IMG/VR virus record: IMGVR_UViG_3300031746_000055
Span: 1 to 42,321 of that record
Length of the DNA stretch: 42,321 nucleotides
Direction: 5' to 3' (one strand)
Source: a virus
Numbering within the stretch: position 1 is the stretch's first letter; each line of letters opens with the position of its first letter. The notes below the pieces were generated by a model. That model was given only the letters and a program-made list of their open reading frames with translations. It had not been told where the DNA came from and ran no database searches. Shown piece by piece: positions 1-42,321 of the stretch. The translations under genes were made by a program, and so were the position numbers.

Positions 1-127
1 ATTATGTATAAATATCCTTGCTCTGATTACCGGCACTTGGGTCTGGCAGTTTACCATTTCCTTAATTCCAGAGGCAGGTTCGCGTTCTATGGGTTATGGT
101 GGAGATGAAATAAGAGAGAAGGTGATT
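1..127. repeat. Left copy of 127-bp terminal direct repeat
   Basis: These 127 bases are identical to 42195-42321. An exact end overlap of this length is what a de Bruijn assembler leaves when a circular or circularly permuted molecule closes; 127 is also a common largest k-mer setting. The coding frame continues across the joint. It is therefore most likely an assembly overlap, not a biological terminal repeat. Confidence 0.95.
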
Positions 128-355
128 AAAAGGGCAGTTTTTGCGGCAGGAAGCCTTGCTGTTGGGGCAATCTTGGCTTGGGGTATAGGATTCAATGGTA
201 AAGCCATAACCCTGCTTATATGTCAAGCAATCGCCTCGGTAGTAAGTATAATATTAGGCGTTAAAAATCCTCTTCCAGCAGCAGTAGAAGAAGTTTTTGT
301 TTGCCTTAGCTTAAAGTATATAAATTATGGATATTTGTTTATAGGGGTTACATAG
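1..355 (+). CDS. Multi-pass membrane protein, 3' part (gene spans the contig joint)
   Basis: The in-frame ATG at 89 gives only 88 residues, but the frame is open to the window edge and joins the ORF starting at 42064 through the terminal repeat. The full product is 161 residues. It has several hydrophobic segments, including one around the AVFAAGSLAVGAILAW stretch and another near ITLLICQAIASVVSIIL. It follows the lipoprotein and holin-like genes at the window end, so a role in lysis or in the host membrane is possible. I do not recognise the family. The ATG at 89 has no good ribosome site, which supports the longer reading. Confidence 0.8.
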   Translation, partial: LCINILALITGTWVWQFTISLIPEAGSRSMGYGGDEIREKVIKRAVFAAGSLAVGAILAWGIGFNGKAITLLICQAIASVVSIILGVKNPLPAAVEEVFVCLSLKYINYGYLFIGVT

Positions 356-363
356 GAGGTTTT

Positions 364-1125
364 ATGTTCAAATTATTATGGCTTATTTTTATAGACGAAT
401 TCGGCGGTTTAGGAATTACGAGGGCATCGTTAACGAGTAGTATCTGCGAGCGCACTGGAGATGAATCTTTGGATGCCGCCGTGAAGGTAAACCGCCTTAT
501 CAATGAACAAGGTCCCTTATTCTGTCAACTTACTAACTGGCCTTTTCTGCGTAGTGATATATCTTTTAGCATAACCTCATCTACCTATACATACTCTGGG
601 GCAAGTTACCTGCCGACTACTTTTAAGAAAGTTACTGCCGCATTTCTTCTTGATGGCTCGGACAGATACCCATTGACCGAAGTAAGCATAGGAGAGGCCT
701 ATCAATGGGGCAATCCTGATGATAGTTCCGGCAGACCGAATGAGTTCTGCATTACTAGGATTGAGAGTGGATATTGGGAAATCCAATTTAATCGCACGCC
801 AGATGCTACCTACACGGTTTATTTGGAGATAGAACTGCAATGGGCTGACCTGACTGCATCCACAAGCGAGACCGTAATCACTAAGGAATACTTTCCGGCA
901 TTTACGCACTTTGTGAGTATGGCACGGTTTATTCAACAGGGGGATACCGCAGGTTATCTATTGGCAGAAAAGCAATGGTGGAATCCACTTATGCCTAAAG
1001 GCACGATATTAGGAACGATATTGGCGAATTTATCTTCGCCCTTGCGGAGAAAATCGGTAAAGATGGATGCCGGATATACAAAACCACTTTCCCCGAATTC
1101 AGGGGATTATCAAGATGGAGCATAA
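364..1125 (+). CDS. Putative head-tail adaptor protein with prepilin-like N-terminal leader
   Basis: This 253-residue protein looks like the podovirus-type head-to-tail adaptors that dock on the portal: a helical N-terminal half, then a beta-rich part with the recurring phage pattern of 'fkkV..a.l.dg..ryPLteis..e...' and a 'y.vyl.iel.w' strand. It precedes the nozzle gene directly, with its stop abutting the next ATG. An AGGAGG ribosome site sits just upstream of the ATG at 364. Residues 1-14 (MFKLLWLIFIDEFG) form a hydrophobic leader ending D-E-F-G, shared in pattern with four other proteins of this genome. The leader is an extension I would not expect in an adaptor. Function is inferred from context and sequence pattern; the leader is seen directly. 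Confidence 0.6.
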   Translation: MFKLLWLIFIDEFGGLGITRASLTSSICERTGDESLDAAVKVNRLINEQGPLFCQLTNWPFLRSDISFSITSSTYTYSGASYLPTTFKKVTAAFLLDGSDRYPLTEVSIGEAYQWGNPDDSSGRPNEFCITRIESGYWEIQFNRTPDATYTVYLEIELQWADLTASTSETVITKEYFPAFTHFVSMARFIQQGDTAGYLLAEKQWWNPLMPKGTILGTILANLSSPLRRKSVKMDAGYTKPLSPNSGDYQDGA

Positions 1126-2676
1126 ATGATAAGTCGGGATTACATACCTCTATTACTAGCGGAAAACTTCCTTGGTGTAGATTGTGCGAATTCCGAAGAA
1201 AATAAACACATAAGTAGTTGGGATGATGATTCTCTTGATGTCTTTAGTGATCCACAAGGAGCATTAGGAAGCAGACCGGGTTTTACTGCCCTAACTACTG
1301 CTTCCATCGGCTCGGCAACCGCCTGGTGTGGATTTTACCAGTTCGACAAGCAGGCAGGTGGTTCTACCACATCTTATTATGTAGGTGGTGGAGCTAACGG
1401 AAAACTTTACGATTACACAGGTGGAGCATATGTAAACATATTCTCCGGTCTGACTACCACAAAGGATGATGATAAGAGATATGCCTTCTTTACTCTTGAT
1501 AATACCGTGATGATATGTTGCGATGAAGATCCGCCAGTAGTTTATGTGGGTTCAGGTTCAGCCACTACTTTTGCCACAAGTGTAACTGCCGACTGGGGCC
1601 TTGAATGGCAGAGATATGGATGGCTTCATTCTACTGTTGATCCGCGCCTGTTATATTATTGCACCACTTTAGGCGATATAGACAGTGCTTATACATCATT
1701 TCTAAACTTTGATGACGACCAAGGCAAACTCACCGGTGGTTGCAAACAGGGTGATGATATGATTGTAGGCAAGGAATGGTCGCTATTCAGGGTGCAGTAT
1801 CGCGGAACAACGCCTTTATTCAAGAAATACAGGATACCCTCCAAGATTGGCCCGGTAAACTACTGGACGATGAAAGAACTCCCTGATGGCAGGGTAGTAT
1901 TCCTCGCTCCTGACTTTAACTTCTATATGGTAGCAGGGGATAATGTAACATCTTGTGGAGACAATATCCGCAAATATGTTCAGGATGGGGTAAATGCTCG
2001 GCTCAAATATGCTGTATCGGGGCTTCTCCACAACCGTTCGCAATACTGGTGCAGTTTTACATATATATCTGGGGCAACGCAAAATGACCGGACTGTGGTA
2101 ATGGATTGGTCTCGGCCATATCAGGATAAATGGGGCAAGACGCAATTCCCCTGGTTTATCTATTCCATAGGCGCGAATTGCTTCGCCGAGATGAATATAT
2201 CAGGTAAGGCTTGGCTTTATCACGGTGGATATGCGGGTCTGATACACAAGGATGATACTGGCACAAATGATAATGGCGCAGTATTCAAGCCGACTTATGT
2301 ATCCAAGAAGATATCGCATGGCGATCCGACTTTAGAAAAAAAGTATGAGAACATAAACCTTGCACTTGCCAGAAAAGGCGATTGGGATTTGAATATCCAG
2401 ATAGTCTGCGATGGAAATGCGGCAACAGAAAAGACCATATCGCAGAATTTACTTTCAGGTTTGGGTTACCAATCCCTATTTGATGTAGCGAAATTTGATG
2501 AGGATTACTTCTCAAGCGAAAGCGACATGGACATAACGAGGGAGATACGCAGGCAGGGAAAAGTTATACAAGTGAGGATGGGATCTACTGGCTTGGATGA
2601 GGCGTGGTTGGTTTATCATTATAGTTTGTTAAGTCGTCCGATACAAAGAGGAATAAGAGTTAGAGAAAGCAGTTAA
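1126..2676 (+). CDS. Putative tail nozzle / head-closure protein, propeller-like
   Basis: The 516-residue product resembles the large propeller-type tail nozzle or stabilisation proteins of podoviruses. Near the N-terminus there is a 'dpqGALGSRPGFTAL' segment, followed by repeated W/Y-rich strands such as YVGGGANGKLYDY, VVFLAPDFNFYMV and AWLYHGGYAGLIHKDD that suggest blades. It lies immediately after the adaptor and before the fibre genes, the usual place for a tail-tube component. It has neither the DERG-type leader nor a signal peptide. No catalytic motif is visible. The fold assignment is inference; a generic tail tubular protein is the alternative. Confidence 0.6.
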   Translation: MISRDYIPLLLAENFLGVDCANSEENKHISSWDDDSLDVFSDPQGALGSRPGFTALTTASIGSATAWCGFYQFDKQAGGSTTSYYVGGGANGKLYDYTGGAYVNIFSGLTTTKDDDKRYAFFTLDNTVMICCDEDPPVVYVGSGSATTFATSVTADWGLEWQRYGWLHSTVDPRLLYYCTTLGDIDSAYTSFLNFDDDQGKLTGGCKQGDDMIVGKEWSLFRVQYRGTTPLFKKYRIPSKIGPVNYWTMKELPDGRVVFLAPDFNFYMVAGDNVTSCGDNIRKYVQDGVNARLKYAVSGLLHNRSQYWCSFTYISGATQNDRTVVMDWSRPYQDKWGKTQFPWFIYSIGANCFAEMNISGKAWLYHGGYAGLIHKDDTGTNDNGAVFKPTYVSKKISHGDPTLEKKYENINLALARKGDWDLNIQIVCDGNAATEKTISQNLLSGLGYQSLFDVAKFDEDYFSSESDMDITREIRRQGKVIQVRMGSTGLDEAWLVYHYSLLSRPIQRGIRVRESS

Positions 2677-2678
2677 AA

Positions 2679-3032
2679 ATGTTTAAACATAAATATCACG
2701 AACCTAAAGATTGTCCACTTTGCGAAAAGATAATCTATATATTTGACAAGCGAAATAAGCCCATAGAATTAAATGATGATGGGGTGTTATTTGCGGCCTT
2801 ATTCAACGATAACTCAAATGCTGAATTTGCTATCTGCAAAGATTGCTTTGCTACCCTAAATCAAGAAAAGTTAGACAAAATTATGTCAGATGAAATTTAC
2901 ACCTGGGGTATGCAGATTATAAATACTCCACTTAGTTTATTGGAATTTAGCAAGCAGTTACAGTGGTTCATAAATACGGCAGTTCATCTTAAAATAGTCA
3001 AACACGCAAGGACAAAAGAGGAGTTAGGATAA
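2679..3032 (+). CDS. Small protein with two CxxC pairs, probably zinc-binding
   Basis: The 117-residue product has C-P-L-C near residue 12 and C-K-D-C near residue 51, spaced like a treble-clef or zinc ribbon. The C-terminal half is helical. It sits between the nozzle and a fibre gene, three bases after the nozzle stop. The ribosome site is only a weak GAGAAAG-type stretch. Function unknown; it may be a chaperone or regulator encoded inside the tail operon. Confidence 0.65.
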   Translation: MFKHKYHEPKDCPLCEKIIYIFDKRNKPIELNDDGVLFAALFNDNSNAEFAICKDCFATLNQEKLDKIMSDEIYTWGMQIINTPLSLLEFSKQLQWFINTAVHLKIVKHARTKEELG

Positions 3033-3956
3033 GTGGATTTAAAACTTAACTTAGGCGAACTAAAAACTCCGCAGGATATATTAAAACTTACATCAACTAT
3101 ATCCATATTAGCTGATGAACTCGATACGATTATAACCACATCCGCGCCCAATGGAAGCATATCTGCAAGAGAAGGCCGAAGATGTCTTTATAAAAATGGT
3201 GCTAATTATGAAGTTTGGGTTAATGTAGACGGCGGAACCGTCTGGCAACAGATAGACGCTGGCATATCCATACCATTAACTTATATAGATACCGACGGTG
3301 CACTTGCCGCTAATTCTGATGTCAAGGTAGCCTCGCAAAAGGCCACAAAGACCTATGTGGACACAAAAGTTCCAGTTCCCCTGACTACCGCCAAAGGTGG
3401 CACAGGTTCTACCGCAAATGCCAATGCGGCAAATGGAGCAGTAATATTAGGTGCTGATGGAAAAATTCCTATACTGGATGGAAGCCAATTGACTGGAATT
3501 CCTGTTCTTTCCAATGTTATCTTTGAATGGTATGGCATTGATACAATAGATACTGCTAGTAATCCAGATGGGGGAGAAATAACAAGTGCGAGTTTAGCAG
3601 ATAATACAACGGTAGCACTTTATAGGTATATAAGAATAGAACAATCAACTTATAGGACAATTTTGACAGGTAGATTTAAGAAGATTGCAGGAATATCTAC
3701 TATAACTATTCAGGCAAAATTATGGTCAACCAGCACTGACGCTGATAAAGAGGCGGTTTTATTAGTAGATGTCGGCGGGCAATCCAATACAGTAAAAACT
3801 ATTACCTCTATCACTCCCACTTGGGTAACGAGTGCAGATATAGATGTATCAAGTTTAACCAATGGGACTGTTTACGATATTACCATACAACTTAAAAGCG
3901 AATATTCTACTGGTTCTTGGGTTAATTGCAGTGCAGTAGTTTTAATAGCAAGTTAA
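3033..3956 (+). CDS. Tail fibre protein
   Basis: The 307-residue protein starts with GTG, preceded by a GAGGAG ribosome site within the end of the upstream gene. It carries phage fibre hallmarks: a segment D-V-K-V-A-S-Q-K-A-T-K-T-Y-V-D-T followed by PLTTAKGGTGSTANANAANG and 'GADGKIPILDGSQLTGI', common in attachment-proximal parts of fibres. The C-terminal ~130 residues are beta-rich and probably form a receptor-facing or trimerising domain. It has no leader or signal peptide, unlike the fibres at 36287-40861. Confidence 0.8.
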   Translation: MDLKLNLGELKTPQDILKLTSTISILADELDTIITTSAPNGSISAREGRRCLYKNGANYEVWVNVDGGTVWQQIDAGISIPLTYIDTDGALAANSDVKVASQKATKTYVDTKVPVPLTTAKGGTGSTANANAANGAVILGADGKIPILDGSQLTGIPVLSNVIFEWYGIDTIDTASNPDGGEITSASLADNTTVALYRYIRIEQSTYRTILTGRFKKIAGISTITIQAKLWSTSTDADKEAVLLVDVGGQSNTVKTITSITPTWVTSADIDVSSLTNGTVYDITIQLKSEYSTGSWVNCSAVVLIAS

Positions 3957-3972
3957 TTTTAAAGGAGGATTT

Positions 3973-4650
3973 ATGAACTTATTATTAAAGATTTTATTCG
4001 ATGAAGAAGGTGGAACACTTGCGATTACGAGAAAAACAGCGAATACTCTAATAACGGCGGCGGGATTTAACACCAACTATGGTGAAATCGAGGCCGTCGT
4101 CAATGGTGATATTGACGCGACAAACCTCGAGGACGATGCTGTAACGGCCGCAAAGTTAAACTCCGATGTAGTGCGCGCCAATTATGGCCTGCTTCAACAT
4201 ACCGACGGAACTTTATATGTGGATGTATATGGTGTAATGGTAAACGCTGGGACTAACGGTGTGGAATGGGGTAGGGCAGGTGATATGCTTTTATCATCCT
4301 CTACAACTACTCCCGACGGATTTACTGATGTATCCACTACCTATGCGGATAAATTTATAAGAATATCGGCAACTGCTTTATCAACTGGCGGAGCGAATAC
4401 CCATACACATACAGCAACTACCGATAGCCACACTTTAACTGCTGATGAAATGCCAGCGCATACGCATACAGTAGGGGGAAGTCAAAGCACTGGCCCGGGA
4501 GGCAATTTAGATATTGGTGCTTACGCCCTTAGTCTTACTCATACTAGTTCTTCAGCAGGTGGAGGTGGCGGACATACACATACTGTAACTACTGCGGCGG
4601 GAGATAATATCCCGGCGTATTTAACGCTCAAGATGTATCAAAAATCATAA
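3973..4650 (+). CDS. Collar-like tail fibre tip with HxH motifs and prepilin-like leader
   Basis: The 225-residue protein has a strong AAAGGAGG ribosome site. Residues 1-13 (MNLLLKILFDEEG) form a leader of the DERG type. The following G-x-x-x-ITR resembles the adaptor at 364, so the two share about 20 N-terminal residues in pattern. The middle has the 'LEDDAVTAAKLNSDVV' repeat common in phage fibres. The C-terminal part is rich in H-x-H (THTHT, PAHTHT, GHTHT) with a GGGGG stretch and a final 'GDNIPAYLTLKMYQKS', typical of tail-collar tips that bind metal ions along the trimer axis. Fibre assignment is strong; the leader's role is inference. Confidence 0.8.
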   Translation: MNLLLKILFDEEGGTLAITRKTANTLITAAGFNTNYGEIEAVVNGDIDATNLEDDAVTAAKLNSDVVRANYGLLQHTDGTLYVDVYGVMVNAGTNGVEWGRAGDMLLSSSTTTPDGFTDVSTTYADKFIRISATALSTGGANTHTHTATTDSHTLTADEMPAHTHTVGGSQSTGPGGNLDIGAYALSLTHTSSSAGGGGGHTHTVTTAAGDNIPAYLTLKMYQKS

Positions 4651-4658
4651 GGAGAAAT

Positions 4659-4997
4659 ATGAAAAATCTTTTAACCCTTTTAAAACCAAAATATCAAAGA
4701 CAACAGGATTTAAAAGAAAGAATATTGAAAAATAAAGAGAGTGTGTTGGATGCACTTTCAGAGAATATAAAAGGCGCAAGAGCTTGTCCGATAATTTTAG
4801 GGCAGAAATGTTTGGGGAGTTTTTGCGAATTATTTATGGAATTAAAATCCATAACTGATGAAGGGAAAGAAACTAAATTCTGGCGATGTGTTTTTGTGGA
4901 AACTCCACTTTTAATTATTGAACTTAATAATAATATAATAAGATTAACGGAATTATTAACAAAGGAGACGAAAAATGAAACCATCAAAAATACTTAA
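4659..4997 (+). CDS. Conserved-looking small phage protein with C-x7-C-x4-C
   Basis: The 112-residue product has a charged helical N-terminus, then a segment CPIILGQKCLGSFCELF with three cysteines, followed by an F-W-R-C segment. Similar short phage proteins occur near tail genes, but I cannot name the function. It has a GGAGAAAT ribosome site, and its last 23 bases overlap the next gene, indicating translational coupling. Confidence 0.6.
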   Translation: MKNLLTLLKPKYQRQQDLKERILKNKESVLDALSENIKGARACPIILGQKCLGSFCELFMELKSITDEGKETKFWRCVFVETPLLIIELNNNIIRLTELLTKETKNETIKNT

Positions 4998-5778
4998 TTT
5001 ATTATGGCAGATATTAAAGGATGAAAGAGGATGGGTATGGCCAGCAGTTGCGGCAATTGGTTCAACTGTATTAGGAGCTCTATCCAAGAAAGGCGAACAA
5101 GAGGAGGAGATATACGATCCTTATGCAGGTTTACGTGGCAAATGGCAGGAATGGCTTACTCCCAAGCTCGGCACATCCACCCCCTATAAGGATAATCCGG
5201 CTTTCAATCTTGAGCAACCTGCGGTAGAGAGTGCCGCAGAAAAGAATATTCTCGGATATTTCCAAAATCCTAATACCAATGTTGCCGATTATTCAGAAGC
5301 GACAAAGAAATACTCCGAGGCCAGCAAGGCCAGTATGGCGGAAACTTATGCTGAGGAAAAAAAGAAAACCCAAGATATGTATAACCGGCTTGGGCTTGTT
5401 TCTTCAACGCCTGGGCTTACCGCGCAGAGTGATTTATTTAGAAAACAAGCAACAGAACAAAATCTTTTTGATACCGAATTAACATATAAAAACCTTGATA
5501 GGCAGTTACAGGCGATGGGGCTTGATGTAACCCAGTTAAACAGTATGCTCGGCCAGGCAGGAACTATGGCTGGGGCTCAGACGGGCAGGACACAGTGGAG
5601 CAAGACAATGTCTATGGTTGACTTAGAAAGGATGTTATCTGAGGAGATGGGCTATGGCAGTCAAGCCGCAAGCATATTGGGTGGCAATGCGCCAGAACGG
5701 ACAGTAACAACTCAAGGTGAAGATTGGATGAGTATACTTAGTAAACTTATTGGTTCTTATGGTATAGGTTCAAAATAA
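4975..5778 (+). CDS. Putative internal virion/ejection protein with prepilin-like leader and TM segment
   Basis: The 267-residue protein begins with a leader ending L-K-D-E-R-G at residue 19, followed by a hydrophobic stretch (WVWPAVAAIGSTVLGAL). That order, a charged 'KDERG' then a hydrophobic segment, is the arrangement of Flp/Tad prepilins. The rest is Q/A-rich and helical (EATKKYSEASKASMAETYAEE, QLNSMLGQAGTMAGAQTGR), like podovirus internal proteins ejected with the DNA. A GGAGACGAAAA ribosome site precedes the ATG. It opens the ejection block 4975-10005. It is the best prepilin mimic of the five leader proteins. Confidence 0.6.
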   Translation: MKPSKILNLLWQILKDERGWVWPAVAAIGSTVLGALSKKGEQEEEIYDPYAGLRGKWQEWLTPKLGTSTPYKDNPAFNLEQPAVESAAEKNILGYFQNPNTNVADYSEATKKYSEASKASMAETYAEEKKKTQDMYNRLGLVSSTPGLTAQSDLFRKQATEQNLFDTELTYKNLDRQLQAMGLDVTQLNSMLGQAGTMAGAQTGRTQWSKTMSMVDLERMLSEEMGYGSQAASILGGNAPERTVTTQGEDWMSILSKLIGSYGIGSK

Positions 5779-5799
5779 CACTTTTAAGCGGAGGTTAAT

Positions 5800-6705
5800 A
5801 TGCCAAATGTTCAAAGTGGTGGTAGATATACTACTTATGTAGATAAACCGGAAACCGGTCTAGAGTCGAGTTTAGGTTTTATGCTCCAGAAAAAATTGCA
5901 GGAGCAACAACGCAAACAAGAATTGCAGGATACGATAAAAAAGGCAGTGATTGAAAGTGTCTTGGCTGGCAAAGGAAAGTTTAAAACGCCAGTAGATATG
6001 AACCAGTTAATTGCAGGTGGTCAATTACCGGATTTAAACCAGTTTGAGGCCACTCCTAATTATTCCCAGATGAAATCAGTATTAGGTATGCAGGATTTAG
6101 CACGGAAAATGGAAAATCAGCGAAGATTAGGAGTTATGGGTAATCAAGAAGCTCCCTCTGAAGAGGATGTATCTACCTTTACTCCACAGTTACAAAAAAC
6201 AGTTTTAGGTGGCGCGGAAGGTGGACAAGTGATGTTACCCAAAGGTGCAACTTTTGGAGAAGGGAATATATTATCGCTAGAAGGACAAGGGATAGGAAGT
6301 TATCTTCCAGGATATGAACCTAAAACTTTGCCAGTATTACCTGAAGAAATAGCAGGAGCGATGAGAGAAAAATTTGCAGGGGGAATAGGTAAAGAAGAAT
6401 TACAGAGAAAGGCACTAGGCTTACCAAGATTTTCTGGTAGAGCAACACAAAATCAACTTGTAGTATTAGCGACTAAATTAGCTCAGGCAGAAAATCCTAT
6501 GGCAGGAGAAAAAGAAATACAGGCAAAGATACCAACTGCACAAAAAATGTTAGAGGGTAATATTTTTTCTGGACAGGCATTAGGCATTTCAAAAGGTGAA
6601 TATACTCCCGAACAAGAAAAACTTATTCAAGATAATATGGAAGCATACCCTGACAAGACAGAAGATGAAATAATTGCAGCATTAGAAGAACAGGGGTATT
6701 TATAA
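5800..6705 (+). CDS. Putative internal virion protein
   Basis: The 301-residue protein has a strong GCGGAGG ribosome site. It is Q/E/K-rich, with a coiled-coil-like stretch near residues 25-45 (FMLQKKLQEQQRKQELQD) and a helical C-terminus. There is no membrane segment, leader or catalytic motif. It lies between the leader-bearing internal protein and the giant LPD38-like protein, so I infer a virion-internal or ejection-complex component. Family not recognised. Confidence 0.5.
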   Translation: MPNVQSGGRYTTYVDKPETGLESSLGFMLQKKLQEQQRKQELQDTIKKAVIESVLAGKGKFKTPVDMNQLIAGGQLPDLNQFEATPNYSQMKSVLGMQDLARKMENQRRLGVMGNQEAPSEEDVSTFTPQLQKTVLGGAEGGQVMLPKGATFGEGNILSLEGQGIGSYLPGYEPKTLPVLPEEIAGAMREKFAGGIGKEELQRKALGLPRFSGRATQNQLVVLATKLAQAENPMAGEKEIQAKIPTAQKMLEGNIFSGQALGISKGEYTPEQEKLIQDNMEAYPDKTEDEIIAALEEQGYL

Positions 6706-6708
6706 TCT

Positions 6709-9700
6709 ATGCCAGTTATTGCTGATTTATTTGATAAAAAAGTTGATATTTCTATACCTAAAACTTCCAAAGTTCCCAAAGTAATTCCTAATTTATTTAA
6801 AGAAACAGAAACAATCCTACCTCAATTTACAGGTCAACCTAAAACTTCTTTTTTACAAGAAGCACTTATTAAGCCAGTTAAAACTTTTTATGGTGGAACT
6901 GTAAAGGCATCAGCTAATCTTGCTGATACATTAGATTTCTATTCTGATAAAATAGCCAAAATAATAAAACAACCTGAAACCAAAAATAGTATTTTTGAAT
7001 ATTTAAGAGATAATTGGGGTGCTTATGGAGATAAATTACAAAAAGAAGGAATATCTAATAAATTAGTAAAAGAGATTTATTCAGGTTTAGGCGAGGCAAG
7101 TTTTGAAGTTCCTAAACTTATGGCTTTGGGCCCACAGGGATTAGTTATTTCTGGTGCGGCCGAAGGTGGCAAAACAGGTGGAGTAAAAGGTGCAGTTACT
7201 GGTGCGGTAACTGGCGGATTAACAAAAGGAATTTTAGGGGGATTAAATGTCTTACCTACTCCAATTAAATTACCTACTGCTTTTGGTGTTGGCGCAGTTA
7301 CTACACCCGGAGACATAGAAAAAAAGGTTGCGGGTGGTGCAGTATTTACTGGTTTGTCTTTAGGCAAAAGTCCTACAATGCAGGAATTTAAAGAAGCACA
7401 AAAGTATTCTCCGTTAGTTAAGGGTTTTCAAAAAGTATTGCCTTTTGAAACAAGGGAAGGATTATATCAAAATTTTGTCAATCGTTTTCAATCTATTGAA
7501 AATATAGTAGATAAAGCCAAGAATTTAGGTGCGAAGATATTGCCAGGTGAAGATCCTGCTTTACGGGCAAGAACTTATTTAGGTATAGGGCAAAAAGTAA
7601 AAACTGTTTTAGAAGATAAAACATATAAAATAAATCCCGACGGAACATTTACAATAACAGGTGAGGGGTTAAAGCCAATACTTGATAATTATGATAAGGT
7701 AAGTTTAGAGAAAAACAGAACCATTAGAGATAAGGATTTAATTGACTATTTAATAGCACAAAGAACGATTAAAGATTTACAAAGACCTAAGAGTGAATTT
7801 ACTACTGAGAATATCGTAACGCCTGAACAAGTTAAAAAGGCACAAGATACTATTGGTAATCTTGGTAAAAAATATGGAACGAATATAGTTTTTTTAGACC
7901 AAACCGCAACTCGTCTTTATGAATACCAAAAACGAGTATTATCTACTCTTGTAGATAGTGGTAATTTATCTCAGCAACAATATAACGATATTCTTACCAA
8001 AAATCCCAACTATGTGCCATTTGATAGGGTAATTGAAGGCGTAGATACCGCAGGAATTCCTGTAAGTAAGAATAGGTTTACAGGTGCAAGAAGTCCTATT
8101 AAAAGGATTAAGGGTTCAGAACTAGAAATTCATAATCCTATTGAGAGTATGATTAAGAATACCTATCGGATTATGGATATTGCTGAGAGAAATACTGTTG
8201 CAAAGGGAGTGGCAAAATTAGGTAAAGTATTACCGGAAGATATATCGCCTGTAAAAGTTAGAATGCAACCGATTACTATTGGAAAATTTACAGAAGGAGA
8301 ACCGAATGTTATTTTCCGCCCTTCCCAATTTAAACCCAAGGGCAATGTAATAGAATATTTTGATAATGGCAAACGTAGTTATATAGAAGTAACGCCTAAT
8401 CTTTATCAAGCGATGACTGGACTTAACGAAACTTCAACAAATATACTTACTAAGATTATGTCTATTCCGGCACAAACCTTGCGGACTGGCGCAACCATAA
8501 CCCCTGAGTTTATGGTTCGTAATCCTATTCGCGACCAATGGACTGCCTTTGTGCAGACTAAGCTCGGTTTTAAGCCCTTTGTAGATACTTCTGGGGCCAT
8601 AGCTGACATAATGGGTAAGTCAGAGGTATATAATGATTGGTTGCGTTCTGGGGGGGCTTATTCGGGCTTTGTAGAGCTATCTAGGCCTAATTTACAAAAA
8701 CAATTAGATATTTTAAAGGGTAATTCAAATTTACTAAGTAAATTAAACATAATTACTAAGGCCCAAGATATAAGTCAATTATTTGAACAAGCAACAAGAT
8801 TGGCTACCTATAAGGCAGGAATTAAAAAAGGATTATCTCCAGTTGAGGCAGGATTTGGAAGTAGAGAAGCAACTGTTGATTTTGGTCGCAGAGGAGCCAA
8901 GACTAAGGATATAAACTCGGTTATCGCTTTTTTCAATGCTGGTATTCAGGGAACTGATAAATTAGTTAGGACTGCCAAAGAAGATCCGGTTGGGTTTGTA
9001 GCCAAAGGAATAGCAAGTATTACCATACCTTCTTTAATAACTTATATACTTAATAGGAATGACCCAGAATATAAAGAACTTCCACGTTGGCAGAAAGACT
9101 TATTTTGGATATTTAAGGTAAAAGATACTTTTGTAAGGATACCTAAGCCATTCGCTTATGGACAATTCTTTGGTTCCTTACCGGAGAGGTTTTTTGAGTA
9201 TTTAGATACACAAGACCCAAAGGCATTTGAAGGATTAAAACAGTCCTTATATGATAGTTTAACTCCTGCTTCTGGTGATCCTACTGGTAGTTTAATGGCA
9301 ACAGGAATAAAACCCTTGATTGAAAATGCAACTAATTGGAGTTTCTTTAGGCAAAGACCGATAGTTCCAGAAGGCAAAGAAAGATTATTACCAAAAGAAC
9401 AATATGCAAAATATACTTCTGAAATTGCTAAGGCGATAGGTAATATTTTAAATTATTCTCCAGCTAAACTTGAAAATCTTGTTCAGGGGTGGTTTGGTGG
9501 AACAGGAAGATATGCTTTAGAGGCAGGAGATATAGGGATTAAGGGTTTTAGGAAGTTTATAGGACAACCAATGGCACCTAAAAGACTTACTGAATTGGCG
9601 GATATACCCTTGATTAAAGGTTTTGTTACAAGACCGGCATTAAGTCAGTCAGAAAGTGTTAATCAATTCTATCAAAACAGAGATAGGATCACGCAATCTT

Positions 9701-10005
9701 ATTCTACCATAAAGAAATATTCACAAGAAGGACGAGTGAATGAAGCAACAAAATTGCAATTAAAATATCCTGAATACAAGTTTTATTCTGGGGTTAATAG
9801 AGTATCTAAAATGCTTTCTGATTTGCGAGATTATCAGGATTTTATAATTAAATCTAATAAACCTGAACAGGAAAAAAGAGTATTGTTGCAAAAAATAGAT
9901 AAACAGATGGTTGCGGTTGCCCAAAAGGCAAATGAGGTAATTGGAAAACCTAAAATATTTGAAGGGAAGATAAAAAAATCAATTATACCGAATTTATTTG
10001 ATTAG
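6709..10005 (+). CDS. Giant ejection/internal virion protein, LPD38-like
   Basis: The 1098-residue protein ends the structural block. Its central and C-terminal part (about residues 460-950) has the pattern of the large polyvalent protein associated domain 38: 'NPIESMIKNTYRIMDIAERN', 'RTGATITPEFMVRNPIRDQW', 'FFNAGIQGTDKLVR' and 'PRWQKDLFWIFK'. A glycine/alanine-rich stretch near residues 145-210 could be membrane-active. The very ends carry short linear repeats: IADLFD at residues 4-9, IPNLF at 26-30 and IPNLFD at 1093-1098. By analogy with podoviral internal proteins it probably forms or protects a DNA conduit. No transglycosylase motif is seen. The ribosome site is weak, so coupling to the upstream gene is likely. 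Confidence 0.65.
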   Translation: MPVIADLFDKKVDISIPKTSKVPKVIPNLFKETETILPQFTGQPKTSFLQEALIKPVKTFYGGTVKASANLADTLDFYSDKIAKIIKQPETKNSIFEYLRDNWGAYGDKLQKEGISNKLVKEIYSGLGEASFEVPKLMALGPQGLVISGAAEGGKTGGVKGAVTGAVTGGLTKGILGGLNVLPTPIKLPTAFGVGAVTTPGDIEKKVAGGAVFTGLSLGKSPTMQEFKEAQKYSPLVKGFQKVLPFETREGLYQNFVNRFQSIENIVDKAKNLGAKILPGEDPALRARTYLGIGQKVKTVLEDKTYKINPDGTFTITGEGLKPILDNYDKVSLEKNRTIRDKDLIDYLIAQRTIKDLQRPKSEFTTENIVTPEQVKKAQDTIGNLGKKYGTNIVFLDQTATRLYEYQKRVLSTLVDSGNLSQQQYNDILTKNPNYVPFDRVIEGVDTAGIPVSKNRFTGARSPIKRIKGSELEIHNPIESMIKNTYRIMDIAERNTVAKGVAKLGKVLPEDISPVKVRMQPITIGKFTEGEPNVIFRPSQFKPKGNVIEYFDNGKRSYIEVTPNLYQAMTGLNETSTNILTKIMSIPAQTLRTGATITPEFMVRNPIRDQWTAFVQTKLGFKPFVDTSGAIADIMGKSEVYNDWLRSGGAYSGFVELSRPNLQKQLDILKGNSNLLSKLNIITKAQDISQLFEQATRLATYKAGIKKGLSPVEAGFGSREATVDFGRRGAKTKDINSVIAFFNAGIQGTDKLVRTAKEDPVGFVAKGIASITIPSLITYILNRNDPEYKELPRWQKDLFWIFKVKDTFVRIPKPFAYGQFFGSLPERFFEYLDTQDPKAFEGLKQSLYDSLTPASGDPTGSLMATGIKPLIENATNWSFFRQRPIVPEGKERLLPKEQYAKYTSEIAKAIGNILNYSPAKLENLVQGWFGGTGRYALEAGDIGIKGFRKFIGQPMAPKRLTELADIPLIKGFVTRPALSQSESVNQFYQNRDRITQSYSTIKKYSQEGRVNEATKLQLKYPEYKFYSGVNRVSKMLSDLRDYQDFIIKSNKPEQEKRVLLQKIDKQMVAVAQKANEVIGKPKIFEGKIKKSIIPNLFD

Positions 10006-10136
10006 AAATCTGGAGAGGCGGGTTCTGGATTGCCACCGCGATGTTTTATTATCCAATTATTATCCATATATTTTTGAAAGCCGATGGCTATTGTAAAAAC
10101 TATTATCCAAAATAATAATTTCCAACGCAATTTCAT
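10002..10136 (-). CDS. Possible 44-residue minus-strand membrane peptide
   Basis: On the complement an ATG at 10136 opens a 44-residue frame, with an N-terminal K-R-W-K charge cluster, one transmembrane segment (LLFWIIVFTIAIGF) and a hydrophilic tail ending PEPASPDF. The stop overlaps the end of the giant ejection gene. Its ribosome site is weak (AAAGAACG). It lies downstream of the minus-strand gene at 10184-10387, so the two could be one short operon. Coding status is uncertain. Confidence 0.4.
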   Translation of the reverse strand: MKLRWKLLFWIIVFTIAIGFQKYMDNNWIIKHRGGNPEPASPDF

Positions 10137-10167
10137 CGTTCTTTAAAATCACTAACTGGAGGTGTAT

Positions 10168-10332
10168 ATGAAAAATGGTTCATTTAAGATTGTGGCAGAT
10201 TCTCTGGCTCATCTAACGCTTTCTGGAAATTCTTTACGATTGACTGCAACTGGGGAGGATCAACAATCCACTGCAAAGAACGCTTTTTTACTTCTTCAGG
10301 AACATCTCCAGGCTCTTGCCAATAAAGAGTAA
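10168..10332 (+). CDS. Possible 54-residue + strand peptide, antisense to the minus-strand gene
   Basis: An ATG at 10168, 5 bases after a perfect GGAGGTG ribosome site, opens a 54-residue frame (MKNGSFKIVADSLAHL...). The composition is plausible, with a helical C-terminal half. It overlaps the minus-strand frame 10184-10387 over 149 bases, so the two are alternatives or a genuine antisense pair. The ribosome site favours this reading; the promoter favours the other. Confidence 0.4.
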   Translation: MKNGSFKIVADSLAHLTLSGNSLRLTATGEDQQSTAKNAFLLLQEHLQALANKE

Positions 10333-10387
10333 TACAATATTTGCCTGTTAATCGTTCATACCTTATTTTAAAACCGATATCAGGCAT
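10184..10387 (-). CDS. Small minus-strand protein, probably leaderless
   Basis: On the complement the frame runs from ATG at 10387 to the stop at 10184, 67 residues. The composition is protein-like (ITLYWQEPGDVPEEVKKRS, QLQSIVKNFQKALDEPEN). A TTG 36 bases upstream would extend it to 79 residues but lies inside the -35 box of the promoter at 10394-10423, so the ATG is preferred. Transcription from that promoter would begin at about the ATG itself, giving a leaderless message. It is the longest supported minus-strand gene. No family recognised. Confidence 0.5.
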   Translation of the reverse strand: MPDIGFKIRYERLTGKYCITLYWQEPGDVPEEVKKRSLQWIVDPPQLQSIVKNFQKALDEPENLPQS

Positions 10388-10393
10388 CCCATA

Positions 10394-10423
10394 ATTATAA
10401 CCATATTTTTCTTTACTTGTCAA
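10394..10423 (-). promoter_or_regulatory. Consensus sigma70-type promoter on the minus strand
   Basis: Read on the complement, TTGACA (10423-10418) and TATAAT (10399-10394) are separated by 18 bases. Both boxes match consensus perfectly. It points into the minus-strand gene at 10184-10387 and away from the VRR-NUC gene at 10431. Confidence 0.7.
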
Positions 10424-10430
10424 GTCTAAA

Positions 10431-10790
10431 ATGCGCCACTTTAACCCACAATGGCTTAACCGCCCCCGTAAGAAAAATAACCCTGAAACCCATTTACGCA
10501 GGCAGGCCTTAATTTACCTGCGCCTCAAAGGGCATTTCGCAGGCAAGATCAATGTTATCGGAACGCCCACAGGTAGAGGTGGATTTATTGCCTCGCCTGA
10601 TTTAATGCGCGGTCTACCTGATATATTTTCTTTTTCACCGGATAAAATAATGTATGCTTGGGAATTGAAGATAGGAAAAAATCCGCAATCAGAATATCAA
10701 AAAACTTTCCAACGATATTTCCATAACCCACCCGCAAGACAATATTTTGTTATTTATTCTTTAGAGGAACTCCAAGAAATAATAAAATAA
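10431..10790 (+). CDS. VRR-NUC-type nuclease
   Basis: The 119-residue protein fits the stand-alone VRR-NUC fold of the PD-(D/E)XK superfamily. It has a G-T-P-T-G-R-G-G-F segment, then L-P-D-I-F with the catalytic Asp near residue 64, then W-E-L-K-I-G as the (D/E)XK motif, then 'QSEYQKTFQRYF', the usual Q-x-x-x-x helix. Such phage nucleases are thought to cut branched DNA during replication or packaging. There is no clear ribosome site before the ATG, and it starts eight bases from the divergent minus-strand promoter. Confidence 0.8.
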   Translation: MRHFNPQWLNRPRKKNNPETHLRRQALIYLRLKGHFAGKINVIGTPTGRGGFIASPDLMRGLPDIFSFSPDKIMYAWELKIGKNPQSEYQKTFQRYFHNPPARQYFVIYSLEELQEIIK

Positions 10791-10840
10791 TCCAGTTAGA
10801 TTTCTCCACTTCTTGCGTCTATTATGGTAGGAGGTGAGAG

Positions 10841-10987
10841 ATGGCTAAAATACCCAAAAAATTGAAGGTCGAGACTAAACAGATTATTAGATGGCAATTA
10901 TTTTTAAGGGAATGCGGACTTAAAAAGTATGTCCTCAAAATTCAGCATTTGAAACAACTTTTACAGGCAATTAAATTCCAAGGGTAA
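10841..10987 (+). CDS. Small basic protein, 48 residues
   Basis: An ATG with a strong AGGAGGTGAG ribosome site opens a 48-residue, lysine-rich, helical product (MAKIPKKLKVETKQIIRWQL...). A small nucleic-acid-binding protein is possible but not shown. It is followed by a hairpin and the promoter region at 11032. Confidence 0.5.
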   Translation: MAKIPKKLKVETKQIIRWQLFLRECGLKKYVLKIQHLKQLLQAIKFQG

Positions 10988-11001
10988 ATTATTTTTAATT
11001 T

Positions 11002-11016
11002 CTCGTCGCTGACGAG
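11002..11016 (+). terminator. Short perfect hairpin between two transcription units
   Basis: CTCGTC-GCT-GACGAG is a perfect 6-bp stem with a 3-base loop, followed by GGGTAAAAATTTT rather than a clean T tract. It may be a weak terminator for the upstream unit or an operator just ahead of the -35 box at 11032. Confidence 0.4.
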
Positions 11017-11031
11017 GGGTAAAAATTTTGC

Positions 11032-11059
11032 TTGACAATCATTGTTAATGTGGTATATT
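11032..11059 (+). promoter_or_regulatory. Extended -10 promoter of the early region
   Basis: TTGACA at 11032-11037 and TATATT at 11054-11059 are spaced by 16 bases, and the -10 box is preceded by TGG, the extended -10 form. The predicted start is near 11066. It would transcribe the small-gene block from 11174 onward. Confidence 0.65.
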
Positions 11060-11079
11060 TAATTAGTAATCATTGTTAA
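11037..11079 (+). promoter_or_regulatory. Paired operator-like repeats around the -10 box
   Basis: The 12-mer AATCATTGTTAA occurs at 11037-11048 and again at 11068-11079, 31 bases apart, about three helical turns, so both face the same side of the DNA. The first lies within an imperfect palindrome (ACAAT-C-ATTGT, 11035-11045). They flank the -10 box and probably bind a repressor; the ribbon-helix-helix protein at 11755 and the helix-turn-helix protein at 12032 are candidates. Confidence 0.55.
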
Positions 11080-11080
11080 A

Positions 11081-11092
11081 GCTCTTTGATAA
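11081..11092 (+). promoter_or_regulatory. boxA-like element in the leader RNA
   Basis: GCTCTTTGATAA, about 15 bases into the predicted transcript, resembles boxA antitermination elements of rRNA leaders and lambdoid nut sites (GYTCTTTRANA type). A related sequence, GTTCTTTGAGAG, lies at 12255-12266 behind a second promoter. Confidence 0.4.
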
Positions 11093-11173
11093 TCTAAGGC
11101 ACAGCGTCCCAGGAATAAGCGGGGATTAAAAACTCGTAAGAGGCGGCTGTATAAGGTTGCAAAGGAGAAGAAA

Positions 11174-11410
11174 ATGGAAATGATAGGTAATAGTTTAAGC
11201 AGGGAATCAGAAAGAGAGTATTATGAGAAAACTCTTCCTAAGCAATATAAAGAATTAGTATTTAAATGTAGAGGGTTGCAAGACCAGCTCCACCGTAGAA
11301 ATGCCCTGATTAAGAAGTTAAGGGCGAATTACAACCGAGTAATAAATAGTCTCAGTACCGAACAACTTAACAAAATTTTTAATTTAAACAAAAAGGAGCC
11401 ACTTAAATGA
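11174..11410 (+). CDS. Small helical protein, first gene of the early transcript
   Basis: The 78-residue product is charged and largely helical (EREYYEKTLPKQYKELVFKCRGLQDQLHRRNALIKKLRANY), suggesting a short coiled coil. An AAAGGAGAAG ribosome site precedes the ATG, after a leader of about 100 bases that can form paired elements. No family recognised. As the first gene after the operator-controlled promoter it may be a regulator or host-takeover protein. Confidence 0.6.
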   Translation: MEMIGNSLSRESEREYYEKTLPKQYKELVFKCRGLQDQLHRRNALIKKLRANYNRVINSLSTEQLNKIFNLNKKEPLK

Positions 11411-11499
11411 AGATACAGTTTATCCTGTCAGTTCTGGGATTTACTTTTATTGGAATTGGCTGGATTATGATGTTAGTTAGTTTTCTATATCACCACTAA
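11407..11499 (+). CDS. 30-residue membrane peptide
   Basis: An ATG overlapping the stop of the preceding gene opens a 30-residue frame that is almost entirely one transmembrane segment (FILSVLGFTFIGIGWIMMLV), ending SFLYHH. A GGAGCC ribosome site lies upstream. Two similar micro-membrane genes are at 19435 and 21400. Confidence 0.5.
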   Translation: MKIQFILSVLGFTFIGIGWIMMLVSFLYHH

Positions 11500-11578
11500 C
11501 CGCTAACCGCACAGAGCCTATGCTCTACAAACGCAACCTTACCTTAGATTGTCTTGTCTTTATAAATAAGAGGTAATT

Positions 11579-11755
11579 ATGCCACGGCAAAAACAAGGTA
11601 AATATATTAAATGTTTAAATTGCGGTAATCCTGTTTATGTACCACCGAGTTATGAAGGAAAACGCAATTTTTTCTGCAAGCGCAAATGCTATTCTGAATT
11701 TATAAAAAAGAGAAGAAAAAATCATTTACAGGGTCAGGAAGGGAGAAATAAATAA
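11579..11755 (+). CDS. 58-residue zinc-ribbon protein
   Basis: The small basic protein has C-L-N-C near residue 13 and C-K-R-K-C near residue 36, a four-cysteine zinc site, followed by a lysine/arginine-rich tail. This pattern is typical of small phage nucleic-acid-binding proteins. An AGAGGTAAT ribosome site precedes the ATG, and its stop overlaps the next start (TAATG). Confidence 0.65.
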   Translation: MPRQKQGKYIKCLNCGNPVYVPPSYEGKRNFFCKRKCYSEFIKKRRKNHLQGQEGRNK

Positions 11756-12030
11756 TGGTTTCAAGATATGACAATTTAGATCGCGATACTACTAAATGGG
11801 AACTTATACAGATTAGAGTAAGTCCTGATTTAAAAGACCGGATTAAGGTTGCCGCCAAGTTAAACGATACGGATGTTTCAGAACTGACAAGGGCGTTCTG
11901 GAAGGCATGGTTAGTGTCTGAACAGCAGGATCCGCAACCTGCGCCATTATTTAACCGTTTTGATTGGGCTTTGGATAGGGTAAGGAAGTTTTTTAGGCCG
12001 GAGAAGCAATATCATTTTTCACGCAATTAA
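11755..12030 (+). CDS. Ribbon-helix-helix type DNA-binding protein
   Basis: The 91-residue protein contains an N-terminal strand and two helices with the pattern Q-I-R-V-S-P-D-L-K-D-R-I-K-V-A-A ... D-V-S-E-L-T-R-A-F-W (about residues 19-55), characteristic of CopG/Arc-like RHH regulators. The tail is basic. It is a candidate repressor for the repeated operators at 11037-11079, by proximity only. Confidence 0.65.
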   Translation: MVSRYDNLDRDTTKWELIQIRVSPDLKDRIKVAAKLNDTDVSELTRAFWKAWLVSEQQDPQPAPLFNRFDWALDRVRKFFRPEKQYHFSRN

Positions 12031-12031
12031 A

Positions 12032-12223
12032 ATGGACAGAGAACTTGAAGAATGGTATAAATTGCATCAATTCCATTTTTATAGTGGCAGTTATGAGACT
12101 AAAGATTTGGCGCGATTTTTAGGTGTTTCTACAAGGACAATACAACGGTGGCTCAAGAATCAAGGAACGCCCAATAAAATCCAGTTATCCAAGATTAAAA
12201 AGTACCTGGAAAATAATGCTTGA
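12032..12223 (+). CDS. Small helix-turn-helix protein
   Basis: The 63-residue product contains a clear HTH: T-K-D-L-A-R-F-L-G-V-S-T-R-T-I-Q-R-W-L at about residues 23-41, as in excisionase/MerR-like or Cro-like small regulators. It starts one base after the preceding stop without a clear ribosome site, so translational coupling is likely. Its stop lies a few bases before the -35 box of the promoter at 12220. Confidence 0.75.
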   Translation: MDRELEEWYKLHQFHFYSGSYETKDLARFLGVSTRTIQRWLKNQGTPNKIQLSKIKKYLENNA

Positions 12224-12248
12224 CAACGACAATTTTTCTCTTTATAAT
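12220..12248 (+). promoter_or_regulatory. Perfect consensus sigma70-type promoter
   Basis: TTGACA at 12220-12225 and TATAAT at 12243-12248 are separated by exactly 17 bases. The predicted start is about 12255, and the first transcribed bases (12255-12266) read GTTCTTTGAGAG, a boxA-like sequence. The RNA then runs into two terminator hairpins before any gene. Confidence 0.85.
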
Positions 12249-12282
12249 AAAGTCGTTCTTTGAGAGATAGATAAATACCTAT

Positions 12283-12304
12283 AAACCGATAAGTTCGGTT
12301 TTTT
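12283..12304 (+). terminator. Rho-independent terminator A
   Basis: AAACCGA (12283-12289) pairs with TCGGTTT (12295-12301) around a TAAGT loop and is followed by T residues through 12304. It lies about 30-50 bases after the predicted start of transcription. Confidence 0.7.
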
Positions 12305-12383
12305 AATACCGCCGTTCGTCGCACCTAGGGGTATAATGGTTCAGGAGTTAGCAGGATAATGTAATATCTCGGTTATAGACGAG

Positions 12384-12432
12384 AAAGCCGAACTTGATAA
12401 TGAGAAATCATTACAAAGGTTCGGCTTTTTTA
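12384..12432 (+). terminator. Rho-independent terminator B with nested GAAA hairpin
   Basis: A 10-bp stem AAAGCCGAAC (12384-12393) / GTTCGGCTTT (12419-12428) is followed by more T residues. Its loop holds a second perfect hairpin, TAATGA-GAAA-TCATTA (12398-12413). Strong terminator geometry. Confidence 0.8.
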
Positions 12433-12488
12433 TTGGTTTTATCAAAGAATTGTAATGGAAAAGGCATAATGATATTACGAGGTTAAAT

Positions 12489-12920
12489 ATGGAAAAACAA
12501 GCATTCACAAGTAGGCGAGATTTTTTATTTAATAAACCTACCCCAGAATGCCAAAAGCGTGAGCTGAGGCCGCCTAAAGGACAAAATCTCGCAGGTGTGA
12601 ATGATTCTGGGGTTTCTTATTCTAAATACCGGCTAAATGCTATCAGGAATTATATGTATATTTATATTGCTTGGTGTATTACTCATCCAAATAATCCCAA
12701 GAAATTTAGAGAGATCCGTTGTGAAAAATGTGGAATCTATGAGGGATTAGAATTACATCATACAAAATATGCTCCTAAACAAATGGTAACAATTGAAGAT
12801 ATAAAAATTCTTTGTAATAAGTGCCATCGCAATGCAAGGAAATCTTTATCAATGTTAAGAACTATTTTTAAAAACGGAAAACGATATTGTATAGCAAGAA
12901 ATTTTAAATTTGAATATTAG
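12489..12920 (+). CDS. HNH endonuclease-like protein
   Basis: The 143-residue protein has an HNH nuclease signature in its C-terminal half: C-E-K-C, then L-E-L-H-H-T-K-Y, then L-C-N-K-C-H-R-N, giving the zinc pairs and the catalytic His. It is probably a free-standing homing-type or accessory nuclease. The first ~55 residues have low-complexity composition and their DNA holds a 10-bp perfect inverted repeat (12540-12549/12604-12613). The true start may therefore be a later ATG such as 12655. Confidence 0.7.
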   Translation: MEKQAFTSRRDFLFNKPTPECQKRELRPPKGQNLAGVNDSGVSYSKYRLNAIRNYMYIYIAWCITHPNNPKKFREIRCEKCGIYEGLELHHTKYAPKQMVTIEDIKILCNKCHRNARKSLSMLRTIFKNGKRYCIARNFKFEY

Positions 12921-12929
12921 GAGACCCCC

Positions 12930-13448
12930 ATGAAACTCTATATAGATTTCATCGAGCCCAAATCCCCCTTGCCGAAATTTCTCCCGTTTTTCTTCGGTGT
13001 ATTAGTAATGTTAACGATTATCTTAATGGTTACGATGGCAAGGGCGACCGAGCCTTTATTTATCGCACAATCCCAAATCGGTTTAGGTGAGTTAGGCGCT
13101 AATAATCAAGGGCAATATGTTAAAGAATATCTTAATGGACAAGAAAACTTACCTTGGTGCGCAGGATTTATCTCTTATTGTTTTAAGAAAGCAAATTATC
13201 ATTTGCCTTATTTATTAAGGGCAAAAAGTTATCTTAAAATCGGCACAAAAGTTACCAACCCAAAGGCAGGAGATTTGATTATATTCTCTCGGAAAAACGG
13301 AGGGCATATCGCAATTATAGAAAAGGTTACCAAAGATACCATTATCACCATAGAAGGAAATTTGGGCGAGTATCCTTCCAAAGTTAAACGAGTAATCTAC
13401 AAAAGAAATCATATTAAAAACTTATTAGCATTTGTGAGGATAAAATGA
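12930..13448 (+). CDS. CHAP-type endolysin with N-terminal membrane segment
   Basis: The 172-residue protein is a cell-wall hydrolase of the CHAP/amidase kind. Catalytic Cys77 lies in L-P-W-C-A-G-F-I-S-Y-C, His126 in G-G-H-I-A-I-I-E, and an E-G-N-L-G follows near residue 142. Residues about 17-37 are a hydrophobic segment ending A-R-A, either a cleavable signal or a signal-arrest-release anchor, so export would be independent of a holin. An AGGAGACC ribosome site precedes the ATG. It is encoded far from the other lysis-type genes at 40909-42321. Confidence 0.8.
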   Translation: MKLYIDFIEPKSPLPKFLPFFFGVLVMLTIILMVTMARATEPLFIAQSQIGLGELGANNQGQYVKEYLNGQENLPWCAGFISYCFKKANYHLPYLLRAKSYLKIGTKVTNPKAGDLIIFSRKNGGHIAIIEKVTKDTIITIEGNLGEYPSKVKRVIYKRNHIKNLLAFVRIK

Positions 13449-13564
13449 AAAAAAGAAATACCTGTAAAGAGAGAACAAGTGAGAAATGGTGCGTATGTGG
13501 TTTTAAGAAGCATAGCAAGAACCACGAACAAGGTGAACATCATCAACGGAGTTTAAAGAAATGA
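13445..13564 (+). CDS. 39-residue basic protein with C-x-C
   Basis: An ATG overlapping the endolysin stop opens a 39-residue frame (MKKRNTCKERTSEKWCVCGF...) with Cys residues near 7, 16 and 18 and a histidine-rich tail (HSKNHEQGEHHQ), suggesting metal binding. Its stop overlaps the next start (ATGA). Function unknown. Confidence 0.5.
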   Translation: MKKRNTCKERTSEKWCVCGFKKHSKNHEQGEHHQRSLKK

Positions 13565-13719
13565 CCTTCAAACTTCTCTCCAAGAAACCAAGTCGAATGA
13601 AGGACAAAGTAGCCGAGAGATTTAAGAGGATACAAGAAGATAGGCGCGAACAACAAAGATTGCGGCATAGCCCAGAGTATCAACCGGAACAGGATGGGTT
13701 TATATCGGACAAAACCTAA
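13561..13719 (+). CDS. 52-residue charged protein
   Basis: This short frame is coupled to the preceding one by ATGA overlap. The product is basic and helical (KDKVAERFKRIQEDRREQQRLR). It is followed 12 bases later by the recT-like gene. Not recognised. Confidence 0.5.
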   Translation: MTFKLLSKKPSRMKDKVAERFKRIQEDRREQQRLRHSPEYQPEQDGFISDKT

Positions 13720-13731
13720 AAGGAGGATGAG

Positions 13732-14631
13732 ATGGTAGAAGAAAAAAAAGAAGTGGCAAAAAAAGACGATATAAGAAGTTTGATTGCTTCCCCAGAAGCC
13801 AAGAAACAGTTTGCTTTAGCATTGCCAAAGCACTTAAAGCCAGATAGGTTTATCAGGATTGCTATAACTGCAATAAATAAAAACCCGAAATTATTGCAAT
13901 GCACAAAAGCAAGTTTAATTTCTTGTCTTATGGATTTATCGCAATTAGGACTTGAACCAGATGGTCGGAAGGCACATCTTATTCCTTATGCTGATAAATG
14001 CACTCTTATTATTGACTATAAAGGTCTTGTTGATTTAGCACGCCGGAGTGGAGAGATAGCCGATATACACGCTGATATAGTTTATGATAATGACGAGTTT
14101 GAATATTCTTTCGGCACAGAGGGTAAATTAATCCATAAGCCAAGTCTTAAAAGCCGTGGCCTTGCAAAAGCGGCCTATTCTTTTGTCCGGCTAAAAGACG
14201 GTTCTTTCAGCTATGAAGTAATGAATATTGAGGAAATAGAAGTAATCCATAAGCGTTCAAAAGCAGGAACTTCTGGCCCCTGGATTACCGATTGGGCCGA
14301 GATGGCCAAAAAAACAGTATTCCGCAGACATTCAAAATGGTTGCCAGTATCGGCAGAATTTCAGATGGCAACTGAAAAAGATTATGATGTGCCTATTGAC
14401 ATTAAGGCTGATCCATTTGAAGAAACAAGTATTAAGCCAGAGGTTGAAATGCCGCAAGAGAAAAAAACCGAAGAAAAAAAGACCGAAGAAGATAAACCAC
14501 CGGAAATCAAAGAAATGCTTTGCCCAGGTTGTGATCAAATTATCACAAAGGCAGAGGAAGAATACTCTATGAAGAAGTTTAATAAAAAACTCTGCCGGAG
14601 TTGTCAACGCGAGGAAGGTAAGCGTGAATAA
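13732..14631 (+). CDS. recT: RecT-family single-strand annealing protein with C-terminal zinc finger
   Basis: The 299-residue protein matches the RecT annealase family. It has LQCTKASLISCLMDLSQLGLEPD, then 'AHLIPYADKCTLIIDYKGLVDLARRSG', the most conserved core, then 'GPWITDWAEMAKKTVFRRHSKWLP'. Residues about 235-260 are an E/K-rich linker, and the C-terminus carries C-P-G-C ... C-R-S-C, a four-cysteine zinc site not usual in RecT. It would anneal ssDNA in recombination-dependent replication with the nuclease and SSB downstream. A strong AAAGGAGGATGAG ribosome site precedes the ATG. Confidence 0.9.
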   Translation: MVEEKKEVAKKDDIRSLIASPEAKKQFALALPKHLKPDRFIRIAITAINKNPKLLQCTKASLISCLMDLSQLGLEPDGRKAHLIPYADKCTLIIDYKGLVDLARRSGEIADIHADIVYDNDEFEYSFGTEGKLIHKPSLKSRGLAKAAYSFVRLKDGSFSYEVMNIEEIEVIHKRSKAGTSGPWITDWAEMAKKTVFRRHSKWLPVSAEFQMATEKDYDVPIDIKADPFEETSIKPEVEMPQEKKTEEKKTEEDKPPEIKEMLCPGCDQIITKAEEEYSMKKFNKKLCRSCQREEGKRE

Positions 14632-15223
14632 TTTTGCAGTAATTGACATAAAAACAGGATTTGAAATGTTACCCTATACAGCCATCCAAGAGGCGGCCTA
14701 TGAGTTTATCTATGCCGAAACCCTAAAGAGAAAAGAGGAAATCAATCTCCAATTCTTTGAGGATAAGCATATTTATAAACTCAATGGTATGCCTCTTGTT
14801 TCGGTTACTAAAATATTGCAGATGGCGGGGCTTGCCGATTTTTCTAAAATCCCATTTGAAAGACTTGAGGCTTCAAGGAAATTCGGCCAAGCCGTCCATA
14901 GGGCTTGCGAATTATTTGATAAAGGCACTCTTGACGAACGTTCTCTTGACACTAATCTCTGGCCATATCTTGATGGATGGGTTGCTTGCAAAAAGGAATA
15001 TAAATGGGATTTTGTAGCCATTGAACAACCCATAATCTCAACAGTTTATAAGGTAGCCGGAACACCCGATAGGATAAGCAAAAGCGATAGAAGGCGCAGG
15101 ATAGCAGCTTTGCTTGGGCCAGAAGGAACTTACAAGGTAACCGAATACACAAATAAAGGCGACTGGCAGGTGTTTTTAGCGGCCTTGTCAGTCGTTAATT
15201 ACAAAATAAGAAATAAAATTTAA
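14624..15223 (+). CDS. PD-(D/E)XK exonuclease with displaced catalytic motif (possible circular permutation)
   Basis: The 199-residue protein is the expected partner of RecT. It shows 'HIYKLNGMPLVSVTKILQ', 'ASRKFGQAVHRACE', 'VAGTPDRIS' (catalytic Asp) and a C-terminal 'YTNKGDWQVFLAALSVVNYK', in the order usual for phage RecB/Cas4-like nucleases. However, the (D/E)XK segment that normally follows GTxDR, here 'AVIDIKTG...TAIQEAAYEF', is at the extreme N-terminus (about residues 5-27). The protein thus reads as a circular permutant, or a middle segment was moved. The start is a GTG in a GAGGAAGG context, overlapping recT by 8 bases. A homing endonuclease gene follows directly. Confidence 0.75.
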   Translation: MNNFAVIDIKTGFEMLPYTAIQEAAYEFIYAETLKRKEEINLQFFEDKHIYKLNGMPLVSVTKILQMAGLADFSKIPFERLEASRKFGQAVHRACELFDKGTLDERSLDTNLWPYLDGWVACKKEYKWDFVAIEQPIISTVYKVAGTPDRISKSDRRRRIAALLGPEGTYKVTEYTNKGDWQVFLAALSVVNYKIRNKI

Positions 15224-15231
15224 GGAGAAAT

Positions 15232-15762
15232 ATGCCTAAGGGAACTTATATAAGAACTAAACCAGTTTGGAATAAAGGGAAAAAATGCAAACCTCTATCT
15301 ATAGAACATAGGAAAAAATTAAGTTTATCTTTAAAAGGTATTAAGCGAAAACCTTTTACTGAAGAACATAGAAAGAAGTTAAGCATTAGTCATAAAGGGT
15401 GCTTCCCATCAGAACAAACTCGTAAAAAATTAAGTATCGCACATAAAGGTAAAATTGGATATCAAAGGGGTAAGTCCGGGGAAAATACTACAAATTGGAG
15501 AGGCGGAAAAAGAATCCATTCAAATGGTTATGTATGGATTTATTCTCCTCTTCATCCCTATCACTCTGCACAAAAATATGTGCTTGAACATCGTTTGGTT
15601 ATGGAGAAAAACCTTAAAAGATACCTTAATCCTAACGAGATTGTTCATCATATAAATGGAAACCATCAGGATAATCGGATAGACAATTTGATGCTTTTTT
15701 CAGATAGTAAATCACATTTAAATTACCATCGTTTAATATTAAAAAAGGAGAGGAACAAATGA
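15232..15762 (+). CDS. Free-standing homing endonuclease, NUMOD3 repeats plus HNH
   Basis: The 176-residue protein has three NUMOD3-like DNA-binding repeats in its N-terminal half (IEHRKKLSLSLKG, TEEHRKKLSISHKG, SEQTRKKLSIAHKG), then an HNH module with I-V-H-H-I-N-G-N-H-Q-D-N-R-I-D-N-L about residues 140-160. It belongs to the family of mobile HNH genes found next to phage replication genes. A GGAGAAAT ribosome site precedes it, and it overlaps the next gene by four bases. It lies between two recombination genes, so it is probably a selfish insertion. Confidence 0.9.
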   Translation: MPKGTYIRTKPVWNKGKKCKPLSIEHRKKLSLSLKGIKRKPFTEEHRKKLSISHKGCFPSEQTRKKLSIAHKGKIGYQRGKSGENTTNWRGGKRIHSNGYVWIYSPLHPYHSAQKYVLEHRLVMEKNLKRYLNPNEIVHHINGNHQDNRIDNLMLFSDSKSHLNYHRLILKKERNK

Positions 15763-16421
15763 TTGCAGAAACCTTGGAATTAAAACCAGAAGAACAGGCA
15801 ATAGTCAAAAGGGCAGAAGATATTTCTACCCAGATAAGTAATTTTAAGATTACTAGCCAGGATGAATACAATGTATCAGGGGAATACCTTAAATCTGTAA
15901 AATCTACTTATAAACAGATTGAGGATTTAAGGATGTCAATGACCCGGCCCCTTGATGATAGCAAAAAGCGGATTATGGATTTCTTCCGCAAGCCCCTTGA
16001 TATACTTACTAATGCCGAGGGAGTGCTAAAAAGGGGTATTCTTATGTATCAGCAGGCTCAGGAGAGGGCAAGGATTGAGCAGGAGAGGAAGTTACAGGTA
16101 GAGGCCGAAAAGAAACGCCAGGAAGCCTTAGCAAAGGCAGAGGCGGCTAGGGCTGAGGGTAAAGAGGCAAAGGCCGAGAAATATGAAGATAAGGCCAATG
16201 GGATTATTGCTCCCACACTTGCCCCGACTGTCCAAAAGGTATCAGGGATTTCAACTAAAATGGTATGGAAATTTGAGGTAATAGATGAAAAGGCCATACC
16301 AAGAGAATACCTTATTCCTGATTTGGTAAAGATAGGCAAGGTTGTCCGGTCAGTAGGAAATACACTTCCAATCCCAGGGGTAAGGATATACCCAGAAGAA
16401 ACAATAGCCGTAGGGAGGTAG
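15759..16421 (+). CDS. Phage recombination-associated coiled-coil protein
   Basis: The 220-residue protein has a helical N-terminal region, a long coiled coil around residues 95-145 (RARIEQERKLQVEAEKKRQE, EAAKA-type repeats) and a compact C-terminal domain (VWKFEVIDEKAIPREYLIPD, IPGVRIYPEE). Proteins with this layout, including the 'f.v.de..IP.ey..pd...i...v...g....ipGv.i' C-terminus, are regularly found between phage recT/exonuclease genes and ssb. The exact function is unknown. The ribosome site AAGGAGAGG lies within the end of the homing endonuclease gene. Confidence 0.7.
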   Translation: MIAETLELKPEEQAIVKRAEDISTQISNFKITSQDEYNVSGEYLKSVKSTYKQIEDLRMSMTRPLDDSKKRIMDFFRKPLDILTNAEGVLKRGILMYQQAQERARIEQERKLQVEAEKKRQEALAKAEAARAEGKEAKAEKYEDKANGIIAPTLAPTVQKVSGISTKMVWKFEVIDEKAIPREYLIPDLVKIGKVVRSVGNTLPIPGVRIYPEETIAVGR

Positions 16422-16424
16422 ATA

Positions 16425-16793
16425 ATGCTAAATAAAATTGTTGTTGTAGCTAATCTTACCAAAGACCCGGAACTTCGTTATACCCCCAACGGAACAGCAG
16501 TTTGTAATTTGCGCCTTGCCATTAACCGTAAATATAAATCAGGCGAAGAATTTAAGGAAGAAACCTGTTTTATAACTGCAATCGTATGGGGCAAACGAGC
16601 CGAGAATTGTAATGAGTATCTAAAAAAGGGTAACCCTATTTTTATTGAGGGTAGGTTACAGTCTCGGTCTTGGGATGGACAGGATGGAAAGAAACAATAT
16701 GCCACCGAAATCGTAGCTGAGAATATCCAGTTTTTAGATAGAACCAAAGAAGGAACATCACAAGAAATAGAGGAATTACCACCAGAAGCATAA
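16425..16793 (+). CDS. ssb: Single-stranded DNA-binding protein
   Basis: The 122-residue protein is a typical bacterial-type SSB OB fold: MLNKIVVVANLTKDPELRYT, then 'G.AVCNLRLAINR', then 'FITAIVWGKRAENCNEYLKKG', then 'IFIEGRLQSRSWDGQDGKK'. The tail is acidic (QEIEELPPEA) but lacks the canonical D-D-I-P-F tip, so docking to host SSB partners may differ. It would coat ssDNA for RecT and the replisome. It follows the coiled-coil gene with three intervening bases. Confidence 0.95.
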   Translation: MLNKIVVVANLTKDPELRYTPNGTAVCNLRLAINRKYKSGEEFKEETCFITAIVWGKRAENCNEYLKKGNPIFIEGRLQSRSWDGQDGKKQYATEIVAENIQFLDRTKEGTSQEIEELPPEA

Positions 16794-17051
16794 ATGCCCC
16801 CCATCCAATTAGATTTATACCTTAACAAAGAACAGGCCTTAGAGGAGTGGTGTCGGGATAAGGGATTTTTCTCAAGCCACGATGTCAATTTTTATGGAAC
16901 TACCCATTTCTTTGATTCTGCCACGCGTAGGATCAGGGAGTGGGTTCAGGTCGGTAAGGTTAAGCATTTGAGCAAGGATGAGGCAATTTTTAGGGGATTT
17001 AAAACGAAGTGTGCGGTGTATGAGTGGATAAACATAAATGAATGCCAATAA
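16794..17051 (+). CDS. Small protein of unknown function
   Basis: The 85-residue product starts immediately after the ssb stop, implying coupled translation. It contains a pattern 'QALEEWCRDKGFFSSHDVNFYG...RRIREWVQVGKVKHLSKDEAIFRGF' suggestive of a winged-helix or helix-turn-helix fold in the middle. The position between ssb and the replication initiator suggests a replication or regulatory role. Not recognised. Confidence 0.6.
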   Translation: MPPIQLDLYLNKEQALEEWCRDKGFFSSHDVNFYGTTHFFDSATRRIREWVQVGKVKHLSKDEAIFRGFKTKCAVYEWININECQ

Positions 17052-17099
17052 ATTAGCAGATGAAATATTGATTAACTATATTGCCTTAAGGAGCAGAAA

Positions 17100-17840
17100 A
17101 TGAAATGGTTTGAACACGAAACAGACGCTTTAGAACATCCTAAAATTAAGGCTTTAATCAAGGAATTTGGATCAGATGGATATTATGTTTGCTTTGGAAC
17201 TTGGGAAAAAATCGGTAAATATGGTGATAAATATTTGCGTTTACCCTTCTCGAAATACCCCAAAACACTTTTTGAAGAGGACTTAAGATTGTCCATAGAT
17301 AAAATAGAGAAGATTTGGGTATTTATGAGCAAATTATCGTTGTTATCTCCTAACTCTTTAAAAAACAATATCTTATATTCTTCTAAATTAAAGGAACGAT
17401 GCGATGAATATCATAAAAAACTCCAGAGAAAGTCCCGACAAGATACGGATAATGTCGTTGTAGATAAGAATACAATAGATAAGATTATAATAGAATACAT
17501 TAAAAACAAAGGGTGGGAAAAGCAATCTCAAGAAAAAAACATATTAAACTCTATTTATAAAAGAAGTGGAAAAGCGGCAAAAGAATTATTCTTGCTTACC
17601 AATGATATAAAAATTTCATTATTGGCAATCCAATGGACAGCTCAAGTCTGTCAACAGAAAAAATTATCTTGGACATTAGAAACAGTTATATCTTGGTATC
17701 CAGATTATTTATTACATAAAAAAACAATCAAAGAAGGCGATTATAAGGCCGCCGATCCTGACTGCCAGATATGCGCTGGAACGGGTTGGGATAAAACTGA
17801 CGGGAGCAAGAAATTATGTCTTTGTCGGCAAAACAGATAA
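17100..17840 (+). CDS. Replication initiator-like protein with N-terminal wHTH and C-terminal zinc motif
   Basis: The 246-residue protein opens with WFEHETDALEHPKIKALIKE and 'GSDGYYVCFGTWEKIG', the pattern of phage replication proteins with a Lin1244/Lin1753-like N-terminal winged helix. A basic linker and a helical domain (about residues 120-215) resembling DnaD/DnaT-type regions follow. The C-terminus has C-Q-I-C-A-G-T-G-W and C-L-C, a DnaJ-like zinc site. It probably binds the phage origin and recruits the host helicase. The ribosome site is TTAAGGAGCAG. No helicase gene is encoded nearby. Confidence 0.65.
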   Translation: MKWFEHETDALEHPKIKALIKEFGSDGYYVCFGTWEKIGKYGDKYLRLPFSKYPKTLFEEDLRLSIDKIEKIWVFMSKLSLLSPNSLKNNILYSSKLKERCDEYHKKLQRKSRQDTDNVVVDKNTIDKIIIEYIKNKGWEKQSQEKNILNSIYKRSGKAAKELFLLTNDIKISLLAIQWTAQVCQQKKLSWTLETVISWYPDYLLHKKTIKEGDYKAADPDCQICAGTGWDKTDGSKKLCLCRQNR

Positions 17841-17989
17841 GCTTTGTCAATGAGCAGGCCAAGGGTAAAACCAAAAAGGAAATTTTGGATATGGTCGGAT
17901 TCTTATATAAAGACAATATCCGTAGGTTTATAAGAAAGAAGAGAAGGCCACAATCAATCAAGGATATTCTGCACAAAGAGAATGAATAA
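17816..17989 (+). CDS. 57-residue basic protein
   Basis: An ATG inside the end of the initiator gene opens a short frame (MSLSAKQISFVNEQAKGKTKKEILDM...), basic and helical, with R-R-F-I-R-K-K-R-R-P near the middle. Its stop overlaps the next start by eight bases. Possibly nucleic-acid binding; not recognised. Confidence 0.5.
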   Translation: MSLSAKQISFVNEQAKGKTKKEILDMVGFLYKDNIRRFIRKKRRPQSIKDILHKENE

Positions 17990-18617
17990 AACTAAAATTG
18001 AATGGTGCGATTATACTTGGAATCCGCTTGTAGGTTGTAAACGAGGATGTCCATATTGTTATGCGAGAAAAATCTTTAATCGTTTTAATCCTGGCATGCC
18101 ATTTGAGCAAATATCAAATTGGGATGAACGATTAGAACAACCATTGAAAATCAAAAAACCAAGCCGTATCTTTGTTGGTTCAATGTCTGATGTTGAGTTT
18201 TGGTCAAAGGCACAGATGATAAATGTTTTAGATATAATTAAACAATGCCCCAAACACATTTTTATCTTTCTTACAAAGAATCCTTATGCTTATAGGAAAT
18301 TTGGGAAATATCCTAAGAATTGCTGGCTCGGATTTACTGTTACACGAAGAGAAGAATGGGGTAGAGCGGTAAAAATGGTTAGGGTAAAAAGAGATAACTT
18401 AAAATTTATCAATATTGAACCGATACTTGGAAAAATAGATACTTCTTATTTCTGGTTGTTTGATTGGATTATATTGGGTGGACTTACCCCTAAACCAATA
18501 CATAAACAAAAATGGATTAAAGATTTTTTAGATGGCGGAAAGAAATTATCAACACCTGTTTTTATAAAAGATAACGCCCATTATCCACAAATAAGAAAAG
18601 AATTTCCGATTGCATAA
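17982..18617 (+). CDS. Phage Gp37/Gp68 family (DUF5131), radical-SAM-like protein
   Basis: The 211-residue protein begins T-K-I-E-W-C-D-Y-T-W-N-P and has Cys19, Cys23 and Cys26 in V-G-C-K-R-G-C-P-Y-C-Y-A, the CxxxCxxC iron-sulfur motif of radical-SAM enzymes. Later segments 'RIFVGSMSDVE', 'FIFLTKNP' and 'LKFINIEPILGKID' match the Gp37/Gp68 phage family. The substrate is unknown for the family. It sits at the start of the accessory block. Confidence 0.85.
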   Translation: MNKTKIEWCDYTWNPLVGCKRGCPYCYARKIFNRFNPGMPFEQISNWDERLEQPLKIKKPSRIFVGSMSDVEFWSKAQMINVLDIIKQCPKHIFIFLTKNPYAYRKFGKYPKNCWLGFTVTRREEWGRAVKMVRVKRDNLKFINIEPILGKIDTSYFWLFDWIILGGLTPKPIHKQKWIKDFLDGGKKLSTPVFIKDNAHYPQIRKEFPIA

Positions 18618-18628
18618 AGGAGGGTGGG

Positions 18629-18985
18629 ATGAGAGAGATTAAGTTTAGGGCGTGGGATAAAGTTTTATACGACACCGTCAAAAGAAGTAGGATGTTTGAA
18701 GTTTATGGATTAAATATATCTACAAATTATGTTTCTGCTTATAAAGAAACTGGCGATGAAGTTGTCCACGATTTAAGAGATTGTATTCTTATGCAATTCA
18801 CAGGTCTTAAAGACAAAAATGGTAAGGAGATTTATGAATCTGATTATATTAAGACTCCTGCTGGTTTTGGTTTAGTAATATGGGATAAATGTTATTGGAT
18901 ACAATGGGAAGGTGGGGGTAGGACAACATTATGGGATACTCCTGAACAAAAAATGGAGGTAATCGGGAATGAATTTGAAAATTAA
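18629..18985 (+). CDS. YopX-like protein
   Basis: The 118-residue product starts M-R-E-I-K-F-R-A-W-D-K and contains 'LMQFTGLKDKNGKEIYESDYIK' and a terminal 'MEVIGNEFEN', the hallmarks of the phage YopX family. Function is unknown. The ribosome site is AAAGGAGGGTGGG. Its end overlaps the LAGLIDADG gene by 17 bases. Confidence 0.85.
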   Translation: MREIKFRAWDKVLYDTVKRSRMFEVYGLNISTNYVSAYKETGDEVVHDLRDCILMQFTGLKDKNGKEIYESDYIKTPAGFGLVIWDKCYWIQWEGGGRTTLWDTPEQKMEVIGNEFEN

Positions 18986-19418
18986 AAAAGGCAAAAGAAC
19001 CGTAACAACTGATATTGCTTATATCGCAGGATTTTTAGATGGCGAAGGTTGCATTAGAATTAAAAAAGCAAATCAAGGTGGTAATTCTTATTATGTTTGG
19101 GTCGCCATTACAAATTCTTATAAACCTACACTTGATTTTGTTCAAAGCGTATTCGGTGGCCAAGTAAGACAAGCAGAAAAAACTGTTAATAAAATAGTTT
19201 ACCATTACTTAATAACTGCCTCTGAAGCAGTAGATATGCTTAAAACTATTTTAGGATTTTTACGAGATAAAAAGAAACAGGCGGAGTTAGCAATTATATT
19301 TCACGATAATAAAGATAGATTATCGCCAAGTGGGAAAGATTTAGCATATAGACGAATGAAAGACTTAAAGAAGGGCAACATCTATGAAAACCCAGAGTTA
19401 TTAACTAACCACCACTAA
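18969..19418 (+). CDS. LAGLIDADG homing endonuclease
   Basis: The 149-residue protein carries one LAGLIDADG motif, I-A-Y-I-A-G-F-L-D-G-E-G, at about residues 17-28, with the catalytic acid of the D-G-E-G end. One motif implies that it acts as a homodimer. The rest has the alternating strands and helices of this family (YYVWVAITNSYKPTLDFVQ). No intron or intein is evident around it, so it is free-standing. Confidence 0.85.
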   Translation: MNLKIKKGKRTVTTDIAYIAGFLDGEGCIRIKKANQGGNSYYVWVAITNSYKPTLDFVQSVFGGQVRQAEKTVNKIVYHYLITASEAVDMLKTILGFLRDKKKQAELAIIFHDNKDRLSPSGKDLAYRRMKDLKKGNIYENPELLTNHH

Positions 19419-19434
19419 AGGGGAGGGGGAGGTA

Positions 19435-19521
19435 ATGAGAGAAATAATCGGAATAACAAAAGATGTCTTTATAATTATATTTGTTGCTTGGGTAATATGG
19501 TTTTATTCACACAATCAGTAA
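19435..19521 (+). CDS. 28-residue membrane peptide
   Basis: A very short frame with a strong GGGAGGTA ribosome site: MREIIGITKDVFIIIFVAWV then IWFYSHNQ. It is a single transmembrane segment. Comparable micro-membrane genes lie at 11407 and 21400; they may influence host membrane or superinfection. Confidence 0.5.
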   Translation: MREIIGITKDVFIIIFVAWVIWFYSHNQ

Positions 19522-19548
19522 CCCACTAACCTTATAGGGAGGGATGAG

Positions 19549-20136
19549 ATGATTGAGTTTGTAGAATTTAAGAAGATACCGAGACTAAGTCGTGAATGTG
19601 TAGTAACCGAGAAAATTGATGGCACTAACGGAGTAATTTATATTGGCGAAGATGGCGAGTTTTTAGTCGGTAGTCGTTCAAGGTGGATTGACGAACATAC
19701 CGATAATCATAATTTTTGGCATTGGGTAATGGATAATAAAGAAGAACTACTTAAACTCGGTGTAGGCACTCACTATGGAGAATGGTGGGGTAGTGGGATT
19801 CAACGAGGATATGGTTTAATCAAGGGCGAAAAAAGGTTTAGTTTATTTAATTCAGGTAGATGGGTTAAGAAAACTTCTAATAGTATTCCACCACTTGCGG
19901 AGAAACAAGAATACTGCCCTGATTGTTGTTATGTTGTGCCTATATTATGGACAGGAATTTTTGATATTATCGCCATAAATTCAATATTAAATAATTTGCA
20001 AGTTGAAGGCAGTCGTGCTTCGCTTGGATTTATGCGACCTGAAGGAATAGTAATTTATCACAAACAAGGAAATATATATTTTAAGAAAACCATTGAGAAA
20101 GATGAAAAACCCAAAGGAAGTATGGAAACTTCCTAA
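19549..20136 (+). CDS. RNA ligase family protein
   Basis: The 195-residue protein has the nucleotidyltransferase signature: motif I T-E-K-I-D-G-T-N-G with the adenylated Lys22, motif III 'YGEWWG', motif IV 'RPEGIVIY' and motif V 'FKKTIEK'. This fits the RNA-ligase domain of T4 Rnl2 type, although the protein is short compared with full Rnl2 and lacks its C-terminal domain. It may repair host-cleaved tRNA or other RNA. The ribosome site is AGGGAGGGATG. A pair of cysteines (CPDCC) near residue 125 is unusual. Confidence 0.8.
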   Translation: MIEFVEFKKIPRLSRECVVTEKIDGTNGVIYIGEDGEFLVGSRSRWIDEHTDNHNFWHWVMDNKEELLKLGVGTHYGEWWGSGIQRGYGLIKGEKRFSLFNSGRWVKKTSNSIPPLAEKQEYCPDCCYVVPILWTGIFDIIAINSILNNLQVEGSRASLGFMRPEGIVIYHKQGNIYFKKTIEKDEKPKGSMETS

Positions 20137-20165
20137 CCCATCTTTACTGAAAGGAGAGTAGGGGG

Positions 20166-20282
20166 ATGATTAAAACATCTTTTTGTAAAATATGTGGGAA
20201 AAGAATTACAACTTGTTATGACACTAAAGACGCACCACCTGATATTGTAATATGTTTAGAGTGTGAAGAAAAGAATAAATGA
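20166..20282 (+). CDS. 38-residue zinc-ribbon peptide
   Basis: The frame begins after a GGAGAGTAGGG stretch and encodes C-K-I-C-G-K and C-L-E-C-E-E, a four-cysteine zinc knuckle, in a 38-residue product. It belongs to the series of Cys-pair mini-proteins in this genome (see findings). Confidence 0.55.
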   Translation: MIKTSFCKICGKRITTCYDTKDAPPDIVICLECEEKNK

Positions 20283-20472
20283 CTAAAACCTGCGGGGGTT
20301 GTAGTGAAAACTAATATCCCCTTTATGTAGATTACCTTTTGGCGAAGTAAGAAATATTGTTGTGTTCCTAATATGATATTACACATAAGTAAAGATTTTT
20401 TATATGTAGTTTTATCTATGGCAAAAATATGGGAAAAAATTCAAAGAAATAAAAGTAAGAAGAGGTGAAGAA
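20283..20472. other. Non-coding spacer, no clear signal
   Basis: I see no convincing gene or terminator between the zinc peptide and the gene at 20473. The stretch has AT-rich segments and a tiny 16-residue frame starting near 20419 that I do not consider real. A GAAGAGGTGAAGAA ribosome site at its end serves the next gene. Confidence 0.4.
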
Positions 20473-20733
20473 ATGATGAGAGACTTTGAAGATTATTTAA
20501 TGGAGAAACACGCAGAGCAATATATTGGCACAAAAGATTGTATGATTGATGATTTTAATAAATGGGTTCAGGATTTAGGTTTTGATGAGTTAATAGAATA
20601 CGGAAATACGTTTGTCGCACAAATTAAATCCGAAATTCTGGAGAAGGTAGATGAATGTGAAACAATAGAGGTAGCGGGTTTAAATACATTAATATTGAAA
20701 TCCCAAGTGAAAAAGGTTATAGAGGAGATTTAG
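20473..20733 (+). CDS. Small acidic protein of unknown function
   Basis: The 86-residue product is acidic and mostly helical (DFEDYLMEKHAEQYIG, DDFNKWVQDLGFDELIEYG). It has a good AGAGGTGAAG ribosome site with an ATGATG start. No domain recognised; an anti-host or DNA-mimic role cannot be excluded. Confidence 0.6.
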   Translation: MMRDFEDYLMEKHAEQYIGTKDCMIDDFNKWVQDLGFDELIEYGNTFVAQIKSEILEKVDECETIEVAGLNTLILKSQVKKVIEEI

Positions 20734-20737
20734 ATAA

Positions 20738-21403
20738 ATGCGAATAAAAAATAGGTATAGAGTCTATTATTCCAGGGTTAAATTTTGGTTGTATGAGATG
20801 TTGGGGTTGCCGAACATGACTGGAAAGGAAGTAAATATAGTCAAATACATACTTAGTCAGCTTAAAAACAAGGAAATCACGGTATTCGAATGGGGGATGG
20901 GCTCAAGCACGATATATTTTACTAACTATTTAAGGTCTATCGGGAAGAACTTTCGTTGGTTCGCAATAGATAACAACAGGGAATGGTTCGATAAGATTTC
21001 CGATAAGGTAAAAAATTATAATTTGCAGGGCATAAACCTTTACTTGAGGGAGTTTGTGGTGTTTTGGGAGAAAACAGGCGGCAACTTTTGCATAAGGGGA
21101 AAGAACGAACTTGATTACATTAACTTTCCTAAAACCTTGCCGGATAAATTCGATGTTTTGCTGATTGATGGGCGTTTCCGGCGTCTCTGCCTTGAGGTGG
21201 CTAAAGAGGTGGTAATGGATGACGGGATCATAATCTTACACGACGCCCACAGGCCTCATTATCAGAGAGGGCTAAGTGAGTTCCCCTGTCAGACAATAAT
21301 CAGTGGTTCAGACTTCGCCCCTTTTCAAAAACTGCATAATGAGATGTGGCTTGGTTCTAACTATAATAATAAAATCATCAACAATTTAAAGGGAAGGAAA
21401 TGA
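20738..21403 (+). CDS. Class I SAM-dependent methyltransferase-like protein
   Basis: The 221-residue protein has the Rossmann pattern of class I methyltransferases: F-E-W-G-M-G-S-S-T near residue 52 for the SAM-binding loop, W-F-A-I-D-N-N-R after beta2, F-D-V-L-L-I-D-G-R near residue 137, and G-I-I-I-L-H-D-A near residue 163. It lies just upstream of a glycosyltransferase, so sugar or lipid methylation is a reasonable guess; the substrate is not evident from sequence. Confidence 0.7.
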   Translation: MRIKNRYRVYYSRVKFWLYEMLGLPNMTGKEVNIVKYILSQLKNKEITVFEWGMGSSTIYFTNYLRSIGKNFRWFAIDNNREWFDKISDKVKNYNLQGINLYLREFVVFWEKTGGNFCIRGKNELDYINFPKTLPDKFDVLLIDGRFRRLCLEVAKEVVMDDGIIILHDAHRPHYQRGLSEFPCQTIISGSDFAPFQKLHNEMWLGSNYNNKIINNLKGRK

Positions 21404-21525
21404 AAGAATATTTTGCGGATTTAATCTCTGGCTTAATCCTAGCTTTAGTCTTTATCCCCTGTTTGCTGGTGGCAGTTTGCATCTGCTGTCTTGAGGGGAT
21501 GAAAAAAAATATCGCTAAAATTTGA
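21400..21525 (+). CDS. 41-residue membrane peptide
   Basis: The ATG overlaps the methyltransferase stop (ATGA). The product has one Cys-rich transmembrane segment (LILALVFIPCLLVAVCICC) and a short basic tail. A GGGAAGG ribosome site precedes it. Function unknown. Confidence 0.55.
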   Translation: MKEYFADLISGLILALVFIPCLLVAVCICCLEGMKKNIAKI

Positions 21526-21534
21526 GAATGGATT

Positions 21535-21807
21535 ATGTTGAGTTCATGTCATAGATTTATGGATTTAGCCGACATAAAAGTAGCGCAATACAAGGAGAGG
21601 GTTTTGGATTTGGCAGTTGCCTTTGCTTTAAGGCTAAAATGGTATTGGAACAGGCTGACAATATCAGATGGGCTGGTGCTTATTCTGATAGCGGAAATAG
21701 CTTATCTGATTTGGATGCAACGGCAAACCCGCACAAGATTCTCTTCTCGGCACTTTTGGAGGGGATGGAGGGAAAATGAGAAAAGACACAAGCGATTGGT
21801 GGGATAG
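21535..21807 (+). CDS. Small membrane-associated protein
   Basis: The 90-residue product has one likely transmembrane segment (GLVLILIAEIAYLIWM) and a basic Arg/Trp-rich C-terminus (RHFWRGWRENEKRHKR). Its end overlaps the next gene by 32 bases. The ribosome site is weak. Function unknown. Confidence 0.5.
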   Translation: MLSSCHRFMDLADIKVAQYKERVLDLAVAFALRLKWYWNRLTISDGLVLILIAEIAYLIWMQRQTRTRFSSRHFWRGWRENEKRHKRLVG

Positions 21808-22018
21808 GCAAAACGAGAGGTTCGATAATACGCCATTGGGTTTCAAATTGTTGGTCTTGCTCTTGCCATTTATCATTTTTTTCTTGATGAACATTGATGA
21901 TATCAAGGTTGAATATTCGGAACGGATAAAAAACGTAGAATTATCAATACAGGAATTTTCTGAACAGATAGAGATTTTAAGGACGCAAATAAACCAATTG
22001 GGACTAAGCGAACAATAG
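21776..22018 (+). CDS. Membrane-anchored short coiled-coil protein
   Basis: The 80-residue product has a single transmembrane segment (FKLLVLLLPFIIFFLM) followed by a coiled coil (ERIKNVELSIQEFSEQIEIL). This layout is shared by inner-membrane spanins and similar phage proteins, but the location next to a glycosyltransferase gives no lysis context. A GGAGGGAAAATG start region is good. Confidence 0.55.
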   Translation: MRKDTSDWWDRQNERFDNTPLGFKLLVLLLPFIIFFLMNIDDIKVEYSERIKNVELSIQEFSEQIEILRTQINQLGLSEQ

Positions 22019-22031
22019 AAAGGAGTATTTA

Positions 22032-24338
22032 ATGGTTAGTATTTTAATCCTTTGCTATGGACAAATCACCTATACCAAACAATGCCTAAAAAGCCTCTTT
22101 GAGTTCACTTCGCAAGTAAAGACGCCTTTTGAGGCAGTCGTAGTGGACAATGGGTCGGTTGATGGCACAAGAGAATATCTGCAAGGTCTTGAGAGTGCAG
22201 GTAAGATTAAGGCGATATATAATCAGGACAATAGGGGTTTCCCGGCAGCCAACAATCAAGCGGCCAAGGTTGCCACAGGTGAATACCTATGTTTGCTTAA
22301 TAACGACACAATCCTTACTGATGGTTGGCTAGAAAAACTTCTTCGTTGCATAAAATCAGATAGTCAACTTGCCGCAGTGGGCCCCTATACTTCGTTTTCT
22401 TCTGGTTATCAACAAGTGCATCCACAACCTAATTATCGGGGAGAAGAAGAATTAAAGAAATATGCGGAGAAATTTAATGGAGAAGAGAAGTATGTGGATT
22501 TTCTGGTGTTCTTTTGCGTACTGATAAAGCGCAAGATATGGGATGAGATGGGTGGTCTGGATGAGGACTTTGGCCAGGGGTGCTTCGAGGACAATCTTTT
22601 TAATTATCGTTGTCTTGAGAAAGGTTACAAACTCAAAGTAGCCGGGGATTGTTTTATTCATCACTATGCTGGGATTACATTTAACACGAAAGACCCTAAG
22701 AAACTCAAAGAATATGCCTCGCTTATGGCACGCAACCAGAAGATATTCCTAAAGAAGATAGAGAGATATGAAACGGTATCTTTATGTATGATTGTAAGCG
22801 ACCAAGAAAAACCGGAAACCCTAAAGAAATGCTTGGATAGTATCTATGAGTGGGTGGATGAGATTTGTATTGTATTTAATTATAAATGGTTTAAGAATAT
22901 ATGGAAATTAAAGATGTTTAAACAACTTGTGGATAGTTATCGTAATATAATTATTATACCTACTAAAGACAAATTGCTATTGGAAAGTTCTAACATATCA
23001 GGTAACGATGTGTTGACAGGAAATGAAGAAGAGTTATTCTTTGGTTATAAATTTAGAACCCAAATCGAAACTCAATATTTTAAATTCACTAACTTCTCCG
23101 ATATGCGCAACAAATCCCTTGCTATGGCTACAAGTCGGTATGTTCTTTGGCTTGACTGTGATGATAAAATGATATCTCCTGCTAGTATTCGAGACCTCAT
23201 ACTCAAGAATCCACACATAGATGTGTTTAAGGTTAAGATATTGTCTTATACCGAAATCAAGACCATAGAAACTATCATCCACAACCGGCTATTCCGTAGG
23301 GTGAAAGACGGCAAAACCCCCTATTGGGTTAATTCTTGCCACGAAGATATTTCCTACTCGATGAATGAATTAAAATATACCTACGCCATAACTGACCTGA
23401 CTATAAAGCATTTCGGCTATCTAAACCCAAAGGCCTGGTTAGCCAAGAACAAGCGTAACCTGAAACTTATGCTTGAGGATATAGCCGAGATAAAAAATGA
23501 AATAGAAAAATTTCCTGTAGTAATTGAAGAGATTAAAGAAAAACGAGAAGGCCGCCTAAGTATGATTTACTATGGCTTAGTGAATGCCTATATCATACTA
23601 GCAAGTGTGATGAAGCCTAAGCAGAAACACGATACTCTTGTTCAAGCATTGAATACAACCGATGAATGTATTAAATTACTCAAGAACGAAGATCCGCTTA
23701 TGGCAAAGATGTGGATGCTACGCGGAACGGTCTGTATGGATGCTGGGCAGGAACTAGCGGCCAAGCAGTCATATCACAAGGCTTATGACGAATTCAAGCA
23801 GCCAGAAGCAGGAATAAATTTATCTCACATATACCTTGGTGAAAAGAAGTGGAATAAGGTGATAGAGATACTTGATGAGATAAACGCCAAATACAAGGGG
23901 GCATACCCTTTTGGTAGCCTTTCGCATGACCCTGTTCAGATGCACACTTTGCTTTTAGAGAAACTCGGCCATGCCTGGGCAAACAAGGCGCAGGAATGTA
24001 AGTCTAACCCGGAGGCTTTTGACGAATATATGAAGAAAGCCGAAGGCTACTACCGTGAATGCCTGAATATCCGGCCGAAGTTAGAAGTAGCGAATCTGCT
24101 TGTGCAGATACTCTGTAATACAAATCGGGTAGATGAGGCGGCGCATCTTATCATAAAGGCGGTGAATACTTGGCCGGGTTATTTTCTTGGATGGTATCAT
24201 CTGGGAGAATATGAACTCTTAAATAAGAGAAAATACACAGCGCGACTTTTTTACAAAGAAGCGTTAAGGCTCAAGCCGGAGCATAAAGAAAGTTTGAAGA
24301 ATTTGAGGGCGATAGAACAAAATAAGGAGATAAAATAG
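22032..24338 (+). CDS. Tandem GT2 glycosyltransferase with C-terminal TPR region
   Basis: The 768-residue protein has two family-2 glycosyltransferase domains. The first (about 1-220) shows V-V-V-D-N-G-S-V-D-G-T near residue 38, L-L-N-N-D-T near 89 as the metal-binding DxD equivalent, and 'GGLDEDFGQGCFEDNLFNYRC'. The second (about 245-430) begins 'VSLCMIVSDQEKPETLKKCL' and has L-W-L-D-C-D-D near 372. The rest (about 480-760) is TPR-like, with W-x-x-L/G and A-x-x-x-Y-x-x-A helices such as 'AWANKAQECKSNPEAFDEYM'. It probably modifies a surface glycan or a virion protein. The ribosome site is AAAGGAGTATTTA. Confidence 0.9.
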   Translation: MVSILILCYGQITYTKQCLKSLFEFTSQVKTPFEAVVVDNGSVDGTREYLQGLESAGKIKAIYNQDNRGFPAANNQAAKVATGEYLCLLNNDTILTDGWLEKLLRCIKSDSQLAAVGPYTSFSSGYQQVHPQPNYRGEEELKKYAEKFNGEEKYVDFLVFFCVLIKRKIWDEMGGLDEDFGQGCFEDNLFNYRCLEKGYKLKVAGDCFIHHYAGITFNTKDPKKLKEYASLMARNQKIFLKKIERYETVSLCMIVSDQEKPETLKKCLDSIYEWVDEICIVFNYKWFKNIWKLKMFKQLVDSYRNIIIIPTKDKLLLESSNISGNDVLTGNEEELFFGYKFRTQIETQYFKFTNFSDMRNKSLAMATSRYVLWLDCDDKMISPASIRDLILKNPHIDVFKVKILSYTEIKTIETIIHNRLFRRVKDGKTPYWVNSCHEDISYSMNELKYTYAITDLTIKHFGYLNPKAWLAKNKRNLKLMLEDIAEIKNEIEKFPVVIEEIKEKREGRLSMIYYGLVNAYIILASVMKPKQKHDTLVQALNTTDECIKLLKNEDPLMAKMWMLRGTVCMDAGQELAAKQSYHKAYDEFKQPEAGINLSHIYLGEKKWNKVIEILDEINAKYKGAYPFGSLSHDPVQMHTLLLEKLGHAWANKAQECKSNPEAFDEYMKKAEGYYRECLNIRPKLEVANLLVQILCNTNRVDEAAHLIIKAVNTWPGYFLGWYHLGEYELLNKRKYTARLFYKEALRLKPEHKESLKNLRAIEQNKEIK

Positions 24339-24340
24339 AT

Positions 24341-24649
24341 ATGGCGAAACTAAACGACGCTTACAGAGAGCAAATTCGCAATATGCACAAGGATGGCAAG
24401 AAATATCACGAAATCAGGGATTTTTTCAGGGAGAACTATAAACTTACTTTATATGACGCCCAGATTGCCGCAACGATGCGCGAACCTAAAGTCTTTGGGA
24501 TAAAGGCATCAAAACATAAAGACAAGAAAAAAGTATCGAAGGTAGTAATCCAAGAGGCTCCCAAAGATGAGTTTGTCTTGTATGTAAGGGCGGCTTTTGA
24601 TATCTATAAGAAAAGGTTTCTTAGGGAAGTGGAGGAAGTAATTTCCTAA
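24341..24649 (+). CDS. Small HTH-like protein
   Basis: The 102-residue product has an N-terminal segment 'DAYREQIRNMHKDGKKYHEIRDFFREN' reminiscent of a Hin/resolvase-like helix-turn-helix, then a basic linker and a helical tail. It starts two bases after the glycosyltransferase stop. It may be a small DNA-binding or terminase-associated factor. Confidence 0.5.
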   Translation: MAKLNDAYREQIRNMHKDGKKYHEIRDFFRENYKLTLYDAQIAATMREPKVFGIKASKHKDKKKVSKVVIQEAPKDEFVLYVRAAFDIYKKRFLREVEEVIS

Positions 24650-24802
24650 ATGCTAGAAGATAAAGAAGGGCAGATTATAAAGGAACTCAAGCGCAGGGCC
24701 GAAACTGATATAAAATTTGGGAAAATAGTGGTTGAGTTTATTATTCATCAAGGAAAAATCTCAAGTGCGGAAATATTAGAACAACGAGTAAAATTAGGAT
24801 AG
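24650..24802 (+). CDS. 50-residue helical protein
   Basis: The ATG at 24650 directly follows the upstream stop. The product (MLEDKEGQIIKELKRRAETD...) is charged and helical and ends before a terminator-like RNA structure at 24850. Not recognised. Confidence 0.5.
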   Translation: MLEDKEGQIIKELKRRAETDIKFGKIVVEFIIHQGKISSAEILEQRVKLG

Positions 24803-24849
24803 AGAGAAAAATGATTGGAAGAGATGAAAATGGAAGAAACTAAATAGCG

Positions 24850-24922
24850 CTGACTTGTCAGTCAAGAGGCCGAAGGTATTAAGATGCGTTTCTTAGTAAG
24901 AGCGCACGCCTTCGGTTTTTTA
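24850..24922 (+). terminator. Hairpin plus nested Rho-independent terminator
   Basis: A small perfect hairpin CTGAC-TT-GTCAG (24850-24861) is followed by CCGAAGG (24870-24876) pairing with CCTTCGG (24909-24915) and a T tract through 24921. Inside the large loop lie TGCG/CGCA (24885-24888/24903-24906) and TCTTA-G-TAAGA (24891-24901). It separates the accessory region from the packaging genes. Confidence 0.75.
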
Positions 24923-24927
24923 TTTAT

Positions 24928-25149
24928 ATGGTAAAAGAAAAGATATGCCAGTTTAAAATGATAAAAGTAAATGTGCCGCAGAAATTCCTTATCAAATGCT
25001 TTCACCATAAAGGATACCTTTCTCAAGAAAAAAGTCATAAAATTGGCCAGAAATTGAAGGAAATCGAACAAGCCCTTTTAAGGTTGAACCACCTACGTTC
25101 TATCGTCGATATAATATGGCTAAAGTGTCAGGGAAAAAAGGGTGATTAG
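24928..25149 (+). CDS. Possible 73-residue basic protein
   Basis: An open frame directly after the terminator encodes a basic product with a helical C-terminal part (QEKSHKIGQKLKEIEQALLR). There is no ribosome site for the first ATG, and the complement also has an open frame, so coding is doubtful. If real, the ATG at 24958 is an alternative start. Confidence 0.3.
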   Translation: MVKEKICQFKMIKVNVPQKFLIKCFHHKGYLSQEKSHKIGQKLKEIEQALLRLNHLRSIVDIIWLKCQGKKGD

Positions 25150-25183
25150 TTGATTTAATTTATTGGTAATATAGACTTTATAT

Positions 25184-25254
25184 TAGAGGCACAAGCGAGG
25201 GGATCAAGTAAGAAAATGCTATTAAGCCAAGAGCCTCTATCCTATGTGCCTCTA
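25184..25254 (+). ncRNA. Possible structured RNA upstream of the small-terminase gene
   Basis: TAGAGGCACA (25184-25193) pairs perfectly with TGTGCCTCTA (25245-25254), a 10-bp closing stem around about 50 bases. The 5' arm can also pair with a second copy of GCCTCT inside the loop (25233-25238), so two folds compete. No T tract follows, so it is not a standard terminator. It lies in the 132-base gap before the terminase genes. Confidence 0.35.
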
Positions 25255-25281
25255 TAAATTTATAAGTAATTTATAAGAAAT

Positions 25282-25671
25282 ATGCGAACTCAAGCACAAT
25301 TAGCAAATCTTAGGCCACTTAGAAAAGGACATCCTCTGATTGGTGGTGGTAATACTGGGAATAAAGGCCCATACCTAACCTGCCTTCTTAAAAGACTTAT
25401 TGAAAAGAAAATCCGCTATGAAGACCCTGAAACCCAAAAGAAAATTAAAGGCACAGTTAAAGACGCAATCATCTGGCGTTATATTCTTAATGCAACACAA
25501 GGGGAAACACAGGCAATAGAAGGTATATTCGATAGGGTAGATGGCAAACTAGGCACAAACGGAAATGGAAAAGGAGGGATATCTGCAGTTATCATCAACA
25601 TTAGAAATCAATCTGGACTACTTAGCCCAGCCGAAGCAAGCACTATTCCATCAGAACGAAGCCAAGTATAG
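25282..25671 (+). CDS. Putative small terminase-like protein
   Basis: The 129-residue product opens with Q-L-A-N-L-R-P-L-R-K-G-H-P, the pattern of DUF5681-like phage proteins often found just upstream of the large terminase. A helical core with 'GTVKDAIIWRYILNATQGETQAIEGIFDRVDGK' follows. This suggests a DNA-recognition subunit of the packaging motor. Its 3' end overlaps the large terminase frame by up to 107 bases. The small-terminase role is inferred from position and pattern. Confidence 0.6.
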   Translation: MRTQAQLANLRPLRKGHPLIGGGNTGNKGPYLTCLLKRLIEKKIRYEDPETQKKIKGTVKDAIIWRYILNATQGETQAIEGIFDRVDGKLGTNGNGKGGISAVIINIRNQSGLLSPAEASTIPSERSQV

Positions 25672-26902
25672 ATTATTTATTGGTGCGTGGAGGTCGGGTA
25701 AAACTTTTGCTGGTTGCCAAGAGGCATTAAAGAAATCTATCATCTTCCCTGGAAATTGCGGAGTGATAGGCCGCAAGGATTTTACTGACTTGCGCGATAC
25801 CACTCTCAAAACTTTCCTTGAAATCTGCCCAGAAGATTTTATTGCTAATTACAATAAGACAGAACACCATATCAAATTCGTCAATGGCTCAGAGTTATAC
25901 TTCCGGGAATTAAAAGATCGTACCGGCTTAGGCTCTCTTAACTTGGGATGGTTTTACATAGATGAGGCAGAAGAGATAGAAGAGAATATTTTTACTATGC
26001 TACAAGGACGCCTTTCTCTTAAGGGCGTAGGAAAAACATCTGGATGGCTTACCTCAAACCCCCCGAATGAAAACCATTGGATATATAATCAATTTGAATT
26101 ATCTCACGACTTAGAGTTTTTTACTATCCACGCCTCAACTTACGAAAACAAGGAACATCTGCCACTTGGTTATATTGAAGACCTAGAGAAACTTCCACCT
26201 TCTTGGCGCAAGAAATATCTTGAAGGTCAGTATGGTTTTACTCCCGATGGTGTGCCTTACTATCAAGGTTATCTGGAACATCTACACAAGAAATCATTAT
26301 CATTTAATCCTCAACTCCCCTTACATTGTGGTTGGGATTCAGGCCGCAGACATCCGGCCTTTGTGGCAACACAATGGGATGGTAAACACTGGAAGATACT
26401 AGCAGAGATACTTGGGAGCAATATCGGGATAGAGAGATTTGTAGATACGCAGGTTGTTCCTCTTATCAACACTAAATTCATTGGCGCAAATTGTATTCAT
26501 TGTGCTGGGCCTGAATTTATGCAAGTCAACGACAAATCAGATTTTACTTCCTACCAAATCTTGCAATCAAAAAATATACAACTTCATATTAAGCACTCCG
26601 AATACTCCTTACGGAAACAGATAATTGAAAAGAAGATTAACTCAATCATAGATGGCGAACCTTGCCTACAAGTAAATAATTCTTGCCGGATAATTAACGA
26701 TGGCTTCTTAGGTGGTTATAGATATCCCACAGTAAAAGAAGGTCAGGAGTTCGGGGCAAGAAAAGAACTCCCCTGGAAAGATGGTTTCTATGAACATCCA
26801 ATGAACGCAATGGAATATATTGCTATACAGATATTCTCACCCATAGAAACAAAACATAAACCATCTCAACCCCAAAACTTTAAATCCATAAGCAGTCTGT
26901 AA
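25565..26902 (+). CDS. terL: Large terminase subunit (ATPase/nuclease)
   Basis: The 445-residue protein drives DNA packaging. Walker A is G-A-W-R-S-G-K-T (residues 40-47) and Walker B is W-F-Y-I-D-E (129-134). The C-terminal RNase H-like nuclease begins at 'LHCGWDSGRRHPAF', with the first catalytic Asp near residue 258. The listed ATG at 25565 overlaps the small-terminase-like gene. A perfect AAGGAGGG ribosome site lies inside this frame at 25571-25578 and would serve a non-ATG start such as CTG at 25583, so the exact N-terminus is open. Confidence 0.92.
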   Translation: MEKEGYLQLSSTLEINLDYLAQPKQALFHQNEAKYRLFIGAWRSGKTFAGCQEALKKSIIFPGNCGVIGRKDFTDLRDTTLKTFLEICPEDFIANYNKTEHHIKFVNGSELYFRELKDRTGLGSLNLGWFYIDEAEEIEENIFTMLQGRLSLKGVGKTSGWLTSNPPNENHWIYNQFELSHDLEFFTIHASTYENKEHLPLGYIEDLEKLPPSWRKKYLEGQYGFTPDGVPYYQGYLEHLHKKSLSFNPQLPLHCGWDSGRRHPAFVATQWDGKHWKILAEILGSNIGIERFVDTQVVPLINTKFIGANCIHCAGPEFMQVNDKSDFTSYQILQSKNIQLHIKHSEYSLRKQIIEKKINSIIDGEPCLQVNNSCRIINDGFLGGYRYPTVKEGQEFGARKELPWKDGFYEHPMNAMEYIAIQIFSPIETKHKPSQPQNFKSISSL

Positions 26903-26911
26903 GGAGAAGAT

Positions 26912-28921
26912 ATGCAAATGTTGACTGACCCAAAGATAAATGTTGAGAGTTCTGTTGCTAAAAATATCGCCCAGATAATTTGTAAAGAGATTAAGGACTC
27001 TTTCTCCGGAAACGACAAACGCTACAAACTTGCCGAACGCTGTGAACATCAATATCAACAGATGACGAAATGGGATGTGGCGGGCAAGGAATGTGATGTG
27101 CCCTGGAAAGGTGCGTCTAATTACTTCGTAGCCCTGACTGAATGGATAGTAGATGCTATCTGGGCCCGACTTATGAATATATTATTTTCACAACAACCTT
27201 ATATGAAAGCAAAAGGCGTAGAGGCTTCTGATGTAGGCAAACAGGATGCAGTAACCGATTTTACCGATATGACCTTGCGCGAAAAAGTAAAGTTATACGA
27301 AAACTCAAATTTCTTTTTCAAGCAGATGATTAAACTTCCCTTTGCCGTACTTAAGTTTTGCTGGGTGCAGGAATATGACAGGATGATTACAAAAGAAAGT
27401 GCGATTGTATTTGTAAATCAGGCAACGGGTGATCAACAGATGGTGCTTCCCGATGACCCAGAGATACAGATTAAACAGGCAGAGTTTATGATGAACGGCT
27501 ACCAACAATCAGATAATCAGGATGTCTGGGTAGTGCAAGATGAAGAATTGATAAACGCTCCGCAATTAAAATATATCCGCTTTAAGGATTATGTCTATTC
27601 ACAACATGCCAAAAGAAATCAAAGATTATTCTGGGAAGGTGATAGGTTTTGGTTAACCATAAATGAGATGATGCTTAAAGCCCAACAGGAAAAGTTTATC
27701 CAAGATAGCGTAGATAAGGTGAGAACGCAACGCAGAGACTCAACCAAGTCAGGCGTAGATGCAGTGGTAGCAGACAGGGAAAGTTTATTAGAGTGCTTTC
27801 ATTGGTATGGCCGCCTGCCTTTCAATAAGAATAACGAGATAGACTTCCAAGACCAAGAGGCGATTGAGCAAGAAGTATATTGTGTCGTTTCTTTTAAGGA
27901 AGAAGAACTCTTAGAGATAAACCATTGGTACTACCGCAGGAAACCCTGGCCGGATAGGGTCTATATCAGGGGTGAGTTTGAGGAAACAGAGGAATTTGAA
28001 GGTCGCTCAATGTGCCAGAAGTTATTCAAGACACAGACCGAACTGAATGACTTCCATAAGACCCTGATGGATAACGCCTGGCTTGCTATGCAGAAGATAT
28101 TCGTTAAGAAAAGGACACTTACAGGCGAGGACTGGGAGAAACCTACAGTATATCCCGGCGCTATGTGGGAAGAAGATATGGCAGGGGATGTCCGGGTGCT
28201 TGAGGTTGGCGATATTAAGGCAATAGGGATAGAGTTAGAGCAGATGCTTCTTAACTTCGCAGAACGCATAAGCAACATAACCAGTTGGAATGTAGGCACA
28301 AAGCCACAACAAGAAGGCGGAAAGACCACTGCAACGCAATTCTCCGGCATAATTCAGGAAGGCAACATAGGCAGGGAGCCATTATTGCAACGTTGTTATC
28401 TAATCCTAAAGAAAATCTGCCAATGGAATTATGATTATTACTATGAACGTATGCCAGAGGGCCTTGAACGCAGGATTTTAGGCGATACAGGAGAACCGAT
28501 ATTCCCGACACAAGAGAATATGCCTATCTACGCAGAGAAAGGAATAAACCCGACTTGGCGGCAAGATGATATCGCAGGGCAATTTGATTTTAACTGGTCA
28601 GGAACATCGCAGAACTCCGACCAGCAATGGAATATCCTTGTGGCGAATGACCTGATGGACAAATACCTTCCGCATCCGATGATACAGGGCAATATGCTTG
28701 CGACTTGGGAGATACTCAAAGAAGGGCTTATTGCAAGAGGCAAAAAAGACTGGCAGACGATACTACCACCTAAACAGGCGATTATTGCGGAGATGAAAAA
28801 AATGGCTCAAGAGGCACAGGCACAAAGAGGAATGCCGCCAAATAAACTCGGACAGCCAAGTGCGCAACCAAATCCGCAGGTTATAGAGGCGATTAGGCAG
28901 AGGGCAATGCAAGGTGCTTAA
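26912..28921 (+). CDS. Portal protein
   Basis: The 669-residue protein directly follows the large terminase with an AAGGAGAAG ribosome site. It fits the P22/podovirus-like large portal type: an N-terminal 'WDVAGKECDVPWKGASNYFVALTEWIVDAIWARL', a middle wing region, and 'TQTELNDFHKTLMDNAWLAMQK' with 'NFAERISNITSWNVGT' for the stem and clip helices. The C-terminus is P/Q-rich. It forms the dodecameric vertex through which DNA enters. It lacks the DERG-type leader found on the capsid and scaffold. Confidence 0.8.
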   Translation: MQMLTDPKINVESSVAKNIAQIICKEIKDSFSGNDKRYKLAERCEHQYQQMTKWDVAGKECDVPWKGASNYFVALTEWIVDAIWARLMNILFSQQPYMKAKGVEASDVGKQDAVTDFTDMTLREKVKLYENSNFFFKQMIKLPFAVLKFCWVQEYDRMITKESAIVFVNQATGDQQMVLPDDPEIQIKQAEFMMNGYQQSDNQDVWVVQDEELINAPQLKYIRFKDYVYSQHAKRNQRLFWEGDRFWLTINEMMLKAQQEKFIQDSVDKVRTQRRDSTKSGVDAVVADRESLLECFHWYGRLPFNKNNEIDFQDQEAIEQEVYCVVSFKEEELLEINHWYYRRKPWPDRVYIRGEFEETEEFEGRSMCQKLFKTQTELNDFHKTLMDNAWLAMQKIFVKKRTLTGEDWEKPTVYPGAMWEEDMAGDVRVLEVGDIKAIGIELEQMLLNFAERISNITSWNVGTKPQQEGGKTTATQFSGIIQEGNIGREPLLQRCYLILKKICQWNYDYYYERMPEGLERRILGDTGEPIFPTQENMPIYAEKGINPTWRQDDIAGQFDFNWSGTSQNSDQQWNILVANDLMDKYLPHPMIQGNMLATWEILKEGLIARGKKDWQTILPPKQAIIAEMKKMAQEAQAQRGMPPNKLGQPSAQPNPQVIEAIRQRAMQGA

Positions 28922-29093
28922 TATAGACGAAGAATTAAAGCAGAATGATGTAATGTGGAATTCGACAATGAATTCTATCTTAAAAGTCCCTGAAAATGAA
29001 TTATGGAAATATATAAATGTCTGTCGAACTCTTACAGAAGGAAGGAATAGGTTGCTTAACTTAAGGGAGAAAAATGCTGGGACAATGGTTTAA
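28914..29093 (+). CDS. 59-residue protein of unknown function
   Basis: A GTG overlapping the portal stop opens a 59-residue frame (MLNIDEELKQNDVMWNSTMN...). It is helical and charged, and it overlaps the start of the next gene by 20 bases, so it would be translated by coupling. The ribosome site is weak. Not recognised. Confidence 0.45.
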   Translation: MLNIDEELKQNDVMWNSTMNSILKVPENELWKYINVCRTLTEGRNRLLNLREKNAGTMV

Positions 29094-29424
29094 GCCAAAA
29101 CCAAAGGCAACGGACGAACAGATAAAAGTTGAACGCGAGAAGTGGCTTCAGGCAATGTTGGATAAATCTGTGGAAATAAAGCGATTGATTTTATCTAATA
29201 AATCCGGCTGGGCAGAATTCTCTCTATTGATATCTGACTACATAGATAAAGCCAAGAAGCGCAAAGCTATTACTGCACTTGACAGGGCAACCGAGACCGA
29301 CATATTCCAATTAAAATTATTAGACCATGAAATATATATATTGAGTTGGGTATTGAAGATACCAGAGCAGTTTATCGGGCAGGTCGAGGCAGAGATTAAA
29401 AAAGAACGGGAGAAGGAGGAATGA
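29074..29424 (+). CDS. Small helical head-region protein
   Basis: The 116-residue product is helical and charged (LQAMLDKSVEIKRLIL, QFIGQVEAEIKKEREKEE). Position between portal and scaffold suggests a head-assembly or host-takeover role. An AGGGAGAAAA ribosome site precedes the ATG. Family not recognised. Confidence 0.6.
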   Translation: MLGQWFKPKPKATDEQIKVEREKWLQAMLDKSVEIKRLILSNKSGWAEFSLLISDYIDKAKKRKAITALDRATETDIFQLKLLDHEIYILSWVLKIPEQFIGQVEAEIKKEREKEE

Positions 29425-29621
29425 TGGAAGAATTAAATGCATTGGTGTCGAGATTAAAGGCAATTATAACAGAAATTGAAGTTGTGATAGCTGGGCAACC
29501 CAAGAAGAAACTCTCCAAAGAGGAATATCTTGCTAAGTCAGAGGATGAAAGAACCAAGTATGACGCAGAGCAGATGAAAGAAGAACCAAAAGAAGAAGAA
29601 AAAGGAGAAGGAGAGGAATAA
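29421..29621 (+). CDS. Small acidic protein sharing a motif with the scaffold C-terminus
   Basis: The 66-residue product has an N-terminal helix, then K-K-L-S-K-E-E-Y-L-A-K-S at about residues 29-40, then an E/K-rich tail. The same motif, K-L-S-K-E-E-Y-L-A-L-S, lies near the C-terminus of the scaffold-like protein at 31029. Because scaffold C-termini usually bind capsid, this small protein may bind the same site. It overlaps the preceding gene by four bases, with an AGAAGGAGGAATG start. Confidence 0.6.
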   Translation: MMEELNALVSRLKAIITEIEVVIAGQPKKKLSKEEYLAKSEDERTKYDAEQMKEEPKEEEKGEGEE

Positions 29622-29852
29622 ATGCTTATTTATGAGGATTTTTTTACTCTTTCTGACGAATTTTATTCTGTTCAAGAAAATAAAAATAAAAGATTCTCGC
29701 TCTCATTGTCAATGGCAGAGGCGATGAGATTAACTTGGAATACTGAATTTTTAAATTTAATACAAAGTGTGGACAATCTAAATAATTTTCTAAATGGCAA
29801 AATTGAAGTGCCATTCCATGGAGTATTTTTAAAGGTGCAAGGAGGTGAATAA
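29622..29852 (+). CDS. Small protein of unknown function
   Basis: The 76-residue product (MLIYEDFFTLSDEFYSVQEN...) is mixed helix and strand with no recognisable domain. It begins right after the previous stop with an AAGGAGAAGGAGAGG ribosome site. Confidence 0.55.
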   Translation: MLIYEDFFTLSDEFYSVQENKNKRFSLSLSMAEAMRLTWNTEFLNLIQSVDNLNNFLNGKIEVPFHGVFLKVQGGE

Positions 29853-30008
29853 ATGCCCTTAACTAAATCAGGTCAAACTGTTTTGGGTAATATGAAAAAA
29901 GAATACGGCGAGAAGAAAGGTGAAGATGTATTCTACGCCTCAATCAATAAAGGCAAGGCAGGTTCAAGTGAATGGCATAAAACTAAGTTAGGACAACACC
30001 ACAAATGA
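29853..30008 (+). CDS. 51-residue phage protein with KTKLGQHHK tail
   Basis: The frame has an AAGGAGGTG ribosome site and encodes M-P-L-T-K-S-G-Q-T-V-L-G-N-M-K-K-E-Y-G ... V-F-Y-A-S-I-N-K-G-K, a pattern common to small conserved phage head-region proteins. It ends K-T-K-L-G-Q-H-H-K, almost identical to the tail of the next gene product. Its stop overlaps the next start. Confidence 0.7.
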   Translation: MPLTKSGQTVLGNMKKEYGEKKGEDVFYASINKGKAGSSEWHKTKLGQHHK

Positions 30009-30148
30009 ACGGAATTACTGAAAAGAAAAAACCCATCATTCTCCCAGACGGAACTGAAGTATCACAAGAGGAACTTGACAAAATGGACGATACACACCGA
30101 TGGAGCAAGGATTCCAAGAAAACAAAGTTAGGGCAAAAACATAAATGA
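30005..30148 (+). CDS. 47-residue protein with KTKLGQKHK tail
   Basis: The product begins MNGITEKKKPIILPDGTEVS, is otherwise unlike its upstream neighbour, yet ends with the same R-W-S-K ... K-T-K-L-G-Q-K-H-K tail. It overlaps the preceding gene and the peptidase gene (ATGA). The shared tails suggest a common binding partner or an exchanged C-terminal module. Confidence 0.6.
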   Translation: MNGITEKKKPIILPDGTEVSQEELDKMDDTHRWSKDSKKTKLGQKHK

Positions 30149-30510
30149 CCACTTATATTTTTATCTTACTGATGGCATTTTTCTGTTTCACCGATATTAA
30201 GTATTATACTATCTCGAATTGGGTGATATTACCAGCAATTATTTTAGGTGGGATACTGACAGGTTATTGGTTGCCTACGATTGTTATGTTTTTATTAGGC
30301 GCATTATTATTCAAACAGGAAAGACTCTGCGGTGGTGATGTAAAATTGATGGCGATGGCAGGGGCGTTCTTGGGGGTAAAGGGATTATTCGCTTTTATGT
30401 TATCACGATGTTTTATCTGGCTTTATAGGATTATCAAAAAGGAAACTAGGATATTGCCATATGCACCTTTCATCGGATTGGCGAGTATTCCGTTTTTATG
30501 GATAAGATAG
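30145..30510 (+). CDS. Miniature type IV prepilin peptidase-like protein (A24 family)
   Basis: The 121-residue polytopic membrane protein has both aspartate motifs of A24 aspartyl peptidases: F-T-D-I-K-Y-Y-T-I-S-N with Asp17 after the first helix, and C-G-G-D-V-K-L-M-A-M-A-G-A-F-L-G with Asp65. Its C-terminal L-P-Y-A-P-F-I-G-L-A-S matches the 'iPyGpfia' element of TadV/CpaA-type enzymes. The first Gly of GxGD is Cys here. It is shorter than cellular A24 enzymes and has no N-terminal zinc/methylase domain. It is the only peptidase candidate in the head operon and lies two genes before the scaffold and capsid, both of which carry DERG-type leaders. Host-pilus interference is the alternative. 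Confidence 0.8.
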   Translation: MTTYIFILLMAFFCFTDIKYYTISNWVILPAIILGGILTGYWLPTIVMFLLGALLFKQERLCGGDVKLMAMAGAFLGVKGLFAFMLSRCFIWLYRIIKKETRILPYAPFIGLASIPFLWIR

Positions 30511-30713
30511 AATTACTGATAAAATTATTGAAGGAGTTATTTACTAAACATTATACAGGTCAACTCCGTCTTAACTTCCACGAAGGGAATTTGTCGGAAA
30601 AGATTGAGAAGAAGGACAGTATAAAATTAATTGAAGAATGTATATGTGGACATAATGGAATAACAACTATAAGTCATATAGATTTAATTTCACCACCCGA
30701 AAGGAAGGAGTAA
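30498..30713 (+). CDS. Small protein of unknown function
   Basis: The 71-residue product starts inside the end of the peptidase gene (13-base overlap). The N-terminus is a charged helix and it has two cysteines (ECICGHNG). A possible regulator or partner of the peptidase. Not recognised. Confidence 0.5.
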   Translation: MDKIELLIKLLKELFTKHYTGQLRLNFHEGNLSEKIEKKDSIKLIEECICGHNGITTISHIDLISPPERKE

Positions 30714-30714
30714 A

Positions 30715-30888
30715 ATGGCTAATGCTACTATTGCATCATCTAAAAAAAATAAAGAAGAAGGAACTCTTATCCCAGAATGTTGGGCTATGAAATTTTATGG
30801 TTATACACTATTTGAAATTAAACAATTCATAGATTTTGGAAAGAGTAAAAATTTTGAACCTGAAAAGACAGTATTTGATAGAGAATAA
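30715..30888 (+). CDS. 57-residue protein
   Basis: An AAGGAAGGAG ribosome site precedes this frame (MANATIASSKKNKEEGTLIP...). The product is small with mixed charge, containing W-A-M-K-F-Y-G-Y-T-L-F-E-I-K-Q-F. It is the last gene before the terminator at 30915. Function unknown. Confidence 0.55.
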   Translation: MANATIASSKKNKEEGTLIPECWAMKFYGYTLFEIKQFIDFGKSKNFEPEKTVFDRE

Positions 30889-30914
30889 TTAGTTAGCGCA
30901 CCACCAGTTTACTG

Positions 30915-30957
30915 AAGGCGATAGTTAAGCAGTAATGCTTGATTATCGCCTTTTTTA
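30915..30957 (+). terminator. Nested Rho-independent terminator
   Basis: AAGGCGATA (30915-30923) pairs with TATCGCCTT (30944-30952), followed by T residues. Its loop holds AAGCA-GTAA-TGCTT (30927-30940). It separates the portal/peptidase unit from the scaffold/capsid unit. Confidence 0.8.
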
Positions 30958-31028
30958 TTTGTAACCAAAGGGAATAGCCGTAGCAAATAATGGTATTTGC
31001 GAAAGCACCCTATAAACAGGAGGTAAAG

Positions 31029-31967
31029 ATGTGGTGGAAATTGTTGTGGTCAATAATACTTGACCAAAGAGGAGAAGAACCCGGACTAGGTGCACCTGCT
31101 AGTGGAGAACCAGGAGCAGGAGAACCCCCGGAACCAATAGAACCAGGCGCAGGTGAACCCGGAGTAGGTGGAGAACCACCGGCAACACCCAAGTTTGGGG
31201 AATTCGGCGATGACCCAAATGAAGCCGCAGGAAAGCTTTTTGAAGCCCTTAACAAGACCAAAGGCGACTTTGACAACTTCAAGACTAAGGCTGGATTAAC
31301 CGAGAGGCATCTTGGTTCCATACGCAAAGCTCTTGAAGGATCAGGTATCCGTGCTATTGAAGATGAAACTAATCCTAATGGATATCGTCTTGAAGTAGCC
31401 ACAAAAGAGCCGAGGAAATCGCGCTTCACAGATGAGCACAAAGGATTGTTTGACGCTAAGGTTCTTGATGCAATGCGACTGCTTGTCCAGGATGTCTTTG
31501 ACGAGTCCTATGAAGGCAGAGAACGCATGAGCCAGGAACAGAAGCAGAAGATGCAGCAGTTTATGTCAGAAAAGCAAGAGGTTGAAGAATTGATGACTAG
31601 TTACTTTCCACAACTGGAAGGCCAGTTTAAGGATGGGAAAGCAACTAATCCAAACTTCAACAAAGCTTTCTATGACAGGGCAACTGAGATATGGGAGACC
31701 GATTACCGGAAAAATCCCTTGAAACAGTTGTCAGCTGCTCTGCGTGCTGCCAAAGAGTTAAACATCATACCACAGATGATTGAGGCCGCCAAGAAAGAGG
31801 GTGTAAAGATTGGCAAGGATGGAAAGAAAATCCTTGGCCCAGTCGGCGGAGGCGGTGCTCCTGCAAGTGGCGGTGGTTTCCGAAAGTTAAGCAAGGAGGA
31901 ATACCTTGCATTATCGCCAGAGAAGAAGTTGGAATACGATCAAGCAAATTTAAACCAAAAGAAATAA
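31029..31967 (+). CDS. Putative scaffolding protein with prepilin-like leader
   Basis: The 312-residue protein is placed directly before the capsid. The in-frame ATG at 30990 lacks a ribosome site; AGGAGGTAAAG just before 31029 fixes the start. Residues 1-15 (MWWKLLWSIILDQRG) form the DERG-type leader, followed by a low-complexity G/P/E-rich stretch to about residue 55. A helical region (EQKQKMQQFMSEKQEVEELM) and a C-terminal KLSKEEYLALSPEKK segment follow, the layout of scaffolds with a capsid-binding C-terminus. The unusual features are the leader and the Gly-Pro-Glu repeat. Scaffold function is inferred from position and composition. Confidence 0.65.
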   Translation: MWWKLLWSIILDQRGEEPGLGAPASGEPGAGEPPEPIEPGAGEPGVGGEPPATPKFGEFGDDPNEAAGKLFEALNKTKGDFDNFKTKAGLTERHLGSIRKALEGSGIRAIEDETNPNGYRLEVATKEPRKSRFTDEHKGLFDAKVLDAMRLLVQDVFDESYEGRERMSQEQKQKMQQFMSEKQEVEELMTSYFPQLEGQFKDGKATNPNFNKAFYDRATEIWETDYRKNPLKQLSAALRAAKELNIIPQMIEAAKKEGVKIGKDGKKILGPVGGGGAPASGGGFRKLSKEEYLALSPEKKLEYDQANLNQKK

Positions 31968-31976
31968 GGAGAGTAT

Positions 31977-33296
31977 ATGTTAGAACATCTAAAGAAATTC
32001 TTTCTTGCCATACTCCTTGATATTCGCGGATGGGACACAGAAATGTCGGTAACTGGGATTGCGGAAATTGATGCAGCTATCCCTGAATACTGGGGCGAGG
32101 GGATTATCGCCGACGGAAACCGCGAATCATTCTGGGGTTCATTGGCAGGCAAGGAAGGTTCGTTTATGCCTATTATTGATAAGACAGGCCCCTTAAAGGC
32201 AAAGGGCAACCAGATAACCTTTAATACCATCGAGCAACTGATGGGAACAGGGGTTACTGGTGAAAGTGTCTTGAAAGGCCAAGAAGAGAAACTTGGTATC
32301 GGTTCATTCACGGTAACAGCAGATGTGGTAAGGCATGCAGTCGCTGTAAGTAGAAAATCCACAATACAAGCCAATTTTAATGAAGTCCAGCAAGCACGGA
32401 CTCTACTTAAAGATTGGTGGTCAAGGAAACTTGACAATGATGTGTTCAGTTCCATCATTGACAGCACTGTGGTAAGCACTATCTATGCTAACAGCAAGAC
32501 TTCACAAGCAACTCTTAATACTACATCAGGCGATTACTTTGGGCCGACTGAGATTAATCTCATCCGTATGGCTCTTGTTCGCCAGGGAGCGATTCCCTTG
32601 CGCGTAACCAAGTCAAATGGAAGGACTATCCCGATTTACGGTATTGCTTATGGCGAAATGGAAGAGTATTACCTAAACCAGAATACATCCTTCGTCAATA
32701 CCGTGAAAGAAGCATGGGAGAGATTTAAGGGTTCAAAGGATATGCATCCGTTGTTTGAAGGCGCAGTAGGTATCTTCCGTAATATGGTGCTTTATCCATA
32801 TTACTCATTATTACCGATACCTCAAGGAACACCACTTAGGCCTGAAACAACCCTATCCGCAACACTTGCTACCAATGCTACTTCTGCTGTTGTAGGCGTA
32901 GCTGGTGATTCAAACACAAAGGCAAATTATACGCTTTTCTTTGCCACAACCGGTTCTTTGCAGATAGAAGATGAGATTCTAAGTTATAGTGCAAAGACTG
33001 TTTCAACTTTTACCGTTACCAGAGGTATATCAGGCACAACCGATGTTCAACATGTGGCGGGTACCCTTGTTACACAGAGAAATGTGTCAACGGTAGTTGG
33101 TTTCGGTGCGCAGGCAGTATTCAGGGCTATGCCTGAAGATGTTGAGCCGATTGGCGAGAAAGACGATTATGGCGAACAGATAGGGCTTGGAGTGCGCATC
33201 TATTATGGTCATAAAGTCCGGCCAGACAAACGGCGTGGTAAAGGCGCAAGCCTTGTAATTTGTAAATGTATTTCACCTAACCCAGGAACCATATAA
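31977..33296 (+). CDS. Major capsid protein, N4gp56-like, with leader and inserted domain
   Basis: The 439-residue protein has the N4gp56 major capsid character: 'AGKEGSFMPIIDKTGPLKAKGNQITF', 'LGIGSFTVTADVVRHAVAVSRK', 'SRKLDNDVFSSI' and a C-terminal 'GEQIGLGVRIYYGHKV'. Residues 1-18 (MLEHLKKFFLAILLDIRG) form the DERG-type leader; an AAGGAGAG ribosome site supports this start over the downstream Met23. About residues 289-367 (LRPETTLSATLAT ... GTLVTQRN) look like an inserted beta-sandwich, as seen on many phage virion surfaces. Capsid identity is well supported; leader cleavage is inference. Confidence 0.85.
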   Translation: MLEHLKKFFLAILLDIRGWDTEMSVTGIAEIDAAIPEYWGEGIIADGNRESFWGSLAGKEGSFMPIIDKTGPLKAKGNQITFNTIEQLMGTGVTGESVLKGQEEKLGIGSFTVTADVVRHAVAVSRKSTIQANFNEVQQARTLLKDWWSRKLDNDVFSSIIDSTVVSTIYANSKTSQATLNTTSGDYFGPTEINLIRMALVRQGAIPLRVTKSNGRTIPIYGIAYGEMEEYYLNQNTSFVNTVKEAWERFKGSKDMHPLFEGAVGIFRNMVLYPYYSLLPIPQGTPLRPETTLSATLATNATSAVVGVAGDSNTKANYTLFFATTGSLQIEDEILSYSAKTVSTFTVTRGISGTTDVQHVAGTLVTQRNVSTVVGFGAQAVFRAMPEDVEPIGEKDDYGEQIGLGVRIYYGHKVRPDKRRGKGASLVICKCISPNPGTI

Positions 33297-33309
33297 TCAG
33301 GAGGATAGA

Positions 33310-33828
33310 ATGATGAGAAAGTTATTTCTTATTGCCCTCTTGATTATGGCATTAGCAATACCTTCACTCTGTATGGCTGCCGATAATGCACATGCAATCG
33401 CAGTTAGCGGAGATATTGGTGAAGTTGTTGCTATCGCTGATGGATCAACAGGGAATTGTGCTGAAGTTGATTCAAGTGGTAATATAGCCGTAGAGATAAA
33501 GAACGACTCAAATACCGTGGTAGTTGATGCCGATGGTGCTGCGCTTACCGAAGAAATAACAAAGACTGTAGCTTATAAAACCGCTGATGGCGCGGCATAT
33601 AATGGGGCAGCGACGGTTTATGGTATGATATTGAGTAGTGCAACTGCAGGCGACGCAGCTTGCTTATACGATGCTGCAACGGCTACCGGAACACCAGTAT
33701 TTGACATAGTAGTTCTTGCTAACAGCACCACATCCTTTTATATTCCTGGAGGTGTTGCTTTTGCTACTGATGTCTATGTTGATGTTATCGGAACAGCTCC
33801 GAGAGTTATGGTTATTTACGATCACTAA
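33310..33828 (+). CDS. Secreted-type small protein downstream of the capsid
   Basis: The 172-residue product has a clear Sec signal peptide (MMRKLFLIALLIMALAIPSL, likely cleaved after CMA before ADN) and a beta-rich Gly/Ala-rich remainder (AVSGDIGEVVAIADGSTGN, TPVFDIVVLANSTTSFYI), like capsid-decoration proteins. A decoration protein with a signal peptide would be odd; a periplasmic or surface protein is the alternative. An AGGAGGATAG ribosome site precedes the ATG. It is followed by a terminator. Confidence 0.7.
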   Translation: MMRKLFLIALLIMALAIPSLCMAADNAHAIAVSGDIGEVVAIADGSTGNCAEVDSSGNIAVEIKNDSNTVVVDADGAALTEEITKTVAYKTADGAAYNGAATVYGMILSSATAGDAACLYDAATATGTPVFDIVVLANSTTSFYIPGGVAFATDVYVDVIGTAPRVMVIYDH

Positions 33829-33837
33829 TTTAGAGGG

Positions 33838-33869
33838 AATGGGGTCGGAAGAAATTCCGGCCCCATTTT
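33838..33869 (+). terminator. Strong Rho-independent terminator after the capsid unit
   Basis: A stem of about 13 bp, AATGGGGTCGGAA (33838-33850) with TTCCGGCCCCATT (33855-33867), has one G-T wobble and a GAAA loop and runs into TTTT. It ends the scaffold/capsid transcript. Confidence 0.8.
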
Positions 33870-33873
33870 AATA

Positions 33874-34905
33874 ATGGTAAACAAAGCATTAAAGATAATC
33901 TTGTTTCTTACTCCCTTAGTTTACTTAAGGGGGATTACCCCTAATGTATTTGATATTATGGTATTCCACTTAAGTGTTATCGCATTATTCTTGGCCTCCT
34001 TGTTTGATACCCCAAAACGTGAGTTTAAATTTAATAAAGAACTATTCTATTTACTTATTTTGTGTTTTTTAAACATAGCATTATCGCAGTTCAATGTGTA
34101 TGTATTGAACGCAACGGTAAATTTATTCCTTGCCATTATAGGAATTTTTGTAATCGTAAAATATGTGGATGATATAAAGGGGATGTATAAAATAATCCTC
34201 CTATCCGGTTTAATCAATGTTTTAATCTATCTTATCCAATACCTCGGCTATAACCCCTTTACCCCCGATAGTGGAAATAACGGGGGAATGTTGCATAACA
34301 GCCCAAGGCTGGCAAATTATTTATCTTTAATCCTGCCGATGTGCGACATACCCTTTGCTATTATTTGTATTATAGTAAGTGTCCTGATAAAACAGAAAGT
34401 TTTAATATTTATTTCCAGTTTATTCTTATTATTAAAAACCAAGAATAAAAAATTGATACTGGGGTTTCTGCCAGTCCTACCGATACTTTTACTTTTTTAT
34501 CCGGAAGGCAGGTCGTTCTTCTATAAGACAGGGCATATCTCTGTCAGGTTAGAAACATACAAAAATGTGATAACTGGTTTTCTCGTCCATCCCCTGTCCG
34601 GTTTCGGATTGGGCGTATTCCCGTGGGGTCAAGATAAAATTCCACAAGGAGTGGATGCTGTTATTTACAGTAGTGTCCTGCAGTTTATCTGCGGTCTTGG
34701 GATACTATCTCTGTTCTGGTTATTTTTTGTAATAAAGAAAAATTTTAAGTTTAGTTATTCAGTTTCGGCAATATCAATAACAATCTTTGCCATATTATCC
34801 GCATTTGAATACACAATAGAGATACCAAAATTATGGCTTATTATAATGACGATAATCTCATTTTATTTAATAGAGAAAACAAAAAAGGAGGGTGTGATAT
34901 GTTAG
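33874..34905 (+). CDS. O-antigen ligase / polymerase-like membrane protein
   Basis: The 343-residue product is polytopic, with about ten hydrophobic segments. Its signature is in the last third: V-R-L-E-T-Y-K-N-V-I followed by H-P-L-S-G-F-G-L-G-V-F (about residues 222-250), the conserved periplasmic-loop pattern of WaaL/Wzy-type enzymes (R ... W/Y ... hPl.G.G.G.f). It could change host surface polysaccharide during infection. It has no ribosome site before its ATG, just after the terminator, so expression may be low. It interrupts the structural gene series. Confidence 0.75.
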   Translation: MVNKALKIILFLTPLVYLRGITPNVFDIMVFHLSVIALFLASLFDTPKREFKFNKELFYLLILCFLNIALSQFNVYVLNATVNLFLAIIGIFVIVKYVDDIKGMYKIILLSGLINVLIYLIQYLGYNPFTPDSGNNGGMLHNSPRLANYLSLILPMCDIPFAIICIIVSVLIKQKVLIFISSLFLLLKTKNKKLILGFLPVLPILLLFYPEGRSFFYKTGHISVRLETYKNVITGFLVHPLSGFGLGVFPWGQDKIPQGVDAVIYSSVLQFICGLGILSLFWLFFVIKKNFKFSYSVSAISITIFAILSAFEYTIEIPKLWLIIMTIISFYLIEKTKKEGVIC

Positions 34906-35147
34906 TTAAATACATCGGGCATGATCCATTGTTGTTGACAGAATACAACGGAAAGAAGTATGCGTTCCATAAGAACCAACCGGTAGAGATAGACGAGAAG
35001 ATTTTTAAGGAAATAATTCTCTCCGGTCATATCAGTTCTGTAGATGTGGTGGTTGTGGAGACCCCAAAGGTTGTGGAGAAACCAAAGGAGACTCTCATAG
35101 AAAAAGCAAGGGCAATTATAAAGCCGAAAGGTAAAAAAAGAAGATGA
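34899..35147 (+). CDS. Small structural-region protein
   Basis: The ATG at 34899 has an AAAAAGGAGGGTGTG ribosome site, better than the in-frame ATG at 34833. The 82-residue product contains V-K-Y-I-G-H-D-P-L-L-L-T-E-Y-N-G and 'FHKNQPVEIDEKI', a small beta fold, with a basic C-terminal tail (KARAIIKPKGKKRR). Similar short proteins occur in phage head/tail operons. Function unknown. Confidence 0.6.
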   Translation: MLVKYIGHDPLLLTEYNGKKYAFHKNQPVEIDEKIFKEIILSGHISSVDVVVVETPKVVEKPKETLIEKARAIIKPKGKKRR

Positions 35148-35488
35148 GGACTAACCGACATTCGGATAAACAGTTTCCTGTCAAGGTAGCGGAAGAACTC
35201 TATGATATTTATGATTTTGTAAACAGTTTTACAGTAGCCGACTCTACCACGGATTATGACCTAAAGACCCAGCAGGCAACCGCCTTTAAGAACTTATCGC
35301 AGGCGTGGCTAGTGATTATCTGGACAGACCAGGATATAACTATTAAGTTTAACTCAACTTCCAATCCGGCAATCACTGTTCCTGCAGGCGAAAGCCCTTT
35401 TGAATTCAGGAATATCATCGAGGTATCAAATATCTATATTACCAATGCTTCCGGTTCAACGGCAAATATAAAGGTGATGTTGGTATGA
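35144..35488 (+). CDS. Small beta-rich virion-like protein
   Basis: The 114-residue product overlaps the preceding stop by four bases. Its second half (ITVPAGESPFEFRNIIEV, 'YITNASGSTANIKVML') is typical of small phage decoration or head-fibre-like proteins. No leader is present. Confidence 0.6.
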   Translation: MRTNRHSDKQFPVKVAEELYDIYDFVNSFTVADSTTDYDLKTQQATAFKNLSQAWLVIIWTDQDITIKFNSTSNPAITVPAGESPFEFRNIIEVSNIYITNASGSTANIKVMLV

Positions 35489-36306
35489 GCGAGGCACTTG
35501 ATTTCATAAAGAATTTTGAGGATTTACTTAAAGCAAACGAAATAGAACAACGCAAGACCACTTCCTTAAAAAGTGTAAAAGAGGCACTTGACAAGGAAGT
35601 CGTGGAATTACTTGCAAAGAAAAAAAGGATAGAACAACAGACAGAGGAAAAATTATCTCTTTGTGATAAGGAACTCTCCGAACGCAATGAAAATATGGAG
35701 AGGAACTTTGAGGCGGAAAGAATCCGGATTGTTACTTTAAGTGAGAAACTAGACAAGCAAAGAACAGAATCAGAGCAAAGAGAGGCAGATATAAGACACA
35801 AGGAATCCGTAGCAAACGAAAGGGAACGCCTATTAACCGAAAGAGAACATAGGTTAGATCATAAGGAAGTTGACCTGCTGACCAAGGAAGAACAGATAAA
35901 GAATGATAACCAAACCATCGCTGCTGCCAATATGGGAATACAGAGGCAACTTCAAACCATAGAGGAGCAATTGAAGGGCATAGGAGAGGCAAGGCAAGGC
36001 ATACAGGATAACCAGGCAGAACTTAGGAAGCAACAATCTGCTATACGAGAGGCAAGGGAAAAGTTAGAACTTGAAACAACAAACCTTGAAACCGAGAAAA
36101 AAGAAATAACCAAGAGCAAGGAAGAATTAGAGTCGGCTCAAATCAAATTATCGGAAGCCAATAAACTAGTTGATGCGGAGAGATTTATTCTAGATAAGCA
36201 GAAAAAGGATAATCTTGATAAGGAGAACGCACTTAAGGCAATGCAGGTGGAAATGGATTTTAAGTTAGCGCAATTTAAGAGGAAGTATGAAAAAGATAAT
36301 AAGTAG
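35485..36306 (+). CDS. Long coiled-coil protein
   Basis: The 273-residue product is almost entirely charged coiled coil, rich in K/E/R/Q with regular heptads (e.g. EQREADIRHKESVANERERL). It has neither a membrane segment nor a catalytic motif. Just before the fibre genes, it could be a fibre chaperone, a spacer or a virion-length determinant; there is no tape-measure hydrophobic region. It overlaps the next gene by 20 bases. Confidence 0.6.
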   Translation: MSEALDFIKNFEDLLKANEIEQRKTTSLKSVKEALDKEVVELLAKKKRIEQQTEEKLSLCDKELSERNENMERNFEAERIRIVTLSEKLDKQRTESEQREADIRHKESVANERERLLTEREHRLDHKEVDLLTKEEQIKNDNQTIAAANMGIQRQLQTIEEQLKGIGEARQGIQDNQAELRKQQSAIREAREKLELETTNLETEKKEITKSKEELESAQIKLSEANKLVDAERFILDKQKKDNLDKENALKAMQVEMDFKLAQFKRKYEKDNK

Positions 36307-38644
36307 TGTCATTATATTTTTATTAAGCGTAGGTCTTGCCTTTGCCGATGTGGCTAGTAAAAATCCTATTCTCCAAGATGAGGGAACAACTGTTGCAGGT
36401 AGTGGTCGCATACTTAACTTTACTGGCGCAGGGGTAGCGGTAACTTTTGCGGGTGGTAAATATGTGATTACGATTGGCGGTGGTGCTGGTGGCAACTCTT
36501 GGACAGCCGCAGGTGATAGTGGCACTCCATTTTTAGTAGGTGATACTGCTGAAACCGTAACCTTGAAAGGCGCAGGGGGTAATTCTGTATCTGCTGCGAG
36601 TAATGTTTGGACTGTTACTTGGTCATCTTCAGGATTAACTTGGGCAGGTAATGTTATAGGGAATACTAAGGGCGGCCTTGGATCAGATACTTCGACCTGG
36701 ACAGGCATTGCAAATGTAAATAGTGGCACCTGGACAGTAATAAGTATGGGTTCAGCTAATCAGATTTTGGCGGTCAATGGTGCTGGAACGGGCTATAACT
36801 GGACTGCTGACGCTGTTGGGGGCGCAGGAGCAAGCACCTGGACTATGACTGGCGATGCTGGCACTGACCAATTAGTTGAAGATACGAATACAGTAAAATT
36901 AGCTGGTGGAACAGGGATTACTACGGTGGTAGGTGCAACCGATACTTGGACAATCAACTCTACATTAGGAGTAAGTATTTCCGCTGCTGAAATGGCTAAT
37001 GAAGATCACGGAGATATGGGCTGGACTGCTGGGGTAGGATATGTTGATGATGATAGCCACGCCCATACAGCTTCTACCATTTCAGGATTAGGCACTGATG
37101 ATATTTCAGGTCTTGATATTTCAGCCGATACCAATTTAGCAGTAACTGCCCCGATAGTTTTGACTGATGATACTATTTCTATTCCCAAAGCCGATACCAC
37201 CACTAACGGTTATCTCTGGAGCACGGACTGGAACACTTTTAACGATAAGATGGCCGGGACTTTGGCTAAAGACTTAGTTACAACTGCTCCTCTTACGGGA
37301 GGCACAGACAATATTTTACCAGGAGCAGATGCAGATATTACAATAGCCATTCCTGTTGCAACTACATCAACTAATGGTTACTTATGGTCAACAGATTGGA
37401 CTACATTTAATGCTAAACAAGCCGCAATCGCCAATTATGTCGGAACTGTTGCGGATGGAACAGGAATAGATGGGACTGCATCAGGTGCAGGTTCTACTTA
37501 TACGCCTACCTTTGACGCTACCGAATTAGGAAATCTCATTTGGGGTTCTGGTGCAGGTATTGTTTGGACTATTGATTTGGCTACTGATGTAGCGATTACC
37601 TGGACTACCGCAAAAACGACCTTTTCGGGAACAGTGGATGCTACGACACTTACCGAAGGCACAAATGCTGTCTATAACTCCACAGAAGTTCCAGGTGGTG
37701 AATTAGGCGGGACATTCGCTTCATTTACCATAGATGACAGCGTAGCAGTAACCTCTTGGAACTTAACCACTCCTACCATTACCACAAGTTTAACTACTTC
37801 TACACCGACTACGCTTTCAGCCGCCGAATTAGACCGACTGGACGGATTGGCTGGAATAATTGCAACTGATGCCACTGCTTGCACAGATTTGGAAGGCGTA
37901 GGCTTAGCCATAGATACGGCAGTGCTCAAATTTGCTCCTGCCGAAGTTATTGCTCCTACTTGGGGGGCTGGAGCTCAGCAAGTATGGACTTTTGATTTAG
38001 CAACAGATTATGCAATGACTTGGACGACTTCCTTATTAACTTTATCTCACGGACTTACTGTTTCAGGAACGACCACAGTAGGCACTCTTGCAGGCACGAT
38101 AGACGCTGGCGGGGCGACTTCTCTTGAAATTCCTAATGGCACTGCTGATGTTGCTCTTGGTGCGGCGGGGCAAATACATCTTAACACTACTGATGAACAA
38201 TTATCCTTTCATTCTGCCGCAGACGGGGAAATATCAGGCGAAGCAAGTATATCTTTATTAAGACATATAACCGCAACCTTTGACCCTTCTGGTTACTATG
38301 ACCAAGAAACTACTTATAGGGTATTGCCATTATTTACAGTTAAGGATGATGCGCCTGAAGGCATTACTATAACTGAATGGAAAATGAATTATGTCAAAGG
38401 CGACCCCACAACTGAACTTGACTGCGACTTGATGTGTGATACGACTCCAGATTATAACCCTGCGGCAGGGGCAACGGTAATGGATGTCTTGGATACGACT
38501 ACAGGTGCTTCTACCGCTGATACAGGATTTGATAGTGCTACTTGTGCAAATGGGGCAAATGTTTATTTAAGGATTGGAGCTGATCCGACAGATGCGTTGG
38601 TGATAGTTACATTTGACCTCTGGTTCTATAACGAGGAGGATTAA
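36287..38644 (+). CDS. Large fibre-like protein with Sec signal peptide
   Basis: The 785-residue product starts with a signal peptide ([20 protein letters not shown], cleavage before DVASK). The rest is repetitive, T/G/A-rich and beta-structured like phage fibres. A 'WTxxGDxGTxxLVxDTxxTVxL' module recurs near residues 69 and 182, a '[14 protein letters not shown]' element near 306 and 363, and an '[18 protein letters not shown]' segment. The C-terminal ~130 residues form a distinct globular domain. It probably recognises the host surface. A signal peptide on a tail fibre is unexpected. Confidence 0.75.
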
Positions 38645-38645
38645 T

Positions 38646-39572
38646 ATGAAAAAACTAATTTTTGTTATTGCACTCTTGTTATTACCGACCTTTGCTTTTG
38701 CTAAAACATATCCTGAATCATTAAATAAAGTTTATAAGACAGATGGTTCTGGAGTTGTGGGTTGGCGTGATGATGCTACAGGTGGCGGTGGCAATAACTG
38801 GACAATGACGGGTGATAGTGGAACAGACCAACTAATTGGCGATGCCGCTGAAACTGTTAGTTTAAAAGGTGGGACAGGAATATCTACTACAGTAGGAGCA
38901 ACTAATACTTGGACTATAACCTCCAGTTTAGGCACATCTGTAGACTTAACTTCTGAAGTAACGGACAACCTTCCTGTAACTAATCTCAACTCTGGGACAA
39001 GTGCTTCATCGTCTACTTACTGGCGAGGGGATGGGACTTGGGTAACTCCAGGTGGAGGGAATGATGCCCGCCTTATAATGGATGCCCTAACCACTGGCGA
39101 ACAATTTGATGTTACCGCCTCTACTACACTTGTTGAAATCACCAATTTATCGCAGACTTTAGCCGCTGGCACTTATACTTTTCGGTATGATATAATTTAT
39201 CGTTCAAATCAGGCAACTGAAGGTGTCAGGTATGCAGTCAATTATACTGGCACAAATGGGGCTTTTGTTTGGAACTGGAGATGGGCGGACTTAGCCGCTA
39301 CCGCCTCAACTGCTGTTCCAGACCAAGACGATGTTGATGCCGCTGGTAATGTATTGGGAAACTTCCAATCCCGTGCAAAAAGCACCACAACAAGAGGTGT
39401 AACTCTTTCCGTGGATACAATAAACGCAGATATGTATATTGTTATTGAAGGTGTGTTTGTAGCGACTGGAGCTGGTGATTTAGAATTGTGGACAGCAAAT
39501 GAAACGACCACAGCAGGATATACTGTTTCAACAATGATAGGGACGAGCGTAATGATTCATAAAACTAAATGA
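38646..39572 (+). CDS. Second fibre-like protein with Sec signal peptide
   Basis: An AGGAGGATTAAT ribosome site fixes the start at 38646, not the in-frame ATG at 38613. The 308-residue product has a signal peptide ([19 protein letters not shown], cleavage before KTYPES). Near residue 50 it repeats the '[13 protein letters not shown]...TVSLKGGTG' module of the upstream fibre. The C-terminal half is a separate beta-rich domain. It is probably a fibre or adhesin paralogue arisen by module exchange. Confidence 0.75.
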
Positions 39573-40861
39573 TGAAAAAAATTCTATTGGCTTTATTTAT
39601 TCTATTATTCGCCACGAATTGCTTTGCTCAAGAAGTAATTAAGGACGCTAACAAGCAACTCTATTGCACTACTCTCGGCTCTGACAATGATGAAGTCATC
39701 ATCGGCGACCCCAATTCTCCCGATACATTCAAGCCAGAAATTAAATTTCAAAAATGGAAAATCCCCCAAACAGGCGAATATGAAAACTCCCTCACCATCA
39801 AACCCCTCTTTGACATCCCTAATGCCTTAACTACTCTATCAGGAAATAAGATTGAATACAAAGGGGATAAGATTGGTTGGTATGCTAATCCTGACCCTGA
39901 TAACTCTGACAACCTTAAATTCGGTCTTATCCTCTATGAGAAACCTGCCACAAATGTGTTTACTTTTGTTCTTGAGGGTTGGGAGGAGTTTGATTTCTTC
40001 TATCAACCGCCACTTAAAAACTTAAATCCTGATGGGTCTACTTGGGAAGATAATGGACACGGGGGAAAACTTTATCAACCTGCAAATGTTGTTGGTAGTT
40101 ATGCAATCTATCATAAAAATAAAAGAGACCATCTTCTTGGACAAACCAATTATGGTTGTGGAAAATTCGGACATTTTTATAATATTTTATTCACTGACGC
40201 TATTGGAAAAACAGAGAGAGTTTATCCCGATATTAAAGATGGATTGTATATTGTAAACCCTTCTTGGGACTTTCTCAATTCGGCAATTTATCCTGTAAAA
40301 GCAAATGATACTTTTGGAGAAACAGGTTTAGGAACAAGCGACGACTCTGGAAATAAGAATGTTTTTATGGCTTGGAAATCCAATTCTAACCCTTCTTCAA
40401 GCGGGACTTTAACCGCTATGACATCTGCGATGTATTCTACTGATGGCGGTGCTTATGGCAAGATGGCTTTATATGCTCACGTTGCAACAGGTAATGGTTA
40501 TCCAGGGAATTTAATAGCAAATTCCGCAACGGGGGCAATTTTGGCTTCAAGAACGACACCACCCACTTCCGATACTGCCACTTGGCTTACTGGGGCTACT
40601 GGCAGTGCTTCCATAGTATCAGGGACTCAATATTGGCATTGTAGCAATACTGAGGGAGATACTATGCACTTTATGCTTGATGATAATACTGGTAATTCTT
40701 ATGAATGGGGCGGGGCTGGTGATTATTATACTGATTTTCCAGACGCCACTGCTCCAGATGTTACAGTTAAATATAGAGACCATAGATATTCCATCTACGC
40801 CACCTACACCCCAGCAGGGGGGGCAGGCGGATTTACGGAACCGATTATAAACATATTTTAA
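39569..40861 (+). CDS. Third secreted-type fibre/adhesin-like protein
   Basis: The 430-residue product starts with a signal peptide ([20 protein letters not shown], then QEVIKD). The N-terminal ~250 residues contain aromatic strands ([33 protein letters not shown]). The rest is G/T/S-rich and ends with a short '[13 protein letters not shown]' tail. Cys-Phe-Ala-Gln could be read as a cleavage site. A fibre tip, adhesin or host-surface enzyme is possible; no catalytic motif is evident. It overlaps the preceding stop by four bases. Confidence 0.65.
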
Positions 40862-40908
40862 GGACTATCTATGGAACACGAATGTAAATTAAGGAAAAGG
40901 AGAGGGGA

Positions 40909-41148
40909 ATGGAATATTTAATATCGGGCGGATTATTGGTATTTTTTATTGGCGGGCTTGTGGTTTTGAATAAAGAAGTTTCCCGACGTCCGACATTTAA
41001 GGAAACTGATGAACGCTATAAAAAGGCAGAGGTCTGCGACGAAATCCACAAATCGGTTAATGAGAAACTTGATTGTTTGCCAGAAATAAAAGAAACTGTA
41101 ACCGAGATAAAAACCAAGATAGATATATTATTGAAAAATGGAAAATAA
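40909..41148 (+). CDS. Membrane-anchored coiled-coil protein of the lysis cassette
   Basis: The 79-residue product has one N-terminal transmembrane segment (LISGGLLVFFIGGLVVL) and a C-terminal coiled coil (VNEKLDCLPEIKETVTEIKT), similar to small holin-associated or spanin-like phage proteins. An AGGAGAGGGG ribosome site precedes the ATG. Being first of the cassette, it may be a holin partner or inner-membrane spanin. Confidence 0.6.
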   Translation: MEYLISGGLLVFFIGGLVVLNKEVSRRPTFKETDERYKKAEVCDEIHKSVNEKLDCLPEIKETVTEIKTKIDILLKNGK

Positions 41149-41320
41149 ACGCAATCCTCAATGTTCCTGCGGAAGTAAATTACGATGCCTTGAGATTATA
41201 AATGGAAGGGCTTATGTCCTATGTGTTGGTGTGGATTGTGATAAAAAGTGGCTTGCAAAGAGGTCGATGGACAAAAACTTAATGATATTCAAAGACGCAA
41301 AACAAGAATTTCATGGATAA
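41138..41320 (+). CDS. 60-residue Cys-rich protein
   Basis: The product carries C-S-C near residue 9, then C-L-E, C-V-G-V-D-C, a possible zinc ribbon, with a basic tail. It overlaps the preceding gene by 11 bases. One of the Cys-pair mini-proteins of this genome. Confidence 0.5.
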   Translation: MENKRNPQCSCGSKLRCLEIINGRAYVLCVGVDCDKKWLAKRSMDKNLMIFKDAKQEFHG

Positions 41321-41331
41321 GGGGGTGGAAT

Positions 41332-41568
41332 ATGGCAGATGAAGTAATTGTAAAGAAAGAAATATCAGGACGCAAGTTTGCAACTATAGCAGTAATATCT
41401 ACATTTTGCCTTATACAGGTTGGTTCTTTAATTCTTACTGTTGCTGGAAAGATGTCAATAGAGGTTTATCTGGCAAGCACAGGAAGTTTAGGAACTATAA
41501 CTTTATATATTGTTAAAGCATATTTTGATGATAAGGATAGAACACAAAACGGAGGAGGGGCGAAATGA
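41332..41568 (+). CDS. Holin-like protein with two membrane segments
   Basis: The start is placed at 41332 (ribosome site AAGGGGGTGG), not at the in-frame ATG at 41248. The 78-residue product has two hydrophobic segments (FATIAVISTFCLIQVGSLIL and a second near STGSLGTITLYIV) and a charged C-terminus (DDKDRTQNGGGAK), the class II holin layout. Confidence 0.6.
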   Translation: MADEVIVKKEISGRKFATIAVISTFCLIQVGSLILTVAGKMSIEVYLASTGSLGTITLYIVKAYFDDKDRTQNGGGAK

Positions 41569-41738
41569 AGATTTGGAAAAAGATATTGATTGTGTGTATT
41601 AGCGGAGCTTTAGTCTGGGGATTAGCTTATTGTGCAGGAATTTGGCAGGCATATTCTATGGTATTTGCGAGTTTCTCGGCAAGCATTACGGCATTATGTG
41701 CGATATCGACAGGATTCACTGGCACATCAAAGCCATAA
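41565..41738 (+). CDS. Small two-helix membrane protein
   Basis: The 57-residue product overlaps the previous stop by four bases and has two hydrophobic segments (ILIVCISGALVWGLAY and one near FASFSASITALCAIS). A second holin or antiholin of the same cassette is plausible. Confidence 0.5.
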   Translation: MKIWKKILIVCISGALVWGLAYCAGIWQAYSMVFASFSASITALCAISTGFTGTSKP

Positions 41739-41754
41739 GAAAGTGAGGTAAACA

Positions 41755-41967
41755 ATGGGATGGGAAGGAATAGGGGATTTAATCGGAACAATTGCTAAAT
41801 GGTGGACTCCAGAGAAAGTAAGGGAAAGGGCAAGGAATAAACTTGCCAAACTGAAAGAGGAAGAAAATGAGATACTTAAAAGACCGCCGAATCCAAAAAC
41901 TTCTGCTTGTCTGCTTGCTGTGCGTAGGGATATTACAAGGTTGCAAGCATACCTCGCCAACGGTTAA
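41755..41967 (+). CDS. Small amphipathic helical protein of the lysis cassette
   Basis: The 70-residue product starts M-G-W-E-G-I-G-D-L-I-G and continues with a helical K/E-rich stretch (KVRERARNKLAKLKEEENEI). The N-terminus is amphipathic, without a long membrane segment. It hosts the overlapping lipoprotein gene in another frame, like an Rz gene with Rz1, but lacks the anchor expected of an inner-membrane spanin. Confidence 0.5.
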   Translation: MGWEGIGDLIGTIAKWWTPEKVRERARNKLAKLKEEENEILKRPPNPKTSACLLAVRRDITRLQAYLANG

Positions 41968-42067
41968 AGAACCTCCACGCATTTGGTGGGGGAAAGTAGG
42001 AGAGCAACCTTCAGAAGTGTGGCCGAATTATGATTGGATAATTATATCAAGAGAAGATTATAAATGA
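41867..42067 (+). CDS. Rz1-like outer-membrane lipoprotein (o-spanin candidate)
   Basis: The 66-residue product has a basic N-terminus, a hydrophobic segment (LLLVCLLCVGI) and a lipobox L-Q-G-C with Cys26 at about residues 23-26. A short Pro-containing mature part (TVKEPPRIWWG) follows. It begins in a different frame inside the preceding gene. Its stop overlaps the next start (ATGA). This is the best evidence for a diderm host. Confidence 0.7.
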   Translation: MRYLKDRRIQKLLLVCLLCVGILQGCKHTSPTVKEPPRIWWGKVGEQPSEVWPNYDWIIISREDYK

Positions 42068-42321
42068 ATGAGTTTAGATTAGGCACTTTAGCGGCCATAG
42101 CATTAGGAATTTGTGTAGTTGACTGCTTTTTTTGGATGTGGGGCGGACGTTCTAAAAAATGGAGACGCAGGTTCATTGGTTCAACTATTCAGACATTATG
42201 TATAAATATCCTTGCTCTGATTACCGGCACTTGGGTCTGGCAGTTTACCATTTCCTTAATTCCAGAGGCAGGTTCGCGTTCTATGGGTTATGGTGGAGAT
42301 GAAATAAGAGAGAAGGTGATT
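42064..42321 (+). CDS. Multi-pass membrane protein, 5' part (continues at 1)
   Basis: The ATG at 42064 overlaps the lipoprotein stop. The frame is open for 86 codons to the window end and continues through the repeat into the ORF ending at 355, giving 161 residues. This first part has a hydrophobic N-terminal segment (LGTLAAIALGICVVDCFFWM), then a basic loop (GGRSKKWRRRF) and a second segment. Not recognised. Confidence 0.8.
   Translation, partial: MNEFRLGTLAAIALGICVVDCFFWMWGGRSKKWRRRFIGSTIQTLCINILALITGTWVWQFTISLIPEAGSRSMGYGGDEIREKVI
42195..42321. repeat. Right copy of 127-bp terminal direct repeat
   Basis: Identical to 1-127. See the left copy; its exact length and the reading frame across the joint indicate a circularly closing assembly. 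Confidence 0.95.

Follow-up and report, generated by a model that had tools for sequence, protein, structure and literature searches.

Prepilin-like leaders on virion proteins and an A24 peptidase gene beside the capsid genes of a short-tailed phage

Five proteins of a short-tailed phage, among them its major capsid protein, begin with short leaders of a common prepilin-like type, and the same genome encodes a prepilin peptidase of the A24 family. The explanation that best accounts for the findings as a whole is that the phage peptidase probably trims virion precursors after the Gly of the leader, at the cytoplasmic face of the membrane. The window, by which we mean the whole stretch of 42,321 nucleotides that was analysed, has an exact 127-base repeat at positions 1–127 and 42195–42321 (end comparison) and thus represents a complete circular phage map of about 42.2 kb. 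The phage appears to have an SU10-like, short-tailed architecture with portal, adaptor, nozzle (1126), needle or fibre, and ejection proteins; the SU10 portal match lies over the cut-off, and the adaptor and TIGR04387 capsid matches lie below theirs. As context, 26 related contigs were gathered by searching viral contigs with the capsid, the peptidase and the portal; some of them are nearly identical, and counts over relatives are therefore not independent. Searches for a host or provirus with capsid and portal profiles gave no match in 84,980 species genomes. Named phages gave no A24 match and no portal match, and their single distant capsid match, Paracoccus phage KLEP18-1, has a capsid protein that lacks a leader.

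A common leader on capsid, scaffold, adaptor, fibre and internal proteins

Leaders at 364, 3973, 4975, 31029 and 31977, each with a strong ribosome site of its own, had been claimed in the initial annotation, and all five are present at these starts, with a good ribosome site before each. All lie on the plus strand and match both the leader pattern and the profile described below; the capsid leader is also defined by alignment. They are the leaders of the adaptor (MFKLLWLIFIDEFG, 364–405, with the predicted cut after codon 14 and G at +1), the tail fibre or needle-like protein (MNLLLKILFDEEG, 3973–4011, +1 G), the internal, ejection-type protein (MKPSKILNLLWQILKDERG, 4975–5031, +1 W), the scaffold (MWWKLLWSIILDQRG, 31029–31073, +1 E) and the major capsid protein (MLEHLKKFFLAILLDIRG, 31977–32030, +1 W). 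A strict leader pattern applied to all six frames of the window matched at these five places only, and no other gene of the window is a strong match. The scaffold start is taken as 31029 instead of the longer open reading frame start at 30990, which has no ribosome site comparable to that at 31029.

The description of all five carriers as virion or assembly proteins is firm for the capsid and holds for the tail-related protein at 3973; it comes from a weak match for the adaptor and from gene order for the scaffold and internal proteins. The capsid protein (31977–33296) is N4-gp56/SU10-like (PF13252, E = 4 × 10−14; phrog_334, E = 2.6 × 10−25), with a match to TIGR04387 (N4-gp56) just below the cut-off (E = 4 × 10−15); its structure model (pLDDT 35) was not used. 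The fibre or needle-like protein (3973–4650) matches the tail protein family phrog_5795 (E = 1.9 × 10−8) and, weakly, Gp10_C. The adaptor (364–1125) was assigned from gene order and an SU10_adaptor match below the curated cut-off (E = 3 × 10−5). No family was matched by the internal protein (4975–5778), assigned from gene order, or by the scaffold (31029–31967), which precedes the capsid gene and has an acidic, Pro- and Gly-rich linker. The C terminus of the scaffold (31887–31967) and a short open reading frame at 29421–29621 have the motif KLSKEEYLA..E...YD in common, possibly a capsid-binding tail present in both proteins.

The leaders are strongly conserved. The scaffold leader occurs in all 20 scaffolds of relatives, the internal-protein leader in all 7 orthologues, and the capsid leader in 19 of 19 capsids (18 of 18, plus L017, in which an insert follows the leader). 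The L017 insert (3600–4379) has a LAGLIDADG open reading frame, divides the capsid gene after the leader-bearing first part, and is probably an intron. Among 48 collected leaders, Gly is found at −1 in every one and Asp at −4 in 41, with hydrophobic residues dominating at −6, −7, −10 and −11; many of the leaders are amphipathic. We constructed a position profile from scaffold and capsid leaders only, leaving out the own leader of each gene that was scored. The three untrained leaders of the window scored 22.5, 19.7 and 29.4, compared with a rate of 3 × 10−5 at which shuffled N termini reach a score of 15. Among the 336 genes of six related genomes, 26 scored at least 8, all of them virion genes, against about 0.3 expected from shuffled N termini; these 26 include the untrained adaptor, fibre and internal proteins and, in one genome (G014), the protein that follows the internal protein. 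Phage genomes commonly have hydrophobic N termini, some of which could end in Gly and be picked by chance from many genes; given this excess, the restriction to virion genes, the Gly shared by all 48 leaders and the conservation in relatives, we reject chance as an explanation and consider its probability negligible.

The differing codons of the leaders had suggested selection at the protein level, and the wider comparison bears this out. The pN/pS ratio of the leader is 0.33 in the capsid gene and 0.35 in the scaffold gene, and in 31 of 57 comparisons the codons for a common leader residue differ; purifying selection therefore acts on the leader peptide. These observations also disfavour a cassette acting at the RNA or codon level, in which a translation-enhancing 5′ element (ribosome site and start codons) would have been copied between highly expressed genes and its peptide removed or tolerated. 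The strong ribosome site at each leader and the differences among orthologues in leader presence are what such a cassette would give, but the same residues are kept with different codons, and we regard this explanation as highly improbable.

The A24 peptidase gene in the head operon

The peptidase gene (30145–30510, plus strand) encodes a protein of 121 amino acids, an A24 prepilin-peptidase-type membrane aspartic protease (PF01478, E = 1 × 10−12; Pfam Peptidase_A24 score of 48.8 bits against a curated cut-off of 26.5). Asp17 and Asp65 are both present, as had been proposed for a phage-encoded enzyme of this type. The family was matched over its cut-off in all 15 relatives, Asp17 and GGD65 are invariant in the peptidase alignment (the second Asp within GxGD/GGD), and the first Asp together with GGD(V/L)KL is kept in 23 of 23 A24 open reading frames. 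The predicted structure has six long helices (pLDDT 88), as expected of a polytopic membrane protein; no match was found when this model was compared with solved prepilin peptidases (Foldseek) or when the protein was searched against PDB sequences. A search of the protein against 50,697 phage records (tblastn) likewise gave no match. One A24 match, L047, was set aside, as reading of its open reading frames suggests Tad-type secretion genes and no phage head genes.

The position of the gene is fixed. It lies between the portal gene, the upstream border of this slot (26912–28921, plus strand; PF23899 SU10_portal, E = 1.3 × 10−8, over the cut-off), and the scaffold gene in all 23 contigs that span the slot, the window included; 10 of these 23 had been reached through the capsid alone. 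The L057 contig ends within the first codons of its A24 gene.

The proposed link between the peptidase and the leaders in related phages stood for capsid and scaffold, which have leaders in every informative relative; leader-like N termini apart from a phage A24 gene were seen only on the internal protein of a cousin (G017) and on single small proteins of two unrelated phages. Two cousins, G017 (40 kb) and L151 (a 15-kb fragment), have no A24 gene, and their capsid and scaffold proteins have no leader; their layout is otherwise that of the clade, with a nozzle and with a signal-peptide protein after the capsid followed by a membrane protein. The internal protein of G017 has a leader-like N terminus, although no A24 gene occurs in the 40-kb contig, and the link is thus not absolute. 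L078 and L118 each have one leader-like protein and no phage A24 gene. Such phages either use a host enzyme or have an N terminus that functions without being cut. When all viral contigs were searched for leaders with a degenerate DNA pattern, 82 stretches were returned, comprising family members, G017, two unrelated phages with one leader-like protein each, and chance matches. One small leader-like protein each was seen just before a portal-like gene in L146 (MWELTKKILKDQRG, 12790–13056) and L148 (MTLWQKIVFILRDQRG, 9877–10131, minus strand), unrelated phages that have no A24 gene. The co-occurrence of peptidase and leaders amounts to one evolutionary event, since it is confined to one clade.

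Likeness to Tad prepilins and the end of the leader

The likeness of the leaders to Tad prepilins was tested (INDEPENDENTLY) with a profile made only from the leaders of nine bacterial Flp pilins (plasmid records). Phage leader genes take 20 of the top 22 ranks among 336 genes (Mann–Whitney P = 4 × 10−17, a value inflated by relatedness among the genes). The leaders had been described as prepilin-like, and this independent profile upholds the Tad/Flp likeness; two other features of prepilins are lacking. Class III signal peptides combine a short, Tad-type leader ending in Gly or Ala with a hydrophobic helix of 20–25 residues after the cut and, often, Glu at +5. The phage leaders end in Gly in 48 of 48 cases and score as Flp leaders. 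A hydrophobic stretch after DERG had been noted in the protein at 4975, where it is indeed present, but the other four leader proteins (capsid, scaffold, adaptor and fibre) have none after the Gly. Glu is found at +5 in 0 of 5 window proteins, the residues there being T, I, A, L and M. The analogy with pilins is therefore incomplete, because the hydrophobic part precedes the predicted cut instead of following it.

The comparison with the TadV/CpaA peptidases and their Flp/Tad substrates yields likenesses on both sides: the phage enzyme consists of an A24 domain without the methylase part and has both Asp residues, and the leaders are short and mostly end in (D/N)-E-x-G. In Caulobacter, the first 14 residues are removed from the Tad prepilin PilA (PMC11067988). 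Unlike in the TadV/CpaA system, the candidate substrates in the phage belong to the virion, with capsid and scaffold among them, and are not pilins, and genes for pilins and the pilus ATPase were not found. Searches of six genomes gave no match to the Flp pilin (PF04964), the pilus secretion ATPase (PF00437) or the Peptidase_S78 prohead protease (PF04586), the S78 type being the one prohead-protease type covered. As none of these genes was found, no other phage substrate is evident for the A24 enzyme. The simplest reading of the gene content is that the phage enzyme would process the virion precursors of the phage itself.

The peptidase could instead act on pilins or other proteins of the host, for superinfection exclusion or receptor change, with the likeness of the leaders arising by coincidence or through use of a host enzyme. 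Pilins are the normal substrates of prepilin peptidases, and the host could have pili of the Tad or type IV kind. However, the gene is held in the head operon in the portal–scaffold interval of all members, and not among variable moron genes, and an independently built profile recognizes the phage leaders as Tad-like; we consider a host target quite unlikely.

Orthologues that have no leader help to define where the leader ends. Four adaptors have the leader followed by G|GLG, and three start as M|GL, their initial Met being aligned with the Gly. Six fibre proteins have a leader; that of G007 has none and starts in the same register as M|AALSMTR. Leader presence thus varies between members on the adaptor and fibre genes. 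Because the leaderless start aligns at the Gly, a cut after this residue would give the same mature start as removal of Met in the leaderless relatives. The exact boundary fits cleavage, and the addition of a leader at a start codon would look alike.

These data also bear on the suggestion that the leaders stay uncleaved and serve as membrane or assembly tags, such as a docking helix shared by the virion proteins that brings them together, with the A24 enzyme having another purpose. Many leaders are amphipathic, as a docking helix would be, and single proteins of phages without an A24 gene have leader-like N termini. However, the A24 gene is always adjacent, capsid and scaffold bear no leader in the two cousins that lack it, the conservation of Gly at −1 and Asp at −4 seems to exceed the needs of a docking helix, and the leader ends where leaderless proteins start. 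An uncleaved tag is therefore unlikely in our assessment, and cleavage of the virion leaders after Gly by the phage enzyme is what the sequence comparisons make likely.

A possible trimming step at the membrane and its relatives

In the proposed mechanism, a borrowed type IV prepilin peptidase would have become a dedicated processing enzyme for phage virion precursors. Capsid and scaffold would always be made as leader-bearing precursors; in some members the same would hold for the adaptor, the fibre or needle, the internal protein and another protein of the ejection region. The leader, of 12–21 hydrophobic or amphipathic residues and nearly always ending in (D/N)-x-x-G, resembles that of a Tad/Flp prepilin and would lie on the cytoplasmic side of the inner membrane, and the six-helix A24 enzyme would cut after the Gly, freeing a soluble protein for assembly. 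The leader would thus act as a removable N-terminal membrane tag. In pilins, the hydrophobic segment that follows the cut stays in the membrane, the reverse of the tag proposed for the phage. As the hydrophobic part precedes the Gly and the soluble part follows it, the short leader would stay behind at the membrane after the cut, and the protein would be set free in the cytoplasm. Prepilin peptidases make their cut on the cytoplasmic side of the membrane and do not depend on any other protein (PMC10191384).

Separate parts of this scheme differ in strength. Binding of virion precursors to the membrane through their leaders is somewhat more likely than not, and use of this binding to gather or time assembly is a more tentative suggestion, towards which we lean slightly less than evenly. 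Cleavage might gather parts at the membrane, prevent premature assembly or merely remove an expression tag. More speculatively, and with a little under an even chance, procapsid assembly would be membrane-tethered: precursors of capsid, scaffold and connector would dock by their leaders, the peptidase would release them as a membrane-embedded maturation protease, and the leader would be a portable address tag moving between virion genes.

Several known systems resemble parts of the proposal. The prohead maturation proteases of HK97, T4 and lambda are likewise encoded beside portal, scaffold and capsid genes, and trim capsid and scaffold precursors as proposed for this phage (PMC3185693). The candidate phage enzyme differs from them in being, by its model, a six-helix membrane aspartic protease; the leader is small and N-terminal and is also found on tail and ejection proteins, and no S78 protease was found. 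These classical proteases are soluble and act inside the prohead. The nearest phage precedent is P22 gp7, from which host OpdA removes the N-terminal 20 residues and in which deletion of the leader has little effect (PMC8402733). Both cases concern a virion protein of a short-tailed phage with a short N-terminal leader, the removal of which is known in P22 and proposed here; P22 uses a host peptidase on one protein, whereas here a phage enzyme would act on up to six proteins with a common leader. Portal, adaptor, nozzle and N4-gp56/SU10-like capsid appear to be shared with SU10/Kuravirus-type podoviruses (PMC9509320), and the A24 protein of the present phage sets it apart in being unmatched in the tblastn search of phage records.

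Prepilin peptidases have known roles in pili, type II secretion, competence and archaeal filaments. Among open-licence papers, we found no report of a prepilin peptidase that is encoded by a phage and acts on its virion proteins. If true, the trimming model would represent a novel form of viral protein processing, joining prepilin peptidase and phage maturation; it would place a membrane step, with named enzyme and sites, in tailed-phage head assembly and extend A24 substrates to proteins of which the mature part is soluble. The model makes predictions at single residues, the Gly and the two Asp.

Elsewhere in the window, a Sec-type signal peptide is found on the protein encoded directly after the capsid gene (33310–33828), which occurs in every relative whose contig reaches the position, and on three fibre-like proteins (36287–38644, 38646–39572 and 39569–40861). 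A protein with a signal peptide lies likewise directly after the capsid in G017 and L151. After the capsid-adjacent protein comes a membrane protein (33874–34905) that is weakly Wzy/O-antigen-ligase-like; similar proteins occur both in the relatives and in the cousins, and it possibly alters the host surface. A large glycosyltransferase–TPR protein (22032–24338) is encoded among the non-structural genes.

Follow-up and report, generated by a model that had tools for sequence, protein, structure and literature searches.

A phage exonuclease, probably still working, with an apparently non-cyclic order of its PD-(D/E)XK core

The window, that is, the whole 42,321-nucleotide stretch of viral DNA analysed here (IMGVR_UViG_3300031746_000055), carries on its plus strand an operon in which the gene of an annealing protein is followed by that of an unusually ordered exonuclease. 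The genes concerned are:

13732-14631, plus strand: RecT-type single-strand annealing protein (Pfam RecT, 1.2e-49; PHROG 148, 6.5e-83)
14624-15223, plus strand: permuted PD-(D/E)XK exonuclease of 199 aa, with the segment order B-A-C
15232-15762, plus strand: free-standing HNH/NUMOD3 homing-type endonuclease (Pfam HNH_3, 6.5e-9; NUMOD3, 2.3e-6)
15759-16421, plus strand: next operon gene, annotated as an exonuclease (PHROG 10477)

The exonuclease gene opens with a GTG codon, has the ribosome-binding-like sequence GAGGAAGG upstream of it, and overlaps the RecT stop by 8 nt at its 5′ end. RecT is the usual partner gene of a RecE-type phage exonuclease. The HNH gene is a separate insertion in this operon: it follows the exonuclease and precedes the next gene of the operon, and it is absent from the corresponding place in the relative L008, where a normal-order exonuclease is also followed by a gene resembling 15759-16421. 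Its part in the rearrangement, which the first-pass annotation had considered, is a bare possibility, since no observation ties the two together and L008 is a single comparison. No Rfam match was obtained in 12000-18000, where we looked for RNA elements, for example a group I intron, that might account for the order, and no second intact exonuclease copy was found in the window phage or its sister phage. A megablast search with positions 1-25000 of the window found no DNA relatives among sequenced phages.

Judged from its sequence, the product of 14624-15223 is a phage exonuclease of the RecE/lambda-exo type (MGME1-like) with a PD-(D/E)XK core; a phage PD-(D/E)XK exonuclease is what the first-pass annotation had proposed. 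The product matches the PHROG 298 exonuclease profile at 8.4e-21 and, at 1e-52, a profile that we built from 43 ordinary relatives drawn from phage records and from viral and genome contigs. The Pfam PDDEXK_1 match (0.0089) lies under the Pfam cut-off, as expected if the elements are scrambled, which is also a warning that profile searches score such rearranged enzymes poorly. All the family-invariant residues are nevertheless present. The motif VIDIKTG..TAIQEAAYEF occupies residues 6-28, GTPDR residues 146-150 and DWQVFLAAL residues 180-188.

In which order do the conserved segments occur? When the reference profile was aligned with the protein, positions 2-192 were covered once, in three pieces that tile with almost no gap or overlap: profile positions 117-148 fall on residues 4-35 (17.2 bits), positions 2-117 on residues 41-158 (114.4 bits) and positions 149-192 on residues 155-198 (31.8 bits). 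If the pieces are named A, B and C as they follow each other in ordinary relatives, the order here is B-A-C instead of A-B-C:

14624-14728, plus strand: block B, residues 1-35, with the (D/E)XK strand (D8-I-K10) and the QxxxY helix (Q22, Y26), normally located between A and C (profile tiling; modelled as strand 4-11 followed by helix 18-35)
14729-14743, plus strand: B-to-A linker RKEEI, DNA AGAAAAGAGGAAATC (sequence)
14744-15085, plus strand: block A, residues 41-154, ordinarily the N-terminal part, which contains H92, E96 and GTPDR (D149) (profile tiling; invariant columns)
15086-15220, plus strand: block C, residues 155-199, C-terminal as in ordinary relatives but attached directly to A, at the site that B occupies in them (profile tiling)

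At its profile match block B reads FAVIDIKTG...QEAAYEF, and its invariant residues D8, K10, Q22 and Y26 correspond to D121, K123, Q134 and Y138 of the normal relative L014. Block A runs NLQFFEDKHIYKLNG...GTPDRIS and its start aligns to the Met of normal relatives, while block C runs RRRRIAALLGPEGTYKV...DWQVFLAAL. Exactly at the A-C join, ordinary alignments place 29-52 extra residues in the relatives. Of 7,260 ways of moving an N-terminal block in silico, the best one cuts after residue 35 and inserts after residue 154; it restores A-B-C and lifts the best-domain score from 114 bits to 191. With the block shuffled, the score was 152 ± 3.4 bits, with a maximum of 165 (n=500). Taken by themselves, the first 39 residues score 22.1 bits, compared with a maximum of 9.7 for shuffles. 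The reordering test and the shuffles thus indicate that the match of B is not due to chance.

This profile order bears out the first-pass annotation in that the (D/E)XK strand and the following helix are now N-terminal and in that the cut falls between core strands. The same annotation had likened the arrangement to a circular permutant, and here it fails, since the C-terminal part has not moved. A rotation would give B-C-A or C-A-B, so a circular permutation was rejected; on the profile evidence the rearrangement reads as a non-cyclic block transposition. A-B-C, which comparison with homologues of the same exonuclease family gave as the usual order, is a trait of the PHROG 298 family, and the protein is accordingly a rearranged descendant of that family and not an ordinary member.

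Apart from the window, B-A-C was found in a single contig, IMGVR_UViG_3300032053_000168 (locus L002). Every other relative found that spans the region has A-B-C, be it from the 71 other viral contigs, the 13 genome contigs or the 4 phage records; L100, cut by a contig end, and L052, which is distant, are uninformative for block order. In the scan of all open frames of these loci, 125 frames (many contigs being represented twice) were A-B-C, and only the two carriers were B-A-C. Among the relatives that alignment scans retrieved from genomes and viral contigs, there were no further permuted or B-A-B-C members. Since the contig is metagenomic, an assembly chimera or misjoin comes to mind. Against it, the second contig, which shares only about 26 kb with the window, has the same order, and around the A-C join the two contigs diverge by about 20% in nucleotides. 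They belong to different phages: of the window, 26.4 kb aligns to the second contig with a mean identity of 93.6%, and large parts are unshared. We therefore rejected misassembly, which we regard as extremely improbable.

Comparison of the two B-A-C alleles gives information about age and selection. Over codons 1-133, and with them the whole of B, the alleles are identical, whereas the tract spanning the A-C join (15032-15131) has 79% identity. Because the diverged tract crosses the join, the excision of B would most simply predate the split of the two alleles. Over codons 134-199, a tract that includes the A-C join and has B outside it, the alleles differ by 19 synonymous and 8 nonsynonymous substitutions (dN/dS 0.085); over codons 134-188 only 6 amino-acid changes are observed against 17 expected without selection. 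As measured by these substitution counts over codons 134-199, the joined A-C protein has been under purifying selection since the alleles split.

How could such a chain fold? In the PD-(D/E)XK fold, the D-containing strand and the strand that follows flank the (D/E)XK strand and are antiparallel to each other. A short loop can thus close the gap between them while B fills it from the N-terminus. AlphaFold2, run on the permuted chain with 32 sequences of full-length relatives in which only the window and L002 proteins cover B, returned a confident model (pLDDT 92.8, pTM 0.86); for the ordinary relative L014 the values were 96.6 and 0.89. The strand and helix of B in the permuted model are equivalent to strand 116-123 and helix 129-141 of L014, and four residues connect the D-containing strand (150-153) to the next one (158-164). 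The hairpin strands near the A-C join are more broken than in the L014 model. The best fold match of both models is human MGME1, with Z 9.9 over 133-139 aligned residues (model range 54-199) for the permuted chain and Z 17.8 over 161 for L014; the shortfall roughly equals the length of B, for which an aligner bound to chain order has no place. Among solved structures, MGME1 was also the sole match by sequence, a weak one. Confidence values and strand assignment of the model together suggest that B is placed in the sheet between its usual neighbour strands.

The explanation that we favour, to which we assign a probability of roughly 0.78, is that the enzyme is non-cyclically permuted, has B refitted in its fold and is active as the partner of RecT. 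The segment with the DIK strand and the QxxxY helix would have left its site between the GTxDR strand and the following one to become the N-terminus, with A and C directly joined. In the folded protein it would slot back between those two strands, so that the metal site (H92, E96, D149, D8 and K10, with Q22 and Y26) would be rebuilt through different chain connections. In phage recombination systems an exonuclease pairs with a RecT-type annealing protein. Its position behind RecT and its family assignment make the protein the probable exonuclease half of a RecE/RecT-like pair; we infer that it retains nuclease activity and most probably still resects DNA ends for RecT.

That the rearrangement instead destroyed the nuclease, leaving an open reading frame that merely persists, would agree with a rearranged core, with the finding of just two carriers and with the slightly irregular strands near the join. 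We hold such decay to be improbable, because the frame is open with every invariant residue kept, dN/dS is about 0.08 across the A-C join, the AlphaFold2 model is confident and translational coupling to RecT is good. Another alternative concerns the origin only, the final protein being identical: B could have been deleted in place and the B of another family exonuclease acquired ahead of the gene, perhaps while a DNA break beside the homing endonuclease was being repaired. The several HNH genes and the mosaic identity of the region are in favour of capture, as is the ability of RecT-type recombination to join short similarities. Nevertheless, the profile pieces tile with almost no gap or overlap and no donor was found. 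B is too short for placement in a tree. We see capture as the less probable origin, albeit one to be taken seriously.

For the permuted enzyme as we read it, the likely route is a tandem duplication, which would yield B-A-B-C or A-B-C-A-B-C, and then deletions, although no duplicated intermediate was seen among the relatives fetched from viral contigs and genomes. "Permutation by duplication" is the term used in PMC2096629, and this route has been proposed for other permutations. The linker codons AGA AAA GAG GAA ATC are suggestive, at most, of a relict ribosome-binding site before the ancestral start of A (residue 41). Besides, the 10-nt sequence AGGATAAGCA recurs without mismatch, as a direct repeat, close to either end of block A (14760-14769 and 15071-15080). 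Its chance probability is about 0.003 for that position, which was chosen post hoc, whereas a 10-nt repeat anywhere in the stretch has one of about 0.37; it is possibly a trace of the rearrangement, possibly chance.

With PHROG 298 exonucleases paired with RecT/ERF-like genes (e.g. UEP18748 of Shewanella phage vB_Sb_QDWS, or that of contig IMGVR_UViG_3300005910_000083), the protein shares the A, B and C segments, the invariant residues, the size and the position behind the annealing-protein gene; it differs from them in its B-A-C order, the direct A-C joining and the GTG start at B. Likewise, its A and C segments match the PD-(D/E)XK core of human MGME1 (PDB 5zyu, 8xa9; the best match), RecE (3h4r) and lambda exonuclease (1avq), in all of which, unlike here, strand order is sequential and the (D/E)XK strand comes after the D strand. 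Folds are known to change by circular permutation. In the literature searched we found no PD-(D/E)XK nuclease described as permuted, whether circularly or non-cyclically; an earlier description elsewhere is possible.

Whether non-cyclic permutations arise naturally is asked in PMC2096629, which describes one in an engineered Arc repressor; its answer for nature is a structural candidate only, the proposed pair AML1/CBF and riboflavin synthase, resting on structural similarity over 42 residues. As in those cases, core elements are here reconnected in an order unreachable by circular permutation. Unlike in the proposed natural pair, homology of the window exonuclease is visible in the sequence (about 35-40% identity) and has neighbourhood support. 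Ancestral and rearranged forms are thus related by sequence and share the operon setting, and there is evidence that the rearranged one is under selection, which makes natural non-cyclic permutation directly testable in a 199-residue enzyme and its ordinary relatives. The protein appears folded and under selection, and is probably a rare natural shuffled fold that still works. We further consider it likely that an enzyme core has here undergone a natural non-cyclic permutation, functional and traceable in the sequence, and that the strand and helix with half of the catalytic site, now N-terminal, reinsert into the sheet.

Some observations concern the surroundings of the gene. Positions 13590-17023 compared with 2968-6400 of L002 form a mosaic in which long identical stretches alternate with tracts of 79-90% identity, one of them over the A-C join; this suggests recent recombination or gene conversion between both phages in the operon, and the identity over the first two thirds of the exonuclease gene also points to recent recombination. 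HNH-type genes occur at several sites in or near the operon (12489-12920 and 15232-15762 in the window; 838-1467 in L002), and those upstream of RecT differ between the window phage and the sister phage. The 768-aa protein encoded at 22032-24338 has weak glycosyltransferase matches (PHROG 13126, 2.6e-7). Finally, the sister contig (L134) is circularly offset with respect to the window and crosses its ends (42060-42257 corresponds to L134 8255-8453, and position 1 to L134 8391), which suggests that the genome is circular or terminally redundant and that the window contains nearly all of it.
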